A stretch of 56,615 nt of DNA from Betaproteobacteria bacterium (GTDB lineage Bacteria; Pseudomonadota; Gammaproteobacteria; Burkholderiales; Casimicrobiaceae): the NCBI GenBank assembly GCA_027492485.1, contig JAPUER010000051.1, positions 1 through 56,615 on the forward strand, in the 5' to 3' direction. Made by a program: the position numbers and the translations under genes. Shown piece by piece: positions 1 through 56,615 of the stretch. The notes beneath the pieces were generated by a model. The model had not been told where the DNA came from. It did no database searches and saw only the letters and a program-made list of their open reading frames with translations. The first letter of the stretch is position 1, and each line of letters opens with the position of its first letter.

Positions 1-15
1 AGGCTAAGGTTCGCC

Positions 16-44
16 ATTATAGAAAACGTTAATACTTAAATCAA
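16..44 (-). promoter_or_regulatory. Sigma70-type promoter reading out of the left edge
   Basis: On the minus strand there is TTGATT, a 17-base spacer and a perfect TATAAT. It lies just downstream of the stop codon of the midcut-like gene and would drive a gene outside the window. It is inferred from the consensus match only. Confidence 0.5.
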
Positions 45-51
45 AGTTGCT

Positions 52-567
52 CTAGTCGTCGTTGAACTGGATGCCAACATTGCAGGTCGCGTTTGCGGAC
101 ACCGTACCGGTGACGTCGCAGGTGGTGGTCGACGAATTGATCGAGTATGCTCCGGGATTGGCGAGCGTGATGCTGCGGATCACGATTGTGTTGCCGGTGG
201 CGTTGACAAAGGGGTAGGGGCCGGTGCCTCCCAACAGCGCAGTCGCCGGGCTGGTCACCATGTTGGTGGGGGGGATCACGGCGACGGCCTGCGAGGTTTG
301 CGGCGCGGTCGACGCAGCGGCAACGGCGCCGGCCACGACAGCGGCACCGAGCAGGCGCGAGGCGGCACGGTTGCGCTTGCGCAGTAGCACGGCCGCCGTG
401 ACGCCCATCAGCAAGGCAGCCAGCGCGACGCCCCAGGAGCCCACCGGCACCGGCCCGGCGACGTCGAACGCCACGATGATGCTGGGCGGGTTCTGTGCCA
501 CGGCTGCCTGCAACGTCAGCAGCGTTGCTGCATTGGCGGCGAGGGCGGATCGAACAAAACGACTCAT
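52..567 (-). CDS. Midcut-by-XrtH-like secreted protein (exosortase H substrate)
   Basis: A 171-residue protein with an N-terminal signal-like segment (about residues 1-25). Residues 39-46 read PVPVGSWG. They are followed by a hydrophobic helix (47-62) and a basic cluster RKRNR (63-67). This tripartite pattern resembles the IPTLxxWG-CTERM sorting signal recognised by exosortase H, but it sits in the middle of the chain, as in the midcut-by-XrtH proteins. Beyond it are a second Ala-rich hydrophobic stretch (about 72-87) and a Thr/Asn-rich C-terminal domain with two cysteines (150 and 162). I chose the ATG at 567 because it begins a plausible signal peptide and has a GAAAGG ribosome site upstream; an in-frame start at 675 gives an Arg/His-rich leader with no secretion features. 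No exosortase gene is in the window. The family assignment rests on motif placement alone. Confidence 0.55.
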   Translation of the reverse strand: MSRFVRSALAANAATLLTLQAAVAQNPPSIIVAFDVAGPVPVGSWGVALAALLMGVTAAVLLRKRNRAASRLLGAAVVAGAVAAASTAPQTSQAVAVIPPTNMVTSPATALLGGTGPYPFVNATGNTIVIRSITLANPGAYSINSSTTTCDVTGTVSANATCNVGIQFNDD

Positions 568-853
568 TGCTACAACCTTTCGATAGGAGGGTGGGAAAAG
601 ACCGCTAAGAATTGTCGTATGTCGATGGGTGCGGTGCAACAAATCCGGTTGTGGCCGCGCGATTTGCGTCCGCATCTGTTGTCAATTTGCCGGCAGGCGA
701 TCACGCTGTGCAAGTCGCGATGGTGCGTGAAGGCAGCAAATGGCCCCGCAAGTGCGGGTGTTTTGGGTGCAGACGTGGCGGCGGGAACAACCTGGTCCTT
801 ATATCCAGCTCATATCCCGTCGGCGACGGTCACGTTCCGTGCTCACGCAGCAG

Positions 854-1801
854 TCAATTGTCGCCCGCCGTGAAGAAAGGGTGACGTCGGGCTTGCCAAT
901 CGACAACCAGTCGCTGCAAATCGCTGCCGGATGGCACGAATGCCGGGATTGGGGCGTACACCCAGCCGTTGGCCGTGGACGCGGTTGTTCCGGCCGTCGG
1001 CAGCGGCGATACGCGCAGTACGTTGGGAGGTACGTCGAGGTGTTTGCCGAGCAGTAACCACTTCTCGCGCATTGACAGGATCGAGTTGGCGCCAAGCGTC
1101 CGCACCTCGGACAGGGTCTGCCGCTGTTCGCCGTGAATGCGAAAACTCGACAAGCGCGCGGCGAGAAAGGCGACCGGCCCACGCTGCGCCAGCCGACACC
1201 AGAGTACGAGGTCGGAAACGCCGCGACCCGGATCGCCCAGAAAGTCAAAAAGCGGCGTGCCATCCGCGATTGCACTGCGCCGGAACATCGCGGTCGAGGG
1301 CTCGCCTACAAAATTCAGGCCGAGCAGCAACAAAGCGTTGATCACGTCGTCGCCATTAACCAGGGAGTCCTGCTCCAGCACCGGTGTCGTCGCCGGCCAG
1401 TCACGCAGCGGTGAGCCTCGTTCGTCGATGCGGCGCCGGTGTGAGGTCGCAAGGTCGGCGCCGGGGTTGTCATCGAGTGCACGCGCCAGGCGTTCGAGGC
1501 AGTCCCGATCAAGCAGATCGTCGTCATTGAGGAACTTGATGTATTCGCCACGCGACGCCGCGAAGCATCGTTCGTAGTTTCGACGCACGCCAAGCTGAGC
1601 CTCGTTGCGCTGGTAATCGACCACCGCGCCGCTCTCGGCAGCGAACGTACGCACGATGCTTTCCACGGCGTCGGTGCGACTGTCGTCGCGGACTACGATC
1701 TCCAGCCCGGCGATGGTCTGCGCGGCCACGCTTTGCAACGCGGCTTTCAGATAGCGCGGGTTGTAGGCCGCGATCAGGACCGAAATGCGTGGAGTGCTCA
1801 A
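854..1801 (-). CDS. Family 2 glycosyltransferase
   Basis: A 315-residue GT-A fold glycosyltransferase. It opens with the typical PRISVLIAAYNP strand, has an acidic motif VRDDS (about 37-41) and the nucleotide-sugar/metal-binding triad NDDD at about 92-95 after GEYIKFL. It should transfer a sugar from a nucleotide donor to a glycan or lipid carrier at the inner membrane face; the acceptor cannot be read from sequence. There are no obvious transmembrane helices. The start is a TTG at 1801, 21 bases after the upstream ATP-grasp gene ends, consistent with the last gene of a TctC/aminotransferase/ATP-grasp/GT operon. The 286 bases downstream, to the next gene, hold nothing I can identify. Confidence 0.8.
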   Translation of the reverse strand: MSTPRISVLIAAYNPRYLKAALQSVAAQTIAGLEIVVRDDSRTDAVESIVRTFAAESGAVVDYQRNEAQLGVRRNYERCFAASRGEYIKFLNDDDLLDRDCLERLARALDDNPGADLATSHRRRIDERGSPLRDWPATTPVLEQDSLVNGDDVINALLLLGLNFVGEPSTAMFRRSAIADGTPLFDFLGDPGRGVSDLVLWCRLAQRGPVAFLAARLSSFRIHGEQRQTLSEVRTLGANSILSMREKWLLLGKHLDVPPNVLRVSPLPTAGTTASTANGWVYAPIPAFVPSGSDLQRLVVDWQARRHPFFTAGDN

Positions 1802-1822
1802 CTGCTCACGTCCCGGCGCGTA

Positions 1823-2926
1823 TCACCCGGGCGATGGCTGTGACCATACGCCGTCGCGGTTCAGCACGTCGACATAGCGTGGCACTGGCGCGCGCGAGAC
1901 CAATTGCGCGCAGGCCCATTTGGCGGGTTCGGCGTCCCAGCGCGAGGGGGCGATATCGAGGCCCGTGAACAGCTTGATGCCCAGGCTCACCTCGTCGTAG
2001 CCGAGCAGGGTGCGCTCTGCAGCCAGCGCGCCGTAGCGGCCGTTGAACTCGTGGATCTTGACGATGCCGCGGCGATCGAGCTGGCACTGCACGTTGAGCG
2101 GGCCACGCCAGCCGAGCTTGCTGAACACGCGGTTGCATTCTGCGCCCAGTGCGATCGTCGCCGGTGCGACGTTGGGCTTGACGAAGCGCGCGCGAAAGCG
2201 CTGTTCGTTGTAGGTTGCAAAGACGCCATGCGGCGTGCTGTCTGGCGAGAACATCAGTTCGAGCGAATGCTTCTCGCCGTGCAGCGTGTGGAATAGCGGA
2301 ATGCCGACGGCGCTCAAATTGGCCTTGAAGTGCGCGAACTCCCCGGGGTCGCCGAGATATTCCTGCAGCACATAGTTGCCACGCTCGCGCATGCGCAACA
2401 GTTGTTCATACGTGTCGATGAGAAAAATGCCTTTCGAGCTGAAGCCGTCGCGCGGCTTGGCGATCAGTGGCCAGCCGACATGTTCGACGAAAGCGCGCAA
2501 CTCCGCAGGTTCGGCGCTGACCAGACAGGACTCGGCGAACGCGAGCCCGTTTTCCTTCGCCAGAAGGTAGCTCAACCACTTGTCGCCGAATGCGTGGCAG
2601 ATTGCCGATGGGCCGCAGACTGACCGGGCGTACAGCGATGGCTTGCCTTCCGACAGCAACGCCAGTGGTTCCACGTCGTCGTCACGACACGGAACGATCA
2701 TGTCGGGGCATTCGCGCTCGATGATTTCTTCGGCGCGGGTGCGCCATGCCTGCGGTTCACTGCTGGTCGGCGGCACGAGGTAGACACGGTCGTAAGCCCA
2801 TAGCTCCGGGTCATCGGCCACCGAGTTGGTAGCGACGATGCGGATGTCGCTCCGTCGCCCCACGAGCGACGAAGCGATGAACTGCGCGACCTGGCTGCCG
2901 CCGGAGAGGAGGAGTAATGTCTTCAT
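1823..2926 (-). CDS. ATP-grasp domain ligase, carbamoyl-phosphate-synthase-like
   Basis: A 367-residue protein. The N-terminal region (1-100) is a pre-ATP-grasp Rossmann-like half with LLLSGGSQ near the start. The ATP-grasp fold follows: GWPLIAKPRDGFSSKG at about 151-166 resembles the nucleotide-binding lysine and flexible loop, and HEFNGR at about 292-297 supplies the Glu/Asn metal ligands. Such enzymes join a carboxylate to an amine or thiol through an acyl-phosphate. In sugar-modification clusters they often decorate amino sugars or build small conjugates. It overlaps the upstream aminotransferase by 4 bases (ATGA), so the two are translationally coupled. Its substrate is unknown, but an amine made by the aminotransferase is an obvious candidate. 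Confidence 0.75.
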   Translation of the reverse strand: MKTLLLLSGGSQVAQFIASSLVGRRSDIRIVATNSVADDPELWAYDRVYLVPPTSSEPQAWRTRAEEIIERECPDMIVPCRDDDVEPLALLSEGKPSLYARSVCGPSAICHAFGDKWLSYLLAKENGLAFAESCLVSAEPAELRAFVEHVGWPLIAKPRDGFSSKGIFLIDTYEQLLRMRERGNYVLQEYLGDPGEFAHFKANLSAVGIPLFHTLHGEKHSLELMFSPDSTPHGVFATYNEQRFRARFVKPNVAPATIALGAECNRVFSKLGWRGPLNVQCQLDRRGIVKIHEFNGRYGALAAERTLLGYDEVSLGIKLFTGLDIAPSRWDAEPAKWACAQLVSRAPVPRYVDVLNRDGVWSQPSPG

Positions 2927-4116
2927 GAATTCGGATAACTGCCGGCGATGGCCTGGCTGATGAGGAACGCGATGTCGTCGACCGCCTGCTCGCTGACGCC
3001 ACCGTGCAGCGGCAGGCAGAGCATTTCGTCGGCGGCACGCACACTGACCGGCAGATTGCTGCGAGCTGCGCTCGCGAGATGCCGATAGTGAGGGAAATCG
3101 GAACAGAGCGGATGGAAGTAGCGGCGCGCGAGGATACGGTGTTCGCGCAGCAGGTGGAACGCGGCGTCGCGCTCAGCGGACGGCGGACGGTGCGAATCGC
3201 CGCATAAACGCACGACCAGATACTGCTCGCTTTGTGTAACGCCGCCCGGCAGTTCATAGATCGTCACCCCCGGAATCGATGCGAGCTTCCGACGGTAGCG
3301 TTCGCGCAACGCCCGGCGTCGCGAATGTTCGGCCACAACACCGGGCAATACCGCGAGCCCGAGCGCGGCACTTGCTTCGCTGAGTTTGCCGTTGCTGCCG
3401 CACAGCGCGACCGTACTTTCGTCGGCGATGCCGAAGTTCTGCATCGACGCGCATACGGCGCGCAGACTCGCGTCGGCCGCGACAAGTACGCCCCCTTCAC
3501 CGCAATGAGTGAGTTTGCTAGCGTGCAGACTGTAGATCGTTGCGTCGCCCCATCGGTGAATCGGCTCGCCGTCGATGCACGTGCCGAAGGCGTGGGCCGC
3601 GTCGTAGATGAGCGGCAGGCCATGTCTTGCCGCAATCGCATGCAGCGAAGCGTGATCGCAGGGATGACCATAGATGTGAACGGCGAGGATCGCCGTGGTC
3701 TTCGGGGTAATTGCGGACTCGACCCGGTCCGGCTCGAGTGTAAGCGTCACCGGGTCAATGTCCGCGAACACCGGCTGCGCGCCAGCCCAGTCAATCGCAT
3801 GTGCGGAGGCCGCGAACGAAAACGGCGTCGTGACGACTTCGCCGGTGACCCGCAGCGCGCGCAGCGCGGTGGACAGGGCCACCGTCGCGTTGGCGAAGAG
3901 CACGGGTGAATCTGCGCATGAGAGCAAGGAGCCAAGCGCCTGCGTATAGTCGCGATGCAGCGGGCCAAAATTGCTGTAGCGACCCTCGGCCACGATGCGT
4001 TCGAACGAGGTGGCCAGCAGTGCGAGGTCCGGCGGTACCGAGCGCGCGAGCGGCAGCGGCGTCGCCTGCACGCGATCGGGGAAAAGCTGCATGCGCCCGA
4101 TTGCCGTGTCTTCCAA
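2923..4116 (-). CDS. DegT/DnrJ/EryC1/StrS-family PLP aminotransferase
   Basis: A 397-residue fold-type-I PLP enzyme. TPFSFAASAHAI (about 97-108), DAAHAFG (172-178) and the Schiff-base lysine in SLHASKLTHCGEGG (Lys 201) are diagnostic of the sugar aminotransferase family, which converts keto-sugars on nucleotide carriers to amino sugars using glutamate. The start is probably the TTG at 4116, with AGGAGG about 11 bases upstream; an ATG 24 bases further in (4092) is the alternative. It sits 15 bases after the TctC gene and overlaps the ATP-grasp gene. No dehydratase, epimerase or nucleotidyltransferase is nearby, so the keto-sugar must come from elsewhere in the genome. Confidence 0.85.
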   Translation of the reverse strand: MEDTAIGRMQLFPDRVQATPLPLARSVPPDLALLATSFERIVAEGRYSNFGPLHRDYTQALGSLLSCADSPVLFANATVALSTALRALRVTGEVVTTPFSFAASAHAIDWAGAQPVFADIDPVTLTLEPDRVESAITPKTTAILAVHIYGHPCDHASLHAIAARHGLPLIYDAAHAFGTCIDGEPIHRWGDATIYSLHASKLTHCGEGGVLVAADASLRAVCASMQNFGIADESTVALCGSNGKLSEASAALGLAVLPGVVAEHSRRRALRERYRRKLASIPGVTIYELPGGVTQSEQYLVVRLCGDSHRPPSAERDAAFHLLREHRILARRYFHPLCSDFPHYRHLASAARSNLPVSVRAADEMLCLPLHGGVSEQAVDDIAFLISQAIAGSYPNS

Positions 4117-4131
4117 GTTGCCTCAGGCCTC

Positions 4132-5124
4132 CTACTGCCCCACCTTGAGCTGCAACGCAGTCAACAGTGGCGAATACCGGGCACGATCCGCGGCAATGAG
4201 TCCAACGAATGTCTGCCGGTTCGGCGTCAGGAACTCGATGCCGGCGGCATCGGCGCGCTCGCGTGTATCGGTCGCAAGCTGCGCTTGGGCCAGCGCGGCG
4301 GTCAGGTGTTCGCTACGCGCATCGGTCAGATTGCGCGGTGCGTACATGCCGTACCAGGGTTCGAGATAGAAGCCGCGCATGCCTTGCTCGTGCAGCGTCG
4401 CCGCCTGTGGCCAGCGTGTCGAGCGCTTGTTGCCGCACACCGCGATGATGCGCAGCCGGTTTTCTCGCGCAAACGGAATCAGCCGCGAAAGATCGGTGGC
4501 GACGATGTCGATGCGGTCGGCGACGAGTTCCATGGTTGCGAGGTTCGAGCCGCGGAACGGCACGTGCACCAGATCGACACCGTGATGGTGCGCAATCATC
4601 GCGACCGTCAGATGAGAAGAGCCACCCACCCCAGCAGTGCCATAGGTCAGCTTGCCGGGATGGCGCTTCGCGTAAGCGACTAGCTCGCCGATGTCGGCGA
4701 CAGGCAGTTCGTTGCGCACCGCAAGCGCGAAAGGGACGCGGGCGACGCCTGCGAGCAAGCGGAAGTCCTGATCGACGTCATAGCCCGGATCGCGGTCGAG
4801 CAAGGTCGCGAGCACCAGATTGTTGCCGCCACCGAAGCCGATCGTATTGCCATCGGCGGCTGCTTTGGCAACCATGCGCGCGGCGATGCGGCCACCGGCG
4901 CCGCCGTGGTTCTCGACGATCACGTCCTGGTTCAGCGTCCGCGCGAGCGCGGGTACGAACACGCGGGCCACCGTGTCGGTCTGGGCGCCAGGCTCCTGCG
5001 CGACCAGTTTGAGCGCGCGCGCGGTGTCGCCGCTTGCCCAGGCCGGGCGCATCGACAGCGGAAGCGCGCTCGCAGCGAGCCCGGCCAGTCCCTGCAAGTA
5101 TCGTCGACGCGAAGCCAATCCCAT
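4132..5124 (-). CDS. Bug/TctC-family tripartite tricarboxylate transporter binding protein
   Basis: A 330-residue periplasmic solute-binding protein. The N-terminus has a twin-arginine-like RRRYLQGLAG followed by a hydrophobic region and a cleavage-like AWAS. The mature part shows family hallmarks: VENHGGAGGRIAA, a PxG.LTYGTAG.GSSHL segment and VPFRGS. These proteins capture carboxylates for TctAB permeases, but betaproteobacteria encode many orphans. No TctA or TctB gene is present here. It is the first gene of an apparent operon with glycan-type enzymes, a mixed context that leaves the ligand open. The Gly-rich loops argue for a functional binding protein. Confidence 0.85.
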   Translation of the reverse strand: MGLASRRRYLQGLAGLAASALPLSMRPAWASGDTARALKLVAQEPGAQTDTVARVFVPALARTLNQDVIVENHGGAGGRIAARMVAKAAADGNTIGFGGGNNLVLATLLDRDPGYDVDQDFRLLAGVARVPFALAVRNELPVADIGELVAYAKRHPGKLTYGTAGVGGSSHLTVAMIAHHHGVDLVHVPFRGSNLATMELVADRIDIVATDLSRLIPFARENRLRIIAVCGNKRSTRWPQAATLHEQGMRGFYLEPWYGMYAPRNLTDARSEHLTAALAQAQLATDTRERADAAGIEFLTPNRQTFVGLIAADRARYSPLLTALQLKVGQ

Positions 5125-5461
5125 ATTTACCCTGTGTTGCCGGTCTGGATGCGTTCAGTCTCGTCTAAGACGATTCTGTCATGCCGACAGTTTAGCGAAG
5201 CACGGCACGAAGCCTCCGCACAGGCGTCCGCATCCCGGCAACCTTTGTGACTCGACGTTGGACGGCGAGAATTAAGGCGGTAAAACCGACGACGAACACC
5301 GGCGCCAGTTGCGGGCACTCGCCGTGTCGAACGGCCCGCCACGGATGGGAACGCTGGGGAGACTATTGTGAAACTTGTGCTGTTGCGCGTATGCGCGCGC
5401 CGGAAAGAGCCGCGTGCTCAGGTTGCCGGCGTACCGACGTAACTTCGGCGCTGCCGACGAT
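5125..5461. other. Intergenic region without a supported gene
   Basis: The stretch lies between the TctC start and the terminators of rpmG. Short open frames here are Arg/Cys-rich and unlike proteins. It should contain the TctC operon promoter, but I see no convincing -35/-10 pair. Confidence 0.4.
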
Positions 5462-5481
5462 AAAAACCCGCTCGCGGCGGG
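5462..5481 (-). terminator. Second of two tandem rho-independent terminators after rpmG
   Basis: On the minus strand CCCGC, a 5-base loop and GCGGG are followed by TTTTT. It lies about 10 bases beyond the first terminator. Confidence 0.65.
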
Positions 5482-5490
5482 CCAGAAACG

Positions 5491-5513
5491 AAAAAGCCCG
5501 CATCGCGGGCTTT
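5491..5513 (-). terminator. Rho-independent terminator of rpmB-rpmG
   Basis: On the minus strand AAAGCCCGC, loop GAT and GCGGGCTTT are followed by further T residues. It starts 20 bases after the rpmG stop. The AAA/TTT closure also makes it usable as a weaker terminator on the plus strand. Confidence 0.85.
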
Positions 5514-5532
5514 GTGCGAATCGCCGAAGCGA

Positions 5533-5688
5533 TTACTTGAGCTTCGTCTCTTTGTAGAGCACGTGCTTGCGGGCGACGGGATCGAACTTCTTGATCTCGA
5601 ACTTGCCGCTCATGGTCTTCTTGTTCTTGGTCGTCGTGTAGAAGTGGCCGGTGCCGGCGGACGACTCGAGTTTGATCTTTTCACGCAT
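5533..5688 (-). CDS. rpmG: 50S ribosomal protein L33
   Basis: A 51-residue protein beginning [17 protein letters not shown] and ending VLYKETKLK, an unmistakable L33. It has no cysteines, so it is the zinc-independent (C-minus) form rather than the CxxC form. It follows rpmB by 13 bases, the usual rpmB-rpmG operon, and is closed by tandem terminators. The ATG at 5688 has a GGAGGA-like ribosome site just upstream. Confidence 0.97.
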
Positions 5689-5701
5689 GATTCAGTCCTC
5701 C

Positions 5702-5935
5702 TTAGATGGTGCCCTTGGCGCGCAGGTCGGCGAGAACGGCGTCGATGCCCTTCTTGTCGATCAGGCGGATGCCGGCGGTGGTCAGGCGGAGGCTGACGAA
5801 GCGGTTTTCGCTTTCAACCCAGAAACGGCGTTGCTGCAGATTGGGCAGGAAACGGCGCTTGGTTTTGTTGTTGGCGTGGGAAACATTGTTGCCCACCATC
5901 GGCTTTTTGCCGGTGACTTGACAGACGCGAGCCAT
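5702..5935 (-). CDS. rpmB: 50S ribosomal protein L28
   Basis: A 77-residue protein starting [29 protein letters not shown], which is the conserved L28 N-terminus, and ending [13 protein letters not shown]. The length is typical for proteobacteria. It carries only one cysteine, so a four-cysteine zinc site is absent, matching the cysteine-free L33 beside it. It is the first gene of the rpmBG operon and is preceded by about 140 bases of leader after the predicted promoter. Confidence 0.97.
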
Positions 5936-6079
5936 GCTCGGAACTCCTCTGGCGATTCGCCGCTGGCGGGCGATGCCGGTGCTTCAGGTACGTCCCCGGG
6001 CGGCTGAAGGATCTGGCACGCCGCAAACGTCGAGTGGACAGCAGGCGAGCCGGGTTACACGAATCAGGGATAGCCGGGC

Positions 6080-6108
6080 ATTATAGCGCGGCGGGGCGCC
6101 CACCGCAA
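6080..6108 (-). promoter_or_regulatory. Sigma70 promoter of rpmB-rpmG
   Basis: On the minus strand TTGCGG, a 17-base spacer and a perfect TATAAT. It lies between the kinase stop and rpmB and implies an untranslated leader of roughly 135 bases. Confidence 0.65.
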
Positions 6109-6127
6109 ACATCGCGTTGGTGAACGC

Positions 6128-7036
6128 TTACCAGAGCCAGGCCGCCCCGCGGACGCCGCTGGAATCGCCATGCACGTTGCGCAGAAAGCGGGTGGCGACG
6201 TATTCGCTGAACACGTACTTCGGCAGCAGGGGCGGCACGCTGGCGTAGAAGCGCTCGATGTTCGAGACGCCGCCGCCGAGCACGATCACGTCGGGGTCGA
6301 GCACGTTGATGATGGTCGCAAAGGCGCGCGCCATGCGGTCCTCGACGCGCCGCAGGTAGGCGTCTGCCGCTTCGTCGCCGGCGGCGGCGCGGGTCACGAT
6401 GTCGGCCGCGTGAACCGAGCCGTCGGCAAAATGCGCCTGGATGCCGGTGCCCGACAGCCAGGTTTCGATGCAGCCGGGCTTGCCGCAATAGCAGACCGTC
6501 GCCCGGCCGCCGAGCGCTGCCGGCAATTCGTCCTGTTCCGGCCACGGCAGCGGGTTGTGGCCCCATTCGCCGCCGATGCCGTGCAGGCCGTCCAGCACCT
6601 TGCCGTCGATGACGATGCCGGCGCCGACGCCAGTGCCGAGAATCGCGCCGAACACGGTCCTGGCGCCGCGACCGGCGCCGTCGACGGCCTCCGACAGCGC
6701 AAAACAGTTGGCGTCGTTGGCGATGCGCACTTCGCGCCCGAGTTGCTGCTCCAGCATCTGTTTGACCGGCTGGCCGTTGAGCACGACGGTGTTGGAGCCG
6801 CGCAGCAGGCCGGTTCTCGGCGACAGCGAGCCGGGGGTGCCGATACCGACGCTGCAACGCTGGCCGAGCGCGCTTTCCGCCGCACGTACCAGTTCGACGA
6901 TGCCGGCGCAGACGGTGGCTGCCGAGTGCTGCTGCGTCGCAATGCGATGGCGCCAGCATTCGCGTCCGGCGGCGTCGAGCACGACGGCCTCGGTCTTGGT
7001 GCCGCCGAGATCGATACCCAGCCGGCAAGCGGTCAT
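6128..7036 (-). CDS. ROK-family sugar kinase (fructokinase/glucokinase-like)
   Basis: About 302 residues. The N-terminal phosphate loop LGIDLGGTKTE and the ROK zinc site CYCGKPGCIE are clear. GGEWGHNPLPWP precedes the zinc site and is typical of the Mak/NagK-like fructokinase and N-acetylhexosamine kinase branch. It should phosphorylate a free hexose in the cytoplasm with ATP. I prefer the ATG at 7036; a GTG two codons upstream (7042) is possible. It follows the GntR gene by 33 bases and is probably co-transcribed with it. Whether it serves fructose, glucose or an amino sugar cannot be settled from sequence. Confidence 0.85.
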   Translation of the reverse strand: MTACRLGIDLGGTKTEAVVLDAAGRECWRHRIATQQHSAATVCAGIVELVRAAESALGQRCSVGIGTPGSLSPRTGLLRGSNTVVLNGQPVKQMLEQQLGREVRIANDANCFALSEAVDGAGRGARTVFGAILGTGVGAGIVIDGKVLDGLHGIGGEWGHNPLPWPEQDELPAALGGRATVCYCGKPGCIETWLSGTGIQAHFADGSVHAADIVTRAAAGDEAADAYLRRVEDRMARAFATIINVLDPDVIVLGGGVSNIERFYASVPPLLPKYVFSEYVATRFLRNVHGDSSGVRGAAWLW

Positions 7037-7069
7037 GGCCACGCTTTCATCGCAGTCGTCATCGGGGCG

Positions 7070-7804
7070 TTACAGCAGTTCGGCGAAATACTCGTGCGCG
7101 GCGGTGTTGACCGTCGACACCCGCAGCTCCACCGGCTCGTCGCGCATGTCGAACGCGGTGCGGCGAATGGTCAGCACCGGCGTCGCCGGCTTCAGCTTGA
7201 GCAACTTGGCGTGCTCTGCCGACGCGGCCTCGGCGCGCAGCCGCTCCTCGGTGCGCACCACGGTGAGGCCGAATACCTCCTGATAGAGGTTGTAGATGGT
7301 GTTCGGCCGCTCCTTGAACTGCGCCGCCGACAAGCCCGCGAAACGCGTCTGGTCGAGCATGATGTCGTCGACCAGAACCATCGTGCCCTGCAGCGAGAGC
7401 TTGTTGCGGATGTGCAGCGTCGGCGTGCCGACGGCGAGGTTGAGGCGCGCTGCTGCTTCGGCGTCGGCAGTGCTCTTGTGAAAGAACACGAATTCGACCA
7501 GCGGATAGCTCTTGGCGCCCTTGTGCGGCACGATGTGAAAGAAGTAGAACAGCAGCCGCTCGCGGTCGTGCGAGGCGACGTAGGTGCCTTTGCCCTGTTG
7601 CCGGATCAGGATGCGGTTCTCGACCAGATCGTCGATTGCCTTGCGCAGGGTGCCGATGGAGACGCTGAATTCGGTCGCCAGTTGCCGTTCGGACGGAATC
7701 AATTGCCCCGGTTTCAGTTCGCCGGACGCCAATTGTTCCATCAGGGCGCGCTGCACGCCTTTGTAGAGCGGGCCGCCGTCGGGGCTGTTCAGTGAAGTGG
7801 CCAT
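7070..7804 (-). CDS. GntR/HutC-family transcriptional regulator (UTRA domain)
   Basis: A 244-residue regulator. Residues about 13-78 form the GntR winged helix, with PSERQLATEFSVSIGTLRKAIDDL and the wing GKGTYV. Residues about 95-235 are a UTRA ligand-binding domain ending in the usual TVNTAAHEYFAELL strand. It acts as a dimer on a palindromic operator and usually responds to a metabolite of the adjacent pathway. It lies downstream of the lyase/SDR genes on the same strand, separated by repeat copy A, and upstream of the ROK kinase. The palindrome at 10381-10407 is a candidate target. Confidence 0.88.
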   Translation of the reverse strand: MATSLNSPDGGPLYKGVQRALMEQLASGELKPGQLIPSERQLATEFSVSIGTLRKAIDDLVENRILIRQQGKGTYVASHDRERLLFYFFHIVPHKGAKSYPLVEFVFFHKSTADAEAAARLNLAVGTPTLHIRNKLSLQGTMVLVDDIMLDQTRFAGLSAAQFKERPNTIYNLYQEVFGLTVVRTEERLRAEAASAEHAKLLKLKPATPVLTIRRTAFDMRDEPVELRVSTVNTAAHEYFAELL

Positions 7805-7850
7805 AACTTTGCAGTATCGCTTGCCGCCGTCCGGCTGTCGATGCGCGCTT

Positions 7851-7969
7851 CAGCTTTTTTCATTAAGCCGCTTTTGCATTGGGCTCAGCGCCGCAAAAGC
7901 CGTAAAGTCGACTTTGCGTAAAAACCGAGCTTTTTCCCATATCGGATAACGCTTTGACGAAAAAGATGA
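7851..7969. repeat. Dispersed long palindrome, copy A
   Basis: A 119-base imperfect palindrome running from CAGCTTTTTTC to GACGAAAAAGATG. Its centre, AAAGTCGACTTT (7904-7915), coincides with the midpoint of the element. The right arm (CCCATATCGGATAACGCTTTG) closely matches that of copy F. It separates the SDR stop from the gntR start. Confidence 0.8.
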
Positions 7970-8044
7970 TAGTGCGCCAAACGCTGGAACTGTGGCCGTT
8001 CTCCGCATCGTGCCGACGCCGGAAAGACCGAACCGGAGGTCGCA

Positions 8045-8818
8045 CTACTTGGCGCCGTAGCCGCCGTCGACGAACAGCGTGTGCCCGGTGACGAAGGCGC
8101 TGGCGTCCGACGCCAGAAAGATCGCGGCGCCGTGAAAATCCGTCGGCACGCCGTTGCGGCCGAGCATGGTGGCCGCCGCGTGCCGTTCGGCAAAGCCAGG
8201 CACGCTGTTCACCGCCTGCTCGGTCAGTGGGGTGACGACGAAGCCCGGCGCCAGCGCGTTGCAGGTGATGCCGTCGCGGCCGTAGTGCTCGGCAGTCGAG
8301 CGCGTCAGCGATACGATGCCGCCCTTGCTGATGCCGTAGACGCCGCTGTTGTTGAACGCGCGGAACGACTGTTGCGAGGCAATATTGACGATGCGGCCCC
8401 AGCCCTTTGCCTGCATCGCGGGCGTCAGCGCGCGGATCAGCGCCAACGGCGCTTCGAGATTGAGCGCGAGGGTGGCGCGGATGTCGTCGTCGCTGAGCGC
8501 CGGCAGCGGCTTGCGGATGTTGTTGGCGGCGGCGTTGACCAGAATATCCGGCGCCCCGAACGCCGCATTGATTGCGTCGATGGCGCGGGTTCGCACCGCC
8601 TCGTCGCCAAGGTCGGCGGCCACGGCCTTCGCCGCGATGCCCTCGGCGGCGAACTCGCGCACCGTGCGCTCCAGCGCATCCGTGCCACGCGCAACGAGCA
8701 CCAGCCGGGCGCCTTGCGCGCCCATCGCATACGCCATCGCGCGGCCGATGCCGGAACTGCCGCCAGTCACCACCGCGATGCGGTGGTCGAGGCGGAACAG
8801 GTGGGCGAGCGATTGCAT
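8045..8818 (-). CDS. SDR-family oxidoreductase
   Basis: About 257 residues from the ATG at 8818 (a TTG at 8833 is the alternative). It is a classical short-chain dehydrogenase: TGGSSGIG cofactor loop, NAAAN at the end of strand 4, a catalytic serine in NIASQQS and the YxxxK pair in YGISK. APGFVVTPLT and FVDGGYGAK complete the fold. It resembles gluconate 5-dehydrogenase-type enzymes acting on polyols or sugar acids with NAD(P). It begins 27 bases after the lyase large subunit. In a sulfonate pathway it could oxidise dihydroxypropanesulfonate, as HpsO does. In a sugar-acid pathway it would act on a keto-acid. I cannot decide between these. Confidence 0.88.
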   Translation of the reverse strand: MQSLAHLFRLDHRIAVVTGGSSGIGRAMAYAMGAQGARLVLVARGTDALERTVREFAAEGIAAKAVAADLGDEAVRTRAIDAINAAFGAPDILVNAAANNIRKPLPALSDDDIRATLALNLEAPLALIRALTPAMQAKGWGRIVNIASQQSFRAFNNSGVYGISKGGIVSLTRSTAEHYGRDGITCNALAPGFVVTPLTEQAVNSVPGFAERHAAATMLGRNGVPTDFHGAAIFLASDASAFVTGHTLFVDGGYGAK

Positions 8819-8845
8819 GCGGCCCTGCGTCAAAAAAACGCCCGA

Positions 8846-10015
8846 CTACGCCGATTCGTACAAGCGCGTCAGCACGAACTCGCGATGGCCGAGCGCTTCT
8901 GCCGAGGTCAGGCGGCCGTTGATGGTGCGCATCATGCAGTCGAGCAGCGCGTCGCCGGCATCGCTCATCGTCATTTCGCGCCGCAGCAGGCCGGAGGTGT
9001 CGACGTCGATGTGTTCGCTCATCGTGCGCACCGTTTTCGGGTTCGCGCAGATCTTGATCACCGGCAGGATCGGGTTGCCGATCACATTGCCCTGGCCGGT
9101 CGGGAAGAAGTGCACCACGTAGCCGGCGGCGGCGCACAGCGTCACCATCTCGGCGGCCGCGGACGAAGAATCCATGAACCACAGACCCGAACCGGTCGGC
9201 GCTTCGGCCTTGTCGAGCACGCCGTCGATTTTGCAGGTGCGGCCGATCTTCTGGATGTTGCCGAGCGCCTTTTCCTCGATGGTGGTCAGACCGCCCGCGA
9301 TGTTGCCTTTGGTCGGCTGCGAATCTGAGAGGTCGCTCGTCTTGTGCCGTTCGATCATCGCCTGATAGCGGTCGAACATGGTCATGAACTCCTTCCACAC
9401 CTTCGGCGTGCGGCAGCGCGCTTCGAGCAGCTTTTCGCCGCCGGTGATTTCGGAGGTTTCACCGAACAACAGCGTCGTCTTCAGCGGATAGAGCTTGTCG
9501 AACGCGTTGCCGACCGTCGGGTTGGCGCCGCAGCCGGACGTGGTGTCGGATTCGCCGCACTTGGTGGAAATCCAGAGATCGCTGATTGGACATTCGACGC
9601 GATGCAGCTCGCTCGCGTCCTGCAAAAATTTCTTGGCGGCGGCGGAGGCGCGGCGAATCGTTTCATGATCGCCATGCCCCTCGATGCCGAAACCCACCAC
9701 CGGCTTGCCGGTGGTAGCGATGCCGTCGACGACCTTTTGCGTCCAGCCGCCTTCGATGCCGATCACCACGACAGCGGCGACGTTCGGATTGCAGCCGGTG
9801 CCAATCAGCGTGCGGAAGTGCAGATCGAGGTCGGCGCCGAACTGCAGGCGGCCATAGGGATGCGGGATCGCCATCGTGCCCTTGATGTTGTGGGCAACGG
9901 CCTCGGCAGCGGCGTTCGACAGATCGTCCACCGGCAGGATGATGACGTGGTTGCGCACGCCGACGCGACCGTTCTCGCGACGGTAGCCCCAGAATTTCGT
10001 TTTCTTGCTGATCAT
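8846..10015 (-). CDS. suyB: UxaA-family lyase large subunit; probable sulfolactate sulfo-lyase beta subunit
   Basis: A 389-residue protein with the UxaA/altronate-dehydratase signature: [19 protein letters not shown] at the N-terminus, [27 protein letters not shown] and a C-terminal [10 protein letters not shown]. The family eliminates water or sulfite from acidic polyols or sulfonates. The same architecture is used by altronate dehydratase (fused or split) and by (R)-sulfolactate sulfo-lyase SuyB. I favour SuyB because the small subunit is a separate gene and two dehydrogenases able to interconvert sulfolactate enantiomers are divergent neighbours. The start at ATG 10015 fits the conserved N-terminus. 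It lies 7 bases after suyA. The altronate/galactarate alternative remains open. Confidence 0.6.
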
Positions 10016-10022
10016 GATTGGC

Positions 10023-10304
10023 TTACCACCGCTTGGTTTTGACGTTGTGGACATGCAGGTGTTCGCCCTTCCTGATCGGTGCGACCACTTTGCCGATGTC
10101 GACGCCATACTTGATGACGGTGTCGCCCACCTTGAAATCCTTCAGTGCCACCTTGTGGCCGATCGGGATGTCGTTTTTCAGTTCGACCTTGACTGTGGAG
10201 TCGGGCTCCATGATCCAGCCGGTTGCCTTGCTGCCCTTGGCGCAGCCCTCCACGACGACAACGCCAACGCCATCGCCCTTCTCATGCACAACAAAATGAA
10301 TCAT
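10023..10304 (-). CDS. suyA: SAF-domain small subunit of UxaA-type lyase; probable sulfolactate sulfo-lyase alpha subunit
   Basis: A 93-residue SAF-domain protein, the size of stand-alone UxaA N-terminal subunits and of SuyA. It has [12 protein letters not shown] and [23 protein letters not shown], and ends in [14 protein letters not shown] with the conserved histidines. It pairs with the large subunit 7 bases downstream, together releasing sulfite and pyruvate if the substrate is sulfolactate. It is the first gene of the minus-strand transcript and starts 77 bases from the palindromic operator at 10381-10407. No sulfite dehydrogenase or exporter is seen nearby. Confidence 0.6.
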
Positions 10305-10380
10305 CGTCTTTCCTCATCCGCCGCGCGCAGCGCTGCTTTCAGGCCACCGGCGGCGATTTGTGTCACAACATCGATATTCT

Positions 10381-10407
10381 AAGTCATATAGATGATATAG
10401 ATGACTT
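10381..10407. promoter_or_regulatory. Palindromic operator between divergent suyAB-like and slcC-comC-like genes
   Basis: A 27-base near-perfect palindrome with outer arms AAGTCAT and ATGACTT and matching inner bases (11 of 13 pairs). It also contains a tandem ATATAGATG repeat. A possible -10 (TAGAAT, 10411-10416) for the rightward genes abuts it. It is in the right position to control both transcripts; the GntR/UTRA protein is the obvious candidate binder. Confidence 0.6.
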
Positions 10408-10454
10408 GCGTAGAATACAAATTGAACCTCACCATTGCGCCAATTGCCCATCCC

Positions 10455-11387
10455 ATGCGAATAGTCATTTCCGAGTTCATGGACGAAGCTGCGGTCGACA
10501 CGTTGCGACAGCACTTCGGCGCCGCTGCCGTCCACTACGACGCCAGTCTGGTCGACAACCCCGCCGCGCTGGCGGCGGCGGTGGCCGATTGCGACGCCTT
10601 CATCGTGCGCAACCGCACCCAGGTGCGCGGCGCGCTGCTCGCGGCCTGTGCCAAGGTACGCGTGGTGGGTCGCCTCGGCGTCGGACTCGACAACATCGAC
10701 GTCGCCGCCTGTGCGGCGCGCGGCATTGGCGTGATCCCGGCCACCGGCGCCAATGCGCTGGCGGTGGCCGAATACGTGATCGGCACCGCCATGCTGCTGC
10801 GCCGGGCGAGCTATCTGAGCACGGCGGAGGTCGCCCGCGGCAAGTGGCCGCGCAACCGGCTGTCGGCCGGGCGCGAGACCGCCGGCGCGATCATGGGGCT
10901 GATCGGCTTTGGCTCGATCGGCCAATTGACAGCCCGTCTGGCGCGCGCCTTGGGCATGCAGCTGATTGCCTATGACCCGGCGCTGCCGGCAACGCATTCG
11001 GCGTGGCAGGAGATCGGCGTACAGGCGCGAACGCTGGAGCAAGTGACCGCCGAGGCCGATGTCATCAGCCTGCATGTGCCGCTGCTCGACAGTACGCGCA
11101 AGCTGTTCGACGCCGGGCGCATTGCGGCGATGAAACCCGGCGCCATCCTCATCAACACGTCGCGGGGTGGCATCGTGGACGAAGCGGCGGTGGTGGCGGC
11201 ATTGCGCAGCGGCGCGCTGGGCGGTGCGGCGCTCGATGTGTTCGAGCAGGAGCCGCTCCCGGCGCAGGCCAATTGGGCCGGGTGCCCGAATCTCGTGCTG
11301 ACGCCGCATATTGCCGGTGTTTCGTTCGAGGCCAACATCCGCGTGTCGTCGATGATCGCCGCAGCAGTGATCGACGCGTTGAAGTAA
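10455..11387 (+). CDS. slcC: D-2-hydroxyacid dehydrogenase; probable (S)-sulfolactate dehydrogenase
   Basis: A 310-residue member of the SerA/phosphoglycerate dehydrogenase family. The NAD loop is IGFGSIGQ (150-157), the catalytic arginine lies in TSRGGIVDE (Arg 237), with Glu 266 in DVFEQEP and His 285 in TPHIAG. It oxidises or reduces 2-hydroxyacids with NAD. In known sulfolactate degraders an enzyme of this family (SlcC) oxidises (S)-sulfolactate to sulfopyruvate and an Ldh-family partner (ComC) reduces it to the (R) form for SuyAB. The same pair is found here next to a SuyAB-like lyase. The ATG at 10455 is preferred over upstream in-frame starts that lack homologous sequence. Confidence 0.65.
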   Translation: MRIVISEFMDEAAVDTLRQHFGAAAVHYDASLVDNPAALAAAVADCDAFIVRNRTQVRGALLAACAKVRVVGRLGVGLDNIDVAACAARGIGVIPATGANALAVAEYVIGTAMLLRRASYLSTAEVARGKWPRNRLSAGRETAGAIMGLIGFGSIGQLTARLARALGMQLIAYDPALPATHSAWQEIGVQARTLEQVTAEADVISLHVPLLDSTRKLFDAGRIAAMKPGAILINTSRGGIVDEAAVVAALRSGALGGAALDVFEQEPLPAQANWAGCPNLVLTPHIAGVSFEANIRVSSMIAAAVIDALK

Positions 11388-11405
11388 GCACTTGCAGGAA
11401 CAAAC

Positions 11406-12410
11406 ATGGCACTGATTTCAATCGCGGACGCCGAAGCGCTGGCCGCACGCGCGCTGGAAGCCGCCGGCGCGTCGCCCACCGCAGCGCGGGCCACCGCCCA
11501 CGCGCTGGTGTACGCCGAGGCGCAAGGCACGGTATCGCACGGTTTGTCGCGGGTGGCGCAATACGCCGGCCACATGGGCGCCGGGCGGGTGAACGGCAAG
11601 GCGACAGCCTCGGTGCGGCGCGAACACGGCGCCACCTTGGTCGTCGATGCTGGCGACGGGCTGGCGTTTCCCGCCTGTGCGCTGGCAATCGAGCGCGCTA
11701 TCGGCAAGGCGCGTGAGCATGGCGTCGCGGTGGCCGCGGTGACTGACAGTTATCACTTCGGTGCCGCGATCTATCACCTCGAAGCCGTTGCCGCGGCCGG
11801 CATGGTTGGCCTGGCGTTTTCCAATTCACCGGCCGCCATCAACGCCTGGGGCGGCAAACGGCCGCTGTTCGGCACCAATCCGATCGCGGCGATCTTCCCG
11901 CGTAGCGACGCCGATCCGCTGGCGATCGATCTCGCGCTCTCGGAAGTCGCACGCGGCAAGCTGATGGTCGCGGCGAAGGAGGGCAGGGCGATGCCGCCAG
12001 GCTGGGCGCTCGATCAGGACGGGCAACCGACCACCGACCCGGCGCGCGGGCTCAAGGGCAGCATGGCGCCTGCCGGCGGCGTCAAGGGGGCGATGCTGGC
12101 GTTGACGGTCGAGTTGCTGGTGACCGCATTCACCGGCGCGCATTTCGGCTTCGAGGCGGATTCGTTCTTCGAGGTGCCGGGCAACACGCCGAAAATTGGC
12201 CAGCTATTCCTGGTGATCGATCCCGCCGCGATGGGCGGCGCCGACGTCTTCGCCGAGCGCATCGAGACCCTGGTCGCCGCGATGCTTGCCGACGATGGTG
12301 TGCGCCTGCCCGGCGCGCGCCGCTACGCGCTGGCGCGCAAGGCGGCGAGCGAGGGCCTGAATGTCGCCGACGCCACGCTCGCACAGATTCGCAAGCTGGC
12401 CGGCGAGTAA
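11406..12410 (+). CDS. comC: Ldh-family (malate/L-lactate dehydrogenase 2) oxidoreductase; probable (R)-sulfolactate dehydrogenase
   Basis: A 334-residue protein of the Ldh/Mdh2 fold, unrelated to classical lactate dehydrogenases. Family marks are SHGLSRV near residue 45, the DSYHFGAA segment with the catalytic histidine near 117, and GTNPIAAIFP with DLALSEVARGK. It uses NAD(P) to interconvert 2-oxo- and 2-hydroxyacids. It begins 18 bases after the slcC-like gene and is certainly co-transcribed. ComC reduces sulfopyruvate to (R)-sulfolactate; malate, ureidoglycolate or plain lactate are alternatives if the lyase is not SuyAB. It converges on the DUF1501 gene with 26 bases between and no visible terminator. 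Confidence 0.65.
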   Translation: MALISIADAEALAARALEAAGASPTAARATAHALVYAEAQGTVSHGLSRVAQYAGHMGAGRVNGKATASVRREHGATLVVDAGDGLAFPACALAIERAIGKAREHGVAVAAVTDSYHFGAAIYHLEAVAAAGMVGLAFSNSPAAINAWGGKRPLFGTNPIAAIFPRSDADPLAIDLALSEVARGKLMVAAKEGRAMPPGWALDQDGQPTTDPARGLKGSMAPAGGVKGAMLALTVELLVTAFTGAHFGFEADSFFEVPGNTPKIGQLFLVIDPAAMGGADVFAERIETLVAAMLADDGVRLPGARRYALARKAASEGLNVADATLAQIRKLAGE

Positions 12411-12436
12411 ACGCCGACCAGTCTGCGTCTCGCCGC

Positions 12437-13792
12437 CTACACGAAGCCGAGGTTCTTCACCGGGAACGCGGCGAGGTTGGGCAGCACGGTGTTCATCTGC
12501 GCATCGCTGACGCCGAACCAGCTTGCCAGCGTTGCGGCGTATTGATCGACCGAGGTCGACGGCAGCCAGCGACCCTCGCTGCTGACGTCGTCCGGCCCGG
12601 TGAGCGCGAGCGTCGGGAAGGTGCCGTACATGGCGCCGCCTTTCACTGCGCCACCCATCACGAAGTGGTGATTGCCCCAGGCGTGATCGGAGCCGCCGCC
12701 CGCCGCGGGCTTGAAGGTGCGGCCAAAGTCGGACAGGGTGAACGAGGTGACCTTGTCGGAAACGCCGAGCGCCACGGTCGCGTCGTAGAACGATTTCATC
12801 GCGTCGCCGACCTGCGTCAGCAGATTGACCTGGGTATTCAATTGGCCGGTGTGCGTATCGAAGCCGCCGAGCGAGACAAAGAACACCTGGCGTTTGACGC
12901 CGAACGTATCGCGGGCGGCGATCAGCTTTGCAACCTGCTGCAACTGCAACGCCAACGAGTTTCCGGTCGTGTTGAACAGCGATTGCACGGTCGTGTTGGT
13001 CGCGCTGATGACCGGGTTGACGACGGTGGACAGGTTGATGGCATTGGCCAGACCATCGGCCGTTTCCATGACCAGCGTGTGATCGCGACCTTCGCCCAGC
13101 AGCGCGGCGAGCGCTTGCTGCCGCGCTCGGGCCGCGTTGCTGCTGCCGGCGTCGGAGAGTCCGAAAGTGCCGCTGGAGGGGACGGTGAGCGCACTGGTGG
13201 CACTGCCCTGGGCGAACAACACGTTGCCGGCGATGGACGTCGACACCGGCATGACGGCGCTGCCGTTCATCGACTTCACCGCATCGGCAAGGCGTCCACC
13301 CCAGCCGGTGCGCGACGGCTCGTCGGAGAACGTGGTTTGCCACTGCGCCTGCTGGTCGGCATGCGAAAAGAGCTGATACGGATTGTCGGTGCCGGCGAGG
13401 TAGGCGGCTTTCGTCGTAGGGCGATTGAGTGGCCCCACATTGGCCAGGACGGCAAGTTGACCGCTGGCGAACAACGGATGTACTTTGGCCAGCGACGGAT
13501 GCAGGCCAAACACGCGGCTCGTATTCTTCGGCTGAATCGACAGCAATTCCGACTGCGCGATGTTGATGCCGCTCGACGTTCCGCGCACGGCTGAATACTC
13601 GGCGTATCCGGCGGTGTCGGCACCGATGACGACGTTGTTGCCGTCGTTGCCGCCAAACAGGAAGATGCACACCAGCGCCTTGTAGTCGCCGGGTACCGAC
13701 TGCGCCCATGCGGGTGAGACACCGAAACGGGAGAGCGAAGCGACGGCGCCGGCGCTGAGCGCCTGCAGGAATTCACGGCGTGTGTTTTTCAT
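12437..13792 (-). CDS. DUF1501 secreted protein with Tat signal
   Basis: A 451-residue DUF1501 protein, alkaline-phosphatase-like superfamily. The N-terminus NTRREFLQALSAGAVASL is a classic twin-arginine signal ending near PAWAQ. Conserved features are IFLFGGNDGNN, a GGFDTH motif and FTLSDFGRTF followed by SDHAWGNHHF. Its function is unknown. DUF1501 and DUF1800 genes are regularly paired and exported together, as here: it follows the DUF1800 gene by 14 bases. Folded export via Tat suggests a bound cofactor or metal. Confidence 0.88.
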   Translation of the reverse strand: MKNTRREFLQALSAGAVASLSRFGVSPAWAQSVPGDYKALVCIFLFGGNDGNNVVIGADTAGYAEYSAVRGTSSGINIAQSELLSIQPKNTSRVFGLHPSLAKVHPLFASGQLAVLANVGPLNRPTTKAAYLAGTDNPYQLFSHADQQAQWQTTFSDEPSRTGWGGRLADAVKSMNGSAVMPVSTSIAGNVLFAQGSATSALTVPSSGTFGLSDAGSSNAARARQQALAALLGEGRDHTLVMETADGLANAINLSTVVNPVISATNTTVQSLFNTTGNSLALQLQQVAKLIAARDTFGVKRQVFFVSLGGFDTHTGQLNTQVNLLTQVGDAMKSFYDATVALGVSDKVTSFTLSDFGRTFKPAAGGGSDHAWGNHHFVMGGAVKGGAMYGTFPTLALTGPDDVSSEGRWLPSTSVDQYAATLASWFGVSDAQMNTVLPNLAAFPVKNLGFV

Positions 13793-13806
13793 GATGCGTG
13801 CTCCGT

Positions 13807-15939
13807 TCAGCGCAGAACCTGGGTTTCGGGGGCGGCGCTCGCCAGATAGAGCGCGGTGCGGGCACGGGTGACGGTGTCCGTGGTGGCGATGGCATCGATG
13901 GCAGTCTTGATGATTGCCCGCGAGGTGGCGCTCAACCGGCCGGCAAACAGCACGTCGTTCACCCGATCGAGCAGGGCGTTGCTGTCGCCGGCAATGCCGG
14001 TGTAGGGCGACAAGTCGAACTGGGTGCCGGTCGCGCCGAAGACTGTCTGATCGGGGTTGATGCTGCCGAACACGGTGGCGTAGGCGACGTTGACGCGGTT
14101 CAGCGCCGACGTGGTGTTGTAGATCGCGAATTCCGGCGCAATCGTGCCGCTCTTGCTGAGCGCGTGGTCAGGCGGGTAATAGTTGAACACCGATGGCGAG
14201 ATGAACACTGTCTGCCCTGAATTGCCCGTGGTTGCCCGGAAGTAGACGCCGTCGGTCTGCGCGTTCATCGCGCGGGCAAGGCGGGTGACGGCCAGCACCG
14301 GCTCGCTCTGGTGGCCATAGCCCGGTGCCCACTTCGCCGCGCCGCGGGCCTCGGGGTCGGTCAACACGGCGCGGATCACCGCCTTCATGTCGCCGCGAAT
14401 GTTGCTGCCGTTGTTCTGGAACACTTTGGCAACACGCTCGACGTAGCCGGCACTCGGCTGCCCGGTGACGAACTTCTGGATCAGATGCCTTGCGACGAAA
14501 GGTGGCACGTTCGGATGATTGAAGATGATGTCGAGCGCCAGGTTCAGACGCTGGCCCTGGGTCATCGACCCCGGTATGGTGCCGCCGAGGAAAGGTTGCG
14601 TCGTGTAGTCGTGCTGCGCGGTGCGCTCCTCCATGTAACCCTTCACGTTCGCCACCCGGTTGAGATTGCCCGGTGATTGCCCTGGCACCGTCGGATAGGT
14701 CCAGCCGGTGAACACGTGCGCGAGGTTTTCGACATCTTCCTGCGTGTAGGTGTCGAGCGGCAAGCCGTTGCTGCCGGTCTTCACGCTGCCATCGTTGTTC
14801 AGCTGATAGAGCCCGAGCGAGAAGAGTTGCATCAGTTCGCGGGCATAGTTCTCGTTCGGTTCAACACCGTTGGCCGGCTTCAGGTTGTTGACCATGTCGA
14901 GGTAGCGCCCCATCGCTGCGTGCAGCGTCACTTTTTGCAACAGGGTACGGAAGTTCGAGAAGGCCTCGTCGCGCAGCATCTGCTGGTAGTCGATCATGCC
15001 GTAGGGCATGCCGACATCGGTGCCGGAGATCACGAAGAATTGCGACCATGCCCAGGCCATGCGCTGCCGCAACTGATCGTTGTTGTTGATCGCCTGCTTG
15101 AAGAATTCGCGCTGCGGCTGGAACAGGCTGTAGTTGTCGCGCTGGCAATAGCTGGCGTCGGTCAGCGGCGGTGTCGTGTTGTTGACGCAGGCGTCCGGCC
15201 GGGTGAGCGGCCACCAGTCGCGCGGCGTGTACTGGCTGGCGCTCATGCCGAGCTGATCGTCGATCCAGCCGGCAATGCCGCGATTGACCACGGCGTCGAC
15301 GTCTGCCGGCCTGGCGCCGAAGCTGGCCTGATAGAGCAGACGCGAGGCATCGGCGCGTTTCTCCGCGTTGGCCAGCGGCAGGCACATCGCGACGCCCTCG
15401 AGCGCGTAGCCTTTCACCGCATACGACTGGTAGAGGCCGTAGTCCTCGAAATAGCGATGGTTGGCCGGGCCGTTGCTGCCGTTGTTGAAGCTGCGATAGA
15501 GCGCAGTGGTGCCGCCGGCGCAGGGATTAATGGTGGCGATCAGGGTTTGCAACGGGTCGTAGGCGTACCAGGCGATGCCCTCGTAGACGAAGCCGGGGGT
15601 GGTCGCGAGCAATGCTCGATCCCCTTCGCTGATGGTGAAGAAGTGCGAACCGACGACCGGCGCAAAGAAGCGATAGACCGGCCTGGCGCTGGCATCCTGC
15701 CCTTGCGTCAACGCGGAGAAGGTGACGCCGGTGCGCTTCCAGCCGATGCTTGCGTACTGGTCGAGCAGCGCCCAGTCGGCCGGGCTGGCCGAGATGAAGT
15801 ATTTGTTGGACGTGGAGTTGAAGAATTCGACGATGGTGGCGGCGGGTTCGGCGGCCATCGCCGCGACCGGCATGGCAAATGCGGCGATGGCTGCGCTCAG
15901 GTGCAGGAATGGCAACGGCGGCAAGCGGTTCTTGCGCAT
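13807..15939 (-). CDS. DUF1800 secreted protein with N-terminal DUF5648-like domain
   Basis: A 710-residue exported protein. Residues 1-29 form a Sec signal ending AMAAE. Residues about 35-195 are a lectin-like DUF5648-type region (EFFNSTSNKYFISAS, YRFFAP..GSHFFTIS, ALYRSFNNG). The rest is DUF1800: RLLYQASFGARP, NENYARELMQLFSLGLY, HVFTGWTYP and HPNVPPFVARHLIQKFVTG. It heads the DUF1800-DUF1501 operon, with an AAGGGGAG ribosome site. The same DUF5648-type domain recurs at the C-terminus of the large secreted protein at 53169-55835. The role is unknown; surface or periplasmic is likely. Confidence 0.85.
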   Translation of the reverse strand: MRKNRLPPLPFLHLSAAIAAFAMPVAAMAAEPAATIVEFFNSTSNKYFISASPADWALLDQYASIGWKRTGVTFSALTQGQDASARPVYRFFAPVVGSHFFTISEGDRALLATTPGFVYEGIAWYAYDPLQTLIATINPCAGGTTALYRSFNNGSNGPANHRYFEDYGLYQSYAVKGYALEGVAMCLPLANAEKRADASRLLYQASFGARPADVDAVVNRGIAGWIDDQLGMSASQYTPRDWWPLTRPDACVNNTTPPLTDASYCQRDNYSLFQPQREFFKQAINNNDQLRQRMAWAWSQFFVISGTDVGMPYGMIDYQQMLRDEAFSNFRTLLQKVTLHAAMGRYLDMVNNLKPANGVEPNENYARELMQLFSLGLYQLNNDGSVKTGSNGLPLDTYTQEDVENLAHVFTGWTYPTVPGQSPGNLNRVANVKGYMEERTAQHDYTTQPFLGGTIPGSMTQGQRLNLALDIIFNHPNVPPFVARHLIQKFVTGQPSAGYVERVAKVFQNNGSNIRGDMKAVIRAVLTDPEARGAAKWAPGYGHQSEPVLAVTRLARAMNAQTDGVYFRATTGNSGQTVFISPSVFNYYPPDHALSKSGTIAPEFAIYNTTSALNRVNVAYATVFGSINPDQTVFGATGTQFDLSPYTGIAGDSNALLDRVNDVLFAGRLSATSRAIIKTAIDAIATTDTVTRARTALYLASAAPETQVLR

Positions 15940-16130
15940 GAGGACTCCCCTTTATTGTGGTGAGCATTGGTCAATGCACAGTGTCGCGCAAAGGTGCACC
16001 GATGCGTCGCCGACAAACGTAACAAACTATTTCGCCCGTGCTGCCGCGATCGCAATGACGGGTCCACGGGTGCGGCGCCGGTCGCCCACAGCAAGCGCAA
16101 ATGCACCGTCGGCTACCACGGCCTGGCTAA

Positions 16131-16250
16131 CAGCTTTTATGCTGAAACCTTTATAAGTATTGGGTTTGAATGGCAATACAGATAAAAGTCGATAGTCCGA
16201 TTGGCCATGAACAATCAATGCGCGGTTGGCGCCCAAAATGCGGCAAGCGC
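16131..16250. repeat. Dispersed long palindrome, degenerate copy B
   Basis: The left end (CAGCTTTTATGCTGAAA), the TTGGG step and the central AAAAGTCGA (16184-16192) follow the family. The right half is decayed, keeping only GCGCCCAAAATGCGGC. It lies in the 497-base region between the divergent DUF1800 gene and mraZ. Confidence 0.5.
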
Positions 16251-16400
16251 GTAATTCGCGCAACACTTTGATAGTTGTGCATAACTCGTTCATTTTGCGT
16301 TGATTTCTATCTGTAAAACCGTTGAAAAACGTGCCCTAATCCATTGAAAAATAAGGATTTCTTCAGATTGATCAGAAAATTGTCAACTTGTGAGTAAAAG

Positions 16401-16425
16401 TGGGGATTCGCGGCAAAAGGTGGGA
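16401..16425 (+). promoter_or_regulatory. MraZ boxes upstream of mraZ
   Basis: TGGGG at 16401, a degenerate CGGCA at 16411 and TGGGA at 16421 repeat every 10 bases. This is the spacing of the TGGGN boxes through which MraZ represses its own dcw promoter. A GATAAT (16424-16429) overlaps the last box and could be the -10 element. Confidence 0.65.
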
Positions 16426-16436
16426 TAATCTTTTGC

Positions 16437-16871
16437 ATGTTTACCGGCGCATCCAATCTGAGCATTGACGCGAAGGGTCGCATGGCGATCCCGACGCGCT
16501 ATCGCGATGCGCTGGGCGGCAATCTGGTGTTGACGGCGGACCCAAGCGGCTGCCTGCTGCTGTTTGCCGCCAACGCCTGGCAGCCGTTCGAGGCGCGGGT
16601 CAGCGCGCTGCCCAACCTCAACCCGCGCATCAAGGCGATGCAGCGCATGTGGCTTGGCTACAAGAGCGATTGCGAGGTCGATAGCGCCGGGCGCGTGGTG
16701 CTGACGCCGGAAATGCGCGATTACGCAAAGCTCGACCGCAAGGTGCAGATGGTCGGCCAGGGCGACCGTTTCGAGCTGTGGAGCGAACGTGGCTGGCAGG
16801 ACGTGATCGAGTTGGCGCAGCGGACGCTGCGCGAAGACCCGCCCGCCGAGCTGGCCGGCCTGTCCGTATGA
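16437..16871 (+). CDS. mraZ: Transcriptional regulator MraZ
   Basis: A 144-residue protein starting MFTGASNLSIDAKGRMAIPTRYRDAL, with two AbrB-like SpoVT repeats (about 5-50 and 77-125; the second has CEVDSAGRVVLTPEMRDYA). MraZ forms a ring-shaped oligomer that binds TGGGN repeats and represses the division and cell-wall cluster. It is the first gene of that cluster, and its boxes lie 12-36 bases upstream of the start. rsmH follows after 10 bases. Confidence 0.95.
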   Translation: MFTGASNLSIDAKGRMAIPTRYRDALGGNLVLTADPSGCLLLFAANAWQPFEARVSALPNLNPRIKAMQRMWLGYKSDCEVDSAGRVVLTPEMRDYAKLDRKVQMVGQGDRFELWSERGWQDVIELAQRTLREDPPAELAGLSV

Positions 16872-16881
16872 GTGGCACCCG

Positions 16882-17829
16882 ATGCAAGCCGCCACTCATA
16901 TCTCCGTTCTGTTGCGGGAGGCATGCGACGCATTGCTGCCCGAACGCGGCGGCATCTTCGTCGACGGCACTTTTGGCCGCGGCGGACACAGCCGCGAACT
17001 GTTGCGCCGGATGCCTGCCGCTGCGCGACTCATTGCAATCGATCGCGACGCCGCCGCAGCGATCGAAGCGGGCACGATCATGGACCCGCGTTTTACCTTC
17101 GTCGCCGCCCATTTCGGTGAGCTGGCGCAGGTGCTCGGCGCGCTCGGCATCGCGGCCGTCGACGGCATTCTGCTCGACATCGGCGTCTCCTCGCCGCAGC
17201 TTGATGACGCGGCGCGCGGCTTCAGCTTCATGCGCGACGGCCCGCTCGACATGCGCATGGACCAGTCGCGCGGCGCAACCGCAGCCGACTGGATTGCGTC
17301 AGCGTCCGTCGACGAACTGGCAGGCGTAATCCGTGACTACGGTGAAGAGCGGTTTGCTCAGAGGATTGCAGCAGCGATTGCTGCAGCACGCGAGCGGCAA
17401 CCGGTCGAACGAACCGTTCAGCTTGCGCAGATTGTCGAAAAAGCCGTCCCAGCGCGGTGGAGCGGGCAGCATCCGGCCACGAAGACCTTCCAGGCTGTTC
17501 GGATTCACATCAACCACGAACTCCAGGAGCTACGAATGGCGCTGACCGCGGTGCCGGGATTGCTTGCTCCCGGCGGTCGTCTCGCGGTCATCACCTTTCA
17601 CTCGCTCGAAGATCGCATCGTCAAGCGCTGGATGCGCGAACAGGCGGGCCGCACACCGGATGACCCGCGTTTGCGGCATCTGCCGGCAGTACAGGCGGCG
17701 CCGGCCACCATGACACTGGTCGGGCGCGACGTTGCGCCGACTGCGGAGGAAGTGCGCGCCAATCCACGTGCGCGCAGCGCGCGGCTGCGGGTGGCAGAAA
17801 AACCTGGCGCGAGGGGAGCGACGGCATGA
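16882..17829 (+). CDS. rsmH: 16S rRNA (cytosine-1402-N4)-methyltransferase RsmH
   Basis: A 315-residue enzyme (formerly MraW). HISVLLREACDALLP at the start, the SAM-binding VDGTFGRGGHS (about 27-37), LLDIGVSSPQLDDAARGFSF and FHSLEDRIVKRW are all family hallmarks. It methylates N4 of C1402 in the ribosomal P site. The length is normal. Its stop overlaps the ftsL start by 4 bases, so the two are translationally coupled. Confidence 0.96.
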   Translation: MQAATHISVLLREACDALLPERGGIFVDGTFGRGGHSRELLRRMPAAARLIAIDRDAAAAIEAGTIMDPRFTFVAAHFGELAQVLGALGIAAVDGILLDIGVSSPQLDDAARGFSFMRDGPLDMRMDQSRGATAADWIASASVDELAGVIRDYGEERFAQRIAAAIAAARERQPVERTVQLAQIVEKAVPARWSGQHPATKTFQAVRIHINHELQELRMALTAVPGLLAPGGRLAVITFHSLEDRIVKRWMREQAGRTPDDPRLRHLPAVQAAPATMTLVGRDVAPTAEEVRANPRARSARLRVAEKPGARGATA

Positions 17830-18113
17830 CGCGCGCCAATCTCGTGCTTGCCGTCCTGGTCTGGATCAGTGCGTTCGCGCTGGTCAGCAGCCAGTATCGC
17901 GTGCGCCATCTCACCATCGAGATCAATCGCGCGCGCGATCTCTCCTATCAACTCGATGCCGAGCGCAACCGGGCCATCCTCGTGCAGTCGCGGCTGTCGA
18001 CGCCGACCATCGTCGAACGCACCGCCCGCGACCGTCTCGGCATGGACCTGCCGGAAGGCGCGCGCACGCAACTGGTCGAACTCGGCAGCACCAGCGCTGC
18101 CGCGGCGCAGTAA
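17826..18113 (+). CDS. ftsL: Cell division protein FtsL
   Basis: A 95-residue bitopic membrane protein. It has one transmembrane helix (about 5-22, LVLAVLVWISAFALVS) and then a short coiled coil (about 28-65) with ERNRAILVQSRLSTP, ending in the RDRLGMDLP region that contacts FtsB/FtsQ. It matches FtsL in size and in its position between rsmH and ftsI. It overlaps rsmH by 4 bases. Confidence 0.92.
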   Translation: MTRANLVLAVLVWISAFALVSSQYRVRHLTIEINRARDLSYQLDAERNRAILVQSRLSTPTIVERTARDRLGMDLPEGARTQLVELGSTSAAAAQ

Positions 18114-18125
18114 GTGGTGTCCAGC

Positions 18126-19877
18126 ATGGCCCGTACCGCCCACAGCAACGTCAAGAGCACGCCGCGATTCGCGGTCTGGCGCGTGCGCGCGGTCGCCTAC
18201 GGGCTGCTCGCCGGTTTTGCTGTGCTCGCCGGCCGTGGTATCTACCTGCAGGTCGTGCAGCACGAGGATCTCACGCGTCGCGGCGACGCCCGCACTACGC
18301 GCGATCTGGTGCTGCCGGCGCATCGCGGCCGCCTGCTCGACCGCGAAGGGGCCGTGCTCGCCTCCAGCGTGCCGGCCCGCGGCGTGTTCGCTTTCCCGGA
18401 TCAGGTGGAGCTGTCCGACGCGCAACGCGATGCCCTGGCCAAGGCGCTCGGCCTGAAACCGAAGGATGTCGAACGCAAGCTCGATAGCGAACGCGATCTG
18501 GTGTTCCTCGCCCGCGGCGTCACGCCCGAACAGGGTCAGGCCGTCGCCGCGCTGAAAATCCCGGGCGTTGCCATCCAGACCGAATACAAGCGCGAATATC
18601 CGTCGCAGGAAGTGGTGGGTCAGGTGCTCGGCATCACCAACGTCGACGACGTCGGTCAGGAAGGCATCGAGCTGGCGCAAAACGAATGGCTTTCCGGCAA
18701 GCCCGGCGTGCGCCGGGTGACGATCGATCGTCGTGGCGGGGTGGTGGAAGAACTCGGTAGTGTGCGTGCGCCGCAGCAGGGCCGCGACGTGAATCTTGCG
18801 CTCGATTCCCGCGTTCAGCATCTGGCCTTTCGCGAACTGAAACGCGGTGTCGACAGTCACCGGGCAAAAGGCGGCGCCGCGGTCGTGCTCGACGCCCGCT
18901 CCGGCGAAGTGTTGGCGCTGGTCAACTATCCGACCGCCAAGCCGGGCGACCGCGCGGCGGCGGCCAACGGCGGTTTGCGCAACCGCGCAGTGGCCGATCT
19001 GTTCGAACCCGGTTCGACGATGAAGCCGTTCACCGTGTCGACCGCAATCGAAACCGGTGCGCTGCGGCCCGATGCGCTGATCCCGATGCCGGGCAGCACC
19101 TACACGCTCAACGGCGCAACGATTCGCGATACCCACACCATCGGCAGCAACGGCGTGGCATCGTTGACCGAAATCGTCCAGAAGTCGAGCAACGTCGGTA
19201 CCGCGAAGATCGCCGAAAAATTGCCCAACGAAGTCATGTGGCGCCACTTGCAGCGGGCGGGCTTCGGACGCGCTCCGCAGACCGGCGTGCCCGGCGAGGC
19301 ACACGGACGCCTGCGCGCGCCGCAATCCTGGCGGCCGATCGAAAAGGCCACCATGAGCTATGGCTACGGCCTGTCGGTCAACCTCGTGCAATTGGCGCGC
19401 GCGTACACCGTGTTTGCCAATCAGGGCTCGCTGGTCGATGTCACCCTGTTCAAGAACGGCGGCGCCGCACGGCAGACGCCGGTGTACTCGCGCGAGACCA
19501 TGCGCTGGGTGTTGCCGATGCTTGAGAAGGCGACCTCGAAAGAGGGCACTGCGCCGTTGTCGCAAGTGCCCGGATACCGCGTCGCCGGCAAGACCGGTAC
19601 GGCGAAGAAGCTTGCCGGGGCGATTTATTCGGAGGGACGCTACGTGGCATCCTTCGTCGGCCTGGCGCCGGTCAGCAACCCCCGCTACGTGGTTGCGGTG
19701 ATGATCGACGAACCGGCGGGCGGGATCTTCTACGGTGGACAGGTTGCGGCACCGGTGTTCAGCAGCATCATGGGGCAAACGCTGCGCCTGATGGAGGTGC
19801 CATACGACGCGCCGCTGCCGGGCGTGCCGACGGCGGTCGATACCCAGGTCGCCATTGTCCGCGAGGGCCAGCCGTGA
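18126..19877 (+). CDS. ftsI: Septal peptidoglycan transpeptidase FtsI (PBP3)
   Basis: 583 residues from the ATG at 18126; a GTG at 18114 directly after ftsL is an equal alternative, and neither has a strong ribosome site. One N-terminal transmembrane helix (about 24-40) anchors the protein. The PBP dimerisation domain begins at AHRGRLLDREG (66-75). The transpeptidase motifs are STMK (297-300), SSN (354-356) and KTGT (489-492). It cross-links septal peptidoglycan together with FtsW. Its stop overlaps murE by 4 bases. Confidence 0.96.
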   Translation: MARTAHSNVKSTPRFAVWRVRAVAYGLLAGFAVLAGRGIYLQVVQHEDLTRRGDARTTRDLVLPAHRGRLLDREGAVLASSVPARGVFAFPDQVELSDAQRDALAKALGLKPKDVERKLDSERDLVFLARGVTPEQGQAVAALKIPGVAIQTEYKREYPSQEVVGQVLGITNVDDVGQEGIELAQNEWLSGKPGVRRVTIDRRGGVVEELGSVRAPQQGRDVNLALDSRVQHLAFRELKRGVDSHRAKGGAAVVLDARSGEVLALVNYPTAKPGDRAAAANGGLRNRAVADLFEPGSTMKPFTVSTAIETGALRPDALIPMPGSTYTLNGATIRDTHTIGSNGVASLTEIVQKSSNVGTAKIAEKLPNEVMWRHLQRAGFGRAPQTGVPGEAHGRLRAPQSWRPIEKATMSYGYGLSVNLVQLARAYTVFANQGSLVDVTLFKNGGAARQTPVYSRETMRWVLPMLEKATSKEGTAPLSQVPGYRVAGKTGTAKKLAGAIYSEGRYVASFVGLAPVSNPRYVVAVMIDEPAGGIFYGGQVAAPVFSSIMGQTLRLMEVPYDAPLPGVPTAVDTQVAIVREGQP

Positions 19878-21373
19878 GAACGACAGTCGAGGCATCGGCT
19901 GTCGTGGCCGCGCTCGATCGTCTTGGCGTCACCCGTCAGCGGATGACGCTCGATTCGCGCAGCATCCAGGCCGGCGACGTCTTTGTCGCGATTCCGGGGT
20001 CCAGGGTCGATGGTCGCCAGTTCGTCGCTGCTGCATTGGACGCCGGTGCGGCGGCGGTGCTGCAAGAGGCCATCGGTGCCGACAGCGTCGCCGACGCAAG
20101 GGTGCTGAACGTCGTCAACCTCGCGCCGCAACTCGGTCGGATTGCCGGCGAGTTCTACGCCCATCCGGCAAACGCGATGCGCGTGTTTGGCGTGACCGGT
20201 ACCAACGGCAAGACCTCGATCGCCCACTGGCTGATGCAGGCCTATGACGCCATCGGCTTGCCCTGCGCTGCCATCGGTACGCTCGGCGTCTCGCTCGGTG
20301 GACGGCACTGGCCGACCAGCAACACGACGCCCGACGCGGTGCATCTGCAGACCATCCTGCGCGATCTGCGCGCGGCGGGCGCGGCGGCGGTGGCAATGGA
20401 GGTGAGTTCGCACGCGCTGGAGCTCGGCCGGGTACAGGGGATGCGTTTCGACACCGCCATCTTCACCAATCTGACGCAGGACCATCTCGACTTTCACGGC
20501 AGCATGGCCGACTACGGCGCCGCCAAGGCCCGGCTGTTCACCGACTATCCCGTCCGTCATCGTGTCGTCAACGCCGACGATGCCGTCGGTCGCGAACTCA
20601 TCCAGCGACAATTGCCGGGCACGATTTCCTATGGCCTGAACGACGGCGATGTACGCGGCACGCTGCGGAGTATGCGACCGGATGGCATGCATTTGGTTAT
20701 CGACCGTGGTGGCCGGCAAATCGATGTGCATACGTCGCTGATTGGTCGATTCAATGCCAGCAATCTGCTCGCCGTTGCGGCGGCCTTGTTGGCCGATGGC
20801 GTCGAACTGCCGCAGGTAACAGCGGTGCTGGCAACGCTGACCGCAGCACCTGGGCGCATGCAGCGCGTCGAAGTGGCGGCTGACGGTGTGCCGTGTGTCT
20901 ACGTGGACTATGCGCACACGCCGGACGCGCTGGCCAAGGCGCTGGAGACGGTACGCGAGACGCAGCCGGCGTCGATAGCCGTGGTATTCGGTTGCGGTGG
21001 CAACCGCGATCGCGGCAAACGACCGCAGATGGGCCGGATCGCGGCGGATCAAGCCGATCGGCTCTACGTCACCAGCGATAACCCGCGTAACGAAGACCCC
21101 GATGCCATCGTCGCCGACATCCTCGCCGGCGTGCCCGAGGCGGCGCGTCGGCGCACGCTGTCGATCGGCAATCGCAGCGACGCCATCGATTGGGCGATTG
21201 CCACCGCGGCGAGCGGCGACGCCGTGCTGATTGCCGGCAAGGGGCACGAGGACTATCAGGAGGTCGGCGGCGTCCGGCTTCCGTTCTCGGACGTCGGGCA
21301 CGCGCGTGCCGCCTTGCTCGCGTGGCAGGAAGCGCGCCAGCGGGCGGCGGGAGGCAAGCATGTGGACGGCTGA
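19874..21373 (+). CDS. murE: UDP-MurNAc-L-Ala-D-Glu:meso-DAP ligase MurE
   Basis: A 499-residue Mur ligase starting at GTG, overlapping ftsI by 4 bases. The ATP loop GTNGKTS, the segment HWPTSNTTPDAVHLQ and the DNPRNEDP motif, which marks enzymes adding meso-diaminopimelate rather than lysine, are visible. It acts in the cytoplasm, third in the pentapeptide series. It overlaps murF by 14 bases. Confidence 0.96.
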   Translation: MRTTVEASAVVAALDRLGVTRQRMTLDSRSIQAGDVFVAIPGSRVDGRQFVAAALDAGAAAVLQEAIGADSVADARVLNVVNLAPQLGRIAGEFYAHPANAMRVFGVTGTNGKTSIAHWLMQAYDAIGLPCAAIGTLGVSLGGRHWPTSNTTPDAVHLQTILRDLRAAGAAAVAMEVSSHALELGRVQGMRFDTAIFTNLTQDHLDFHGSMADYGAAKARLFTDYPVRHRVVNADDAVGRELIQRQLPGTISYGLNDGDVRGTLRSMRPDGMHLVIDRGGRQIDVHTSLIGRFNASNLLAVAAALLADGVELPQVTAVLATLTAAPGRMQRVEVAADGVPCVYVDYAHTPDALAKALETVRETQPASIAVVFGCGGNRDRGKRPQMGRIAADQADRLYVTSDNPRNEDPDAIVADILAGVPEAARRRTLSIGNRSDAIDWAIATAASGDAVLIAGKGHEDYQEVGGVRLPFSDVGHARAALLAWQEARQRAAGGKHVDG

Positions 21374-22739
21374 TTTCCTTGCCCGTGCTTGCGCCGCATC
21401 GATGCGCTCGCCGGATGCGGCGGTCGCATTTACCTCGGTCTCGATCGACACCCGAACCTTGCAGCCGGGCGCGCTCTACGTCGCGCTGCGCGGCGCCAAC
21501 TTCGATGGCCATCGCTTTGTCGATCGGGCAATCGCGCGCGGCGCAACCGGCGTGCTGGTGTCGGAGCCGGTCGCGCTGCCCGATTCCGTCGTCGTGCTGC
21601 AGGTGCGCGACACGCTGCTCGCGCTGCAGATGATGGGCCATGCCGCCCGCCGGCAGTTTGCCGTCCCGGTCGTGGCCATCACCGGCAGCAACGGCAAGAC
21701 GACCACGCGGCAACTGACCGCCTCGGTGCTGCGTGCGCACTTTGGCGACGATGCCGTGCTTTGCACCGAAGGCAACTACAACAACCACATCGGCGTGCCG
21801 CTGACGTTGTTGCGGCTTGGCAGGTCACATCGCGTGGCGGTCATCGAAATGGGGATGAACCATTTCGACGAACTGACCCTGCTCACCAGTCTGGCGCAGC
21901 CCGACGTAGCGGTCATCACCAATGCCGGTCCGGCCCATCTCGAAGGTGTGGGCACGCTCGCCGGCGTTGCCCAGGCGAAGGGAGAAATCTTTGCCGGGAT
22001 GCGGCGGGACGGTGTTGCCATTGTCAACGCCGACGATCACTTTCTGTCGTACTGGGAAGTGCTGAATCGCGAGCGTCGGGTCGTTCGTTTTGGTCTGGGC
22101 GATTCGGCGGACGTTCGTGGTGTCTACAGCGCGCCGGATTCCCGCCTCACCATTGTGCGCGGCCTGGGCGCCGCGTTCGATGTCCGCCTGCCGTTCGCGG
22201 GCGAACACAATGGACGCAACGCACTGGCCGCCGTCGCCGTGGCGCAGGCGCTGGGTATCGGTTCGGCGGTCGTGCGGCGCGGGCTTGAAAGTGCCGTCAA
22301 TATCGGCGGGCGTCTGACGCGGCGTCCGATTTCTGCGCAACTGTGCGTGATCGACGACAGCTACAACGCCAACCCGGCATCCATCCGCGCAGGCCTGCAA
22401 GTGCTGCTCAACGAACCCGGCAGGCGGATTCTCGTGCTCGGCGATATTGCCGAGCTCGGCCAGCACAGCGATGCACTGCATTTGAGCCTGTTGCAGGAAA
22501 TCGAGCGTTCCACCGTAGATCGTGTGTTGACGCTTGGCGCCCGAATGCAGCGCGCGGCCGCCGTGATCGGTGGTCGCACCCGTGCCTATCTTGAACTCGA
22601 TGCGTTGCTGTGCGACCTGGCCGACGACATTGGTGGCGGCGGAGCCGGACCGGTCACCGTGCTCGCCAAAGGCGCGCACTCGATGGCGATGCATCGCGTC
22701 GTCGAGCGACTCGATGCCATGTATGGAGAAAAACTGTAA
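21360..22739 (+). CDS. murF: UDP-MurNAc-tripeptide:D-Ala-D-Ala ligase MurF
   Basis: A 459-residue Mur ligase with ATP loop [28 protein letters not shown] and [11 protein letters not shown], the last two being characteristic of MurF. It attaches D-Ala-D-Ala. The dipeptide-forming ligase ddl is not in this cluster and must be elsewhere. The start at ATG 21360 lies inside the murE end; the stop shares one base with the mraY start. Confidence 0.96.
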
Positions 22740-23893
22740 TGCTGTTGTGGCTCGCCAATCTGTTTGCGAATGACGTCCGCGGGCTGTCGGCGCTCAACTA
22801 CATCACGCTGCGCAGCGTTCTGGCCTGTGCAACGGCGATGGCGATCGCGCTCGCGCTTGGTCCGCGCATGATCCGCTGGTTGCTCACGATGAAGATCGGG
22901 CAGGCGGTTCGCGACGACGGGCCACAGTCGCACCTCGCCAAGCAGGGAACGCCGACCATGGGTGGCGCTCTGGTGCTGACCTCGATTGCCATTGCGACCG
23001 TGCTCTGGGCCGACCTGAGCAATCGCTTCGTCTGGGTGGTGTTGTTTGTGATGATCGGCTTCGGCGCGATCGGCTGGGTCGACGACTACCGCAAAGTTGT
23101 GCACAAGAACCCGAAAGGCATGTCGGCGAAGGAAAAGCTCTTCTGGCAGGCGCTGATCGGACTGATTGCATCGACATACCTCGCGTTTGCGGTGTCGGCG
23201 CCGAGCACCAGCAAGATCCTCAATCTGATCTTCCTGTGGGTGCAGAGCGGTTTCACCAACGACTTGCCGGCGAAGGCCGATCTGATCGTGCCGTTCTTCA
23301 AGAACATCGCGTACCCCCTGGGTTTGTTCGGCTTCATTACGTTGACGTGGTTCGTGATTGTCGGCACCAGCAATGCGGTCAATCTGACCGACGGCCTCGA
23401 TGGCCTCGCCATCATGCCGGTGGTCATGGTCGGCAGTGCGCTGGCTGTATTTGCCTATGTGGTCGGTCGCGTCGACTACTCGCGCTACCTGCTGTTCCCG
23501 TATATCCCGGGTGCGGCGGAACTGATGGTGTTTTGCGGTGCGATGGCCGGCGCGGGTCTCGGATTCCTGTGGTTCAACGCGCACCCGGCGCGCGTGTTCA
23601 TGGGCGACGTTGGTGCGCTGTCGCTCGGCGCTTCGCTCGGCACCATCGCGGTGATCGTCCGTCAGGAGATCGTCCTGGTCGTGATGGGCGGTGTCTTCGT
23701 CGCCGAGACGATCTCGGTGATGCTGCAGGTCGGCTACTTCAAGTACACCAAGGGCAAACGCATCCTCAGGATGGCGCCGCTGCACCACCATTTCGAACTG
23801 GGGGGCTGGCACGAGAACCACGTGGTGATCCGCTTCTGGATCATCACCATGTTTCTGGTGCTCGCCGGCCTGTCAACGCTGAAGCTACGCTGA
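22739..23893 (+). CDS. mraY: Phospho-MurNAc-pentapeptide transferase MraY
   Basis: A 384-residue polytopic membrane enzyme with about ten hydrophobic helices. Diagnostic motifs are GTPTMGG, the Asp pair in [29 protein letters not shown] and APLHHHFE. It transfers phospho-MurNAc-pentapeptide to undecaprenyl phosphate to make lipid I. The ATG at 22739 uses the last base of the murF stop. Confidence 0.97.
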
Positions 23894-23907
23894 AAGGAAA
23901 TCGTCGG

Positions 23908-25314
23908 GTGTTCCTGTGCGCGCAGTCCAGAGCAACGGTCGTCGGCCTCGGCGCGACCGGGCTTTCGCTTGCGCGCTTCCTGAGTCGGCGCGGTGCGGTC
24001 GTGACTGCGGTCGATGCCAGCGAGTCGCCCGCCGCACTGGCGCAGTACCGCTCGGAGTTTCCGACGGCGCAATTCACGGCGATGGATTTCGAACGCGATG
24101 CCTTGCCGGTGTCCGATCTGGTGGCCCTTTCGCCCGGCGTGCCGCGAGCCGCGCGTGCGGTGCATGAGGCCATCAAAAGCGGGTTGCCGGTGGTCGGCGA
24201 CATCGAGTTGTTCGCTCGTGAGGTCCCAGCGGACGCTCGCGTATTTGCCGTGACCGGTTCCAATGGCAAAACCACAACAACTGCACTGGCCGGCGAACTG
24301 GCGCGTACGGTTGACAGCCGCGCTCGCGTGGCCGGCAATATCGGAATTCCAATCCTTGACGCGCTGGCGGATGACGCGGATTGCCGGACCTGGGTGCTTG
24401 AGCTGTCGAGCTTCCAGCTGGAATCGACCGCATCGCTGAAGACCGAAGCCGCGACCGTTATCAACGTGACGCCGAATCATCTTGATCGTTATCCAAGCTT
24501 CTTCGCCTATGCCGCGAGCAAGGAGCGGATCTTCGATGGCGCGCACCGGCAAGTGATCAACCGCGACGACGTATGGTCGTCAGGTATGCGACGCGCGCAC
24601 ACGTTGGCGACCACTTTCGGCGCCGGGCGTCCGTCCGCGGCGGAAGACTATGGTCTGGACGTCGCTGGTCCCGATGGTCATCTGCTGCGCGGGCCGGATC
24701 CGATCCTGGCGGTGACCGAGCTGGGTGTTCCGGGTGCGCACAATGCCCAGAACGCGCTGGCAGCCATGGCACTCGTCGACTCACTGGGCGTGCCCCGGGG
24801 CGACTGCCAGCGCACATTGCGTAACTTCCGTGGCATGCCGCACCGTTGCCAAAACGTCGGCGCGCTTGACGGCGTGCGCGTGATCGACGACTCGAAAGCC
24901 ACCACCATCGTTGCGACCGTCGCCGCACTGGACGGCCTGGCGGCGCCCACCTGGCTGCTTGCAGGCGGCGATGGCAAGGGGCAGGATTTTCGCGAACTGG
25001 CGCCGGCGGCGGCGCGGCATTGCCGTGCCGTTCATCTGATTGGCAAAGATGCCGACGCGATTGCCGCCGCCTTGTCGGCCAGCGGCGTGCCGTGGCGGAA
25101 GTTTGCATCGCTCGAAGATGCCGTCGCATCCGCGCTCGACAACGCGCAGGCCGGCGACCAACTCCTGTTGTCACCGGCCTGTGCCAGTTGGGACATGTTC
25201 CGCAACTTCGGGCACCGCGCCGAAGTATTTGTGCGCGCGGTCAGAGATTGGGCGGCGTCGCACGGTCGCGTGCTGGTTTCTCCGGCGTCCGTGAACGGGG
25301 GCATCAGCGCATGA
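23908..25314 (+). CDS. murD: UDP-MurNAc-L-Ala:D-Glu ligase MurD
   Basis: A 468-residue Mur ligase. The N-terminal Rossmann loop VVGLGATGLSLARFL, ATP loop [23 protein letters not shown] and the C-terminal LLSPACASWDMFRNFGHRAEVF are classic MurD. The best start is a GTG at 23908, 14 bases after mraY and preceded by GAAAGGAAAT, since no suitable ATG precedes the Rossmann motif. It overlaps ftsW by 4 bases. Confidence 0.94.
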   Translation: MFLCAQSRATVVGLGATGLSLARFLSRRGAVVTAVDASESPAALAQYRSEFPTAQFTAMDFERDALPVSDLVALSPGVPRAARAVHEAIKSGLPVVGDIELFAREVPADARVFAVTGSNGKTTTTALAGELARTVDSRARVAGNIGIPILDALADDADCRTWVLELSSFQLESTASLKTEAATVINVTPNHLDRYPSFFAYAASKERIFDGAHRQVINRDDVWSSGMRRAHTLATTFGAGRPSAAEDYGLDVAGPDGHLLRGPDPILAVTELGVPGAHNAQNALAAMALVDSLGVPRGDCQRTLRNFRGMPHRCQNVGALDGVRVIDDSKATTIVATVAALDGLAAPTWLLAGGDGKGQDFRELAPAAARHCRAVHLIGKDADAIAAALSASGVPWRKFASLEDAVASALDNAQAGDQLLLSPACASWDMFRNFGHRAEVFVRAVRDWAASHGRVLVSPASVNGGISA

Positions 25315-26573
25315 GCGTGGCGACGATGTTTTCCGACTTTGCCGGACGCTTCACAGCGAAATTACCGTGGCGTGGCGAAAGCCGTGCCGTATCGCGGCGA
25401 CCCCTGTCCACCGCCGGCGGTGTGCAGGCCGAGTTCGACGTCGCGCTGGTCTGGGTCGTCGTCTTTCTGGTGGCGATCGGTCTGTTGATGGTTTACTCGT
25501 CCTCGATCGCCAGTGCGAGCGAGAGCCGCTTCACCCGGGGCTCGGCGTCGTACTTCCTGCTTCGGCAAAGCATGTTCGTGGTGATCGGCGCGGTATTGGC
25601 GCTGTTTGTGTTCGATACGTCGCTGCGCACGTGGGAGCGGGTCGCACCGATCGTTTTCATCGTTGCCTGTGTCCTGATCGTCGCCGTTCTGATTCCCGGT
25701 ATCGGACGCAAGGTGAACGGCGCCCGACGCTGGATTCCGCTCGGCCCATTCAGTCTGCAGCCATCCGAGTTGATGAAGTTCGCGATGATTCTGTTCGCAG
25801 CGCGCTACGCGGTGACCAAGGCGGCCGTGATTCACGCGGCACAACCGATCAAGCAGAGCCTGGTGAACGGTCTCGGGCCGTTCCTGCTGATTGCACTGGC
25901 GGTCAGCGTCGTGTTGCTGCGCGAGCCGGATTTCGGTGCCACGCTGGTGGTGCTGAGCACCGGACTGCTGATTCTGTTCATGGCCGGGCTCGATCATCGC
26001 CTCGTGCTTCCGGTGGTGGCGGCCGGCCTGGTCGCTGCCGTGGCGCTGGTCTGGTTCGAGCCGTACCGCCTGGAGCGTTTCTTCGGCTTTATCGATCCGT
26101 GGAAAGAGGAGTTCGGTTCCGGCTACCAGCTCACGCAGTCGCTCATGGCAATCGGTCGCGGCGGTGTGTTCGGCCTTGGACTGGGCGCCGGCGTCTCGAA
26201 GCACTACTACCTACCGGAGGCGCATACCGACTTCATTCTGGCCGTGACGGCGGAGGAGCTGGGTCTGCTTGGCGTCGCCGTTGTGATCGGTGCCTACGCG
26301 TGGTTGACCTGGCGGGCGTTCGCCATTGGCCGCGAAGCGCGACGCCTCGAGCAGCCTTTCCCGGCGTTGGTAGCGCAGGGAATCGGCACCCTGTTCGGCA
26401 TCCAGTCGCTGATCAACATCGCGGTGAACATGGGCTTCGCGCCGACCAAGGGTCTGACCCTGCCGTTGATGTCGTATGGCGGCAGTGGCATGATTGCCAG
26501 CCTGGTCACGCTCTCCGTATTGCTGCGCATCGACTGGGAAAACCGCCGTCTGGAGCGGGGGTTCAAGGTATGA
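25311..26573 (+). CDS. ftsW: Septal peptidoglycan polymerase FtsW
   Basis: A 420-residue SEDS-family membrane protein with about ten transmembrane helices. LMVYSSSIASA near the first helix, NGARRWI..GPFSLQPSELMKF, DFGATLVVL, GGVFGLGLGAG and LPEAHTDFI carry the family's essential residues. It polymerises septal glycan from lipid II as partner of FtsI. The first 40 residues form a cytoplasmic tail. ATGA overlaps join it to murD and murG. Confidence 0.96.
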   Translation: MSVATMFSDFAGRFTAKLPWRGESRAVSRRPLSTAGGVQAEFDVALVWVVVFLVAIGLLMVYSSSIASASESRFTRGSASYFLLRQSMFVVIGAVLALFVFDTSLRTWERVAPIVFIVACVLIVAVLIPGIGRKVNGARRWIPLGPFSLQPSELMKFAMILFAARYAVTKAAVIHAAQPIKQSLVNGLGPFLLIALAVSVVLLREPDFGATLVVLSTGLLILFMAGLDHRLVLPVVAAGLVAAVALVWFEPYRLERFFGFIDPWKEEFGSGYQLTQSLMAIGRGGVFGLGLGAGVSKHYYLPEAHTDFILAVTAEELGLLGVAVVIGAYAWLTWRAFAIGREARRLEQPFPALVAQGIGTLFGIQSLINIAVNMGFAPTKGLTLPLMSYGGSGMIASLVTLSVLLRIDWENRRLERGFKV

Positions 26574-27718
26574 CTGCCTGCCCCACCGCAACCCGTGCGG
26601 CCTCCGCGCCGCCGCATCTGCTGATGATGGCGGGCGGCACCGGCGGCCACATTTTCCCGGGCCTGGCCGTGGCGCGTGCCATGCGCGAGCGCGGCTGGCG
26701 CGTCAGTTGGCTCGGCACGCCGAACGGCATGGAGCAAACGCTGGTGCCGCAGGACATCTTCCGGCTGCATTCGATTGCCTTTGAAGGCATCGTTGGCCGT
26801 GGCCTCAAGCCCAAACTGCTGTTGCCGCTGCGCATGCTGGGCGCCTGGCGCGCGGCGCGGCAATTGCTGCGTGAGATCAAACCGGATGTCGTGATCGGCA
26901 TGGGCGGTTATCCAACGGTGCCCGGCGGTCTCGCCGCAGCGAGTATGCGGATTCCGCTCCTGATCCATCAAAGCGATGCCGTTGCCGGGCTTGCCAATCG
27001 CATGCTGGCGCGCTTTGCCGATCGCGTGTTGACCGGCTTTGCATCGGTCTTTGCGGACTACGCCGGCAAACGCGTGGTGACAGGCAATCCCATCCGCAGC
27101 GAATTCACCCATTTTGCCGATCCGGCGACCCGCTTTACCGGTCGTTCGGGGCCGCTGGCCGTCCTGCTGATGGGGGGTAGCCGCGGCTCCGAAGCGATCA
27201 ATGCGATGCTGCCCAGCGCAATCAAGCTTCTCGCCGCCGATGTCAGGCCAAGGGTCGTGCATCAGGCTGGGCGCGGCGCACGCACGTCGACGGAGGCCCA
27301 CTACGCGCAGGCTGGCGTCGATGCCCGGGTGATCGAATTCATCGACGACCCGGCGACCGCGCTGGCCACTTGCGACCTGTTCATCGGGCGCAGCGGTGCC
27401 AGCACCGTCTCCGAACTCGCCGCGCTGGGCGTTGCCTCGCTGCTCGTTCCCTATCCCCACCACAAAGATCAGCAGCAGCTGCACAACGCCGGAATCCTGG
27501 CTGAAGCCGGCGCGGCGCAAATTCTTGAACAGCCGGCATTGACGGCAGAAAAACTGGCTACCGCAATCTCCGCGCTAAGCCGCGAACGTTGCCTGCAAAT
27601 GGCCTGCGCGGCATTGTCCGTGGCGAAGCCGGACGCCACTGCCGTCATCTGTGGCGTGATCGAATCCCTGCGACCCGGCGTGCGGCCGGCAACGGCAACG
27701 CAAGGGAGTGCAGCATGA
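26570..27718 (+). CDS. murG: UDP-GlcNAc:lipid I N-acetylglucosaminyltransferase MurG
   Basis: A 382-residue GT28 enzyme. The N-terminal [16 protein letters not shown] loop, [23 protein letters not shown] and the donor-binding [15 protein letters not shown] are visible. It makes lipid II on the inner face of the membrane. The N-terminal extension of about 17 residues before the first strand is slightly long. It overlaps ftsW and murC by 4 bases each. Confidence 0.96.
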
Positions 27719-29118
27719 AGTTCCGCATGCAAAAACTGCACTTCGTGGGCATCGGCGGCATCGGCATGAGCGGCATCGCCGAGGTGTTGCACAACCAGGG
27801 CTACGTCGTCAGCGGCAGCGACGCTGCGAACTCGGCGGTGATCGAGCGACTGGCCTCGCTCGGCATCCGCACCGCAGTCGGGCATCGTGCCGAAAATCTG
27901 CAGGATGCGCAGGCGGTCGTGATTTCGTCGGCCATCCCGGAGTCCAATCCCGAAGTGGTCGCGGCGCGTGCCGACAAGCTGCCCGTGGTGCCACGCGCCC
28001 TGATGCTGGCCGAGCTGATGCGCATGAAGCGCGGCATTGCCATCGCCGGGACTCATGGCAAGACAACGACCACCTCGCTGGTCGCCAGCGTTCTCGCCGA
28101 GGGCGGGCTGGATCCCACCTTTGTCATCGGTGGCCGTCTGCTCGCCGCCGGTTCCAACGCCCGCTTGGGCAGCGGCGAATTTCTGGTGGCGGAGGCCGAT
28201 GAGTCCGATGCGTCTTTCCTGCATCTGTCGCCGACGCTGGCGGTGATTACCAATATCGACGCCGATCATATGGAGACTTACGGCCATAGCGTCGAACGAT
28301 TGCAGCAGGCATTCGTCGATTTCGCTCATCGCCTGCCTTTTTACGGCTCGCTCTATGCGTGCATCGACGATCCCGGCGTGGCGTCGGTGCTGCCGAAAAT
28401 TGCCAAGCCGATCGTGACCTACGGTCTGGCGCCGGAGGCCGACATCCGCGCCACCGACGTGACGGCCGATCGCGTATCGATGCGCTTTATCGTGCATCGC
28501 GCCGGCCGCCCGCCGTTGCCGGTTGCGGTTCGCGTCGCCGGGCTGCACAACGTTCGCAACTCGCTGGCCGCCATTGCCATCGGGCAGGATCTGGGCGTCG
28601 ACGACGACGCCATTGCCCGTGCGCTTGCCAACTTCGGCGGCGTCGGTCGTCGTTTCCAGCGCTACGGCGAGGTCGAACATCGGGGTGCCCGGTTCGAGCT
28701 GATCGACGACTACGGGCATCATCCGGTCGAACTGCGGACCACGCTGGCAGCGGCACGTGCGGCGTTTCCCGGGCGCCGTTTGGTGCTTGCCTTCCAGCCG
28801 CATCGCTTCACGCGCACGCGCGACCTCTTTGAAGATTTCGCCGCGGTGCTGTCAGAGGTCGATGTGTTGCTGCTGGCCGAGGTATACGCCGCTGGCGAAG
28901 CACCGATCGTCGCCGCCGATGGCCGCGCATTGGCGCGGGCGATCCGGCTACGCGGTCGCGTCGAGCCGCTGTTCGTGCCGGACGTCACCGAACTGCCGCA
29001 GCAGATCCTGCAAACGGTGCTGAACGGCGACGTCGTGATGACGATGGGGGCGGGTTCCATCGGTAGCGTTGCACAGAAGGTGGTTCACGCCAGCAGCGGA
29101 GGCGCCGATGTGGTCTGA
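27715..29118 (+). CDS. murC: UDP-MurNAc:L-alanine ligase MurC
   Basis: A 467-residue Mur ligase. [42 protein letters not shown] and [14 protein letters not shown] are diagnostic. It adds L-Ala, the first step of the stem peptide. The start at ATG 27715 begins the conserved [11 protein letters not shown]; upstream in-frame codons belong to murG. In many betaproteobacteria murB and/or ddl follow murC; here ftsQ follows immediately with an 11-base overlap. Confidence 0.96.
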
Positions 29119-29839
29119 TCCGCAATCGGTCAATCGTTTCGCCATCGCGATGGGGGCGCTGGCTTCGCTCGCGCTGCTCTGGTGCGCACTCACCTGGGCG
29201 GGTTCGCGCGGCATGTTCGCGCTGCGGCAGGTGCGTGTCGTCGCACCGTTGGCCGAGGTCGACGGTGGCGTGCTGGAGTCGGCGATCCGCACCGAACTGC
29301 GCGGCACGTTCTTTTCGGTGTCGCCGCAGCGGGTGCGCGCCACGTTGCGCAAGCTGCCCTGGGTGCGTGATCTCACGGTGCGCCGCCGCTGGCCGTTCGC
29401 GCTCGATCTCGACATTGAAGAACATCGCGCCGTGGGCTATTGGGGCGACAACGATTTGCTGTCGGACCGTGGTGAAGTCTTCCGCGCGGGATCGAAGGCG
29501 CCGATACCGCGCTTCGACGGACCCGCGGGCAGTGCCGCCGACGTACTGGCACGCTACCGCGAAGCACGAACGGCGCTGGCGACACACGGCCTCGACATCA
29601 AGTCGTTCTCGATGTCGCCGCGCGGTGCGATCGCGCTGACCACCAGCAACGACATGCAGATCGAATTCGGGCGCGAACACTATCAGGACCGCCTGGCCCG
29701 CTTCGTGGCGCTGTACGGCGCCTGGCCGGCCGCCTTCCGCGCGGGCCTTGCCCGCATCGACCTGCGTTACAAGGCCGCGGTCGCGGTGGCGCGCAACGGT
29801 GCCGCGCTCAACGTGGAATCACAGAAAGGTCAATCGTGA
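29108..29839 (+). CDS. ftsQ: Cell division protein FtsQ
   Basis: A 243-residue bitopic protein. It has a short cytoplasmic tail, one transmembrane helix (about 11-30), and a POTRA domain with [13 protein letters not shown] and [27 protein letters not shown]. The beta domain is near [15 protein letters not shown]. It links FtsB/FtsL to the divisome. The start at ATG 29108 overlaps murC by 11 bases; the stop overlaps the GTG of ftsA by 4 bases. Confidence 0.93.
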
Positions 29840-31050
29840 GCGAGCTGATCGCAGCGCTGGACATCGGCACCTCCAAGGTGGTGGCGCTGGTTGCCGAACT
29901 GGACGCCGAGCAGAAGATCAACGTCATCGGCTTTGGCGAGCAACCCTCGCTCGGACTGCGCAAGGGCATGGTGGTCGATATCGACGCCACCACCAACACC
30001 GTGGCGGCCGCCGTGCGCGAAGCCGCGGCGATGGCCAATTGCAAGATCAGCAACGTCTACGTCGGCATTGCCGGCGCCCATATCCGCAGCCTGAATTCGA
30101 GCGGCATGGTCGCGATGAAGGACAGCGAAGTCACCGAAGCCGACATGGAGCGGGTGATCGAAACGGCAAAGGCCATTGCCATTCCGAACGATCAGGTCGT
30201 GCTGCACACGCTGCCGCAGGAATACATCATCGACGGCCAGGAGGGCGTGCGTCGTCCGCTGGGCATGAGCGGGCGCCGGCTGGAGGTCAAGGTTCATATC
30301 GTCACCGGCGCGGTGTCGGCGGCGGAGAACATCGAAAAGTGCGTCCGTCGCTGCGGCCTCAATGTGCAGGAACTGGTGTTGCAGCCGCTGGCGTCGGCGG
30401 CGGCCTGTCTGACCCGCGACGAGATGGAAATCGGTGTCGGCCTGGTCGACATCGGCGGCGGCACGACCGATTTTGCGCTGTTCACCGGCGGTGCGATCCG
30501 GCACACCGGCGTCATCCCGGTCGCCGGCGACCAGATCACCAACGACATCGCGATGGCGCTGCGCACGCCGAGTAAGGAAGCCGCCGACATCAAGCATCGC
30601 TATGCCTGCGCGCTGACCAAGCTGGTTGCGCCCGATGAATTGATCGAAGTGCCCAGCGTTGCCGATCGCCCGGCCAAGTCGATGCCGCGCCACATGCTGG
30701 CCGAGGTGGTCGAGCCGCGCGTCGAGGAGCTGTTCCAGTTGGTGCACGAGCAGATCAAGCGCTCGGGCTTCGAGCCGTTGCTGCGTTCGGGTATCGCGCT
30801 GACTGGTGGCAGTGCGATGCTGCCGGGCATGGTCGAGCTCGGCGAGGAAGTGTTCCACATGCCGGTGCGGGTGGCGGCGCCGGACTATCGCGGTCCGCTG
30901 AAGGACGTGCTGGCGGCGCCGAAGTATGCAACCGCGATCGGGCTGCTGATGCATGGCCGCGACCAGTTGGCCAAGCAGGCGGTGCTGCGGCGGCGCGATT
31001 CAGCTGCGGCGGGCATGTTCGCGAAATTGCGCGATGCATTCGGTTTGTAG
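29836..31050 (+). CDS. ftsA: Cell division protein FtsA
   Basis: A 404-residue actin-fold ATPase. LIAALDIGTSKVVALVAE, VDIGGGTTDFALF and GIALTGGSAMLPGM form the nucleotide site. The C-terminal MFAKLRDAF is the amphipathic membrane-anchoring helix. It tethers FtsZ to the membrane. It starts with GTG, overlapping ftsQ. A 93-base gap then separates it from ftsZ. Confidence 0.97.
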   Translation: MSELIAALDIGTSKVVALVAELDAEQKINVIGFGEQPSLGLRKGMVVDIDATTNTVAAAVREAAAMANCKISNVYVGIAGAHIRSLNSSGMVAMKDSEVTEADMERVIETAKAIAIPNDQVVLHTLPQEYIIDGQEGVRRPLGMSGRRLEVKVHIVTGAVSAAENIEKCVRRCGLNVQELVLQPLASAAACLTRDEMEIGVGLVDIGGGTTDFALFTGGAIRHTGVIPVAGDQITNDIAMALRTPSKEAADIKHRYACALTKLVAPDELIEVPSVADRPAKSMPRHMLAEVVEPRVEELFQLVHEQIKRSGFEPLLRSGIALTGGSAMLPGMVELGEEVFHMPVRVAAPDYRGPLKDVLAAPKYATAIGLLMHGRDQLAKQAVLRRRDSAAAGMFAKLRDAFGL

Positions 31051-31130
31051 CGAGGGTGTGACGACAGGTTGTGCGGTTGTAGCGAGTCGGAAAGTTACGT
31101 GAGCGTTGAGTTTTGGTCTTGTTTGCCTTG

Positions 31131-31136
31131 AAGGAG
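31131..31136 (+). promoter_or_regulatory. Strong ribosome binding site of ftsZ
   Basis: AAGGAG seven bases before the ATG, much stronger than the sites of the overlapped upstream genes. This fits the high demand for FtsZ. Confidence 0.8.
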
Positions 31137-31143
31137 CGAAAGC

Positions 31144-32322
31144 ATGTTTGAGATCGTTGATGAAAAACGGGATGGCGCGGTCATCAAAGTGATCGGCGTC
31201 GGCGGTTGCGGCGGCAACGCCGTGGAACACATGATCGGCAAGGGTGTTGCCGGCGTCGAGTTCATTGCCGCCAACACCGATGCCCAGGTGCTCGACCGCA
31301 ATCCGGCGCCGAAGCGCATTCCGCTCGGTGCCGAATTGACGCAGGGCCTCGGCGCCGGCGCCAAACCGGAGGTCGGACGCGACGCCGCGATGGAATCCAA
31401 GATGGCGCTGCAGGAGTCGATCCGCGGTGCCGACATGCTGTTCATCACCGCCGGCATGGGCGGCGGCACCGGCACCGGCGCCGCGCCGGTCGTCGCGCAG
31501 CTTGCCAAGGAGATGGGCATTCTGGTCGTCGCCGTGGTGACCAAGCCGTTCCGCTTCGAGATGCAGAAGCGCGAACGCGCCGCGCAAGCCGGCGTCGACG
31601 AGCTGCAAAAGCACGTCGATTCGCTGATCGTGGTGCCGAACGAGAAGCTGATTCAGGTGCTCGGTCGCAACGTCTCGCTGCCGGCGGCATTCGCGGCGTC
31701 GAACGACGTGCTGCACGGTGCGGTCGCCGGCATCTCGGAGATCATCAACAAGCGCGGCCTGGTTAACCGCGACTTCGCCGACGTGCGCACCATCATGTCC
31801 GAACTCGGCATGGCGATGATGGGCACCGCGACGGCGAGCGGCGAGGAGCGCGGCAAGGCGGCAGCGATGGCGGCGATCAAGAGCCCGTTGCTGGAAGACG
31901 TCGATCTGCAGGGCGCGCGCGGCGTGCTGCTCAACATTACGACTTCGAGCAACGTCGAACTGGGCGAGCTCTACGACGTGACCGACACCGTGGCCGAGTT
32001 CGTCTCGGCCGATGCCACCGTGCTGTGGGGCCATGTCATCGACGACGAAATGGGCGACGAGATGCGGGTCACGATGGTGGCCACCGGCCTTGGCGCCAAA
32101 CGCAAGATGCAGGCGGTGCAGGGCGGTGCGGCGGCGGCGCCGCGTCTGGAAATTCCGACGCTGCGTACCGGCACCGACAACCTCGGCGTCGTCGCCGAAG
32201 CGGCGCCGGTCACCGCCGGTATCGAAGTGTCCTACGACGAGCCGACCTTCGTGCGCAATCCCGGCCGCAACACGGCGCGTTCGCTGGAAATTCCGACCTT
32301 CCTGCGCAAGCAGGCCGACTAG
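31144..32322 (+). CDS. ftsZ: Cell division protein FtsZ
   Basis: A 392-residue tubulin-like GTPase. IKVIGVGGCGGNAV, the tubulin signature GMGGGTGTGAAP (about 103-114) and NRDFADV with the T7 region are visible. The variable linker ends in the conserved C-terminal peptide LEIPTFLRKQAD, which binds FtsA and ZapD; a second LEIPTLR-like segment occurs about 50 residues earlier. It forms the Z-ring. zapD lies 9 kb downstream on the other strand. Confidence 0.98.
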   Translation: MFEIVDEKRDGAVIKVIGVGGCGGNAVEHMIGKGVAGVEFIAANTDAQVLDRNPAPKRIPLGAELTQGLGAGAKPEVGRDAAMESKMALQESIRGADMLFITAGMGGGTGTGAAPVVAQLAKEMGILVVAVVTKPFRFEMQKRERAAQAGVDELQKHVDSLIVVPNEKLIQVLGRNVSLPAAFAASNDVLHGAVAGISEIINKRGLVNRDFADVRTIMSELGMAMMGTATASGEERGKAAAMAAIKSPLLEDVDLQGARGVLLNITTSSNVELGELYDVTDTVAEFVSADATVLWGHVIDDEMGDEMRVTMVATGLGAKRKMQAVQGGAAAAPRLEIPTLRTGTDNLGVVAEAAPVTAGIEVSYDEPTFVRNPGRNTARSLEIPTFLRKQAD

Positions 32323-32339
32323 GCGCCGGCAACGACCCG

Positions 32340-32363
32340 ACGCGGCCGGCCGGCCGGCCGCGT
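32340..32363. repeat. Perfect 24-base GC palindrome between ftsZ and lpxC
   Basis: ACGCGGCCGGCC followed by its exact reverse complement. It starts 18 bases after the ftsZ stop. There is no T-tract, so it is not a standard terminator; it could protect the ftsZ mRNA 3' end or pause RNA polymerase. Confidence 0.7.
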
Positions 32364-32416
32364 TCCGTCTGCGGCACCGTACATCTCCCCCGTTGTGCGG
32401 GTGCCGTAGCCCCGGT

Positions 32417-32441
32417 CGGCGCAGATTCGCTCCCTGCGCCG
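32417..32441 (+). promoter_or_regulatory. Hairpin in the lpxC leader
   Basis: CGGCGCAG, a 9-base loop and CTGCGCCG form a perfect 8-bp stem, 37 bases before the lpxC start. Role unknown. Confidence 0.5.
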
Positions 32442-32478
32442 ATCCGGCGGCGCTCCGGCAAAACCTATACTTCCGGTC

Positions 32479-33336
32479 ATGCCGAAGCAACACACCGTCG
32501 CCAGCGACGTCACCGCCACGGGAGTTGCGCTGCACTCCGGCGTTCGCGTCCAGATCACCCTCAAGAGCGCGCCGCCCGATGCGGGTATCGTCTTCCGCCG
32601 TACCGACCTCAATCCGCCCCAGGACATTCCGGCGCGCGCCGATCTGGTGAAAGAGACCCGCCTGGCGACCACGCTGGTGCATGGTCAGGCCAAAGTGGCG
32701 ACCGTCGAGCATCTGCTCGCTGCCTGCGTCGGCTGCGGCATCGACAACGCGGTCATCGAGCTCGACAACCTCGAAGTGCCGATCATGGACGGCTCGTCGG
32801 CGCCTTTCGTCTACCTGATCGAGCAGGCCGGCGTCGTCGAACAGCCGGCGCCGCGCCGCTACATCGAAATTCTGCAACCGGTGCGCGTCGAGATAGGCGA
32901 CAAGTTCGCCGAACTGCTGCCGAACCCGCACTTCGAGGTCGATTTCACGATCGATTTTTCGCATCCGGCCATCCCGGACGATCAGTGCCGGGTGCGCATG
33001 AAGCTGGAGGAGGAGGATTTCCTGTCCCACATCAGCCGCGCGCGGACGTTCGGCTTTGCCTACGAGGTCGAGACGCTGCGCTCGATGGGGCTCGCCCAGG
33101 GCGGCAGCATGGAAAACGCGGTGGTGCTCGACGAATACAAGGTGCTCAACCGCGAGGGCTTGCGCTTCGCCGACGAGCTGGCGCGGCACAAGGTGCTCGA
33201 CGCGGTGGGCGATCTGTTTCTGCTCGGCCACCGGGTGCGCGGCAAGTACCACGCGTTCAAATCCGGGCACGAACTGAACAACAAGCTCTGTCTGGCGTTG
33301 CTGGCGCAGCCGGCCGCGTGGCGTTACGCGACATAG
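32479..33336 (+). CDS. lpxC: UDP-3-O-acyl-N-acetylglucosamine deacetylase LpxC
   Basis: A 285-residue zinc deacetylase, the committed step of lipid A synthesis. ATGVALHSG, TVEHLLAAC (zinc His 78), IELDNLEVPIMDGSS, ARTFGF, FADELARHKVLDAVGDL (zinc His and Asp) and KSGHELNN (catalytic His) are all present. It is a little shorter than the usual 300-305 residues, mainly at the C-terminus. It is separated from ftsZ by 156 bases holding two hairpins. Repeat copy C follows. Confidence 0.96.
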   Translation: MPKQHTVASDVTATGVALHSGVRVQITLKSAPPDAGIVFRRTDLNPPQDIPARADLVKETRLATTLVHGQAKVATVEHLLAACVGCGIDNAVIELDNLEVPIMDGSSAPFVYLIEQAGVVEQPAPRRYIEILQPVRVEIGDKFAELLPNPHFEVDFTIDFSHPAIPDDQCRVRMKLEEEDFLSHISRARTFGFAYEVETLRSMGLAQGGSMENAVVLDEYKVLNREGLRFADELARHKVLDAVGDLFLLGHRVRGKYHAFKSGHELNNKLCLALLAQPAAWRYAT

Positions 33337-33368
33337 CGGCCCGACGGTTTGATAACGCGGTGGACGTT

Positions 33369-33492
33369 CAACAGCTTTTCGCTGAAAGCGCCGATTCCAT
33401 TGGGCGTAGACCGCAAATAGTGAAAAAGTCGACTTTTTGCTTTTTTGCCGCCTACGCCCATACGTAATGGGCGCCAACGGAAAAAGCTGTTG
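33369..33492. repeat. Dispersed long palindrome, copy C
   Basis: The most symmetric copy. CAACAGCTTTT and AAAAGCTGTTG are perfect terminal inverted repeats, and the centre AAAAAGTCGACTTTTT (33423-33438) has its midpoint exactly at the element midpoint. ATTGGGCGTA is mirrored by TACGCCCAT. It sits between convergent lpxC and dciA. Confidence 0.85.
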
Positions 33493-33544
33493 CTCGACAA
33501 CGCCCAATGCTAGGCGCTGCCGGCGCCGTGCGGTAGCTCTCGTC

Positions 33545-34012
33545 CTAGTGCCGGTCCAGCGTACCGGCCAGTTTGCGCATGCTTGTTTGCAGGCGCTCAC
33601 TCTTGACCTGATCCGCAGCGGATTTGAGTTTACGCCCCGCATTTGGGCTGGGGCGCACCCGAATCGGGCGCCGGGTTGACGCCGTCGATTGCGCCCGCAA
33701 TGAAATTTCGCTAAATTTCAGCCCCTTACGGCTCAGATTGGCCAGCACTTCGGCGCTCAACAGGCGCGCAAGATGGGCGGCTTCAGGGGAATCGACCGTG
33801 AGACTCAGTGTTGAACCCGAGGCAGAAATCGTCAGCACAAAGCGCTTCAGACGCTCCGGCACCGCCTCCATCAGCACGTCGAATTGACGGCCACCCTCGC
33901 GGGCGTGTCGCAGAGCAGCGCCCAGTGCGGGCATGCGATCGAGAAACTGGGCCAGGCCCAGCGGTCGCGGGTAGAGCGCCGAGGAAGCGCGCGGCGATTT
34001 GAGGAATTTCAC
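33545..34012 (-). CDS. DciA/DUF721-family protein
   Basis: A 155-residue protein. RPLGLAQFLDRMPALGAALRHARE followed by a compact KH-like core with VLTISASGSTLSLTVDSPEAAHLARLL fits DUF721, whose DciA members load the replicative helicase. A basic, low-complexity C-terminus follows. A DUF721 gene between lpxC and secA, opposite in strand, is common in betaproteobacteria. The likely start is the GTG at 34012, directly abutting the divergent GTG of the M23 gene. Confidence 0.75.
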   Translation of the reverse strand: MKFLKSPRASSALYPRPLGLAQFLDRMPALGAALRHAREGGRQFDVLMEAVPERLKRFVLTISASGSTLSLTVDSPEAAHLARLLSAEVLANLSRKGLKFSEISLRAQSTASTRRPIRVRPSPNAGRKLKSAADQVKSERLQTSMRKLAGTLDRH

Positions 34013-34924
34013 GTGCAGATTATCGTTGTTTCAAGCGACTTCCGGAGCAAGCGAACGCTCAGCGTCGGCATTCCGCAGGTCATCGGCCTCGGCTTCGCCG
34101 GGCTGGTGGCGCTGGCGCTGACCGCCACGCTCGCCAACTATTTGTCGCTCAAGTACGCCGCCACCAGCAATCACCCGCTGATTCGCGGCATCCTGCTGGC
34201 CGACCAGCACGCCGAAGCCAAGCAGCGCCAGCAGCAGATTCAGGACAACATCAATAGTCTCGCCGTCAAGCTCGGCGAGATGCAGGCGCACATGCTGCGA
34301 CTGGACGGCCTCGGCGAAAAGCTGGCCAAGGTGGCCGGTCTCAAACCGCAGGAGTTGCCCAGCGCCACCGCCAACGCCGGTCGTGGCGGCGCCGCGACGC
34401 CTGGCGCGCCGCTGTCGATCGACGACTTCAGCAAACAGCTCGGCGAGCTGTCGAAGAGCGTCGACGTCAAGGCGGATCAACTGTCGGTGCTGGAAGCCCT
34501 GCTCGTCGAAGGCAGTGCGCAACGCAAATTCCTGCCGACGCTGCCACCGATTGAAAACATCAACTACACCTCGAACTTCGGTTATCGGATCGATCCGTTC
34601 AACGGTCATCAGACTTTCCACGAGGGCGTGGATTTCGCCGCCGAGACGGGAACCACGATCAACGCAGCCGCCAGCGGCAAAGTCATTTATGCAGATTTCC
34701 ATCCCGCTTACGGCAAGAGCGTCGAGATCGACCACGGCAACGGCCTGGTCACGCGCTATGCCCACGGCTCCGAATTGCTGGTCAAGGAGGGCGATCTGGT
34801 CGTCCGCGGCCAGCGCATCTCGCGCGTCGGCTCGACCGGCCGCTCGACCGGCCCGCATCTGCATTTCGAGGTGCGCCTCAACGGCGTGCCGCAAAACCCG
34901 GCCCGCTTCCTCGCCGTCCACTAG
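34013..34924 (+). CDS. M23-family peptidase (membrane-anchored LytM domain)
   Basis: 303 residues. A short basic N-terminus QIIVVSSDFRSKRTL leads into a transmembrane helix (about 20-40) and a coiled-coil stretch (about 60-105). The LytM domain has NFGYRIDPF, zinc ligands His 203 and Asp 207 in HEGVD, catalytic His 251 and PHLHFE with His 284. All active-site residues are present, so it should be a working endopeptidase on periplasmic peptidoglycan. The start is the GTG at 34013, supported by homologues that begin MQII. It precedes secA by 150 bases. Confidence 0.88.
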   Translation: MQIIVVSSDFRSKRTLSVGIPQVIGLGFAGLVALALTATLANYLSLKYAATSNHPLIRGILLADQHAEAKQRQQQIQDNINSLAVKLGEMQAHMLRLDGLGEKLAKVAGLKPQELPSATANAGRGGAATPGAPLSIDDFSKQLGELSKSVDVKADQLSVLEALLVEGSAQRKFLPTLPPIENINYTSNFGYRIDPFNGHQTFHEGVDFAAETGTTINAAASGKVIYADFHPAYGKSVEIDHGNGLVTRYAHGSELLVKEGDLVVRGQRISRVGSTGRSTGPHLHFEVRLNGVPQNPARFLAVH

Positions 34925-35074
34925 CGCGCACAGCTTCCCGCAACGCCTGCGACCGGGCGTCGGCTTAAAATCTCCTGTTTCGCCCGCTGCGGCGGCGTCT
35001 GCGTTTCTGCGCATGGCGTCGTCTTGCGGGCATCGTCACATCCGCCGTCCGCAACCCGGACGCGCCCTCACATC

Positions 35075-37798
<2,724 letters not shown>

Positions 37799-37838
37799 TG
37801 CCGGTTCGTTCCGGCCGCCCGCTGGACGACGCATAATC

Positions 37839-37876
37839 AAAGGCCTCGCGCTGACTCAAGGCGCCGGGCCTTTTTT
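37839..37876 (+). terminator. Candidate rho-independent terminator after secA
   Basis: AAAGGCC and GGCCTTTTTT flank a 21-base loop that is itself GC-rich. The stem is short but is followed by a six-T run, just before argJ. Confidence 0.55.
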
Positions 37877-37899
37877 CTGAACCTCACGCTTTCATCGTC

Positions 37900-39138
37900 A
37901 TGCCTGTTGCTTACACCGCGCTCGATCCTGCCCTTGCCCACCCGGTCGCCGGTGTGCGTTTTGCCGCCGTGCAGGCCGGTGTGCGCAAGGCCAATCGCTA
38001 CGACCTGCTGCTGGCCCAGTTCGACGAAGGAACCACGGTGGGCGGCGTGTTCACGCAGAGCCGTTTCGCCGCGGCGCCGGTGCAGGTTTGCCGCCAGCAT
38101 CTCGCGGCGGGCAGCGCGATTCGGGCGCTGGTCGTGAACACCGGTATCGCCAACGCTGCGACCGGCGAACTCGGTCTTGCCAACGCTCGCGCCAGTTGTG
38201 TGACAGTCGCAAAGGCGCTCGGCGTGCAGGCGAACCAGGTGCTGCCGTTCTCGACCGGCGTGATCCTCGAACACCTCCCGATGGACCGCATCAACGCAGG
38301 CATCAATGCCGCAGCCGACGAGATCAAGACGGGCAAGCTCGCCGCCTGGGATCGCGTCGCGCAGACCATCATGACCACCGACACCGTGTACAAACTCGCC
38401 AGCGCGCAGGCGACGGTCGGCGGCAAGACGGTCGACGTGACCGGCATCGCCAAAGGCGCCGGCATGATCCAGCCGAACATGGCGACCATGCTGTCGTTCG
38501 TCTTCACCGACGCCGCCATCGATGGCGCACTGCTTGCGCCGCTCGCGAAGCGCGTCGCCGACCAGAGCTTCAACCGCGTCACCGTCGACGGCGATACGTC
38601 GACCAACGACAGCTACATCATCGCCGCGACCGGCAAGGCCGGCAACGCGCCGGTCAGCGCGCTCGACTCGGCCGACGGCGCGGCGCTGATCGCCGCGCTC
38701 GAAAAGGTGAGCCTCACGCTGGCGCAGGCCATCGTGCGCGACGGCGAGGGCGCGACCAAGTTCATGACGATCGCCGTGAGCGGCGGCCGCGACCAGGCAG
38801 AGTGCGACCGCATCGCGCGCGCCGTCGCCCATTCGCCGCTGGTCAAGACCGCGTTTTTCGCGAGCGACCCGAATCTCGGCCGCATCCTCGCGGCGGTGGG
38901 CTACGGCGCACCGGCCGATCTCGATCCGTCGAAGGTCACGGTGCATCTCAACGAGGTGCTGGTCGCCGAGCGCGGCGGTCGCGCCGCGAGCTACCGCGAG
39001 GAAGACGGCGCGCGCACCATGAAGAACGAGGACATTACGGTCGCCATCGACCTCGGGCGCGGCGGCGCCTCACAAACGGTGTACACCTGCGATTTCTCGT
39101 ATGACTACGTGAAGATCAATGCGGAGTATCGGAGCTAG
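37900..39138 (+). CDS. argJ: Bifunctional glutamate N-acetyltransferase / amino-acid acetyltransferase ArgJ
   Basis: 412 residues. [14 protein letters not shown] contains the autoproteolytic site (between Ala 195 and Thr 196, the nucleophile). [14 protein letters not shown] and [12 protein letters not shown] are further hallmarks. It recycles acetyl groups from N-acetylornithine to glutamate in cyclic arginine synthesis and may also use acetyl-CoA. The start is the ATG at 37900. Confidence 0.96.
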
Positions 39139-39140
39139 TT

Positions 39141-39244
39141 TTTTTGACGCAGATTGCCGCAGATTCGACGCAGATGACCGCAGATTCATGAATGAAAAAA
39201 TCTGCGTGAATCCGCGTGAAATCAGCGTTAATCTGCGTCAAAAA
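39141..39244. repeat. AATCTGCG-type palindromic repeat
   Basis: A 104-base element whose ends are a perfect 15-base inverted pair (TTTTTGACGCAGATT and AATCTGCGTCAAAAA). Inside are further copies of CGCAGATT and its complement around ATTCATGAAT. It fills most of the argJ-DUF815 gap. A shorter relative is at 49796-49840. Confidence 0.75.
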
Positions 39245-39288
39245 CGACCCAATCTCGCTTCCTCATTCAACGTGGAAACACCGTCCCG

Positions 39289-40158
39289 ATGACTGCCGAT
39301 TCGTTTTCCGTTCTGCAACGCATCGCCTCCGCCCTCGAACGCATCGCGCCACCCGCGCGCGGCAAGCCCGATTTCAAGCATCACGTCGCGGCGCGCTGGC
39401 GCGTCTCGGGCGCGCTCAAATATCTCGAAGCCGTGCAGCATGTGCATCGCATGGAGGCCGACTGGCTGGTGGGTGTCGAGGCGCAGCATACGCAGATCGA
39501 CCGCAATACGAAGCAGTTCGTCGCCGGCAAGCCGGCCAACAACGTGCTCTTGACCGGCTCGCGCGGCACCGGCAAAAGTTCGCTGGTCAAGGCGATGCTG
39601 TCGCGCTATGCCAAGCGCGGACTGCGCCTGATCGAGGTCGAGAAGGAGCACTTGAACGACATGCCCGACATCGTCGAGCAGATCGCCGATGAGCCCTACC
39701 GCTTCATCCTGTTCTGCGACGATCTCTCGTTCGACGCCGGCGACGGCAGCTACAAGGCGCTGAAGGCGATCCTCGACGGCTCCATCGCCGCGGCGACGCC
39801 CAACGTGCTGCTCTACGCGACTTCGAACCGGCGCCATCTGCTGCCCGAGTATTTTCACGAAAACGAGGAAACCAAGTACGTCGGCGACGAGGTGCATTTC
39901 GGCGAGAGCGTCGAGGAAAAGGTCTCGCTGTCGGAGCGGTTCGGGCTCTGGATTTCGTTCTATCCGTTCTCGCAGGAGGACTATCTGGCAGCCGTGGCGT
40001 CGTGGGTCGGCCAGCTTGGCGCTGCCGTTCCGGCCGATGCCAAAAAGCGCGAGCTGTTCGAGCGCGATGCGCTCAACTGGGCGTTGCAGCGCGGTTCGCG
40101 GTCGGGGCGCGTGGCCTACCAGTTTGCGCGCGACTTCGCGGGTCGCGGCGGCAAGTGA
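39289..40158 (+). CDS. DUF815-family AAA+-like ATPase
   Basis: 289 residues. Walker A GSRGTGKSS (90-98), Walker B FILFCDDLSF (about 138-147), sensor-like LLYATSNRRHLLPE and the conserved SLSERFGLWISFYPFSQEDYL define DUF815. Its function is not established; it is a cytoplasmic single-domain ATPase common beside argJ and mutT in betaproteobacteria. It overlaps mutT by 4 bases. Confidence 0.88.
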   Translation: MTADSFSVLQRIASALERIAPPARGKPDFKHHVAARWRVSGALKYLEAVQHVHRMEADWLVGVEAQHTQIDRNTKQFVAGKPANNVLLTGSRGTGKSSLVKAMLSRYAKRGLRLIEVEKEHLNDMPDIVEQIADEPYRFILFCDDLSFDAGDGSYKALKAILDGSIAAATPNVLLYATSNRRHLLPEYFHENEETKYVGDEVHFGESVEEKVSLSERFGLWISFYPFSQEDYLAAVASWVGQLGAAVPADAKKRELFERDALNWALQRGSRSGRVAYQFARDFAGRGGK

Positions 40159-40595
40159 GCGCGCCACGATTCGATCCCGCGGACGGGCGTCCGCTGACCC
40201 GCGTCGCCGTGGCGATCATCGAGCGCATTGTTGATGGCCAGCGGCAGTTGCTGTTTGCGCAGCGCCCGCCGGGCAAGGCCTACGCCGGCTACTGGGAGTT
40301 TCCGGGCGGCAAGATCGAGGCCGGCGAGTCGGTCATCGACGCGCTGATCCGCGAGATCGACGAGGAACTTGGCATCCACATCCGTAGCGCCACGCTATGG
40401 CGCAGCGAGCGTTTTAGTTACGAGCATGCGCACGTGGAGCTGAATTTCTGCCGCACTGCGGACTGGAGCGGCGAGCCGCACGGTCGAGAGGGGCAGGCCT
40501 TTGCCTGGCAAGCACCGACGGCGATCATGGTCGCGCCGCTGTTGCCGGCGCTGCATGCGCCGGAAAGCGGCGTGCTCGCCGGTTTGCGCGAATGA
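40155..40595 (+). CDS. mutT: MutT-like Nudix hydrolase (8-oxo-dGTP diphosphatase)
   Basis: 146 residues from a GTG overlapping the DUF815 stop. The Nudix box GGKIEAGESVIDALIREIDEELGI region shows the required GX5EX7REXXEEXG spacing, preceded by GYWEFPGGK. Size and sequence match MutT, which removes oxidised dGTP. Unlike some homologues there is no thiamine-phosphate-synthase fusion. Confidence 0.88.
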   Translation: MSAPRFDPADGRPLTRVAVAIIERIVDGQRQLLFAQRPPGKAYAGYWEFPGGKIEAGESVIDALIREIDEELGIHIRSATLWRSERFSYEHAHVELNFCRTADWSGEPHGREGQAFAWQAPTAIMVAPLLPALHAPESGVLAGLRE

Positions 40596-40604
40596 CTGTC
40601 GTAT

Positions 40605-40721
40605 CAGCTTTTTCGTGAGAACGGCTTCCGATCTGGGCTCAGTAGCTCATTTGACGAAAAGTCGATAAATCGACTTTTCGCCGCTCTGGCCCAATGCAAC
40701 CGTCGTTTGACCGAAAAGCTG
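40605..40721. repeat. Dispersed long palindrome, copy D
   Basis: Ends TATCAGCTTTTTCG and CCGAAAAGCTGATG. The core is expanded to AAAAGTCGAT-AA-ATCGACTTTT-like symmetry (40657-40678). TGGGCTCAG matches copy A. It lies between convergent mutT and yacG, starting 10 bases after mutT. Confidence 0.8.
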
Positions 40722-40758
40722 ATGGTCGGCCGCGGGCGAAGAGTGCCTTGCGGCGAAC

Positions 40759-40944
40759 TCAGTCCGGCTTGGGCGAAACCGCCGGCTCGTAGTCCGGCGG
40801 CTCGGCGTTGCCGATGCGGTATTCCTCGTTCGCCCAGGCGCCCAGATCCATCTGCTTGCAGCGCTCGGAGCAAAACGGGCGGAAGCGGTTGTCGAGCGAC
40901 CACGGGACGGCTTTCTGGCAGCGGGGGCAGGCGACGGTTTTCAT
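40759..40944 (-). CDS. yacG: DNA gyrase inhibitor YacG
   Basis: 61 residues with the zinc ribbon CPRC (6 and 9) and CSERC (25 and 29), followed by [12 protein letters not shown], which is the YacG core. It binds GyrB and inhibits gyrase. In proteobacteria it is regularly next to zapD and coaE, as here. The gap to zapD is 21 bases. Confidence 0.93.
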
Positions 40945-40965
40945 AATGGGCGCAGCAAGTCAAGT

Positions 40966-41760
40966 CTAGAGCGCACAGAGCGCCATGCGGAACGGGATGC
41001 TGCGTGCGGTCACCACGGCCCGCCCGCTGCTCTGGAAGTGGCCGGCGTGCTCCAGAAAACGCACGTTCACCGTGTACTTGTTGGCGCTGACCTCCGGCAC
41101 CACGGCGTGACCGGTTTCCACCTCCACGCGCGCCAGCAGCGGTGGCCGCGGGCTGGTCAGCGCCCGATGGAAATTGCCGTGATGCGCCGTTTCCGCCGTC
41201 ATCTGGCCGGATTCGCGCAGCAGCCGCAGCACCAGCAGCACTGCTTCTTCCAGTGGTGCCAGCGGATCCAGCCAGTATTTCAGCGCCTCGCGCCGCTCGA
41301 ACTCGCTGCGTTGCAGCCAGCTATGCAGCATCGGCAATTCGAACGAGCAGGCGCCACCCGGACTGGTCGCGCGCTGGCGCACGGCCTGCAGCCACTCGCT
41401 CTCGCGCAGATGCTGGCCGATTTTGCCGATCTGTCCATGCAGGTCGTGGACGACTGCGTCCATATCGGCCAGAAATTCGGCCAGCGCCTCGCGGGCGACC
41501 TCGGGATTGTCGAGCTGCGTGCTCCACAGGCTGCGTTGGCGGTCGAGCTCCGCCAGCAGATCGGTTTTCAGGTCGCTGCGGCTCGCCGTTTCGACGATGT
41601 CGAACAGGCTCAGCAGTGCGCTGCGATGGTCGATGCTGTCGCGGCGTGCGGCGAAGGTACGGGTTCGCGAGAACAGTTCTTCCAGACGCAACCAGGTGCG
41701 CGCGCGTTCGCTGAGCGGGCATTCGAAGGCGAGCACCGTGGCTGCGGCGGGCGCGTTCAT
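40966..41760 (-). CDS. zapD: Cell division protein ZapD
   Basis: 264 residues. FECPLSERARTWLRLEELFSR at the N-terminus, a helical domain, and KYTVNVRFLEHAG at the C-terminal beta domain match ZapD (DUF1342). It bundles FtsZ filaments by binding the FtsZ C-terminal peptide. The start at ATG 41760 overlaps the coaE stop by 4 bases. Confidence 0.93.
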   Translation of the reverse strand: MNAPAAATVLAFECPLSERARTWLRLEELFSRTRTFAARRDSIDHRSALLSLFDIVETASRSDLKTDLLAELDRQRSLWSTQLDNPEVAREALAEFLADMDAVVHDLHGQIGKIGQHLRESEWLQAVRQRATSPGGACSFELPMLHSWLQRSEFERREALKYWLDPLAPLEEAVLLVLRLLRESGQMTAETAHHGNFHRALTSPRPPLLARVEVETGHAVVPEVSANKYTVNVRFLEHAGHFQSSGRAVVTARSIPFRMALCAL

Positions 41761-42431
41761 CGCGGCGAGGTTCCCGCCGTCTGGATGGTATCGGCGGCAG
41801 CGGCGGCGAACGGACGCAAGGCATTCGCCAGCAGCACGCGATGCAGCGTTGCCACCTGCGCGGCCAGCGCGGGCCGGCCGTGCCGGTTGTCGATGACGAA
41901 CTGCGTGCGCAGCATGCGTTCCCGGCGCGGCATCTGCGCGGCAATGATGTCGCGCACGGCAGACTCCGGCAGGCCACGCGTTGCGCTGACCCGCCGCACC
42001 TGCGTCGCCTCGTCGACGTCGACCAGCACCGCGCAATCGATGCGCGTTGCATAGTCCTTCGCTTCGAACAGCAGCGGCACCATATGGATGACGTAGGGCG
42101 CCTGCCTGGCCTCGGGCGAACGCATCTCGGCATCGGTGGCAGTACGCACCAGCGGGTGCACGATGGCTTCCAGGCGTCGCCGCTCGGCGGGCTGGTCAAA
42201 GACGCGCTGGCGCAGCGAGGCGCGGTCGAGCACGCCGTCGCGGACGACGCCGGGGAAGGCGTCGGCGATGGCCGCGAGCGCCGCGCCGCCGGGCGCGGTC
42301 ACGCGGTGCGAGAGGGCGTCGGCGTCGATGACGTGGGCACCCCGCGCGGCGAACAACTCGGCCGCAGTCGATTTGCCGGAGCCGATCCCGCCGGTGAGGC
42401 CGACGACGAAGGGACGGCGGGCGCCAGGCAT
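41757..42431 (-). CDS. coaE: Dephospho-CoA kinase CoaE
   Basis: 224 residues. P-loop VGLTGGIGSGKST (about 10-22), the DADALSH motif and VVPLLFE-like MVPLLFEAKD are diagnostic. It performs the last step of coenzyme A synthesis. The start at ATG 42431 follows pilD by 11 bases. It is operonic with pilD and zapD. Confidence 0.95.
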   Translation of the reverse strand: MPGARRPFVVGLTGGIGSGKSTAAELFAARGAHVIDADALSHRVTAPGGAALAAIADAFPGVVRDGVLDRASLRQRVFDQPAERRRLEAIVHPLVRTATDAEMRSPEARQAPYVIHMVPLLFEAKDYATRIDCAVLVDVDEATQVRRVSATRGLPESAVRDIIAAQMPRRERMLRTQFVIDNRHGRPALAAQVATLHRVLLANALRPFAAAAADTIQTAGTSPR

Positions 42432-42442
42432 AACCGGCACGC

Positions 42443-43285
42443 TCAGAACAGTTGCCGCAACTGCGGCCCGAAGAACAGCGTGATGAGGCCGGCGGTGGCC
42501 AGATACGGGCCAAAGGCGATCGCCGTATGGCGCCCCTTCTTTTGCACCACCAGAATGGCGATACCGATCACCGCGCCGACCACCGAGGACACCAGCAGCA
42601 GCAGCGGCAGCGCTTGCCAGCCGAACCACGCGCCCAGCGCGCCCAGCAGCTTGAAATCGCCGTAACCCATGCCTTCGCGACCGGTGGCCAGTTTGAACAG
42701 CCAGTAGACCGACCACAGCACCAGATAGCCGGCGGCGGCGCCAAGCACCGCGTCCGGCAAAAACGCGAACATGGCCGGCAGATTGACCAGCAAGCCCAGC
42801 CACAGGAGTGGCAAGGTCAGCTGATCCGGCAGCAGCTGGGTATCGAGATCGATGCCGGTCAACGCCACCAGCACCGCGCAGAACACCATCGCCGCCAGCA
42901 CCGGCAGACCGAATCCGAAGCGCCAGGCGCAGGCGACGAACAACGCCGCCGTGATCGCCTCGACCAGCGGATAGCGGATGCCGATGCGGGTGCCGCAGGC
43001 GCTGCAACGACCGCGCAACGCGAGCCAGGAAACGATCGGGACGTTTTCCAGCGCGGTGATGGCATGTCCGCACTGGCCGCAACGCGAACGCGGCACGATC
43101 AGGTTGAAGCGCTCTCGCGGCGCCGGCTCCTGGTCGTTCGCTGCCGCCAGTTCGTCCCGCCATGCGTTCTCCATCATCACCGGCAGACGGTAGATGACGA
43201 CGTTCAGAAAACTGCCGATAAGCGCGCCGAAGACGCCGGCGCAGATCAGGAACAGCCACGGTTCCTGAGCGAAAAGTGCCTGCAA
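42443..43285 (-). CDS. pilD: Prepilin peptidase / N-methyltransferase PilD
   Basis: 280 residues, polytopic. The cytoplasmic zinc loop has CGQC (69 and 72) and CSAC (94 and 97). The aspartyl protease residues are in TGIDLDTQLLPD (about 144-154) and MGYGDFKLLG (about 204-213). It cleaves and methylates type IV prepilins and type II pseudopilins. It lies 8 bases after pilC. Confidence 0.95.
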   Translation of the reverse strand: MQALFAQEPWLFLICAGVFGALIGSFLNVVIYRLPVMMENAWRDELAAANDQEPAPRERFNLIVPRSRCGQCGHAITALENVPIVSWLALRGRCSACGTRIGIRYPLVEAITAALFVACAWRFGFGLPVLAAMVFCAVLVALTGIDLDTQLLPDQLTLPLLWLGLLVNLPAMFAFLPDAVLGAAAGYLVLWSVYWLFKLATGREGMGYGDFKLLGALGAWFGWQALPLLLLVSSVVGAVIGIAILVVQKKGRHTAIAFGPYLATAGLITLFFGPQLRQLF

Positions 43286-43293
43286 GCGCGCCC

Positions 43294-44541
43294 CTACACC
43301 ACTTGGCCGAGTTTGAAGATCGGCAGGTACATGGCAACGACGATGGTGCCGATGACGATGCCCAGAAACACGATCATGATTGGCTCGATCAGCGACGACA
43401 ACGCGCTCACGGCGTCATCCACTTCGCGCTCGTAGAAGTCGGCCACTTTCGACAGCATGCTGTCCAGCGCACCGGTTTCCTCGCCGATGCGGGTCATCTG
43501 CAGCGCCATGTTGGGGAACACGCCGGTGTCTTCCATTGCCACCGTCAACGCGGTACCGGTGGACACATTGTTCTGGATGCGCTTGGTGGCATCGAGAAAC
43601 ACCTGGTTGCCGGAGGCGCCACCGACGGCGGTGAGGGCATCGACCAGCGGCACGCCGGCGGCAAACATCGTCGCCAGTGTTCGCGTCCAGCGTGCTACCG
43701 CCGCTTTCTCCAGAATGGCACCCAGTACCGGCAGTTTGAGCGATGTGCGGTCGACCGCATGCTTGATCGCAGGAACGCGTTTCCACAGATAGGCCAGCGC
43801 CATGAAGACGACGACCGGGATGATGACGACCACATACCAGAACTGCACGAACCAGTCGGACATCCCCACCACGACATTGGTCAGCCAGGGCAAGTCGGCG
43901 CCGAAGCTGGAGAACACTTGCTTGAACGACGGAATCACGAACCACATGATGATCGCGACCACCACGGTGGCGATGACGATGACGATCGCCGGGTAGAACA
44001 GCGCGCTCTTGATCTTGCCTTTCAGCGCAAGGATTTTCTCCTTGTACATCGCCAGGCGGTCGAGGATCGAATCGAGAATACCGGCCTGCTCGCCGGCCCC
44101 CACCAGATTGCAGTACAACTCGTCGAACTGCATCGGATGGCGCTTGAACGACGCCGCCAGGCTATTGCCGGTTTCAATATCGCCCTTTATTTCCAGCAGC
44201 AGACGCGACAGCCGGTTGTTGCCGGTGCTGCGCGCCGCGATATCGAATGCTTGCAGCAGGGGGACGCCGGCGCGCGTCATCGTCGCCAGCTGCCGCGTGA
44301 ACAGCGCGATTTCCTTCTCGCTGATGCGGCCGCCACCTCGAAACGACAATTTCTTGACCTTGTCGGCCTTGATGCCCTGTCGCCGCAACGCATTGGCGAC
44401 CACCGTTTCCGACGCGGCGCGCATCTCGCCGCGCACTTTCTTGCCGGAGCGATCGACGCCTTCCCATGAATAAATGTTGGCCTTGACTTCTGGCCGGGTC
44501 GGACGCGCTGCACGTGCCGGGGTTTGCGCGGCGGTTGCCAT
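43294..44541 (-). CDS. pilC: Type IV pilus inner-membrane platform protein PilC
   Basis: 415 residues with two T2SSF domains (about 85-208 and 288-410) and three hydrophobic helices. FTRQLATMTRAGVPLLQAFDIAA and its second-domain echo RWTRTLATMFAAGVPLVDALTAV are the duplicated family signature. It couples the PilB motor to pilus assembly. It begins 43 bases after pilB. Confidence 0.95.
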   Translation of the reverse strand: MATAAQTPARAARPTRPEVKANIYSWEGVDRSGKKVRGEMRAASETVVANALRRQGIKADKVKKLSFRGGGRISEKEIALFTRQLATMTRAGVPLLQAFDIAARSTGNNRLSRLLLEIKGDIETGNSLAASFKRHPMQFDELYCNLVGAGEQAGILDSILDRLAMYKEKILALKGKIKSALFYPAIVIVIATVVVAIIMWFVIPSFKQVFSSFGADLPWLTNVVVGMSDWFVQFWYVVVIIPVVVFMALAYLWKRVPAIKHAVDRTSLKLPVLGAILEKAAVARWTRTLATMFAAGVPLVDALTAVGGASGNQVFLDATKRIQNNVSTGTALTVAMEDTGVFPNMALQMTRIGEETGALDSMLSKVADFYEREVDDAVSALSSLIEPIMIVFLGIVIGTIVVAMYLPIFKLGQVV

Positions 44542-44584
44542 GAACTAGTTCCTCTTCAAATGTTGCCGTGCGCCGGTGGTTCGA

Positions 44585-46300
44585 TCAGGCATTGGTGACT
44601 GCCTCGATCTCCTCCAGCGACGTGACACCCTGTTTGACTTTGAGCAGTCCCGATTCTCGCAGGTTGCGTACCCCTTCGCGTTTCGCCTGCGCTGCAATGT
44701 CGAGGGTGTTGCCATTGCTCAGAATGATCCTTTGCATATCTTCCGATATCGGCATCACTTCGTAGACGCCGACCCGTCCCTTGTAGCCACTGCCCTTGCA
44801 GGTTTCGCAGCCCACCGGCTTGTATGGCGCCCAGGTGCCGTCGATCTCGGACTCCGTGAAGCCGGCCGTCAGCAATACGTCGACCGGAATGTCGGAGGGC
44901 TGCTTGCAGGCGCTGCACAGCCGGCGCGCCAGCCGCTGCGCCGTGATCAGCAGCACGCTGGAGGCGATATTGAAGGCGGCCACGCCCATGTTGGACAGCC
45001 GCACCAGCGTTGACGGTGCATCGTTGGTGTGCAGTGTGGACAGCACGAGATGGCCGGTTTGCGCCGCCTTGATGGCGATTTCCGCGGTTTCGAGATCGCG
45101 GATTTCGCCGACCATGATGACGTCCGGATCCTGGCGCAGGAAGGACTTCAATGCCACCGCAAAGGTGAGACCGGCCTTGTCGTTGACGTTGACCTGGTTG
45201 ACGCCGGGCAGATTGATTTCGGCCGGGTCTTCGGCAGTCGAAATGTTGATGCCGGGTTTGTTCAGCAAACCCAGACAGGTGTAGAGCGAAATCGTCTTGC
45301 CCGAGCCGGTCGGGCCGGTGACCAGGATCATCCCGTAGGGCCGGGAGATCGCCGCCATCAGGGCGGCCTTCTGGTCGGGATCGTAGCCGAGTGCGTCGAC
45401 GCCGAGCATGGCGTTCGACGAATCGAGAATGCGCATGACGATCTTTTCGCCGTACAGCGTCGGCAGCGTGCTCACGCGGAAATCGATCGAACGATTCTTG
45501 GTCAGTTGCAGCTTCATGCGGCCGTCCTGCGGCACGCGCTTTTCGGAGATGTCGAGCTTGGAGATGACCTTGATGCGTGAGGCGATCTTGTCCTTGATTA
45601 CCAGCGGCGGCTTGGCCACCTCGACCAGCACGCCGTCAAGGCGGTAGCGGATGCGGTAGAACTTCTCGTAGGGCTCGAAGTGGATGTCGGAGACGCTGGC
45701 GTTGATCGCGTCGAGCAGGATTTTCTGGATATAGCGGACGACCGGCGCGTCGTCGACTTCGCCGCTGTCGTCGGGCTGGCCCTGCCCGTCGTCAGCTTTG
45801 ATGTCGAGATCGATGTCGTCGCCGACGTCGAGCGAGGCCAGCGACTTGTCGTTGCGTTCGGCGACGACGGCGATGGCGCGCCCGAGCTTGTCGTCCTCGA
45901 CGACGATGGGCTCGGCAATCAGGTTGGTCTTGAAGCGAAATTCTTCCAGCGCCTGCAAGTTGGTCGGGTCCGACACCGCCACGAACAGGCGGTTGCCGCG
46001 CTTGTGCAACGGTAGCGCGCGGCGTGCCGTGATCAGCTTGACGTCGATCCACTCCTGATTGATCGTGGTGGTGTCGAAGGCGGACAGGTCGAACAGCGGT
46101 ACGCCGAACGTGGCCGCCGCAAATTCCGCAAGTTTGCCCGCCGTAATGCGCTTGGAGCCGATCAGCTCTTCGACGAAGGTGACCGAGGTGGCGTTGGCCT
46201 GCGTTTGCACCTGCTCGGCGTCGAGCTGACGCAGAACGTCATGCTGGACGAGCGCGCGTCCGAGACCGGACAGCAAAACGGAGGCGGACGAAGTGGCCAC
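44585..46300 (-). CDS. pilB: Type IV pilus extension ATPase PilB
   Basis: 571 residues. An N-terminal MshEN-type domain, Walker A GPTGSGKT (329-336), the Asp and His boxes around VGEIRDLETAEIA and GHLVLSTLHTND, and a tetracysteine zinc site (CSACKQP and CETCKGSG) are present. It powers pilus extension. No pilin gene or pilT is in the window. It is divergent from ffh across 163 bases. Confidence 0.96.
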   Translation of the reverse strand: MATSSASVLLSGLGRALVQHDVLRQLDAEQVQTQANATSVTFVEELIGSKRITAGKLAEFAAATFGVPLFDLSAFDTTTINQEWIDVKLITARRALPLHKRGNRLFVAVSDPTNLQALEEFRFKTNLIAEPIVVEDDKLGRAIAVVAERNDKSLASLDVGDDIDLDIKADDGQGQPDDSGEVDDAPVVRYIQKILLDAINASVSDIHFEPYEKFYRIRYRLDGVLVEVAKPPLVIKDKIASRIKVISKLDISEKRVPQDGRMKLQLTKNRSIDFRVSTLPTLYGEKIVMRILDSSNAMLGVDALGYDPDQKAALMAAISRPYGMILVTGPTGSGKTISLYTCLGLLNKPGINISTAEDPAEINLPGVNQVNVNDKAGLTFAVALKSFLRQDPDVIMVGEIRDLETAEIAIKAAQTGHLVLSTLHTNDAPSTLVRLSNMGVAAFNIASSVLLITAQRLARRLCSACKQPSDIPVDVLLTAGFTESEIDGTWAPYKPVGCETCKGSGYKGRVGVYEVMPISEDMQRIILSNGNTLDIAAQAKREGVRNLRESGLLKVKQGVTSLEEIEAVTNA

Positions 46301-46463
46301 GAATTGAGCGTAATTTCAGGTAAGTTCGTCAGTGTGCCGCGTAAGCACTTGGTTGTAAAGCGAATTTTGCCCGACAGCGCCTGCTTTGTCGCATTCGGGC
46401 ACCTCGCTCCGACCGCCTAAAATCGAAAGCTTTCCCCGCACGAGCAAGTTTCTCGCCGCAGTC

Positions 46464-47849
46464 ATGGCCAACCAACTCACCGAACGCTTCAATCGCCTCG
46501 TCAAAACCGTGCGCGGCGAGGCGCGTCTGACCGAATCGAACTTGCAGGAGGCGCTGCGCGAGGTGCGGCTGGCGCTGATCGAGGCCGACGTTGCGCTGCC
46601 GGTGGTCAAGGCCTTCGTCGAGCGGGTCAAGACGGCGGCCCTTGGCGCCGAGGTCGCGACCTCGCTGACGCCGGGCCAGGCCTTCGTCGGCATCGTCAAC
46701 CGCGAGCTGGTGGCGCTGATGAGCCCGCCCGAGGGCAAGGCCGGCGCGCTGAACCTTGCTGTGACGCCGCCGGCCGTGATCCTGCTCGCCGGCCTGCAGG
46801 GCGCCGGCAAGACGACCACCGCCGGCAAACTGGCGCTCAAGCTGCGCAGCGAGCAGAAGAAGAAAGTGCTGCTGGTGCCCTGCGACGTCTACCGCCCGGC
46901 GGCGACCGAGCAGCTGAAGACGCTGGCGGGGCAGGTCGAGGTCGATTTCTACGCGCCGGAAGCCGCTGCCGGCAACGATCCGGTGGCGATTGCCCGTCAC
47001 GCGATCGACTGGGCGCGGCCGCGTTACTACGACGTGGTGATCGTCGACACCGCTGGCCGACTGGCGATCGACGAGGCGATGATGGCCGAAGCGGCGGCGA
47101 TCAGCGCCGCCGTCAAGCCCGCCGAAACGCTGTTCGTGGTCGACGCCATGCTCGGCCAGGATGCGGTGAATACGGCCAAGGCGTTCAACGAGCGGCTGAC
47201 GCTGACCGGCGTGATACTCACCAAGCTCGACGGCGATTCGCGCGGCGGTGCGGCGCTTTCGGTGCGCGAAATCACCGGTGTGCCGATCAAGTTCGCTGGC
47301 GTCAGCGAAAAGCTCGACGGGCTGGAGACCTTCCGCGCCGAGCAGATGGCCGGCCGCATCCTCGGCATGGGCGACATCGTGTCGCTGGTCGAATCGACCG
47401 CCAAAGCCGTGGACATGGAGGCCGCGCAGAAGCTCGCGGCCAAGGTCAAGAGCGGCAAGGGCTTCGATCTCGACGACTTCAAGCAGCAGATCGGGCAGAT
47501 GAAGAAGATGGGCGGCCTTTCGGGGCTGCTCGACAAGATGCCGCTCGAATTGCAGCAGGCTGCGGCCAAGTCCGGCGGCGTCGACGAGAAGCAGGTGGCG
47601 CGCATGGAGGGCATCATCAATTCGATGACGCCGCTGGAGCGCCGCAAGCCCGATCTGATCAAGGCTTCGCGCAAACGCCGCATCGCCACCGGCGCCGGCG
47701 TGCACGTGCAGGAAGTGAACCGCCTGCTCAACCAGTTCGAGCAGACGCAGACCATGATGAAGAAGTTCTCGCAGGGCGGCATGGGCAAACTGATGCGTGG
47801 CCTGGGCAGTTTGCCGGGGATGAAGGGCAAATTCCCCGGCATGCGGTAG
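46464..47849 (+). CDS. ffh: Signal recognition particle protein Ffh
   Basis: 461 residues. N domain about 1-90; G domain with GLQGAGKTT (110-118), DTAGRL and TKLDGDSRGG; methionine-rich M domain with KMGGLSGLLDKMP and the RNA-binding IINSMTPLERRKPDLIKASRKRRIATGAG segment. It targets membrane proteins with 4.5S RNA. The ATG at 46464 starts the conserved N domain. Repeat copy E begins 14 bases after the stop. Confidence 0.97.
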   Translation: MANQLTERFNRLVKTVRGEARLTESNLQEALREVRLALIEADVALPVVKAFVERVKTAALGAEVATSLTPGQAFVGIVNRELVALMSPPEGKAGALNLAVTPPAVILLAGLQGAGKTTTAGKLALKLRSEQKKKVLLVPCDVYRPAATEQLKTLAGQVEVDFYAPEAAAGNDPVAIARHAIDWARPRYYDVVIVDTAGRLAIDEAMMAEAAAISAAVKPAETLFVVDAMLGQDAVNTAKAFNERLTLTGVILTKLDGDSRGGAALSVREITGVPIKFAGVSEKLDGLETFRAEQMAGRILGMGDIVSLVESTAKAVDMEAAQKLAAKVKSGKGFDLDDFKQQIGQMKKMGGLSGLLDKMPLELQQAAAKSGGVDEKQVARMEGIINSMTPLERRKPDLIKASRKRRIATGAGVHVQEVNRLLNQFEQTQTMMKKFSQGGMGKLMRGLGSLPGMKGKFPGMR

Positions 47850-47863
47850 CGCTGTGCGGGCAT

Positions 47864-47980
47864 TGGCTTTTGACTGGATGCCTTATTCGATATGGGCTTG
47901 GCAGCCAATAAAGGAAAAGTCGACAGCGACCATTTTTGGCTGTCAACGCTTATAAAACGGACGTTCAAAGCAAAAAGCTG
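47864..47980. repeat. Dispersed long palindrome, copy E
   Basis: The left half (TGGCTTTTGAC...TTATTCGATATGGGC) matches copy F closely; the centre is AAAAGTCGAC (47915-47924); the right end is CAAAAAGCTG. The right half has drifted. It ends six bases before the ybiB start codon and so forms the whole ffh-ybiB gap. Confidence 0.75.
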
Positions 47981-47986
47981 ATCGCC

Positions 47987-48925
47987 TTGAACTTCACGCC
48001 AATCATCAAGGAAGTCGGCCGTGGCGCCCGCGGTGCGCGGGGCCTCGATGCGGCCACGGCGCGCGAGGCGTTCGCCGCGCTGCTCGCCGGCGGCGTCAGC
48101 GACGTCCAGCTCGGCGCCTGGTGGCTGGCGATGCGCATCAAGGGCGAAACGGCGGAGGAGCTGGCGGCATTCGTCGACGCCATGCAGGCGAGTCTGGCGT
48201 TTACGGTCGCTGCCGGCAGCGCGCCGGTGGCTGTGCTGCCCTGCTACAACGGCGCGCGGCAGCTTGCCAATCTGACACCGCTCCTCGCCTGGGCGCTGGC
48301 GCAGCGCGGCACCCGCGCGCTGCTGCATGGCGTGCGCGCCGACCCGACCCGCGTGACCACCTTCGAGCTGTTTCAGGCGCTGGGCTTTCCCGTTGCCGAA
48401 AGCGCTAATGACGCAGAGCACGCGCTCACGTCACGCGGCTTTGCCTTCGCGCCGATCGACGCGCTGCATCCGCCGCTGGCGGCGCTGCTGGCCAACCGCT
48501 GGCGCATCGGCGTGCGCTCGACGCCGCATACGGTGGTCAAGCTGCTGAACCCGCTCGTCGAGGCACCGCCGTCCACCACGGTGCGCGTGGTCGCCCTGAC
48601 CCACAGCGACTACATCGAACGCATGGGCGCGCATCTCGCCGCGCAGGGCGACGCCTGCGGCGTAGTGTTCCGCGGCTGCGAGGGTGAACCGGTATTGCAC
48701 CCCAAACGCACCGTTCCGGTGCCAATATTCCGCAACGGCGTGACGCTTATGCGCGAATGGCCCGGTGTGGCGACGCATGACCTGCCCGAGACTTGCGACA
48801 TCGCGACCACGGTCGCCTATATCGAGTCCGTCGTCTCCGGTCAGCGCGCGCTGCCGCCGTGGATCGACTGGCTGGCACGGGAAGTGCACGCTGCCACGCA
48901 TGAACACGCATCATCCGCCGGGTAA
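47987..48925 (+). CDS. ybiB: YbiB-type glycosyltransferase-fold DNA-binding protein
   Basis: About 312 residues of the anthranilate-phosphoribosyltransferase/nucleoside-phosphorylase fold. NFTPIIKEVGRG and GVSDVQLGAWWLAMRIKGET match YbiB, a TrpD2-type protein that binds nucleic acid rather than making tryptophan. I chose the TTG at 47987 because it gives the YbiB-like N-terminus; further upstream codons would be read from repeat copy E. It overlaps cobA by 26 bases. Confidence 0.8.
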   Translation: MNFTPIIKEVGRGARGARGLDAATAREAFAALLAGGVSDVQLGAWWLAMRIKGETAEELAAFVDAMQASLAFTVAAGSAPVAVLPCYNGARQLANLTPLLAWALAQRGTRALLHGVRADPTRVTTFELFQALGFPVAESANDAEHALTSRGFAFAPIDALHPPLAALLANRWRIGVRSTPHTVVKLLNPLVEAPPSTTVRVVALTHSDYIERMGAHLAAQGDACGVVFRGCEGEPVLHPKRTVPVPIFRNGVTLMREWPGVATHDLPETCDIATTVAYIESVVSGQRALPPWIDWLAREVHAATHEHASSAG

Positions 48926-49703
48926 CCCCGGCAAAGTCTTTCTCGTCGGCGCCGGTCCTGGCGACCCCGAACTGCTTACGCTCAAAGCCGCGCGCCTGCT
49001 TGGCAGCGCCGACGTGGTGCTGGTCGACGATCTCGCCGGCAGCGAGGTGCTGGCGTATTGCCCGCAGGCGCGCATAGTGCACGTCGGCAAGCGCGGCGGC
49101 TGCCAGAGCACGGCGCAGGCCTTCATCGAAAAACTGCTGGTGCGCGAGGCGCAGAGCGGGCACCGCGTGGTGCGACTGAAGGGCGGCGACGTCTCGCTGT
49201 TCGGCCGCGCCGGCGAAGAAATCGCGGCGCTGGAAGCGGCCGGCATCGACTACGAAATCGTCCCCGGCGTCACCGCAGGCCTGGCGGCGGCGGCCGAACT
49301 GAAAGCCTCGCTGACGCATCGCGATCACGCGCATGGCGTCGCCTTCATCACCGCCCACGGCGCCGAGGGCGCCGAAATCCCGTGGCAGGCGCTGGCGCAG
49401 AGTGCGCTGACGCTGGTCGTCTACATGGGCGTCGCCCGCGCCGCGTCGCTGCAAAAGAGCCTGCTCGACGGCGGTTTGCCGGGCGATACACCGGTCATCG
49501 CCGTCGAAAACGCCACCCGCGCCAACGTGCGCAGCGTCAACTCGACGGTGGCGGCGATGGTCGACGACTTCGCCGCACAATCGCTGCAAAACCCGGCCGT
49601 GCTGGTGATCGGCGAGGCGATGCGCGAGCGGGCGGAGCAATTGGCGGGCGAGGAGGCGATTCGCCAGTACGATGCGCAACCAGGACGCAAGCTGCGCGGG
49701 TGA
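48900..49703 (+). CDS. cobA: Uroporphyrinogen-III C-methyltransferase (siroheme branch)
   Basis: 267 residues. VFLVGAGPGDPELLTLKA, VRLKGGDVSLFGRAGEE, VPGVTAG and TPVIAVENATRANV are the SAM-dependent SUMT signatures. It converts uroporphyrinogen III to precorrin-2 for siroheme or cobalamin. It stands alone, without the CysG dehydrogenase/chelatase domain; the small chelatase cbiX downstream could supply metal insertion. The start at ATG 48900 lies inside the ybiB end. Confidence 0.93.
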   Translation: MNTHHPPGNPGKVFLVGAGPGDPELLTLKAARLLGSADVVLVDDLAGSEVLAYCPQARIVHVGKRGGCQSTAQAFIEKLLVREAQSGHRVVRLKGGDVSLFGRAGEEIAALEAAGIDYEIVPGVTAGLAAAAELKASLTHRDHAHGVAFITAHGAEGAEIPWQALAQSALTLVVYMGVARAASLQKSLLDGGLPGDTPVIAVENATRANVRSVNSTVAAMVDDFAAQSLQNPAVLVIGEAMRERAEQLAGEEAIRQYDAQPGRKLRG

Positions 49704-49720
49704 ATCGGCAGCCGACCAAT

Positions 49721-49783
49721 GTGGGAGCGGCCTTGGCCGCGAATGCGTGCGCGTCGACTTTCGCGGCCAAGGCCGCTCCTACA
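49721..49783. repeat. REP/BIME-like hairpin between cobA and cbiX
   Basis: GTGGGAGCGGCCTTGGCCGC and its near-perfect reverse complement (one mismatch in 22) around an 18-base loop. It resembles the REP sequences tied to RAYT transposases. Confidence 0.85.
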
Positions 49784-49795
49784 GGCCGGAAACCG

Positions 49796-49840
49796 AATCT
49801 GCGCTAATCTGCGCAATCCGCGCAATCTGCGTCAAAAAAT
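49796..49840. repeat. Short relative of the AATCTGCG repeat
   Basis: Tandem AATCTGCGCT/AATCTGCGC/AATCCGCGC/AATCTGCGT units ending in GTCAAAAAA, as in the right half of the element at 39141-39244. It ends 11 bases before cbiX. Confidence 0.6.
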
Positions 49841-49851
49841 CCGGTCGCCGC

Positions 49852-50223
49852 ATGAGCAGCCACACCGCCATCCTCTTTTTCGCCCACGGCTCGCGCGACG
49901 CCAACTGGCGGCGGCCGTTCGACGCCATCCTCGCCGACTTTCGCGGCATGCACGCGACCAAGCTTGCCGAGCTGGCATTCCTCGAATTCATGCAGCCCGA
50001 TTTCGCGGCCGCGACGAAAGCGCTGGTCGAGCAGGGCGCCACGCTGATTCGCGTCATTCCGCTGTTCCTCGCCGAAGGCGGCCACACCCGGCGCGACTTG
50101 ACGGCGCTGATCGAGGCGGCGCAAACGGCGCATCCGTCCGTGCTGTTTACCGTTGCCCCGGCGATCGGCGAGGTCGACTCGATTCGCTCGGCGATTTCAA
50201 GCTGGGTGGCGACGCAGTTGTAG
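49852..50223 (+). CDS. cbiX: Short-form sirohydrochlorin chelatase CbiX
   Basis: 123 residues, the size of the small homodimeric CbiX. ILFFAHGSRD with the metal-binding His 12, and IRVIPLFLAEGGHTRRDL with the second histidine, are the family motifs. It inserts cobalt or iron into sirohydrochlorin, the expected step after cobA. The stop codon TAG is the first triplet of the REP hairpin arm. Confidence 0.9.
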   Translation: MSSHTAILFFAHGSRDANWRRPFDAILADFRGMHATKLAELAFLEFMQPDFAAATKALVEQGATLIRVIPLFLAEGGHTRRDLTALIEAAQTAHPSVLFTVAPAIGEVDSIRSAISSWVATQL

Positions 50224-50288
50224 GAGCGGCTTGCCGCGACCCCGTCTTGCGACGGGCCATCGATGTGTCGCGGCAAGCCGCTCCTACA
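50219..50288. repeat. REP/BIME-like hairpin that carries the stop codons of cbiX and eda
   Basis: Perfect 22-base arms (TGTAGGAGCGGCTTGCCGCG and complement) around a 26-base loop. The TAG near each end is the stop of cbiX on the plus strand and of eda on the minus strand. It probably also ends both transcripts or protects their 3' ends. Confidence 0.9.
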
Positions 50289-50922
50289 TTGGCCGTGCGG
50301 CCCGCACCACGGCCATCAGCCGCTTCGCGCGTTCGGTAATTTCCGTCCACTTGCGTTCGGCGATTAGTGCGCGGGTCGCCACCGCCGAACTGCCGAAGGC
50401 GGCCACGTTCGGGCACGCCAGATAGGCGGCAATGTCGTCGTCCCGAATGCCGCCGGTCGGACAGAAACTTGCCTGCGGGATCGGCCCATGAATGGCCTTG
50501 AGCCACGCCGGACCACCGTACAGCGACGCCGGAAAAAACTTCAGCGTATGCCAGCCGTCGTCGAGCGCGGCGAGCACTTCCGACGGCGTCACGCTGCCGG
50601 GCAATAGCGGCAGTCCTGCGTCGCGACAGGCACGGCCGATTGCATGCGTGTAGCCGGGCGAGACGGCGAACTGCGCGCCGGCATCTACGCAGGCCGCGAC
50701 CTGATCGCCGTGCGTCACGGTGCCAACGCCAGTCATCATCGGCACGCCCGACTTCACAATGCCTGCAATCGAGGGCAGACCGGCGTCGGTACGCAAGGTC
50801 ACCTCGATGCAGCCGATACCGCCGGCCAGCAGTGCCTCGGACAGTGGCACCGCGTCGTCCGCGTTGTCGATTTCGATGACCGGCACGTAGCCCAGGCGGC
50901 GGAGGGTGTGATTCAAGTCCAT
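50284..50922 (-). CDS. eda: 2-dehydro-3-deoxy-phosphogluconate aldolase
   Basis: 212 residues. VIEIDNADDAVPLSEALLAGGIGCIEVTLRT, with the catalytic Glu 40, PGYTHAIGRA, PGSVTPSE and the Schiff-base Lys 128 in HTLKFFPAS define KDPG/KHG aldolase. It splits KDPG to pyruvate and glyceraldehyde 3-phosphate. It lies 38 bases after edd on the same strand. Its stop codon lies in the REP arm. Confidence 0.95.
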   Translation of the reverse strand: MDLNHTLRRLGYVPVIEIDNADDAVPLSEALLAGGIGCIEVTLRTDAGLPSIAGIVKSGVPMMTGVGTVTHGDQVAACVDAGAQFAVSPGYTHAIGRACRDAGLPLLPGSVTPSEVLAALDDGWHTLKFFPASLYGGPAWLKAIHGPIPQASFCPTGGIRDDDIAAYLACPNVAAFGSSAVATRALIAERKWTEITERAKRLMAVVRAARPM

Positions 50923-50936
50923 GTGGCAGAGTGCAA

Positions 50937-50956
50937 GTAGTTTTAAGTCCGTAACG
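50937..50956. promoter_or_regulatory. Second HexR-like element between edd and eda
   Basis: GTAGTTTTA...CCGTAACG resembles the element at 52806-52833 (GTAGTTTTA..CGTAAC). It lies in the 38-base edd-eda gap, so eda may have its own regulated start. The match is modest. Confidence 0.3.
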
Positions 50957-50960
50957 AAGC

Positions 50961-52802
50961 TCAGCGAAAGAACACCGACGCACCGGCGTTGGCGTCCGCC
51001 ACATTGTCGCGAAACGTTGCAAAAAGTTCGCGTCCCCAGCCCGTTTCTGCCGGCGGCGCGGTAGCGGGCGTTCGCGCTGCCAGAACGTCGGCGTCGACGT
51101 GCAGTGTGAGTCTGCCCTGTTCGCAATCGACGGTCACCACGTCACCGTCCTGCACGCGCGCGAGCGCGCCGTCGGCTGCGGCTTCGGGCGTGACGTGAAT
51201 GGCGGCAGGCACACGCCCCGACGCGCCCGACATGCGGCCATCGGTGACCAGCGCCACCTTGAGGCCACGATCGAGCAACACCGAAAGTGCCGGCGTCAAC
51301 TGGTGCAGTTCCGGCATGCCGCAGGCGCGCGGCCCCTGAAAACGCACGACGACCACGGCGTCGCGCTGGAAGCGGTTCGCCTTGAATGCAGCGATCACCC
51401 CGGCCTGGGTGTCGAAGACGTGCGCCGGCGCGGTGATCGTGCGATGTTCAGGCGCAACCGCAGAGACTTTAACCACCGCTTCGCCCAGATTGCCATTGAG
51501 CACGCGCAGACCACCTTCCGCGCTGAATGGCTCGCCGACTGGGCGCAACACCGTGCTGTCGCCGGACTGCGCTGGCGCCGGCTCGTAGGCCAGCACGCCA
51601 GACGCATCGGCAGTCGCGGCGAGCCGCTGCGTGTAGTGCCGCAAGCCGCGTCCCATGACGGTCTCCACATCGTCATGCAGCAGCCCGGCCGCGAGCAGTT
51701 CGCGCAACAGGAAGGCCGTGCCGCCGACGCGATCGAAGTCATTCACATCCGCTTCACCGTTCGGGTAGAGCCGCGTCAAGAGCGGCGTCACCCGCGACAG
51801 CGCATCGATGTCCTGCCAGGTCAATGCAAACCCGGCGGCGCGGGCAATCGCCACCCAGTGCATCGTGTGATTGGTCGAGCCGCCGGTCGCGAGCAGTGCG
51901 ACGATGGCGTTGACCAGCACTTTCTCGTCGACCCATTCGCCGAGGCCTGCGCCAGGGGCCGCGCCTGCCTTCGCGAGCGCGGCGACGCGAGCGCCGGCCG
52001 CCCGCGTGAGCAGCGCGCGACGCGGGTCGTGCGGCTGCACAAACGCGGCGCCGGGGAGCATCAGGCCCATCGCTTCCAGCAGCATCTGGTTGCTGTTGGC
52101 GGTGCCGTAGAACGTACAGGTGCCCTCGCTGTGATACGCGTCCATCTCGGCCTCGAGCAGCGCGGAGGGCGCCACCTTGCCTTGCGCGTGCAGTTTGCGC
52201 ACGTTCGCCTTTTCCTTGTTCGACAGGCCGCTCGGCATCGGACCGGCGGGCACGAAGATCGCGGGCAAATGGCCGAACGAGAGCGCGCCGATCAGCAGGC
52301 CCGGCACGATCTTGTCGCAGACGCCGAGCAGCAGCGCGCCGTCGTAGAGGTCGTGCGACAGAGCAATCGCCGTCGACATCGCGATCACGTCGCGCGAAAA
52401 CAGCGACAGCTCCATGCCTGGCTGACCCTGCGTCACGCCGTCGCACATAGCCGGCACGCCGCCGGCAAACTGCGCCACGGCGCCGTGCCGCCGCGCCTCG
52501 TCCTTGACGATCGCCGGATAGTCGGCCAGTGGCTGATGAGCGGACAGCACATCGTTGTAGGCCGAGACGATGGCCAGCATCGGCACTGGCTCGCTCACCA
52601 CGCGCAGCTTGTCGCCATTGGGCAAGGCCGCGTAGCCGTGGGCGAGATTGGCGGCGCTCAGCCGCTTTCGCGCGAGACGGCCGGCGCGTTGCCGGGCGAC
52701 GGTGGCAATGTAGGCCGCACGGCGCGCAGCGCTGCGCGCGGCAATGGCGGCGGTGATCGCTGCGACCGTCGGATGGATGTTGTCTGGTGCTGACGAGGTC
52801 AT
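50961..52802 (-). CDS. edd: Phosphogluconate dehydratase
   Basis: 613 residues of the IlvD/Edd family. [65 protein letters not shown] and [20 protein letters not shown] mark Edd and its iron-sulfur cysteines. It dehydrates 6-phosphogluconate to KDPG, the first dedicated Entner-Doudoroff step. The start at ATG 52802 follows an operator-like palindrome by 3 bases. It is operonic with eda. Confidence 0.96.
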
Positions 52803-52805
52803 GTC

Positions 52806-52833
52806 TGTAGTTTTACAACGTAACAAAACTACA
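52806..52833. promoter_or_regulatory. HexR-like operator of edd-eda
   Basis: A 28-base inverted repeat with 9-base arms TGTAGTTTT and AAAACTACA. Each half with its flank resembles the HexR site (TGTARTTTTAYTACA type). HexR, which senses KDPG, commonly represses edd-eda in proteobacteria. It overlaps the edd ribosome-binding and promoter region. No hexR gene is in the window. Confidence 0.5.
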
Positions 52834-52857
52834 AACAACAACGAAATCACCGGAAAA

Positions 52858-52900
52858 GGCGCCCGTCTGCAAAATCGAAGGAAATGGCGCCCGTCTACAA
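52858..52900. repeat. 15-base direct repeats upstream of tRNA-Ser
   Basis: GGCGCCCGTCTGCAA (52858-52872) and GGCGCCCGTCTACAA (52886-52900) lie 28 bases apart, start to start. The TACAAT (52896-52901) overlapping the second copy may be the -10 element of the tRNA gene. Confidence 0.5.
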
Positions 52901-52910
52901 TTTAAGGCTT

Positions 52911-52998
52911 GGAAGCGTGGCCGAGCGGTTTAAGGCACCGGTCTTGAAAACCGGCGACGGGCAACCGTCCGTGAGTTCGAATCTCACCGCTTCCGCCA
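52911..52998 (+). tRNA. tRNA-Ser (TGA)
   Basis: The acceptor stem GGAAGCG/CGCTTCC, a long variable arm, GTTCGAATC in the T loop and encoded GCCA are present. The anticodon loop CTTGAAA gives anticodon TGA (52945-52947). Long variable arm and anticodon agree on a class II serine tRNA. Confidence 0.96.
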
Positions 52999-53020
52999 AT
53001 TTTCGGGGTTGATTGACCAA

Positions 53021-53149
53021 CAGCTTTTCGTCGAAAGCCCTATCCAATTGGGGCTAGCTTGGCTTTTTAGCCAAATATCGACTTTTCCGGTTTTTTGAAG
53101 CCAAGCCCAAGCCAGTTGCGGGTTACCGGCCCAAATCGTGCCGAAGCTG
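53021..53149. repeat. Dispersed long palindrome, copy G
   Basis: Starts CAACAGCTTTTCGTCGAAAGC and ends GCCGAAGCTGAT. The off-centre core is ATATCGACTTTT, with an extra inner hairpin (TTGGCTTTTTAGCCAA). At 129 bases it is slightly longer than the others. It begins 22 bases after tRNA-Ser and ends 20 bases before the convergent gene. Confidence 0.7.
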
Positions 53150-53168
53150 ATCGATAAATGACGGTGCG

Positions 53169-55835
53169 CTACGGCGCGATTGCGGCCAGCGGTTTGGAAT
53201 CGGTCGCGCTGCTCGTGCAAAACGCCACGCCTTCGTCGGCCCAGCCGGCGGCTTTCATTTCGCTGCGCCGCGCCTCGCTGACGACATAGCGGTGGTTGCC
53301 GTTGTTGCTGGCCGATTGCTGGTTGAACAGGCGATACACGGGCATTGGCAGCGCGCTCGGGCAGCCGCCGGCGCCGGTGGCGACACCTGCGCGAAAGTCA
53401 TAGCCTTCGTAGCGCAGGGCGGCGAAGCGTTTGAGCAGCGTGCAATCGCCGTCGCGGCCATAAAAATGGCTGTTGCTGCCGCCGGCTTCCGGTGCGGCGT
53501 AAAAGCGGCAGACCGGCAGCGTCAGGGCGTCGTCGCTGACGCGCACCAGCGCCGTGCTGGCGGCGAACTGCATTCCGGTGCGCGAAAAGCTGGTCGGCAT
53601 GGCGTCGAGCAGGGCGATTTCAGCGGGGCGACCGGTGATGAAGAAACGCTTGCTGTCGCGCGAGTAATACTCGACGACGGTACGCGCTTCGTTGCGGGCC
53701 GTCGCGCTGAAGCGCCTGGGCGCGCCACCGTATTGCCACGACAACACCAGAGTCACCCCGTCGCTGCCGCGCTCAACGGCATTCGCGTCACAGAGGTAAG
53801 TCTCGTCGCTGCTCCAGTCCGGGTCTTCGAGACCGGTTTCCTTGTTGAAGCGTCGCACGACAGCGGCCGTGAAGCGACCGCTGCGGCAAACGTAGATGTG
53901 GCTGGCGGTCTGGTACGCAAAGCCAGTGAACTGCTGACCGTATTCGCCGGCAACGTGGGTGGGCCAGGTGCCGTCGACGGTCATGTTGGGGGGCAGCAGG
54001 CGAAAGAGTACGGTGCCGCTCTGCGATCCCACCGGCGGCATCCCCCATGCGCTGCCGATCGCGTAGATGGCTCCGTCGCGAGCGTCACGCAGCATACTGC
54101 CGCCGCCGCTCGAGTATCCGGGCCCTCGGGCTAACGCTTCCGGCGTTGGCAGGGTGGCACCGCTGCCGTCGCGCGACAAACGCATGACAGCCTTCGATGA
54201 ACCGTTCATGTAGCCGTCTTCCCAAATGAAATAAACGCCTTCCGCGCCGGCATCAAGGATGCGGTAGATACCGTCGCGGCCGAACTGGCCATAGCGCGCG
54301 GCGTCCATCACCGGCCAGCTCGGCTGGCTCGCCCAATCCGGGTCGAGCGTGCCATCGGCGCGAAAGCGCGCCAGTGAGCGGCGCGCAACGCCGTCGATCG
54401 CCGAGTACGCGCCGCCGATGAACAGCGTGCCGTCACTGACAGGGAGAATTTTGTAAATGTCGCCCGCGGCCACCGGATGCCAACTGGTGTCGAGCGTGCC
54501 GTCCGCCTTGAATCGCGCCAGCCTGGCCTGCTGCCCGGAGGTCGAGTTGCTGCCGACGATCAGGCGTCCCTGTGCATCGACGGCCAGCGCCGCCACGCTG
54601 CCGTCGACGCTGGGCGTCCACGCCGGATCGGGCCGGAACGAGGCGTCGACGCGCATCAGATTGCGATACAGCTTGCCGTCGAACCAGTAGAGAAAATTGC
54701 CGCCGAGCACGTAACCATCGTTCCAGCGGATGCTTGTACTTATCGACGCGACCACGCCGACGCGCGCGCTGCCTGCCAGATCTCCGCTGGCGTCGCTGCG
54801 TTTGGAGTCGAGCAGCATCCAGCGCCCGTCGTCGGCGCCCGCCATTACCATCCCGTCCGCCCCGATGCCGCCGAACGCATAGGGCGCCTCGCGTTGACTC
54901 ATTTGCACGCCGGTAATCCGGTCGAGCGTTGTCAGATGGGAAGCCTGCGGTGTACCCGTATCGGCGCGGACGATTACGATGCGGTCGCCAACCACGCGCA
55001 TGCTTGGCGCCACGCCGGCAATGAGCTCGAGCACCGGGTTCCATGCCGCGTCGACGCTGCCGTCGCTGCGCAGGCGCAACAGGTTGGCGGTCTTGCCGCC
55101 GACCGATACCGCTTCGCCAAGCAGATAAATGCTGCCGTCGGTGTCGGTCGCCAGATTCGCCAGGCGGCCGCCGACGGTGTGCGACCACAGTGCAGTATTG
55201 TCGGCGTTGCGCTTGCGTAGCGCGTAGGAGGTCACGGAGTTGGCGGCAGCCGGAGCGACGTCGGTCTCGAAGGAAAGGGCCGTGCCGTCGCCTAGCGGCA
55301 GCAGACGCGGTTCCAAGCCGGTGCCCGTCGCCCAGTAGATCGCGTCACGCGCCGGCATCAGCGCGATACCGCCGAATTCGACCGGCACGATCTGTCCCGC
55401 ACTTTCGCGCGTCAGTAGGTACCAGCGTTTCTCGTATGTCGGGCTGTTTTTCACGTAGGCCTGCACAATCGGCGTGCCGTCGGGCGCGAGATATTGGTCG
55501 ACGATCTGAAAATCGCTTGGCAGACGCCAACTGGTGTCGGGAAGCCCGGCATCGTTGATCCGGAACAGCCACTGCGGCATGGCCACGCCCTCGACGCTGC
55601 AACTGTAGTAGCAATTCCGAAAGTAGGTCCAGCCGCGTGCCGTGTCGCGCAGTACCGGGGCATTGACCACCCCTTCTACCTGGAACAGCCCGGTGTTGTC
55701 CGGTTCCAGCAAGGTGACGACCGCGCTGGCGGGCGAGACCAAGGCAAGGTACAAGGCCGCGGCGGCAAGCATTGCCGACAGCGGGCGCGGGCGTCGACGG
55801 CCAAAGCACACGGAACACAATGTGCTGAATGTCAT
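53169..55835 (-). CDS. Secreted Delta-60-repeat beta-propeller protein with C-terminal DUF5648-like domain
   Basis: 888 residues. A basic N-terminus and hydrophobic segment (about 18-38, ending PASA) form a Sec signal. The long middle region contains Delta-60 (DUF5122) repeats, for example LARFKADGTLDTSWHP and SLARFRADGTLDPDW with LFIGGAYS between, which fold as a propeller. Residues about 715-885 are a DUF5648-like lectin-type domain (EYYSRDSKRFFITG, CRFYAAP..SNSHFYG, VYRLFNQQSASNNGNHRYV). Its function is unknown; a surface or extracellular binding role is likely. It is a single gene bounded by repeat copies G (3' side) and F (5' side). Confidence 0.75.
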   Translation of the reverse strand: MTFSTLCSVCFGRRRPRPLSAMLAAAALYLALVSPASAVVTLLEPDNTGLFQVEGVVNAPVLRDTARGWTYFRNCYYSCSVEGVAMPQWLFRINDAGLPDTSWRLPSDFQIVDQYLAPDGTPIVQAYVKNSPTYEKRWYLLTRESAGQIVPVEFGGIALMPARDAIYWATGTGLEPRLLPLGDGTALSFETDVAPAAANSVTSYALRKRNADNTALWSHTVGGRLANLATDTDGSIYLLGEAVSVGGKTANLLRLRSDGSVDAAWNPVLELIAGVAPSMRVVGDRIVIVRADTGTPQASHLTTLDRITGVQMSQREAPYAFGGIGADGMVMAGADDGRWMLLDSKRSDASGDLAGSARVGVVASISTSIRWNDGYVLGGNFLYWFDGKLYRNLMRVDASFRPDPAWTPSVDGSVAALAVDAQGRLIVGSNSTSGQQARLARFKADGTLDTSWHPVAAGDIYKILPVSDGTLFIGGAYSAIDGVARRSLARFRADGTLDPDWASQPSWPVMDAARYGQFGRDGIYRILDAGAEGVYFIWEDGYMNGSSKAVMRLSRDGSGATLPTPEALARGPGYSSGGGSMLRDARDGAIYAIGSAWGMPPVGSQSGTVLFRLLPPNMTVDGTWPTHVAGEYGQQFTGFAYQTASHIYVCRSGRFTAAVVRRFNKETGLEDPDWSSDETYLCDANAVERGSDGVTLVLSWQYGGAPRRFSATARNEARTVVEYYSRDSKRFFITGRPAEIALLDAMPTSFSRTGMQFAASTALVRVSDDALTLPVCRFYAAPEAGGSNSHFYGRDGDCTLLKRFAALRYEGYDFRAGVATGAGGCPSALPMPVYRLFNQQSASNNGNHRYVVSEARRSEMKAAGWADEGVAFCTSSATDSKPLAAIAP

Positions 55836-55943
55836 GAGATGGATCGCTCCTGAGAGACCGGCGCTACAAACGGCGGCGCCGGTTAGTGCGAGCCTACCGC
55901 GTGGTCATGACAAAGTCATCGGGGTCGCGCGCTAGAGTATTTA

Positions 55944-56061
55944 TGGCTTTTGACGAAAAGCGTTATTCGATAAGGGCAGCGCGGCCAATAACTGCCAAAG
56001 TCGACTTTTGCACAAAACGGCGTCCCAGCCCATGTTCGATAACGCTTTGCCGAAAAAGATG
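55944..56061. repeat. Dispersed long palindrome, copy F
   Basis: 118 bases from TGGCTTTTGACG to CCGAAAAAGATG, with CAAAGTCGACTTTTG at the exact midpoint. GCGTTATTCGATAAGGGC on the left mirrors GCCCATGTTCGATAACGC on the right. It lies between the divergent large secreted protein and the tRNA operon promoter. Confidence 0.85.
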
Positions 56062-56093
56062 TCGGTCACCGGTGCTCGCGCCGTGGAGGCCGA

Positions 56094-56122
56094 TTGACCC
56101 AATTCGGCATTTGCTGCATAAT
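56094..56122 (+). promoter_or_regulatory. Sigma70 promoter of the tRNA-Tyr/Gly/Thr-tuf operon
   Basis: TTGACC, a 17-base spacer and CATAAT, placing the transcript start about 10 bases before tRNA-Tyr. It is the best promoter match in the window. Confidence 0.8.
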
Positions 56123-56139
56123 ATCTGGCTCCTCCGCGT

Positions 56140-56224
56140 GGAGAGGTGGCCGAGTGGTTAATGGCAGCAGACTGTAAATCTGCCCTCTATGAGTACGCTG
56201 GTTCGAATCCAGCCCTCTCCACCA
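56140..56224 (+). tRNA. tRNA-Tyr (GTA)
   Basis: Acceptor GGAGAGG/CCTCTCC with encoded ACCA, class II variable arm, and loop CTGTAAA giving anticodon GTA (56174-56176). Confidence 0.97.
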
Positions 56225-56325
56225 AATCGAACGTTCCAGTCGGCCGGAACGTCGAGCGGACCGCGTCTTTTCCGCCAGCGTGACTGTGCGGGTTTTCGCA
56301 ACTTGGTGATGTCGAACTGATACCC

Positions 56326-56399
56326 GCGGGTGTAGCTCAATGGTAGAGCAGAAGCCTTCCAAGCTTATGACGAGGGTTCGATTCCCTTCACCCGCTCCA
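56326..56399 (+). tRNA. tRNA-Gly (TCC)
   Basis: Acceptor GCGGGTG/CACCCGC with encoded TCCA and T loop GGTTCGATTCC. The loop CTTCCAA gives anticodon TCC (56358-56360). It is the second tRNA of the operon. Confidence 0.97.
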
Positions 56400-56455
56400 G
56401 GCGCGCGCTGTTGATGGCCAGATGTTTGTGATCTTCGCGAAGACCCCAAACATCC

Positions 56456-56530
<75 letters not shown>

Positions 56531-56564
56531 GTTCTTTGAAACTCACCTCACAAGGGTAGCGATC

Positions 56565-56615
56565 ATGGCAAAAGGCAAGTTTGAGCGTACGAAGCCGCAC
56601 GTGAATGTGGGCACG
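56565..56615 (+). CDS. tuf: Elongation factor Tu, 5' end only
   Basis: The 17 visible codons read MAKGKFERTKPHVNVGT, the invariant EF-Tu N-terminus. The gene runs off the right edge. It is co-transcribed with the three tRNAs upstream; an AAGGG ribosome site lies nine bases before the ATG. Confidence 0.96.
   Translation, partial: MAKGKFERTKPHVNVGT

What the first reader, a model, noticed from the sequence alone, without database searches (positions are those of the whole stretch)
7851..56061. A family of dispersed ~118-bp palindromes with a centred AAAGTCGACTTT core
Seven intergenic copies (A 7851, B 16131, C 33369, D 40605, E 47864, F 55944, G 53021). They share ends like CAGCTTTTTCG/CGAAAAAGCTG, inner TATTCGATATGGGC/GCCCAT..TCGATAACGC blocks and, in most, a SalI-like palindromic centre. 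In A, C and F the centre lies within about half a base of the element midpoint, so the whole unit can fold into one long stem. They are far longer than REP units and encode nothing. Sequences differ between copies while the symmetry is kept, which suggests selection for structure or a MITE-like mobile unit. I do not recognise this as a described family.
Basis: partly seen in the sequence, partly recalled or inferred. Interest (0 to 1): 0.85.

Follow-up and report, generated by a model that had tools for sequence, protein, structure and literature searches.

The report
Evenly spaced long palindromic chromosome sites
A bacterial genus carries hundreds of 122-base mirror-symmetric DNA sites between its genes, about one every 11,000 bases and mostly at the same places in different species, which looks more like a built-in set of protein docking points for organising the chromosome than like jumping DNA or an RNA hairpin.

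Summary
The seven copies are real. They belong to a family with about 380 copies in this 4.1-Mb betaproteobacterial genome (extrapolated from 72 at E<0.1 in 777 kb; 0 at E<0.1 in the reversed control). A sequence model hits 16 of 17 genomes of the genus and 0 of 43 outside it. Each copy is ~122 bp, dyad-symmetric, with conserved islands at fixed spacing and near-random spacers.

The long-stem reading fails: arms of one copy match no better than arms from different copies (p=0.14), and RNAalifold finds no pairs. The MITE reading fails: no target duplication, and copies are as unlike each other as independent draws from the consensus. Yet 29 of 30 comparable copies sit at the orthologous place in a species ~82% identical in aligned DNA, with islands kept and spacers as diverged as the flanks. 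That implies selection on each copy.

Unexpectedly, copies are evenly spaced (mean 9.5-11.6 kb, close pairs depleted) in four data sets from three species. Best explanation: long composite protein-binding sites that anchor or insulate chromosomal domains. The protein is unknown. Gyrase-type 10.75-bp phasing is at most weak. No described family was recognised in Rfam (window scan) or in eight literature searches.

The parts
7849..7970 (.). Copy A, full element, exact core at 7904-7915; tandem gap between a GntR-type regulator gene (7070-7804, -) and an SDR-oxidoreductase gene (8045-8818, -)
   Evidence: orthologous element in G005
16124..16250 (.). Copy B, degenerate; only the left half (16124-16192) is matched; divergent gap upstream of mraZ
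Evidence: (E 0.013); G005 has a hit at the matching place.
33370..33491 (.). Copy C, full element, exact core at 33425-33436; just after lpxC
   Evidence: present in G005 and G015
40603..40723 (.). Copy D, full element with a longer centre; convergent gap between a NUDIX gene (+) and a yacG-like gene (-)
   Evidence: present in G005 and G015
47862..47982 (.). Copy E, full element with altered centre; between ffh and a ybiB-like gene
   Evidence: present in G005 and G015
53019..53139 (.). Copy G, full element with altered centre
   Evidence: present in G005
55942..56062 (.). Copy F, full element, exact core at 55997-56008
   Evidence: lies in a stretch that G005 lacks

Best explanation
Each copy is a ~122-bp composite, dyad-symmetric protein-binding site, probably filled by several subunits of a sequence-specific architectural protein, possibly with DNA bending. 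The sites stand between genes, close to gene 3' ends, about once per 10-11 kb. I think they work as chromosomal anchor or insulator sites that bound supercoil or transcription domains. Shown here: the family, its intergenic placement, retention at orthologous places with islands kept, even spacing, and absence of covariation. Inferred: that a protein binds, that it is one dedicated protein, and the domain-boundary function.
For: About 78 bits per copy against ~13 bits needed to mark 380 sites, as expected for several contacts per site. Several positions are defined only as A/T (-14 and -13: 100% W, A about equal to T) or G/C (-41: 98% S). Arms do not covary. Retention: 23 of 24 comparable C79 copies and 6 of 6 in the window have an element at the orthologous place in G005; 9 of 10 anchored G000 copies in G015. 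Ungapped identity of 22 orthologous pairs: islands 0.71, spacers 0.365, immediate flanks 0.348 (non-orthologous pairs 0.66, 0.30, 0.27), so spacers diverge like the surrounding intergenic DNA; in a neutral-decay simulation 2 of 88 copies stay detectable at 60% identity and 0 of 88 at 40%. Even spacing: G000 CV 0.63, 3 of 65 gaps <4 kb against 17.4 for random intergenic placement, p<=2e-4; held-out contigs CV 0.55-0.60, G005 0.71, G015 0.63, CV p<=0.014 against uniform placement. Median 30 bp to gene 3' ends against 85 bp to 5' ends, p=3e-5. The E. coli chromosome is said to form 400-500 supercoiled domains (PMC3820752, start of abstract in the listing), close to one per copy here.
Against: No binding protein identified; no expression, Hi-C or ChIP data. 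Even spacing could instead come from instability of close pairs. G016, in the same genus, has no hit, so not all members need it. The orthologue test is not clean everywhere: in 8 of the 23 C79 cases G005 carries 1.8-9.8 kb of extra DNA in the same interval, and one pair (C79:131401) is conserved in its spacers too, 0.80. The intergenic-placement null was run on the first G000 sample only.
Confidence: 0.5

Rival explanations
1. A REP/REPIN/ERIC-like mobile palindrome that spread by transposition and now sits passively between genes.
For: Intergenic, hundreds of copies, palindromic, near gene 3' ends. Three Y1 transposase hits in G000 and hits in 15 of 17 genus genomes. Some G005-only stretches carry elements.
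Against: No target duplication and no closely related copies. Most comparable copies at orthologous places with islands kept. Even spacing, whereas REPINs are described as randomly distributed in extragenic space (PMC3116915, abstract). G009 has 22 hits but no Y1 transposase hit. No covarying hairpin.
Confidence: 0.13
2. Strong DNA-gyrase (or topoisomerase IV) sites that load the enzyme at domain scale and downstream of genes.
For: The E. coli gyrase motif is a ~130-bp dyad with phased GC content (PMC6379681, passages). Position near 3' ends and one site per ~11 kb would suit it. The W/S profile has significant power at 9-9.9 bp over the whole element (p 0.001) and weak power at 10-11.25 bp in the wings (p 0.036) (band 9.5-11.5, p 0.002, block shuffle 0.019).
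Against: Reported wing period is 10.75 bp. Here the whole element has no excess at 10-11.25 bp (p 0.29) and the wings are dominated by ~7.5 bp. Of two general cleavage-domain preferences (-4G, -2A; PMC12324340, passages) the centre meets A but not G (my coordinate conversion). Restriction to one genus is odd for a universal enzyme.
Confidence: 0.13
3. Site-specific recombination or cassette-type sites; close pairs are deleted with the DNA between them, which leaves even spacing as a by-product.
For: Three single-site / pair-plus-cargo differences: window G-gene-F vs one element in G005, a pair in G005 vs C79:176685, a pair in G015 vs C53:131735. Site D is an apparent synteny breakpoint in five genomes.
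Against: Element-bearing intergenic regions are not significantly richer in large indels: 9 of 29 vs 16 of 87, p=0.19. Copies share only ~51% identity, too little for homologous exchange. No recombinase was looked for.
Confidence: 0.1
4. A bidirectional terminator or structured RNA element.
For: Near gene 3' ends; 17 of 32 convergent gaps of >=130 bp carry one.
Against: No covariation and no RNAalifold pairs; also in divergent gaps (14 of 55); no Rfam match above gathering score in the window other than tRNAs.
Confidence: 0.04

Closest known systems
REP / BIME / REPIN elements (RAYT-associated)
   Same: Hundreds of intergenic palindromic copies, here too close to gene 3' ends
   Different: Far longer, no covarying hairpin, evenly spaced, mostly fixed at orthologous places, no transposase partner shown
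ERIC (127 bp)
   Same: Similar length, imperfect palindrome, intergenic
   Different: [quoted passage not shown] here no stem is supported. No sequence comparison with ERIC was made.
E. coli gyrase motif / Mu SGS
   Same: ~130-bp dyad, degenerate alternation of A/T and G/C
   Different: 10.75-bp phasing absent or weak; base identities are also strongly conserved (centre, TTT, GGGC)
Dispersed chromosome-organisation sites such as matS/MatP, parS/ParB, SBS/SlmA (recalled)
   Same: Many palindromic sites read by one protein
   Different: Those sites are short and concentrated by region (recalled); these are ~122 bp and found along every large contig sampled

Membership tests
REP/REPIN (RAYT) | hairpin-forming inverted pair with pairing maintained | tested here: not met
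   arm identity 29.58 vs 29.11 permuted, p=0.14; local hairpins z between -1.0 and 1.2 with free offset, control pairs 2.1 and 0.4
REP/REPIN (RAYT) | associated RAYT gene | tested here: inconclusive
   3 Y1_Tnp hits in G000; none in G009, which has 22 element hits; DNA flanking the G000 hits was not read
REP/REPIN (RAYT) | random distribution in extragenic space | tested here: not met
   CV 0.63 vs 0.89 for random intergenic placement, p 2e-4
MITE | target-site duplication | tested here: not met
   longest shared direct word in flanks 4.25 vs 4.17 permuted, 88 copies
MITE | closely related copies and clean empty sites | tested here: not met
   mean pairwise identity 0.508 vs 0.513 for independent draws, maximum 0.70 vs 0.66; the one missing orthologue (C79:99658) is not a clean empty site
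ERIC | conserved long stem-loop | tested here: not met
ERIC | sequence identity to ERIC | not tested
   no ERIC sequence was compared
Gyrase strong site | 10-11 bp GC periodicity in the wings | tested here: inconclusive
   wings: 10-11.25 bp p 0.036 but dominant period ~7.5 bp; whole element 10-11.25 bp p 0.29
Gyrase strong site | cleavage by gyrase | not testable with these tools
   needs purified enzyme
Chromosome-organisation site array | bound by a dedicated protein | not testable with these tools
   no protein identified
Chromosome-organisation site array | copies maintained at orthologous places | tested here: met
   29 of 30 comparable in G005; 9 of 10 in G015

The most novel reading that the evidence does not exclude
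A genus-specific chromosome ruler: ~380 long composite sites, individually conserved, that divide the whole chromosome into ~11-kb domains through a dedicated, still unknown DNA-wrapping or bridging protein whose specificity has co-evolved with the site (centre GTCGAC in one clade, AT-rich TTCGAA-like in another).
Probability: 0.35. Interest if true: 0.95.

Novelty: new variant of a known kind. Interest (0 to 1): 0.8.

Why it matters
Bacterial supercoil domains of about 10 kb are usually thought to lack fixed, sequence-coded borders (recalled). A genus with hundreds of evenly spaced, individually conserved sites at that scale would make domain borders testable from sequence: the protein could be fished out with the site, and borders could be removed or moved one at a time.

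Tried and rejected
Long-stem and local-hairpin selection: rejected by permutation and RNAalifold. In one search single fixed offsets reach z 3.5 for one hairpin variant and 6.7 for a control pair, among many offsets tried. MITE: no target duplication, no related copies. Gyrase phasing: absent over the whole element at 10-11.25 bp, weak in the wings. Hot spot for gene gain/loss: not significant. RAYT partner: inconclusive. Column coupling is, in my reading, mostly 1-bp register shifts, apart from AA/TT coupling at -14/-13. Gapped identity of orthologue flanks was uninformative because random pairs score as high (0.786 vs 0.785), so one search repeated it ungapped. The clade-2 profile was trained on its own hits with long flanks, so its E-values are not independent evidence; only the G011 copies look clear. 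Literature: eight searches listed no paper that I recognised as describing this family; six papers were listed for the core string or search word, judged unrelated from titles and abstract starts only. Papers: passages of PMC6379681, PMC12324340, PMC12393610, PMC2267715, PMC3116915 and PMC10948358; listing and abstract start only for PMC3820752.
Full report
Observation. The core AAAGTCGACTTT occurs three times in the window against 0.07 expected and 41 times in the genome, with none for the reversed pattern. 39 of the 41 are element centres.

Family size. In 777 kb (contigs C79, C53, C58 and the window) nhmmer finds 77 elements at E<10, 72 at E<0.1; the reversed sequence gives 2 at E<10 and 0 at E<0.1. 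That extrapolates to about 380 per genome. The profile was built from 38 copies, some of which lie in the sample. The genome-wide model search scores at most 150 strand hits, so it gives no count. The model hits 16 of 17 genomes of the genus (not G016), 0 of 19 in other genera of the family and 0 of 24 in other families of the order (stricter filters, so weak or diverged relatives can be missed). The exact core is in 12 of 17 genus genomes and 0 of 47 others in the family; in some relatives the reversed control is also found once or twice.

Anatomy. Using 88 distinct copies (176 halves, ungapped and centre-anchored), a half reads, from outside to centre: two W, then CAGCTTTT, a spacer, AAA, a C/G-rich CSNC block, ATT, AATTGGGC, a spacer, GSC, AWWT, a spacer, AAAGTC and the dyad. 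Some positions are nearly invariant (centre, TTT, GGGC) and some are almost purely A/T or purely G/C. Total information is about 78 bits per element against 13.4 bits needed to mark 380 sites.

No structure. If the palindrome served as a stem, the two arms of one copy should match better than arms drawn from different copies. They do not: 29.58 of 60 against 29.11 (sd 0.44), p = 0.14; in the 31 most variable columns p = 0.10. The short hairpins inside each half do not covary when the offset is free (z between -1.0 and 1.2); single fixed offsets reach z 3.5 for one variant and 6.7 in a control pair. RNAalifold predicts no pair on 39 copies. The symmetry is that of a consensus, as for a dyad protein site.

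Not a recent mobile element. Flanks carry no direct repeat beyond chance (longest shared word 4.25 vs 4.17), and pairwise identity of copies (0.508) equals that of sequences drawn column by column from the consensus (0.513); the closest pair reaches 0.70 against 0.66 simulated. Two copies are themselves interrupted by another repeat.

Conservation in place. C79 is collinear with part of G005, which is held as one 4.47-Mb contig, at 82% identity in aligned parts. Of 25 C79 elements in the chain, 24 are comparable, and 23 of these have an element (E<1) in the same interval in G005; the one missing (99658) is not a clean empty site. The 25th lies in a stretch that G005 lacks. In 8 of the 23, G005 has 1.8-9.8 kb of extra DNA in that interval. 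In the window A, B, C, D, E and G have a partner; F lies in a stretch that G005 lacks. Conversely, G005 has two elements at collinear places without a G000 hit and several in G005-only stretches. In G015 (74% identity), 9 of 10 anchored G000 elements are present, and 10 of 12 anchored G015 elements have a G000 partner (two of the ten share one partner); one more was rearranged and 17 of 30 had no anchor in the G000 stretches held.

Selection in place. Ungapped identity over 22 well-centred orthologous pairs is 0.71 in islands, 0.365 in spacers and 0.348 in the 30 bp on either side, against 0.66, 0.30 and 0.27 for non-orthologous pairs. The first run with 25 pairs, three of them badly centred, gave 0.70 and 0.36 for islands and spacers. 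One pair (C79:131401) keeps its spacers at 0.80. So spacers diverge like the surrounding intergenic DNA while islands stay at consensus. In a simulation, neutral decay to 60% identity leaves 2 of 88 copies detectable. This points to selection on each copy. Copy-correction from other copies is disfavoured because copies share little spacer sequence.

Spacing. In G000 the 65 gaps between elements (hits closer than 400 bp merged) average 11.3 kb, CV 0.63; 3 are under 4 kb. Random choice among intergenic gaps gives CV 0.89 and 17.4 such gaps (p <= 2e-4); uniform placement gives 0.96 and 19.7. Held-out contigs C16 and C66: CV 0.55 with the profile of 88 copies (0.60 with the first profile), 5 gaps under 4 kb against 12.2 (11.6), p 0.0008 (0.003). 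G005: CV 0.71 (p 0.013), 2 against 10.3 (p 4e-4). G015 with its own profile (30 elements; 0 in its reversed control): CV 0.63 (p 0.006), 2 against 8.3 (p 0.002). The last three used the uniform null only. Several of the close pairs bracket species-specific cargo.

Place. Tandem 39, convergent 17, divergent 14 gaps in the sample; dividing by all gaps of 130 bp or more gives 39 of 132, 17 of 32 and 14 of 55 (some elements lie in shorter predicted gaps). Distance to gene 3' ends is 30 bp (median, n=56) and to 5' ends 85 bp (n=51), p = 3e-5. The gene calls come from a home-made Markov caller and are approximate.

Reading. These features fit a long composite protein-binding site repeated at about domain length, with insulator or anchor function. 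The strongest structural rival, gyrase wrapping, has about the right length and symmetry. Its reported 10.75-bp phasing (PMC6379681, passages) shows no excess over the whole element (10-11.25 bp, p 0.29) and only a weak one in the wings (p 0.036), where ~7.5 bp dominates; over the whole element the strongest period is 9.5 bp (p 0.001). A recombination role is kept alive by element-cargo-element differences and by apparent breakpoints at site D, but element-bearing regions are not significantly richer in indels (9 of 29 vs 16 of 87, p = 0.19).

Diverged clade. In G011, G014, G007 and G002 weak hits show similar outer blocks with an altered, AT-rich centre, which suggests that site and reader have changed together. 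This is provisional.

Limits.

Noticed in passing
window 53014-56068: Copies G and F bracket a gene with DUF5122 beta-propeller and DUF5648 matches that G005 lacks; G005 has a single element there. Similar pairs: G005 C1:1623118 and 1624961, and G015:C72 202309 and 204791.
   Followed up: partly
window ~40600 (copy D): The interval is an apparent synteny breakpoint in G002, G007, G011, G012 and G013 (in G013 one side is near a contig end); in G011 weak half-element hits lie at both ends on one contig.
   Followed up: partly
G000 C79:196056-196386 and C58:8008-8383: Two elements are split near the centre by another inverted repeat (CCCTCCCC...GGGGAGGG type) of 200-250 bp; in C58 AGTCGACT stands on both sides, like a target duplication.
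   Followed up: no
window 39141-39244: Separate 46-bp inverted repeat built of CGCAGATT-like units.
   Followed up: no
window ~49720-49800: REP-like GGAGCGGCCTTGGCCGCG palindrome, apparently a different repeat family.
   Followed up: no
L164, L166, L176, L227, L228: Diverged elements in a second group of genomes of the genus with AT-rich, TTCGAA-like centres and, in G011, GCCTTATGAAATAAGGC-like blocks.
   Followed up: partly
window 40759-40944 and 47936-48925: The genes next to copies D and E match YacG (named gyrase inhibitor in Pfam) and the DNA-binding protein YbiB (NCBIfam); probably coincidence.
   Followed up: no
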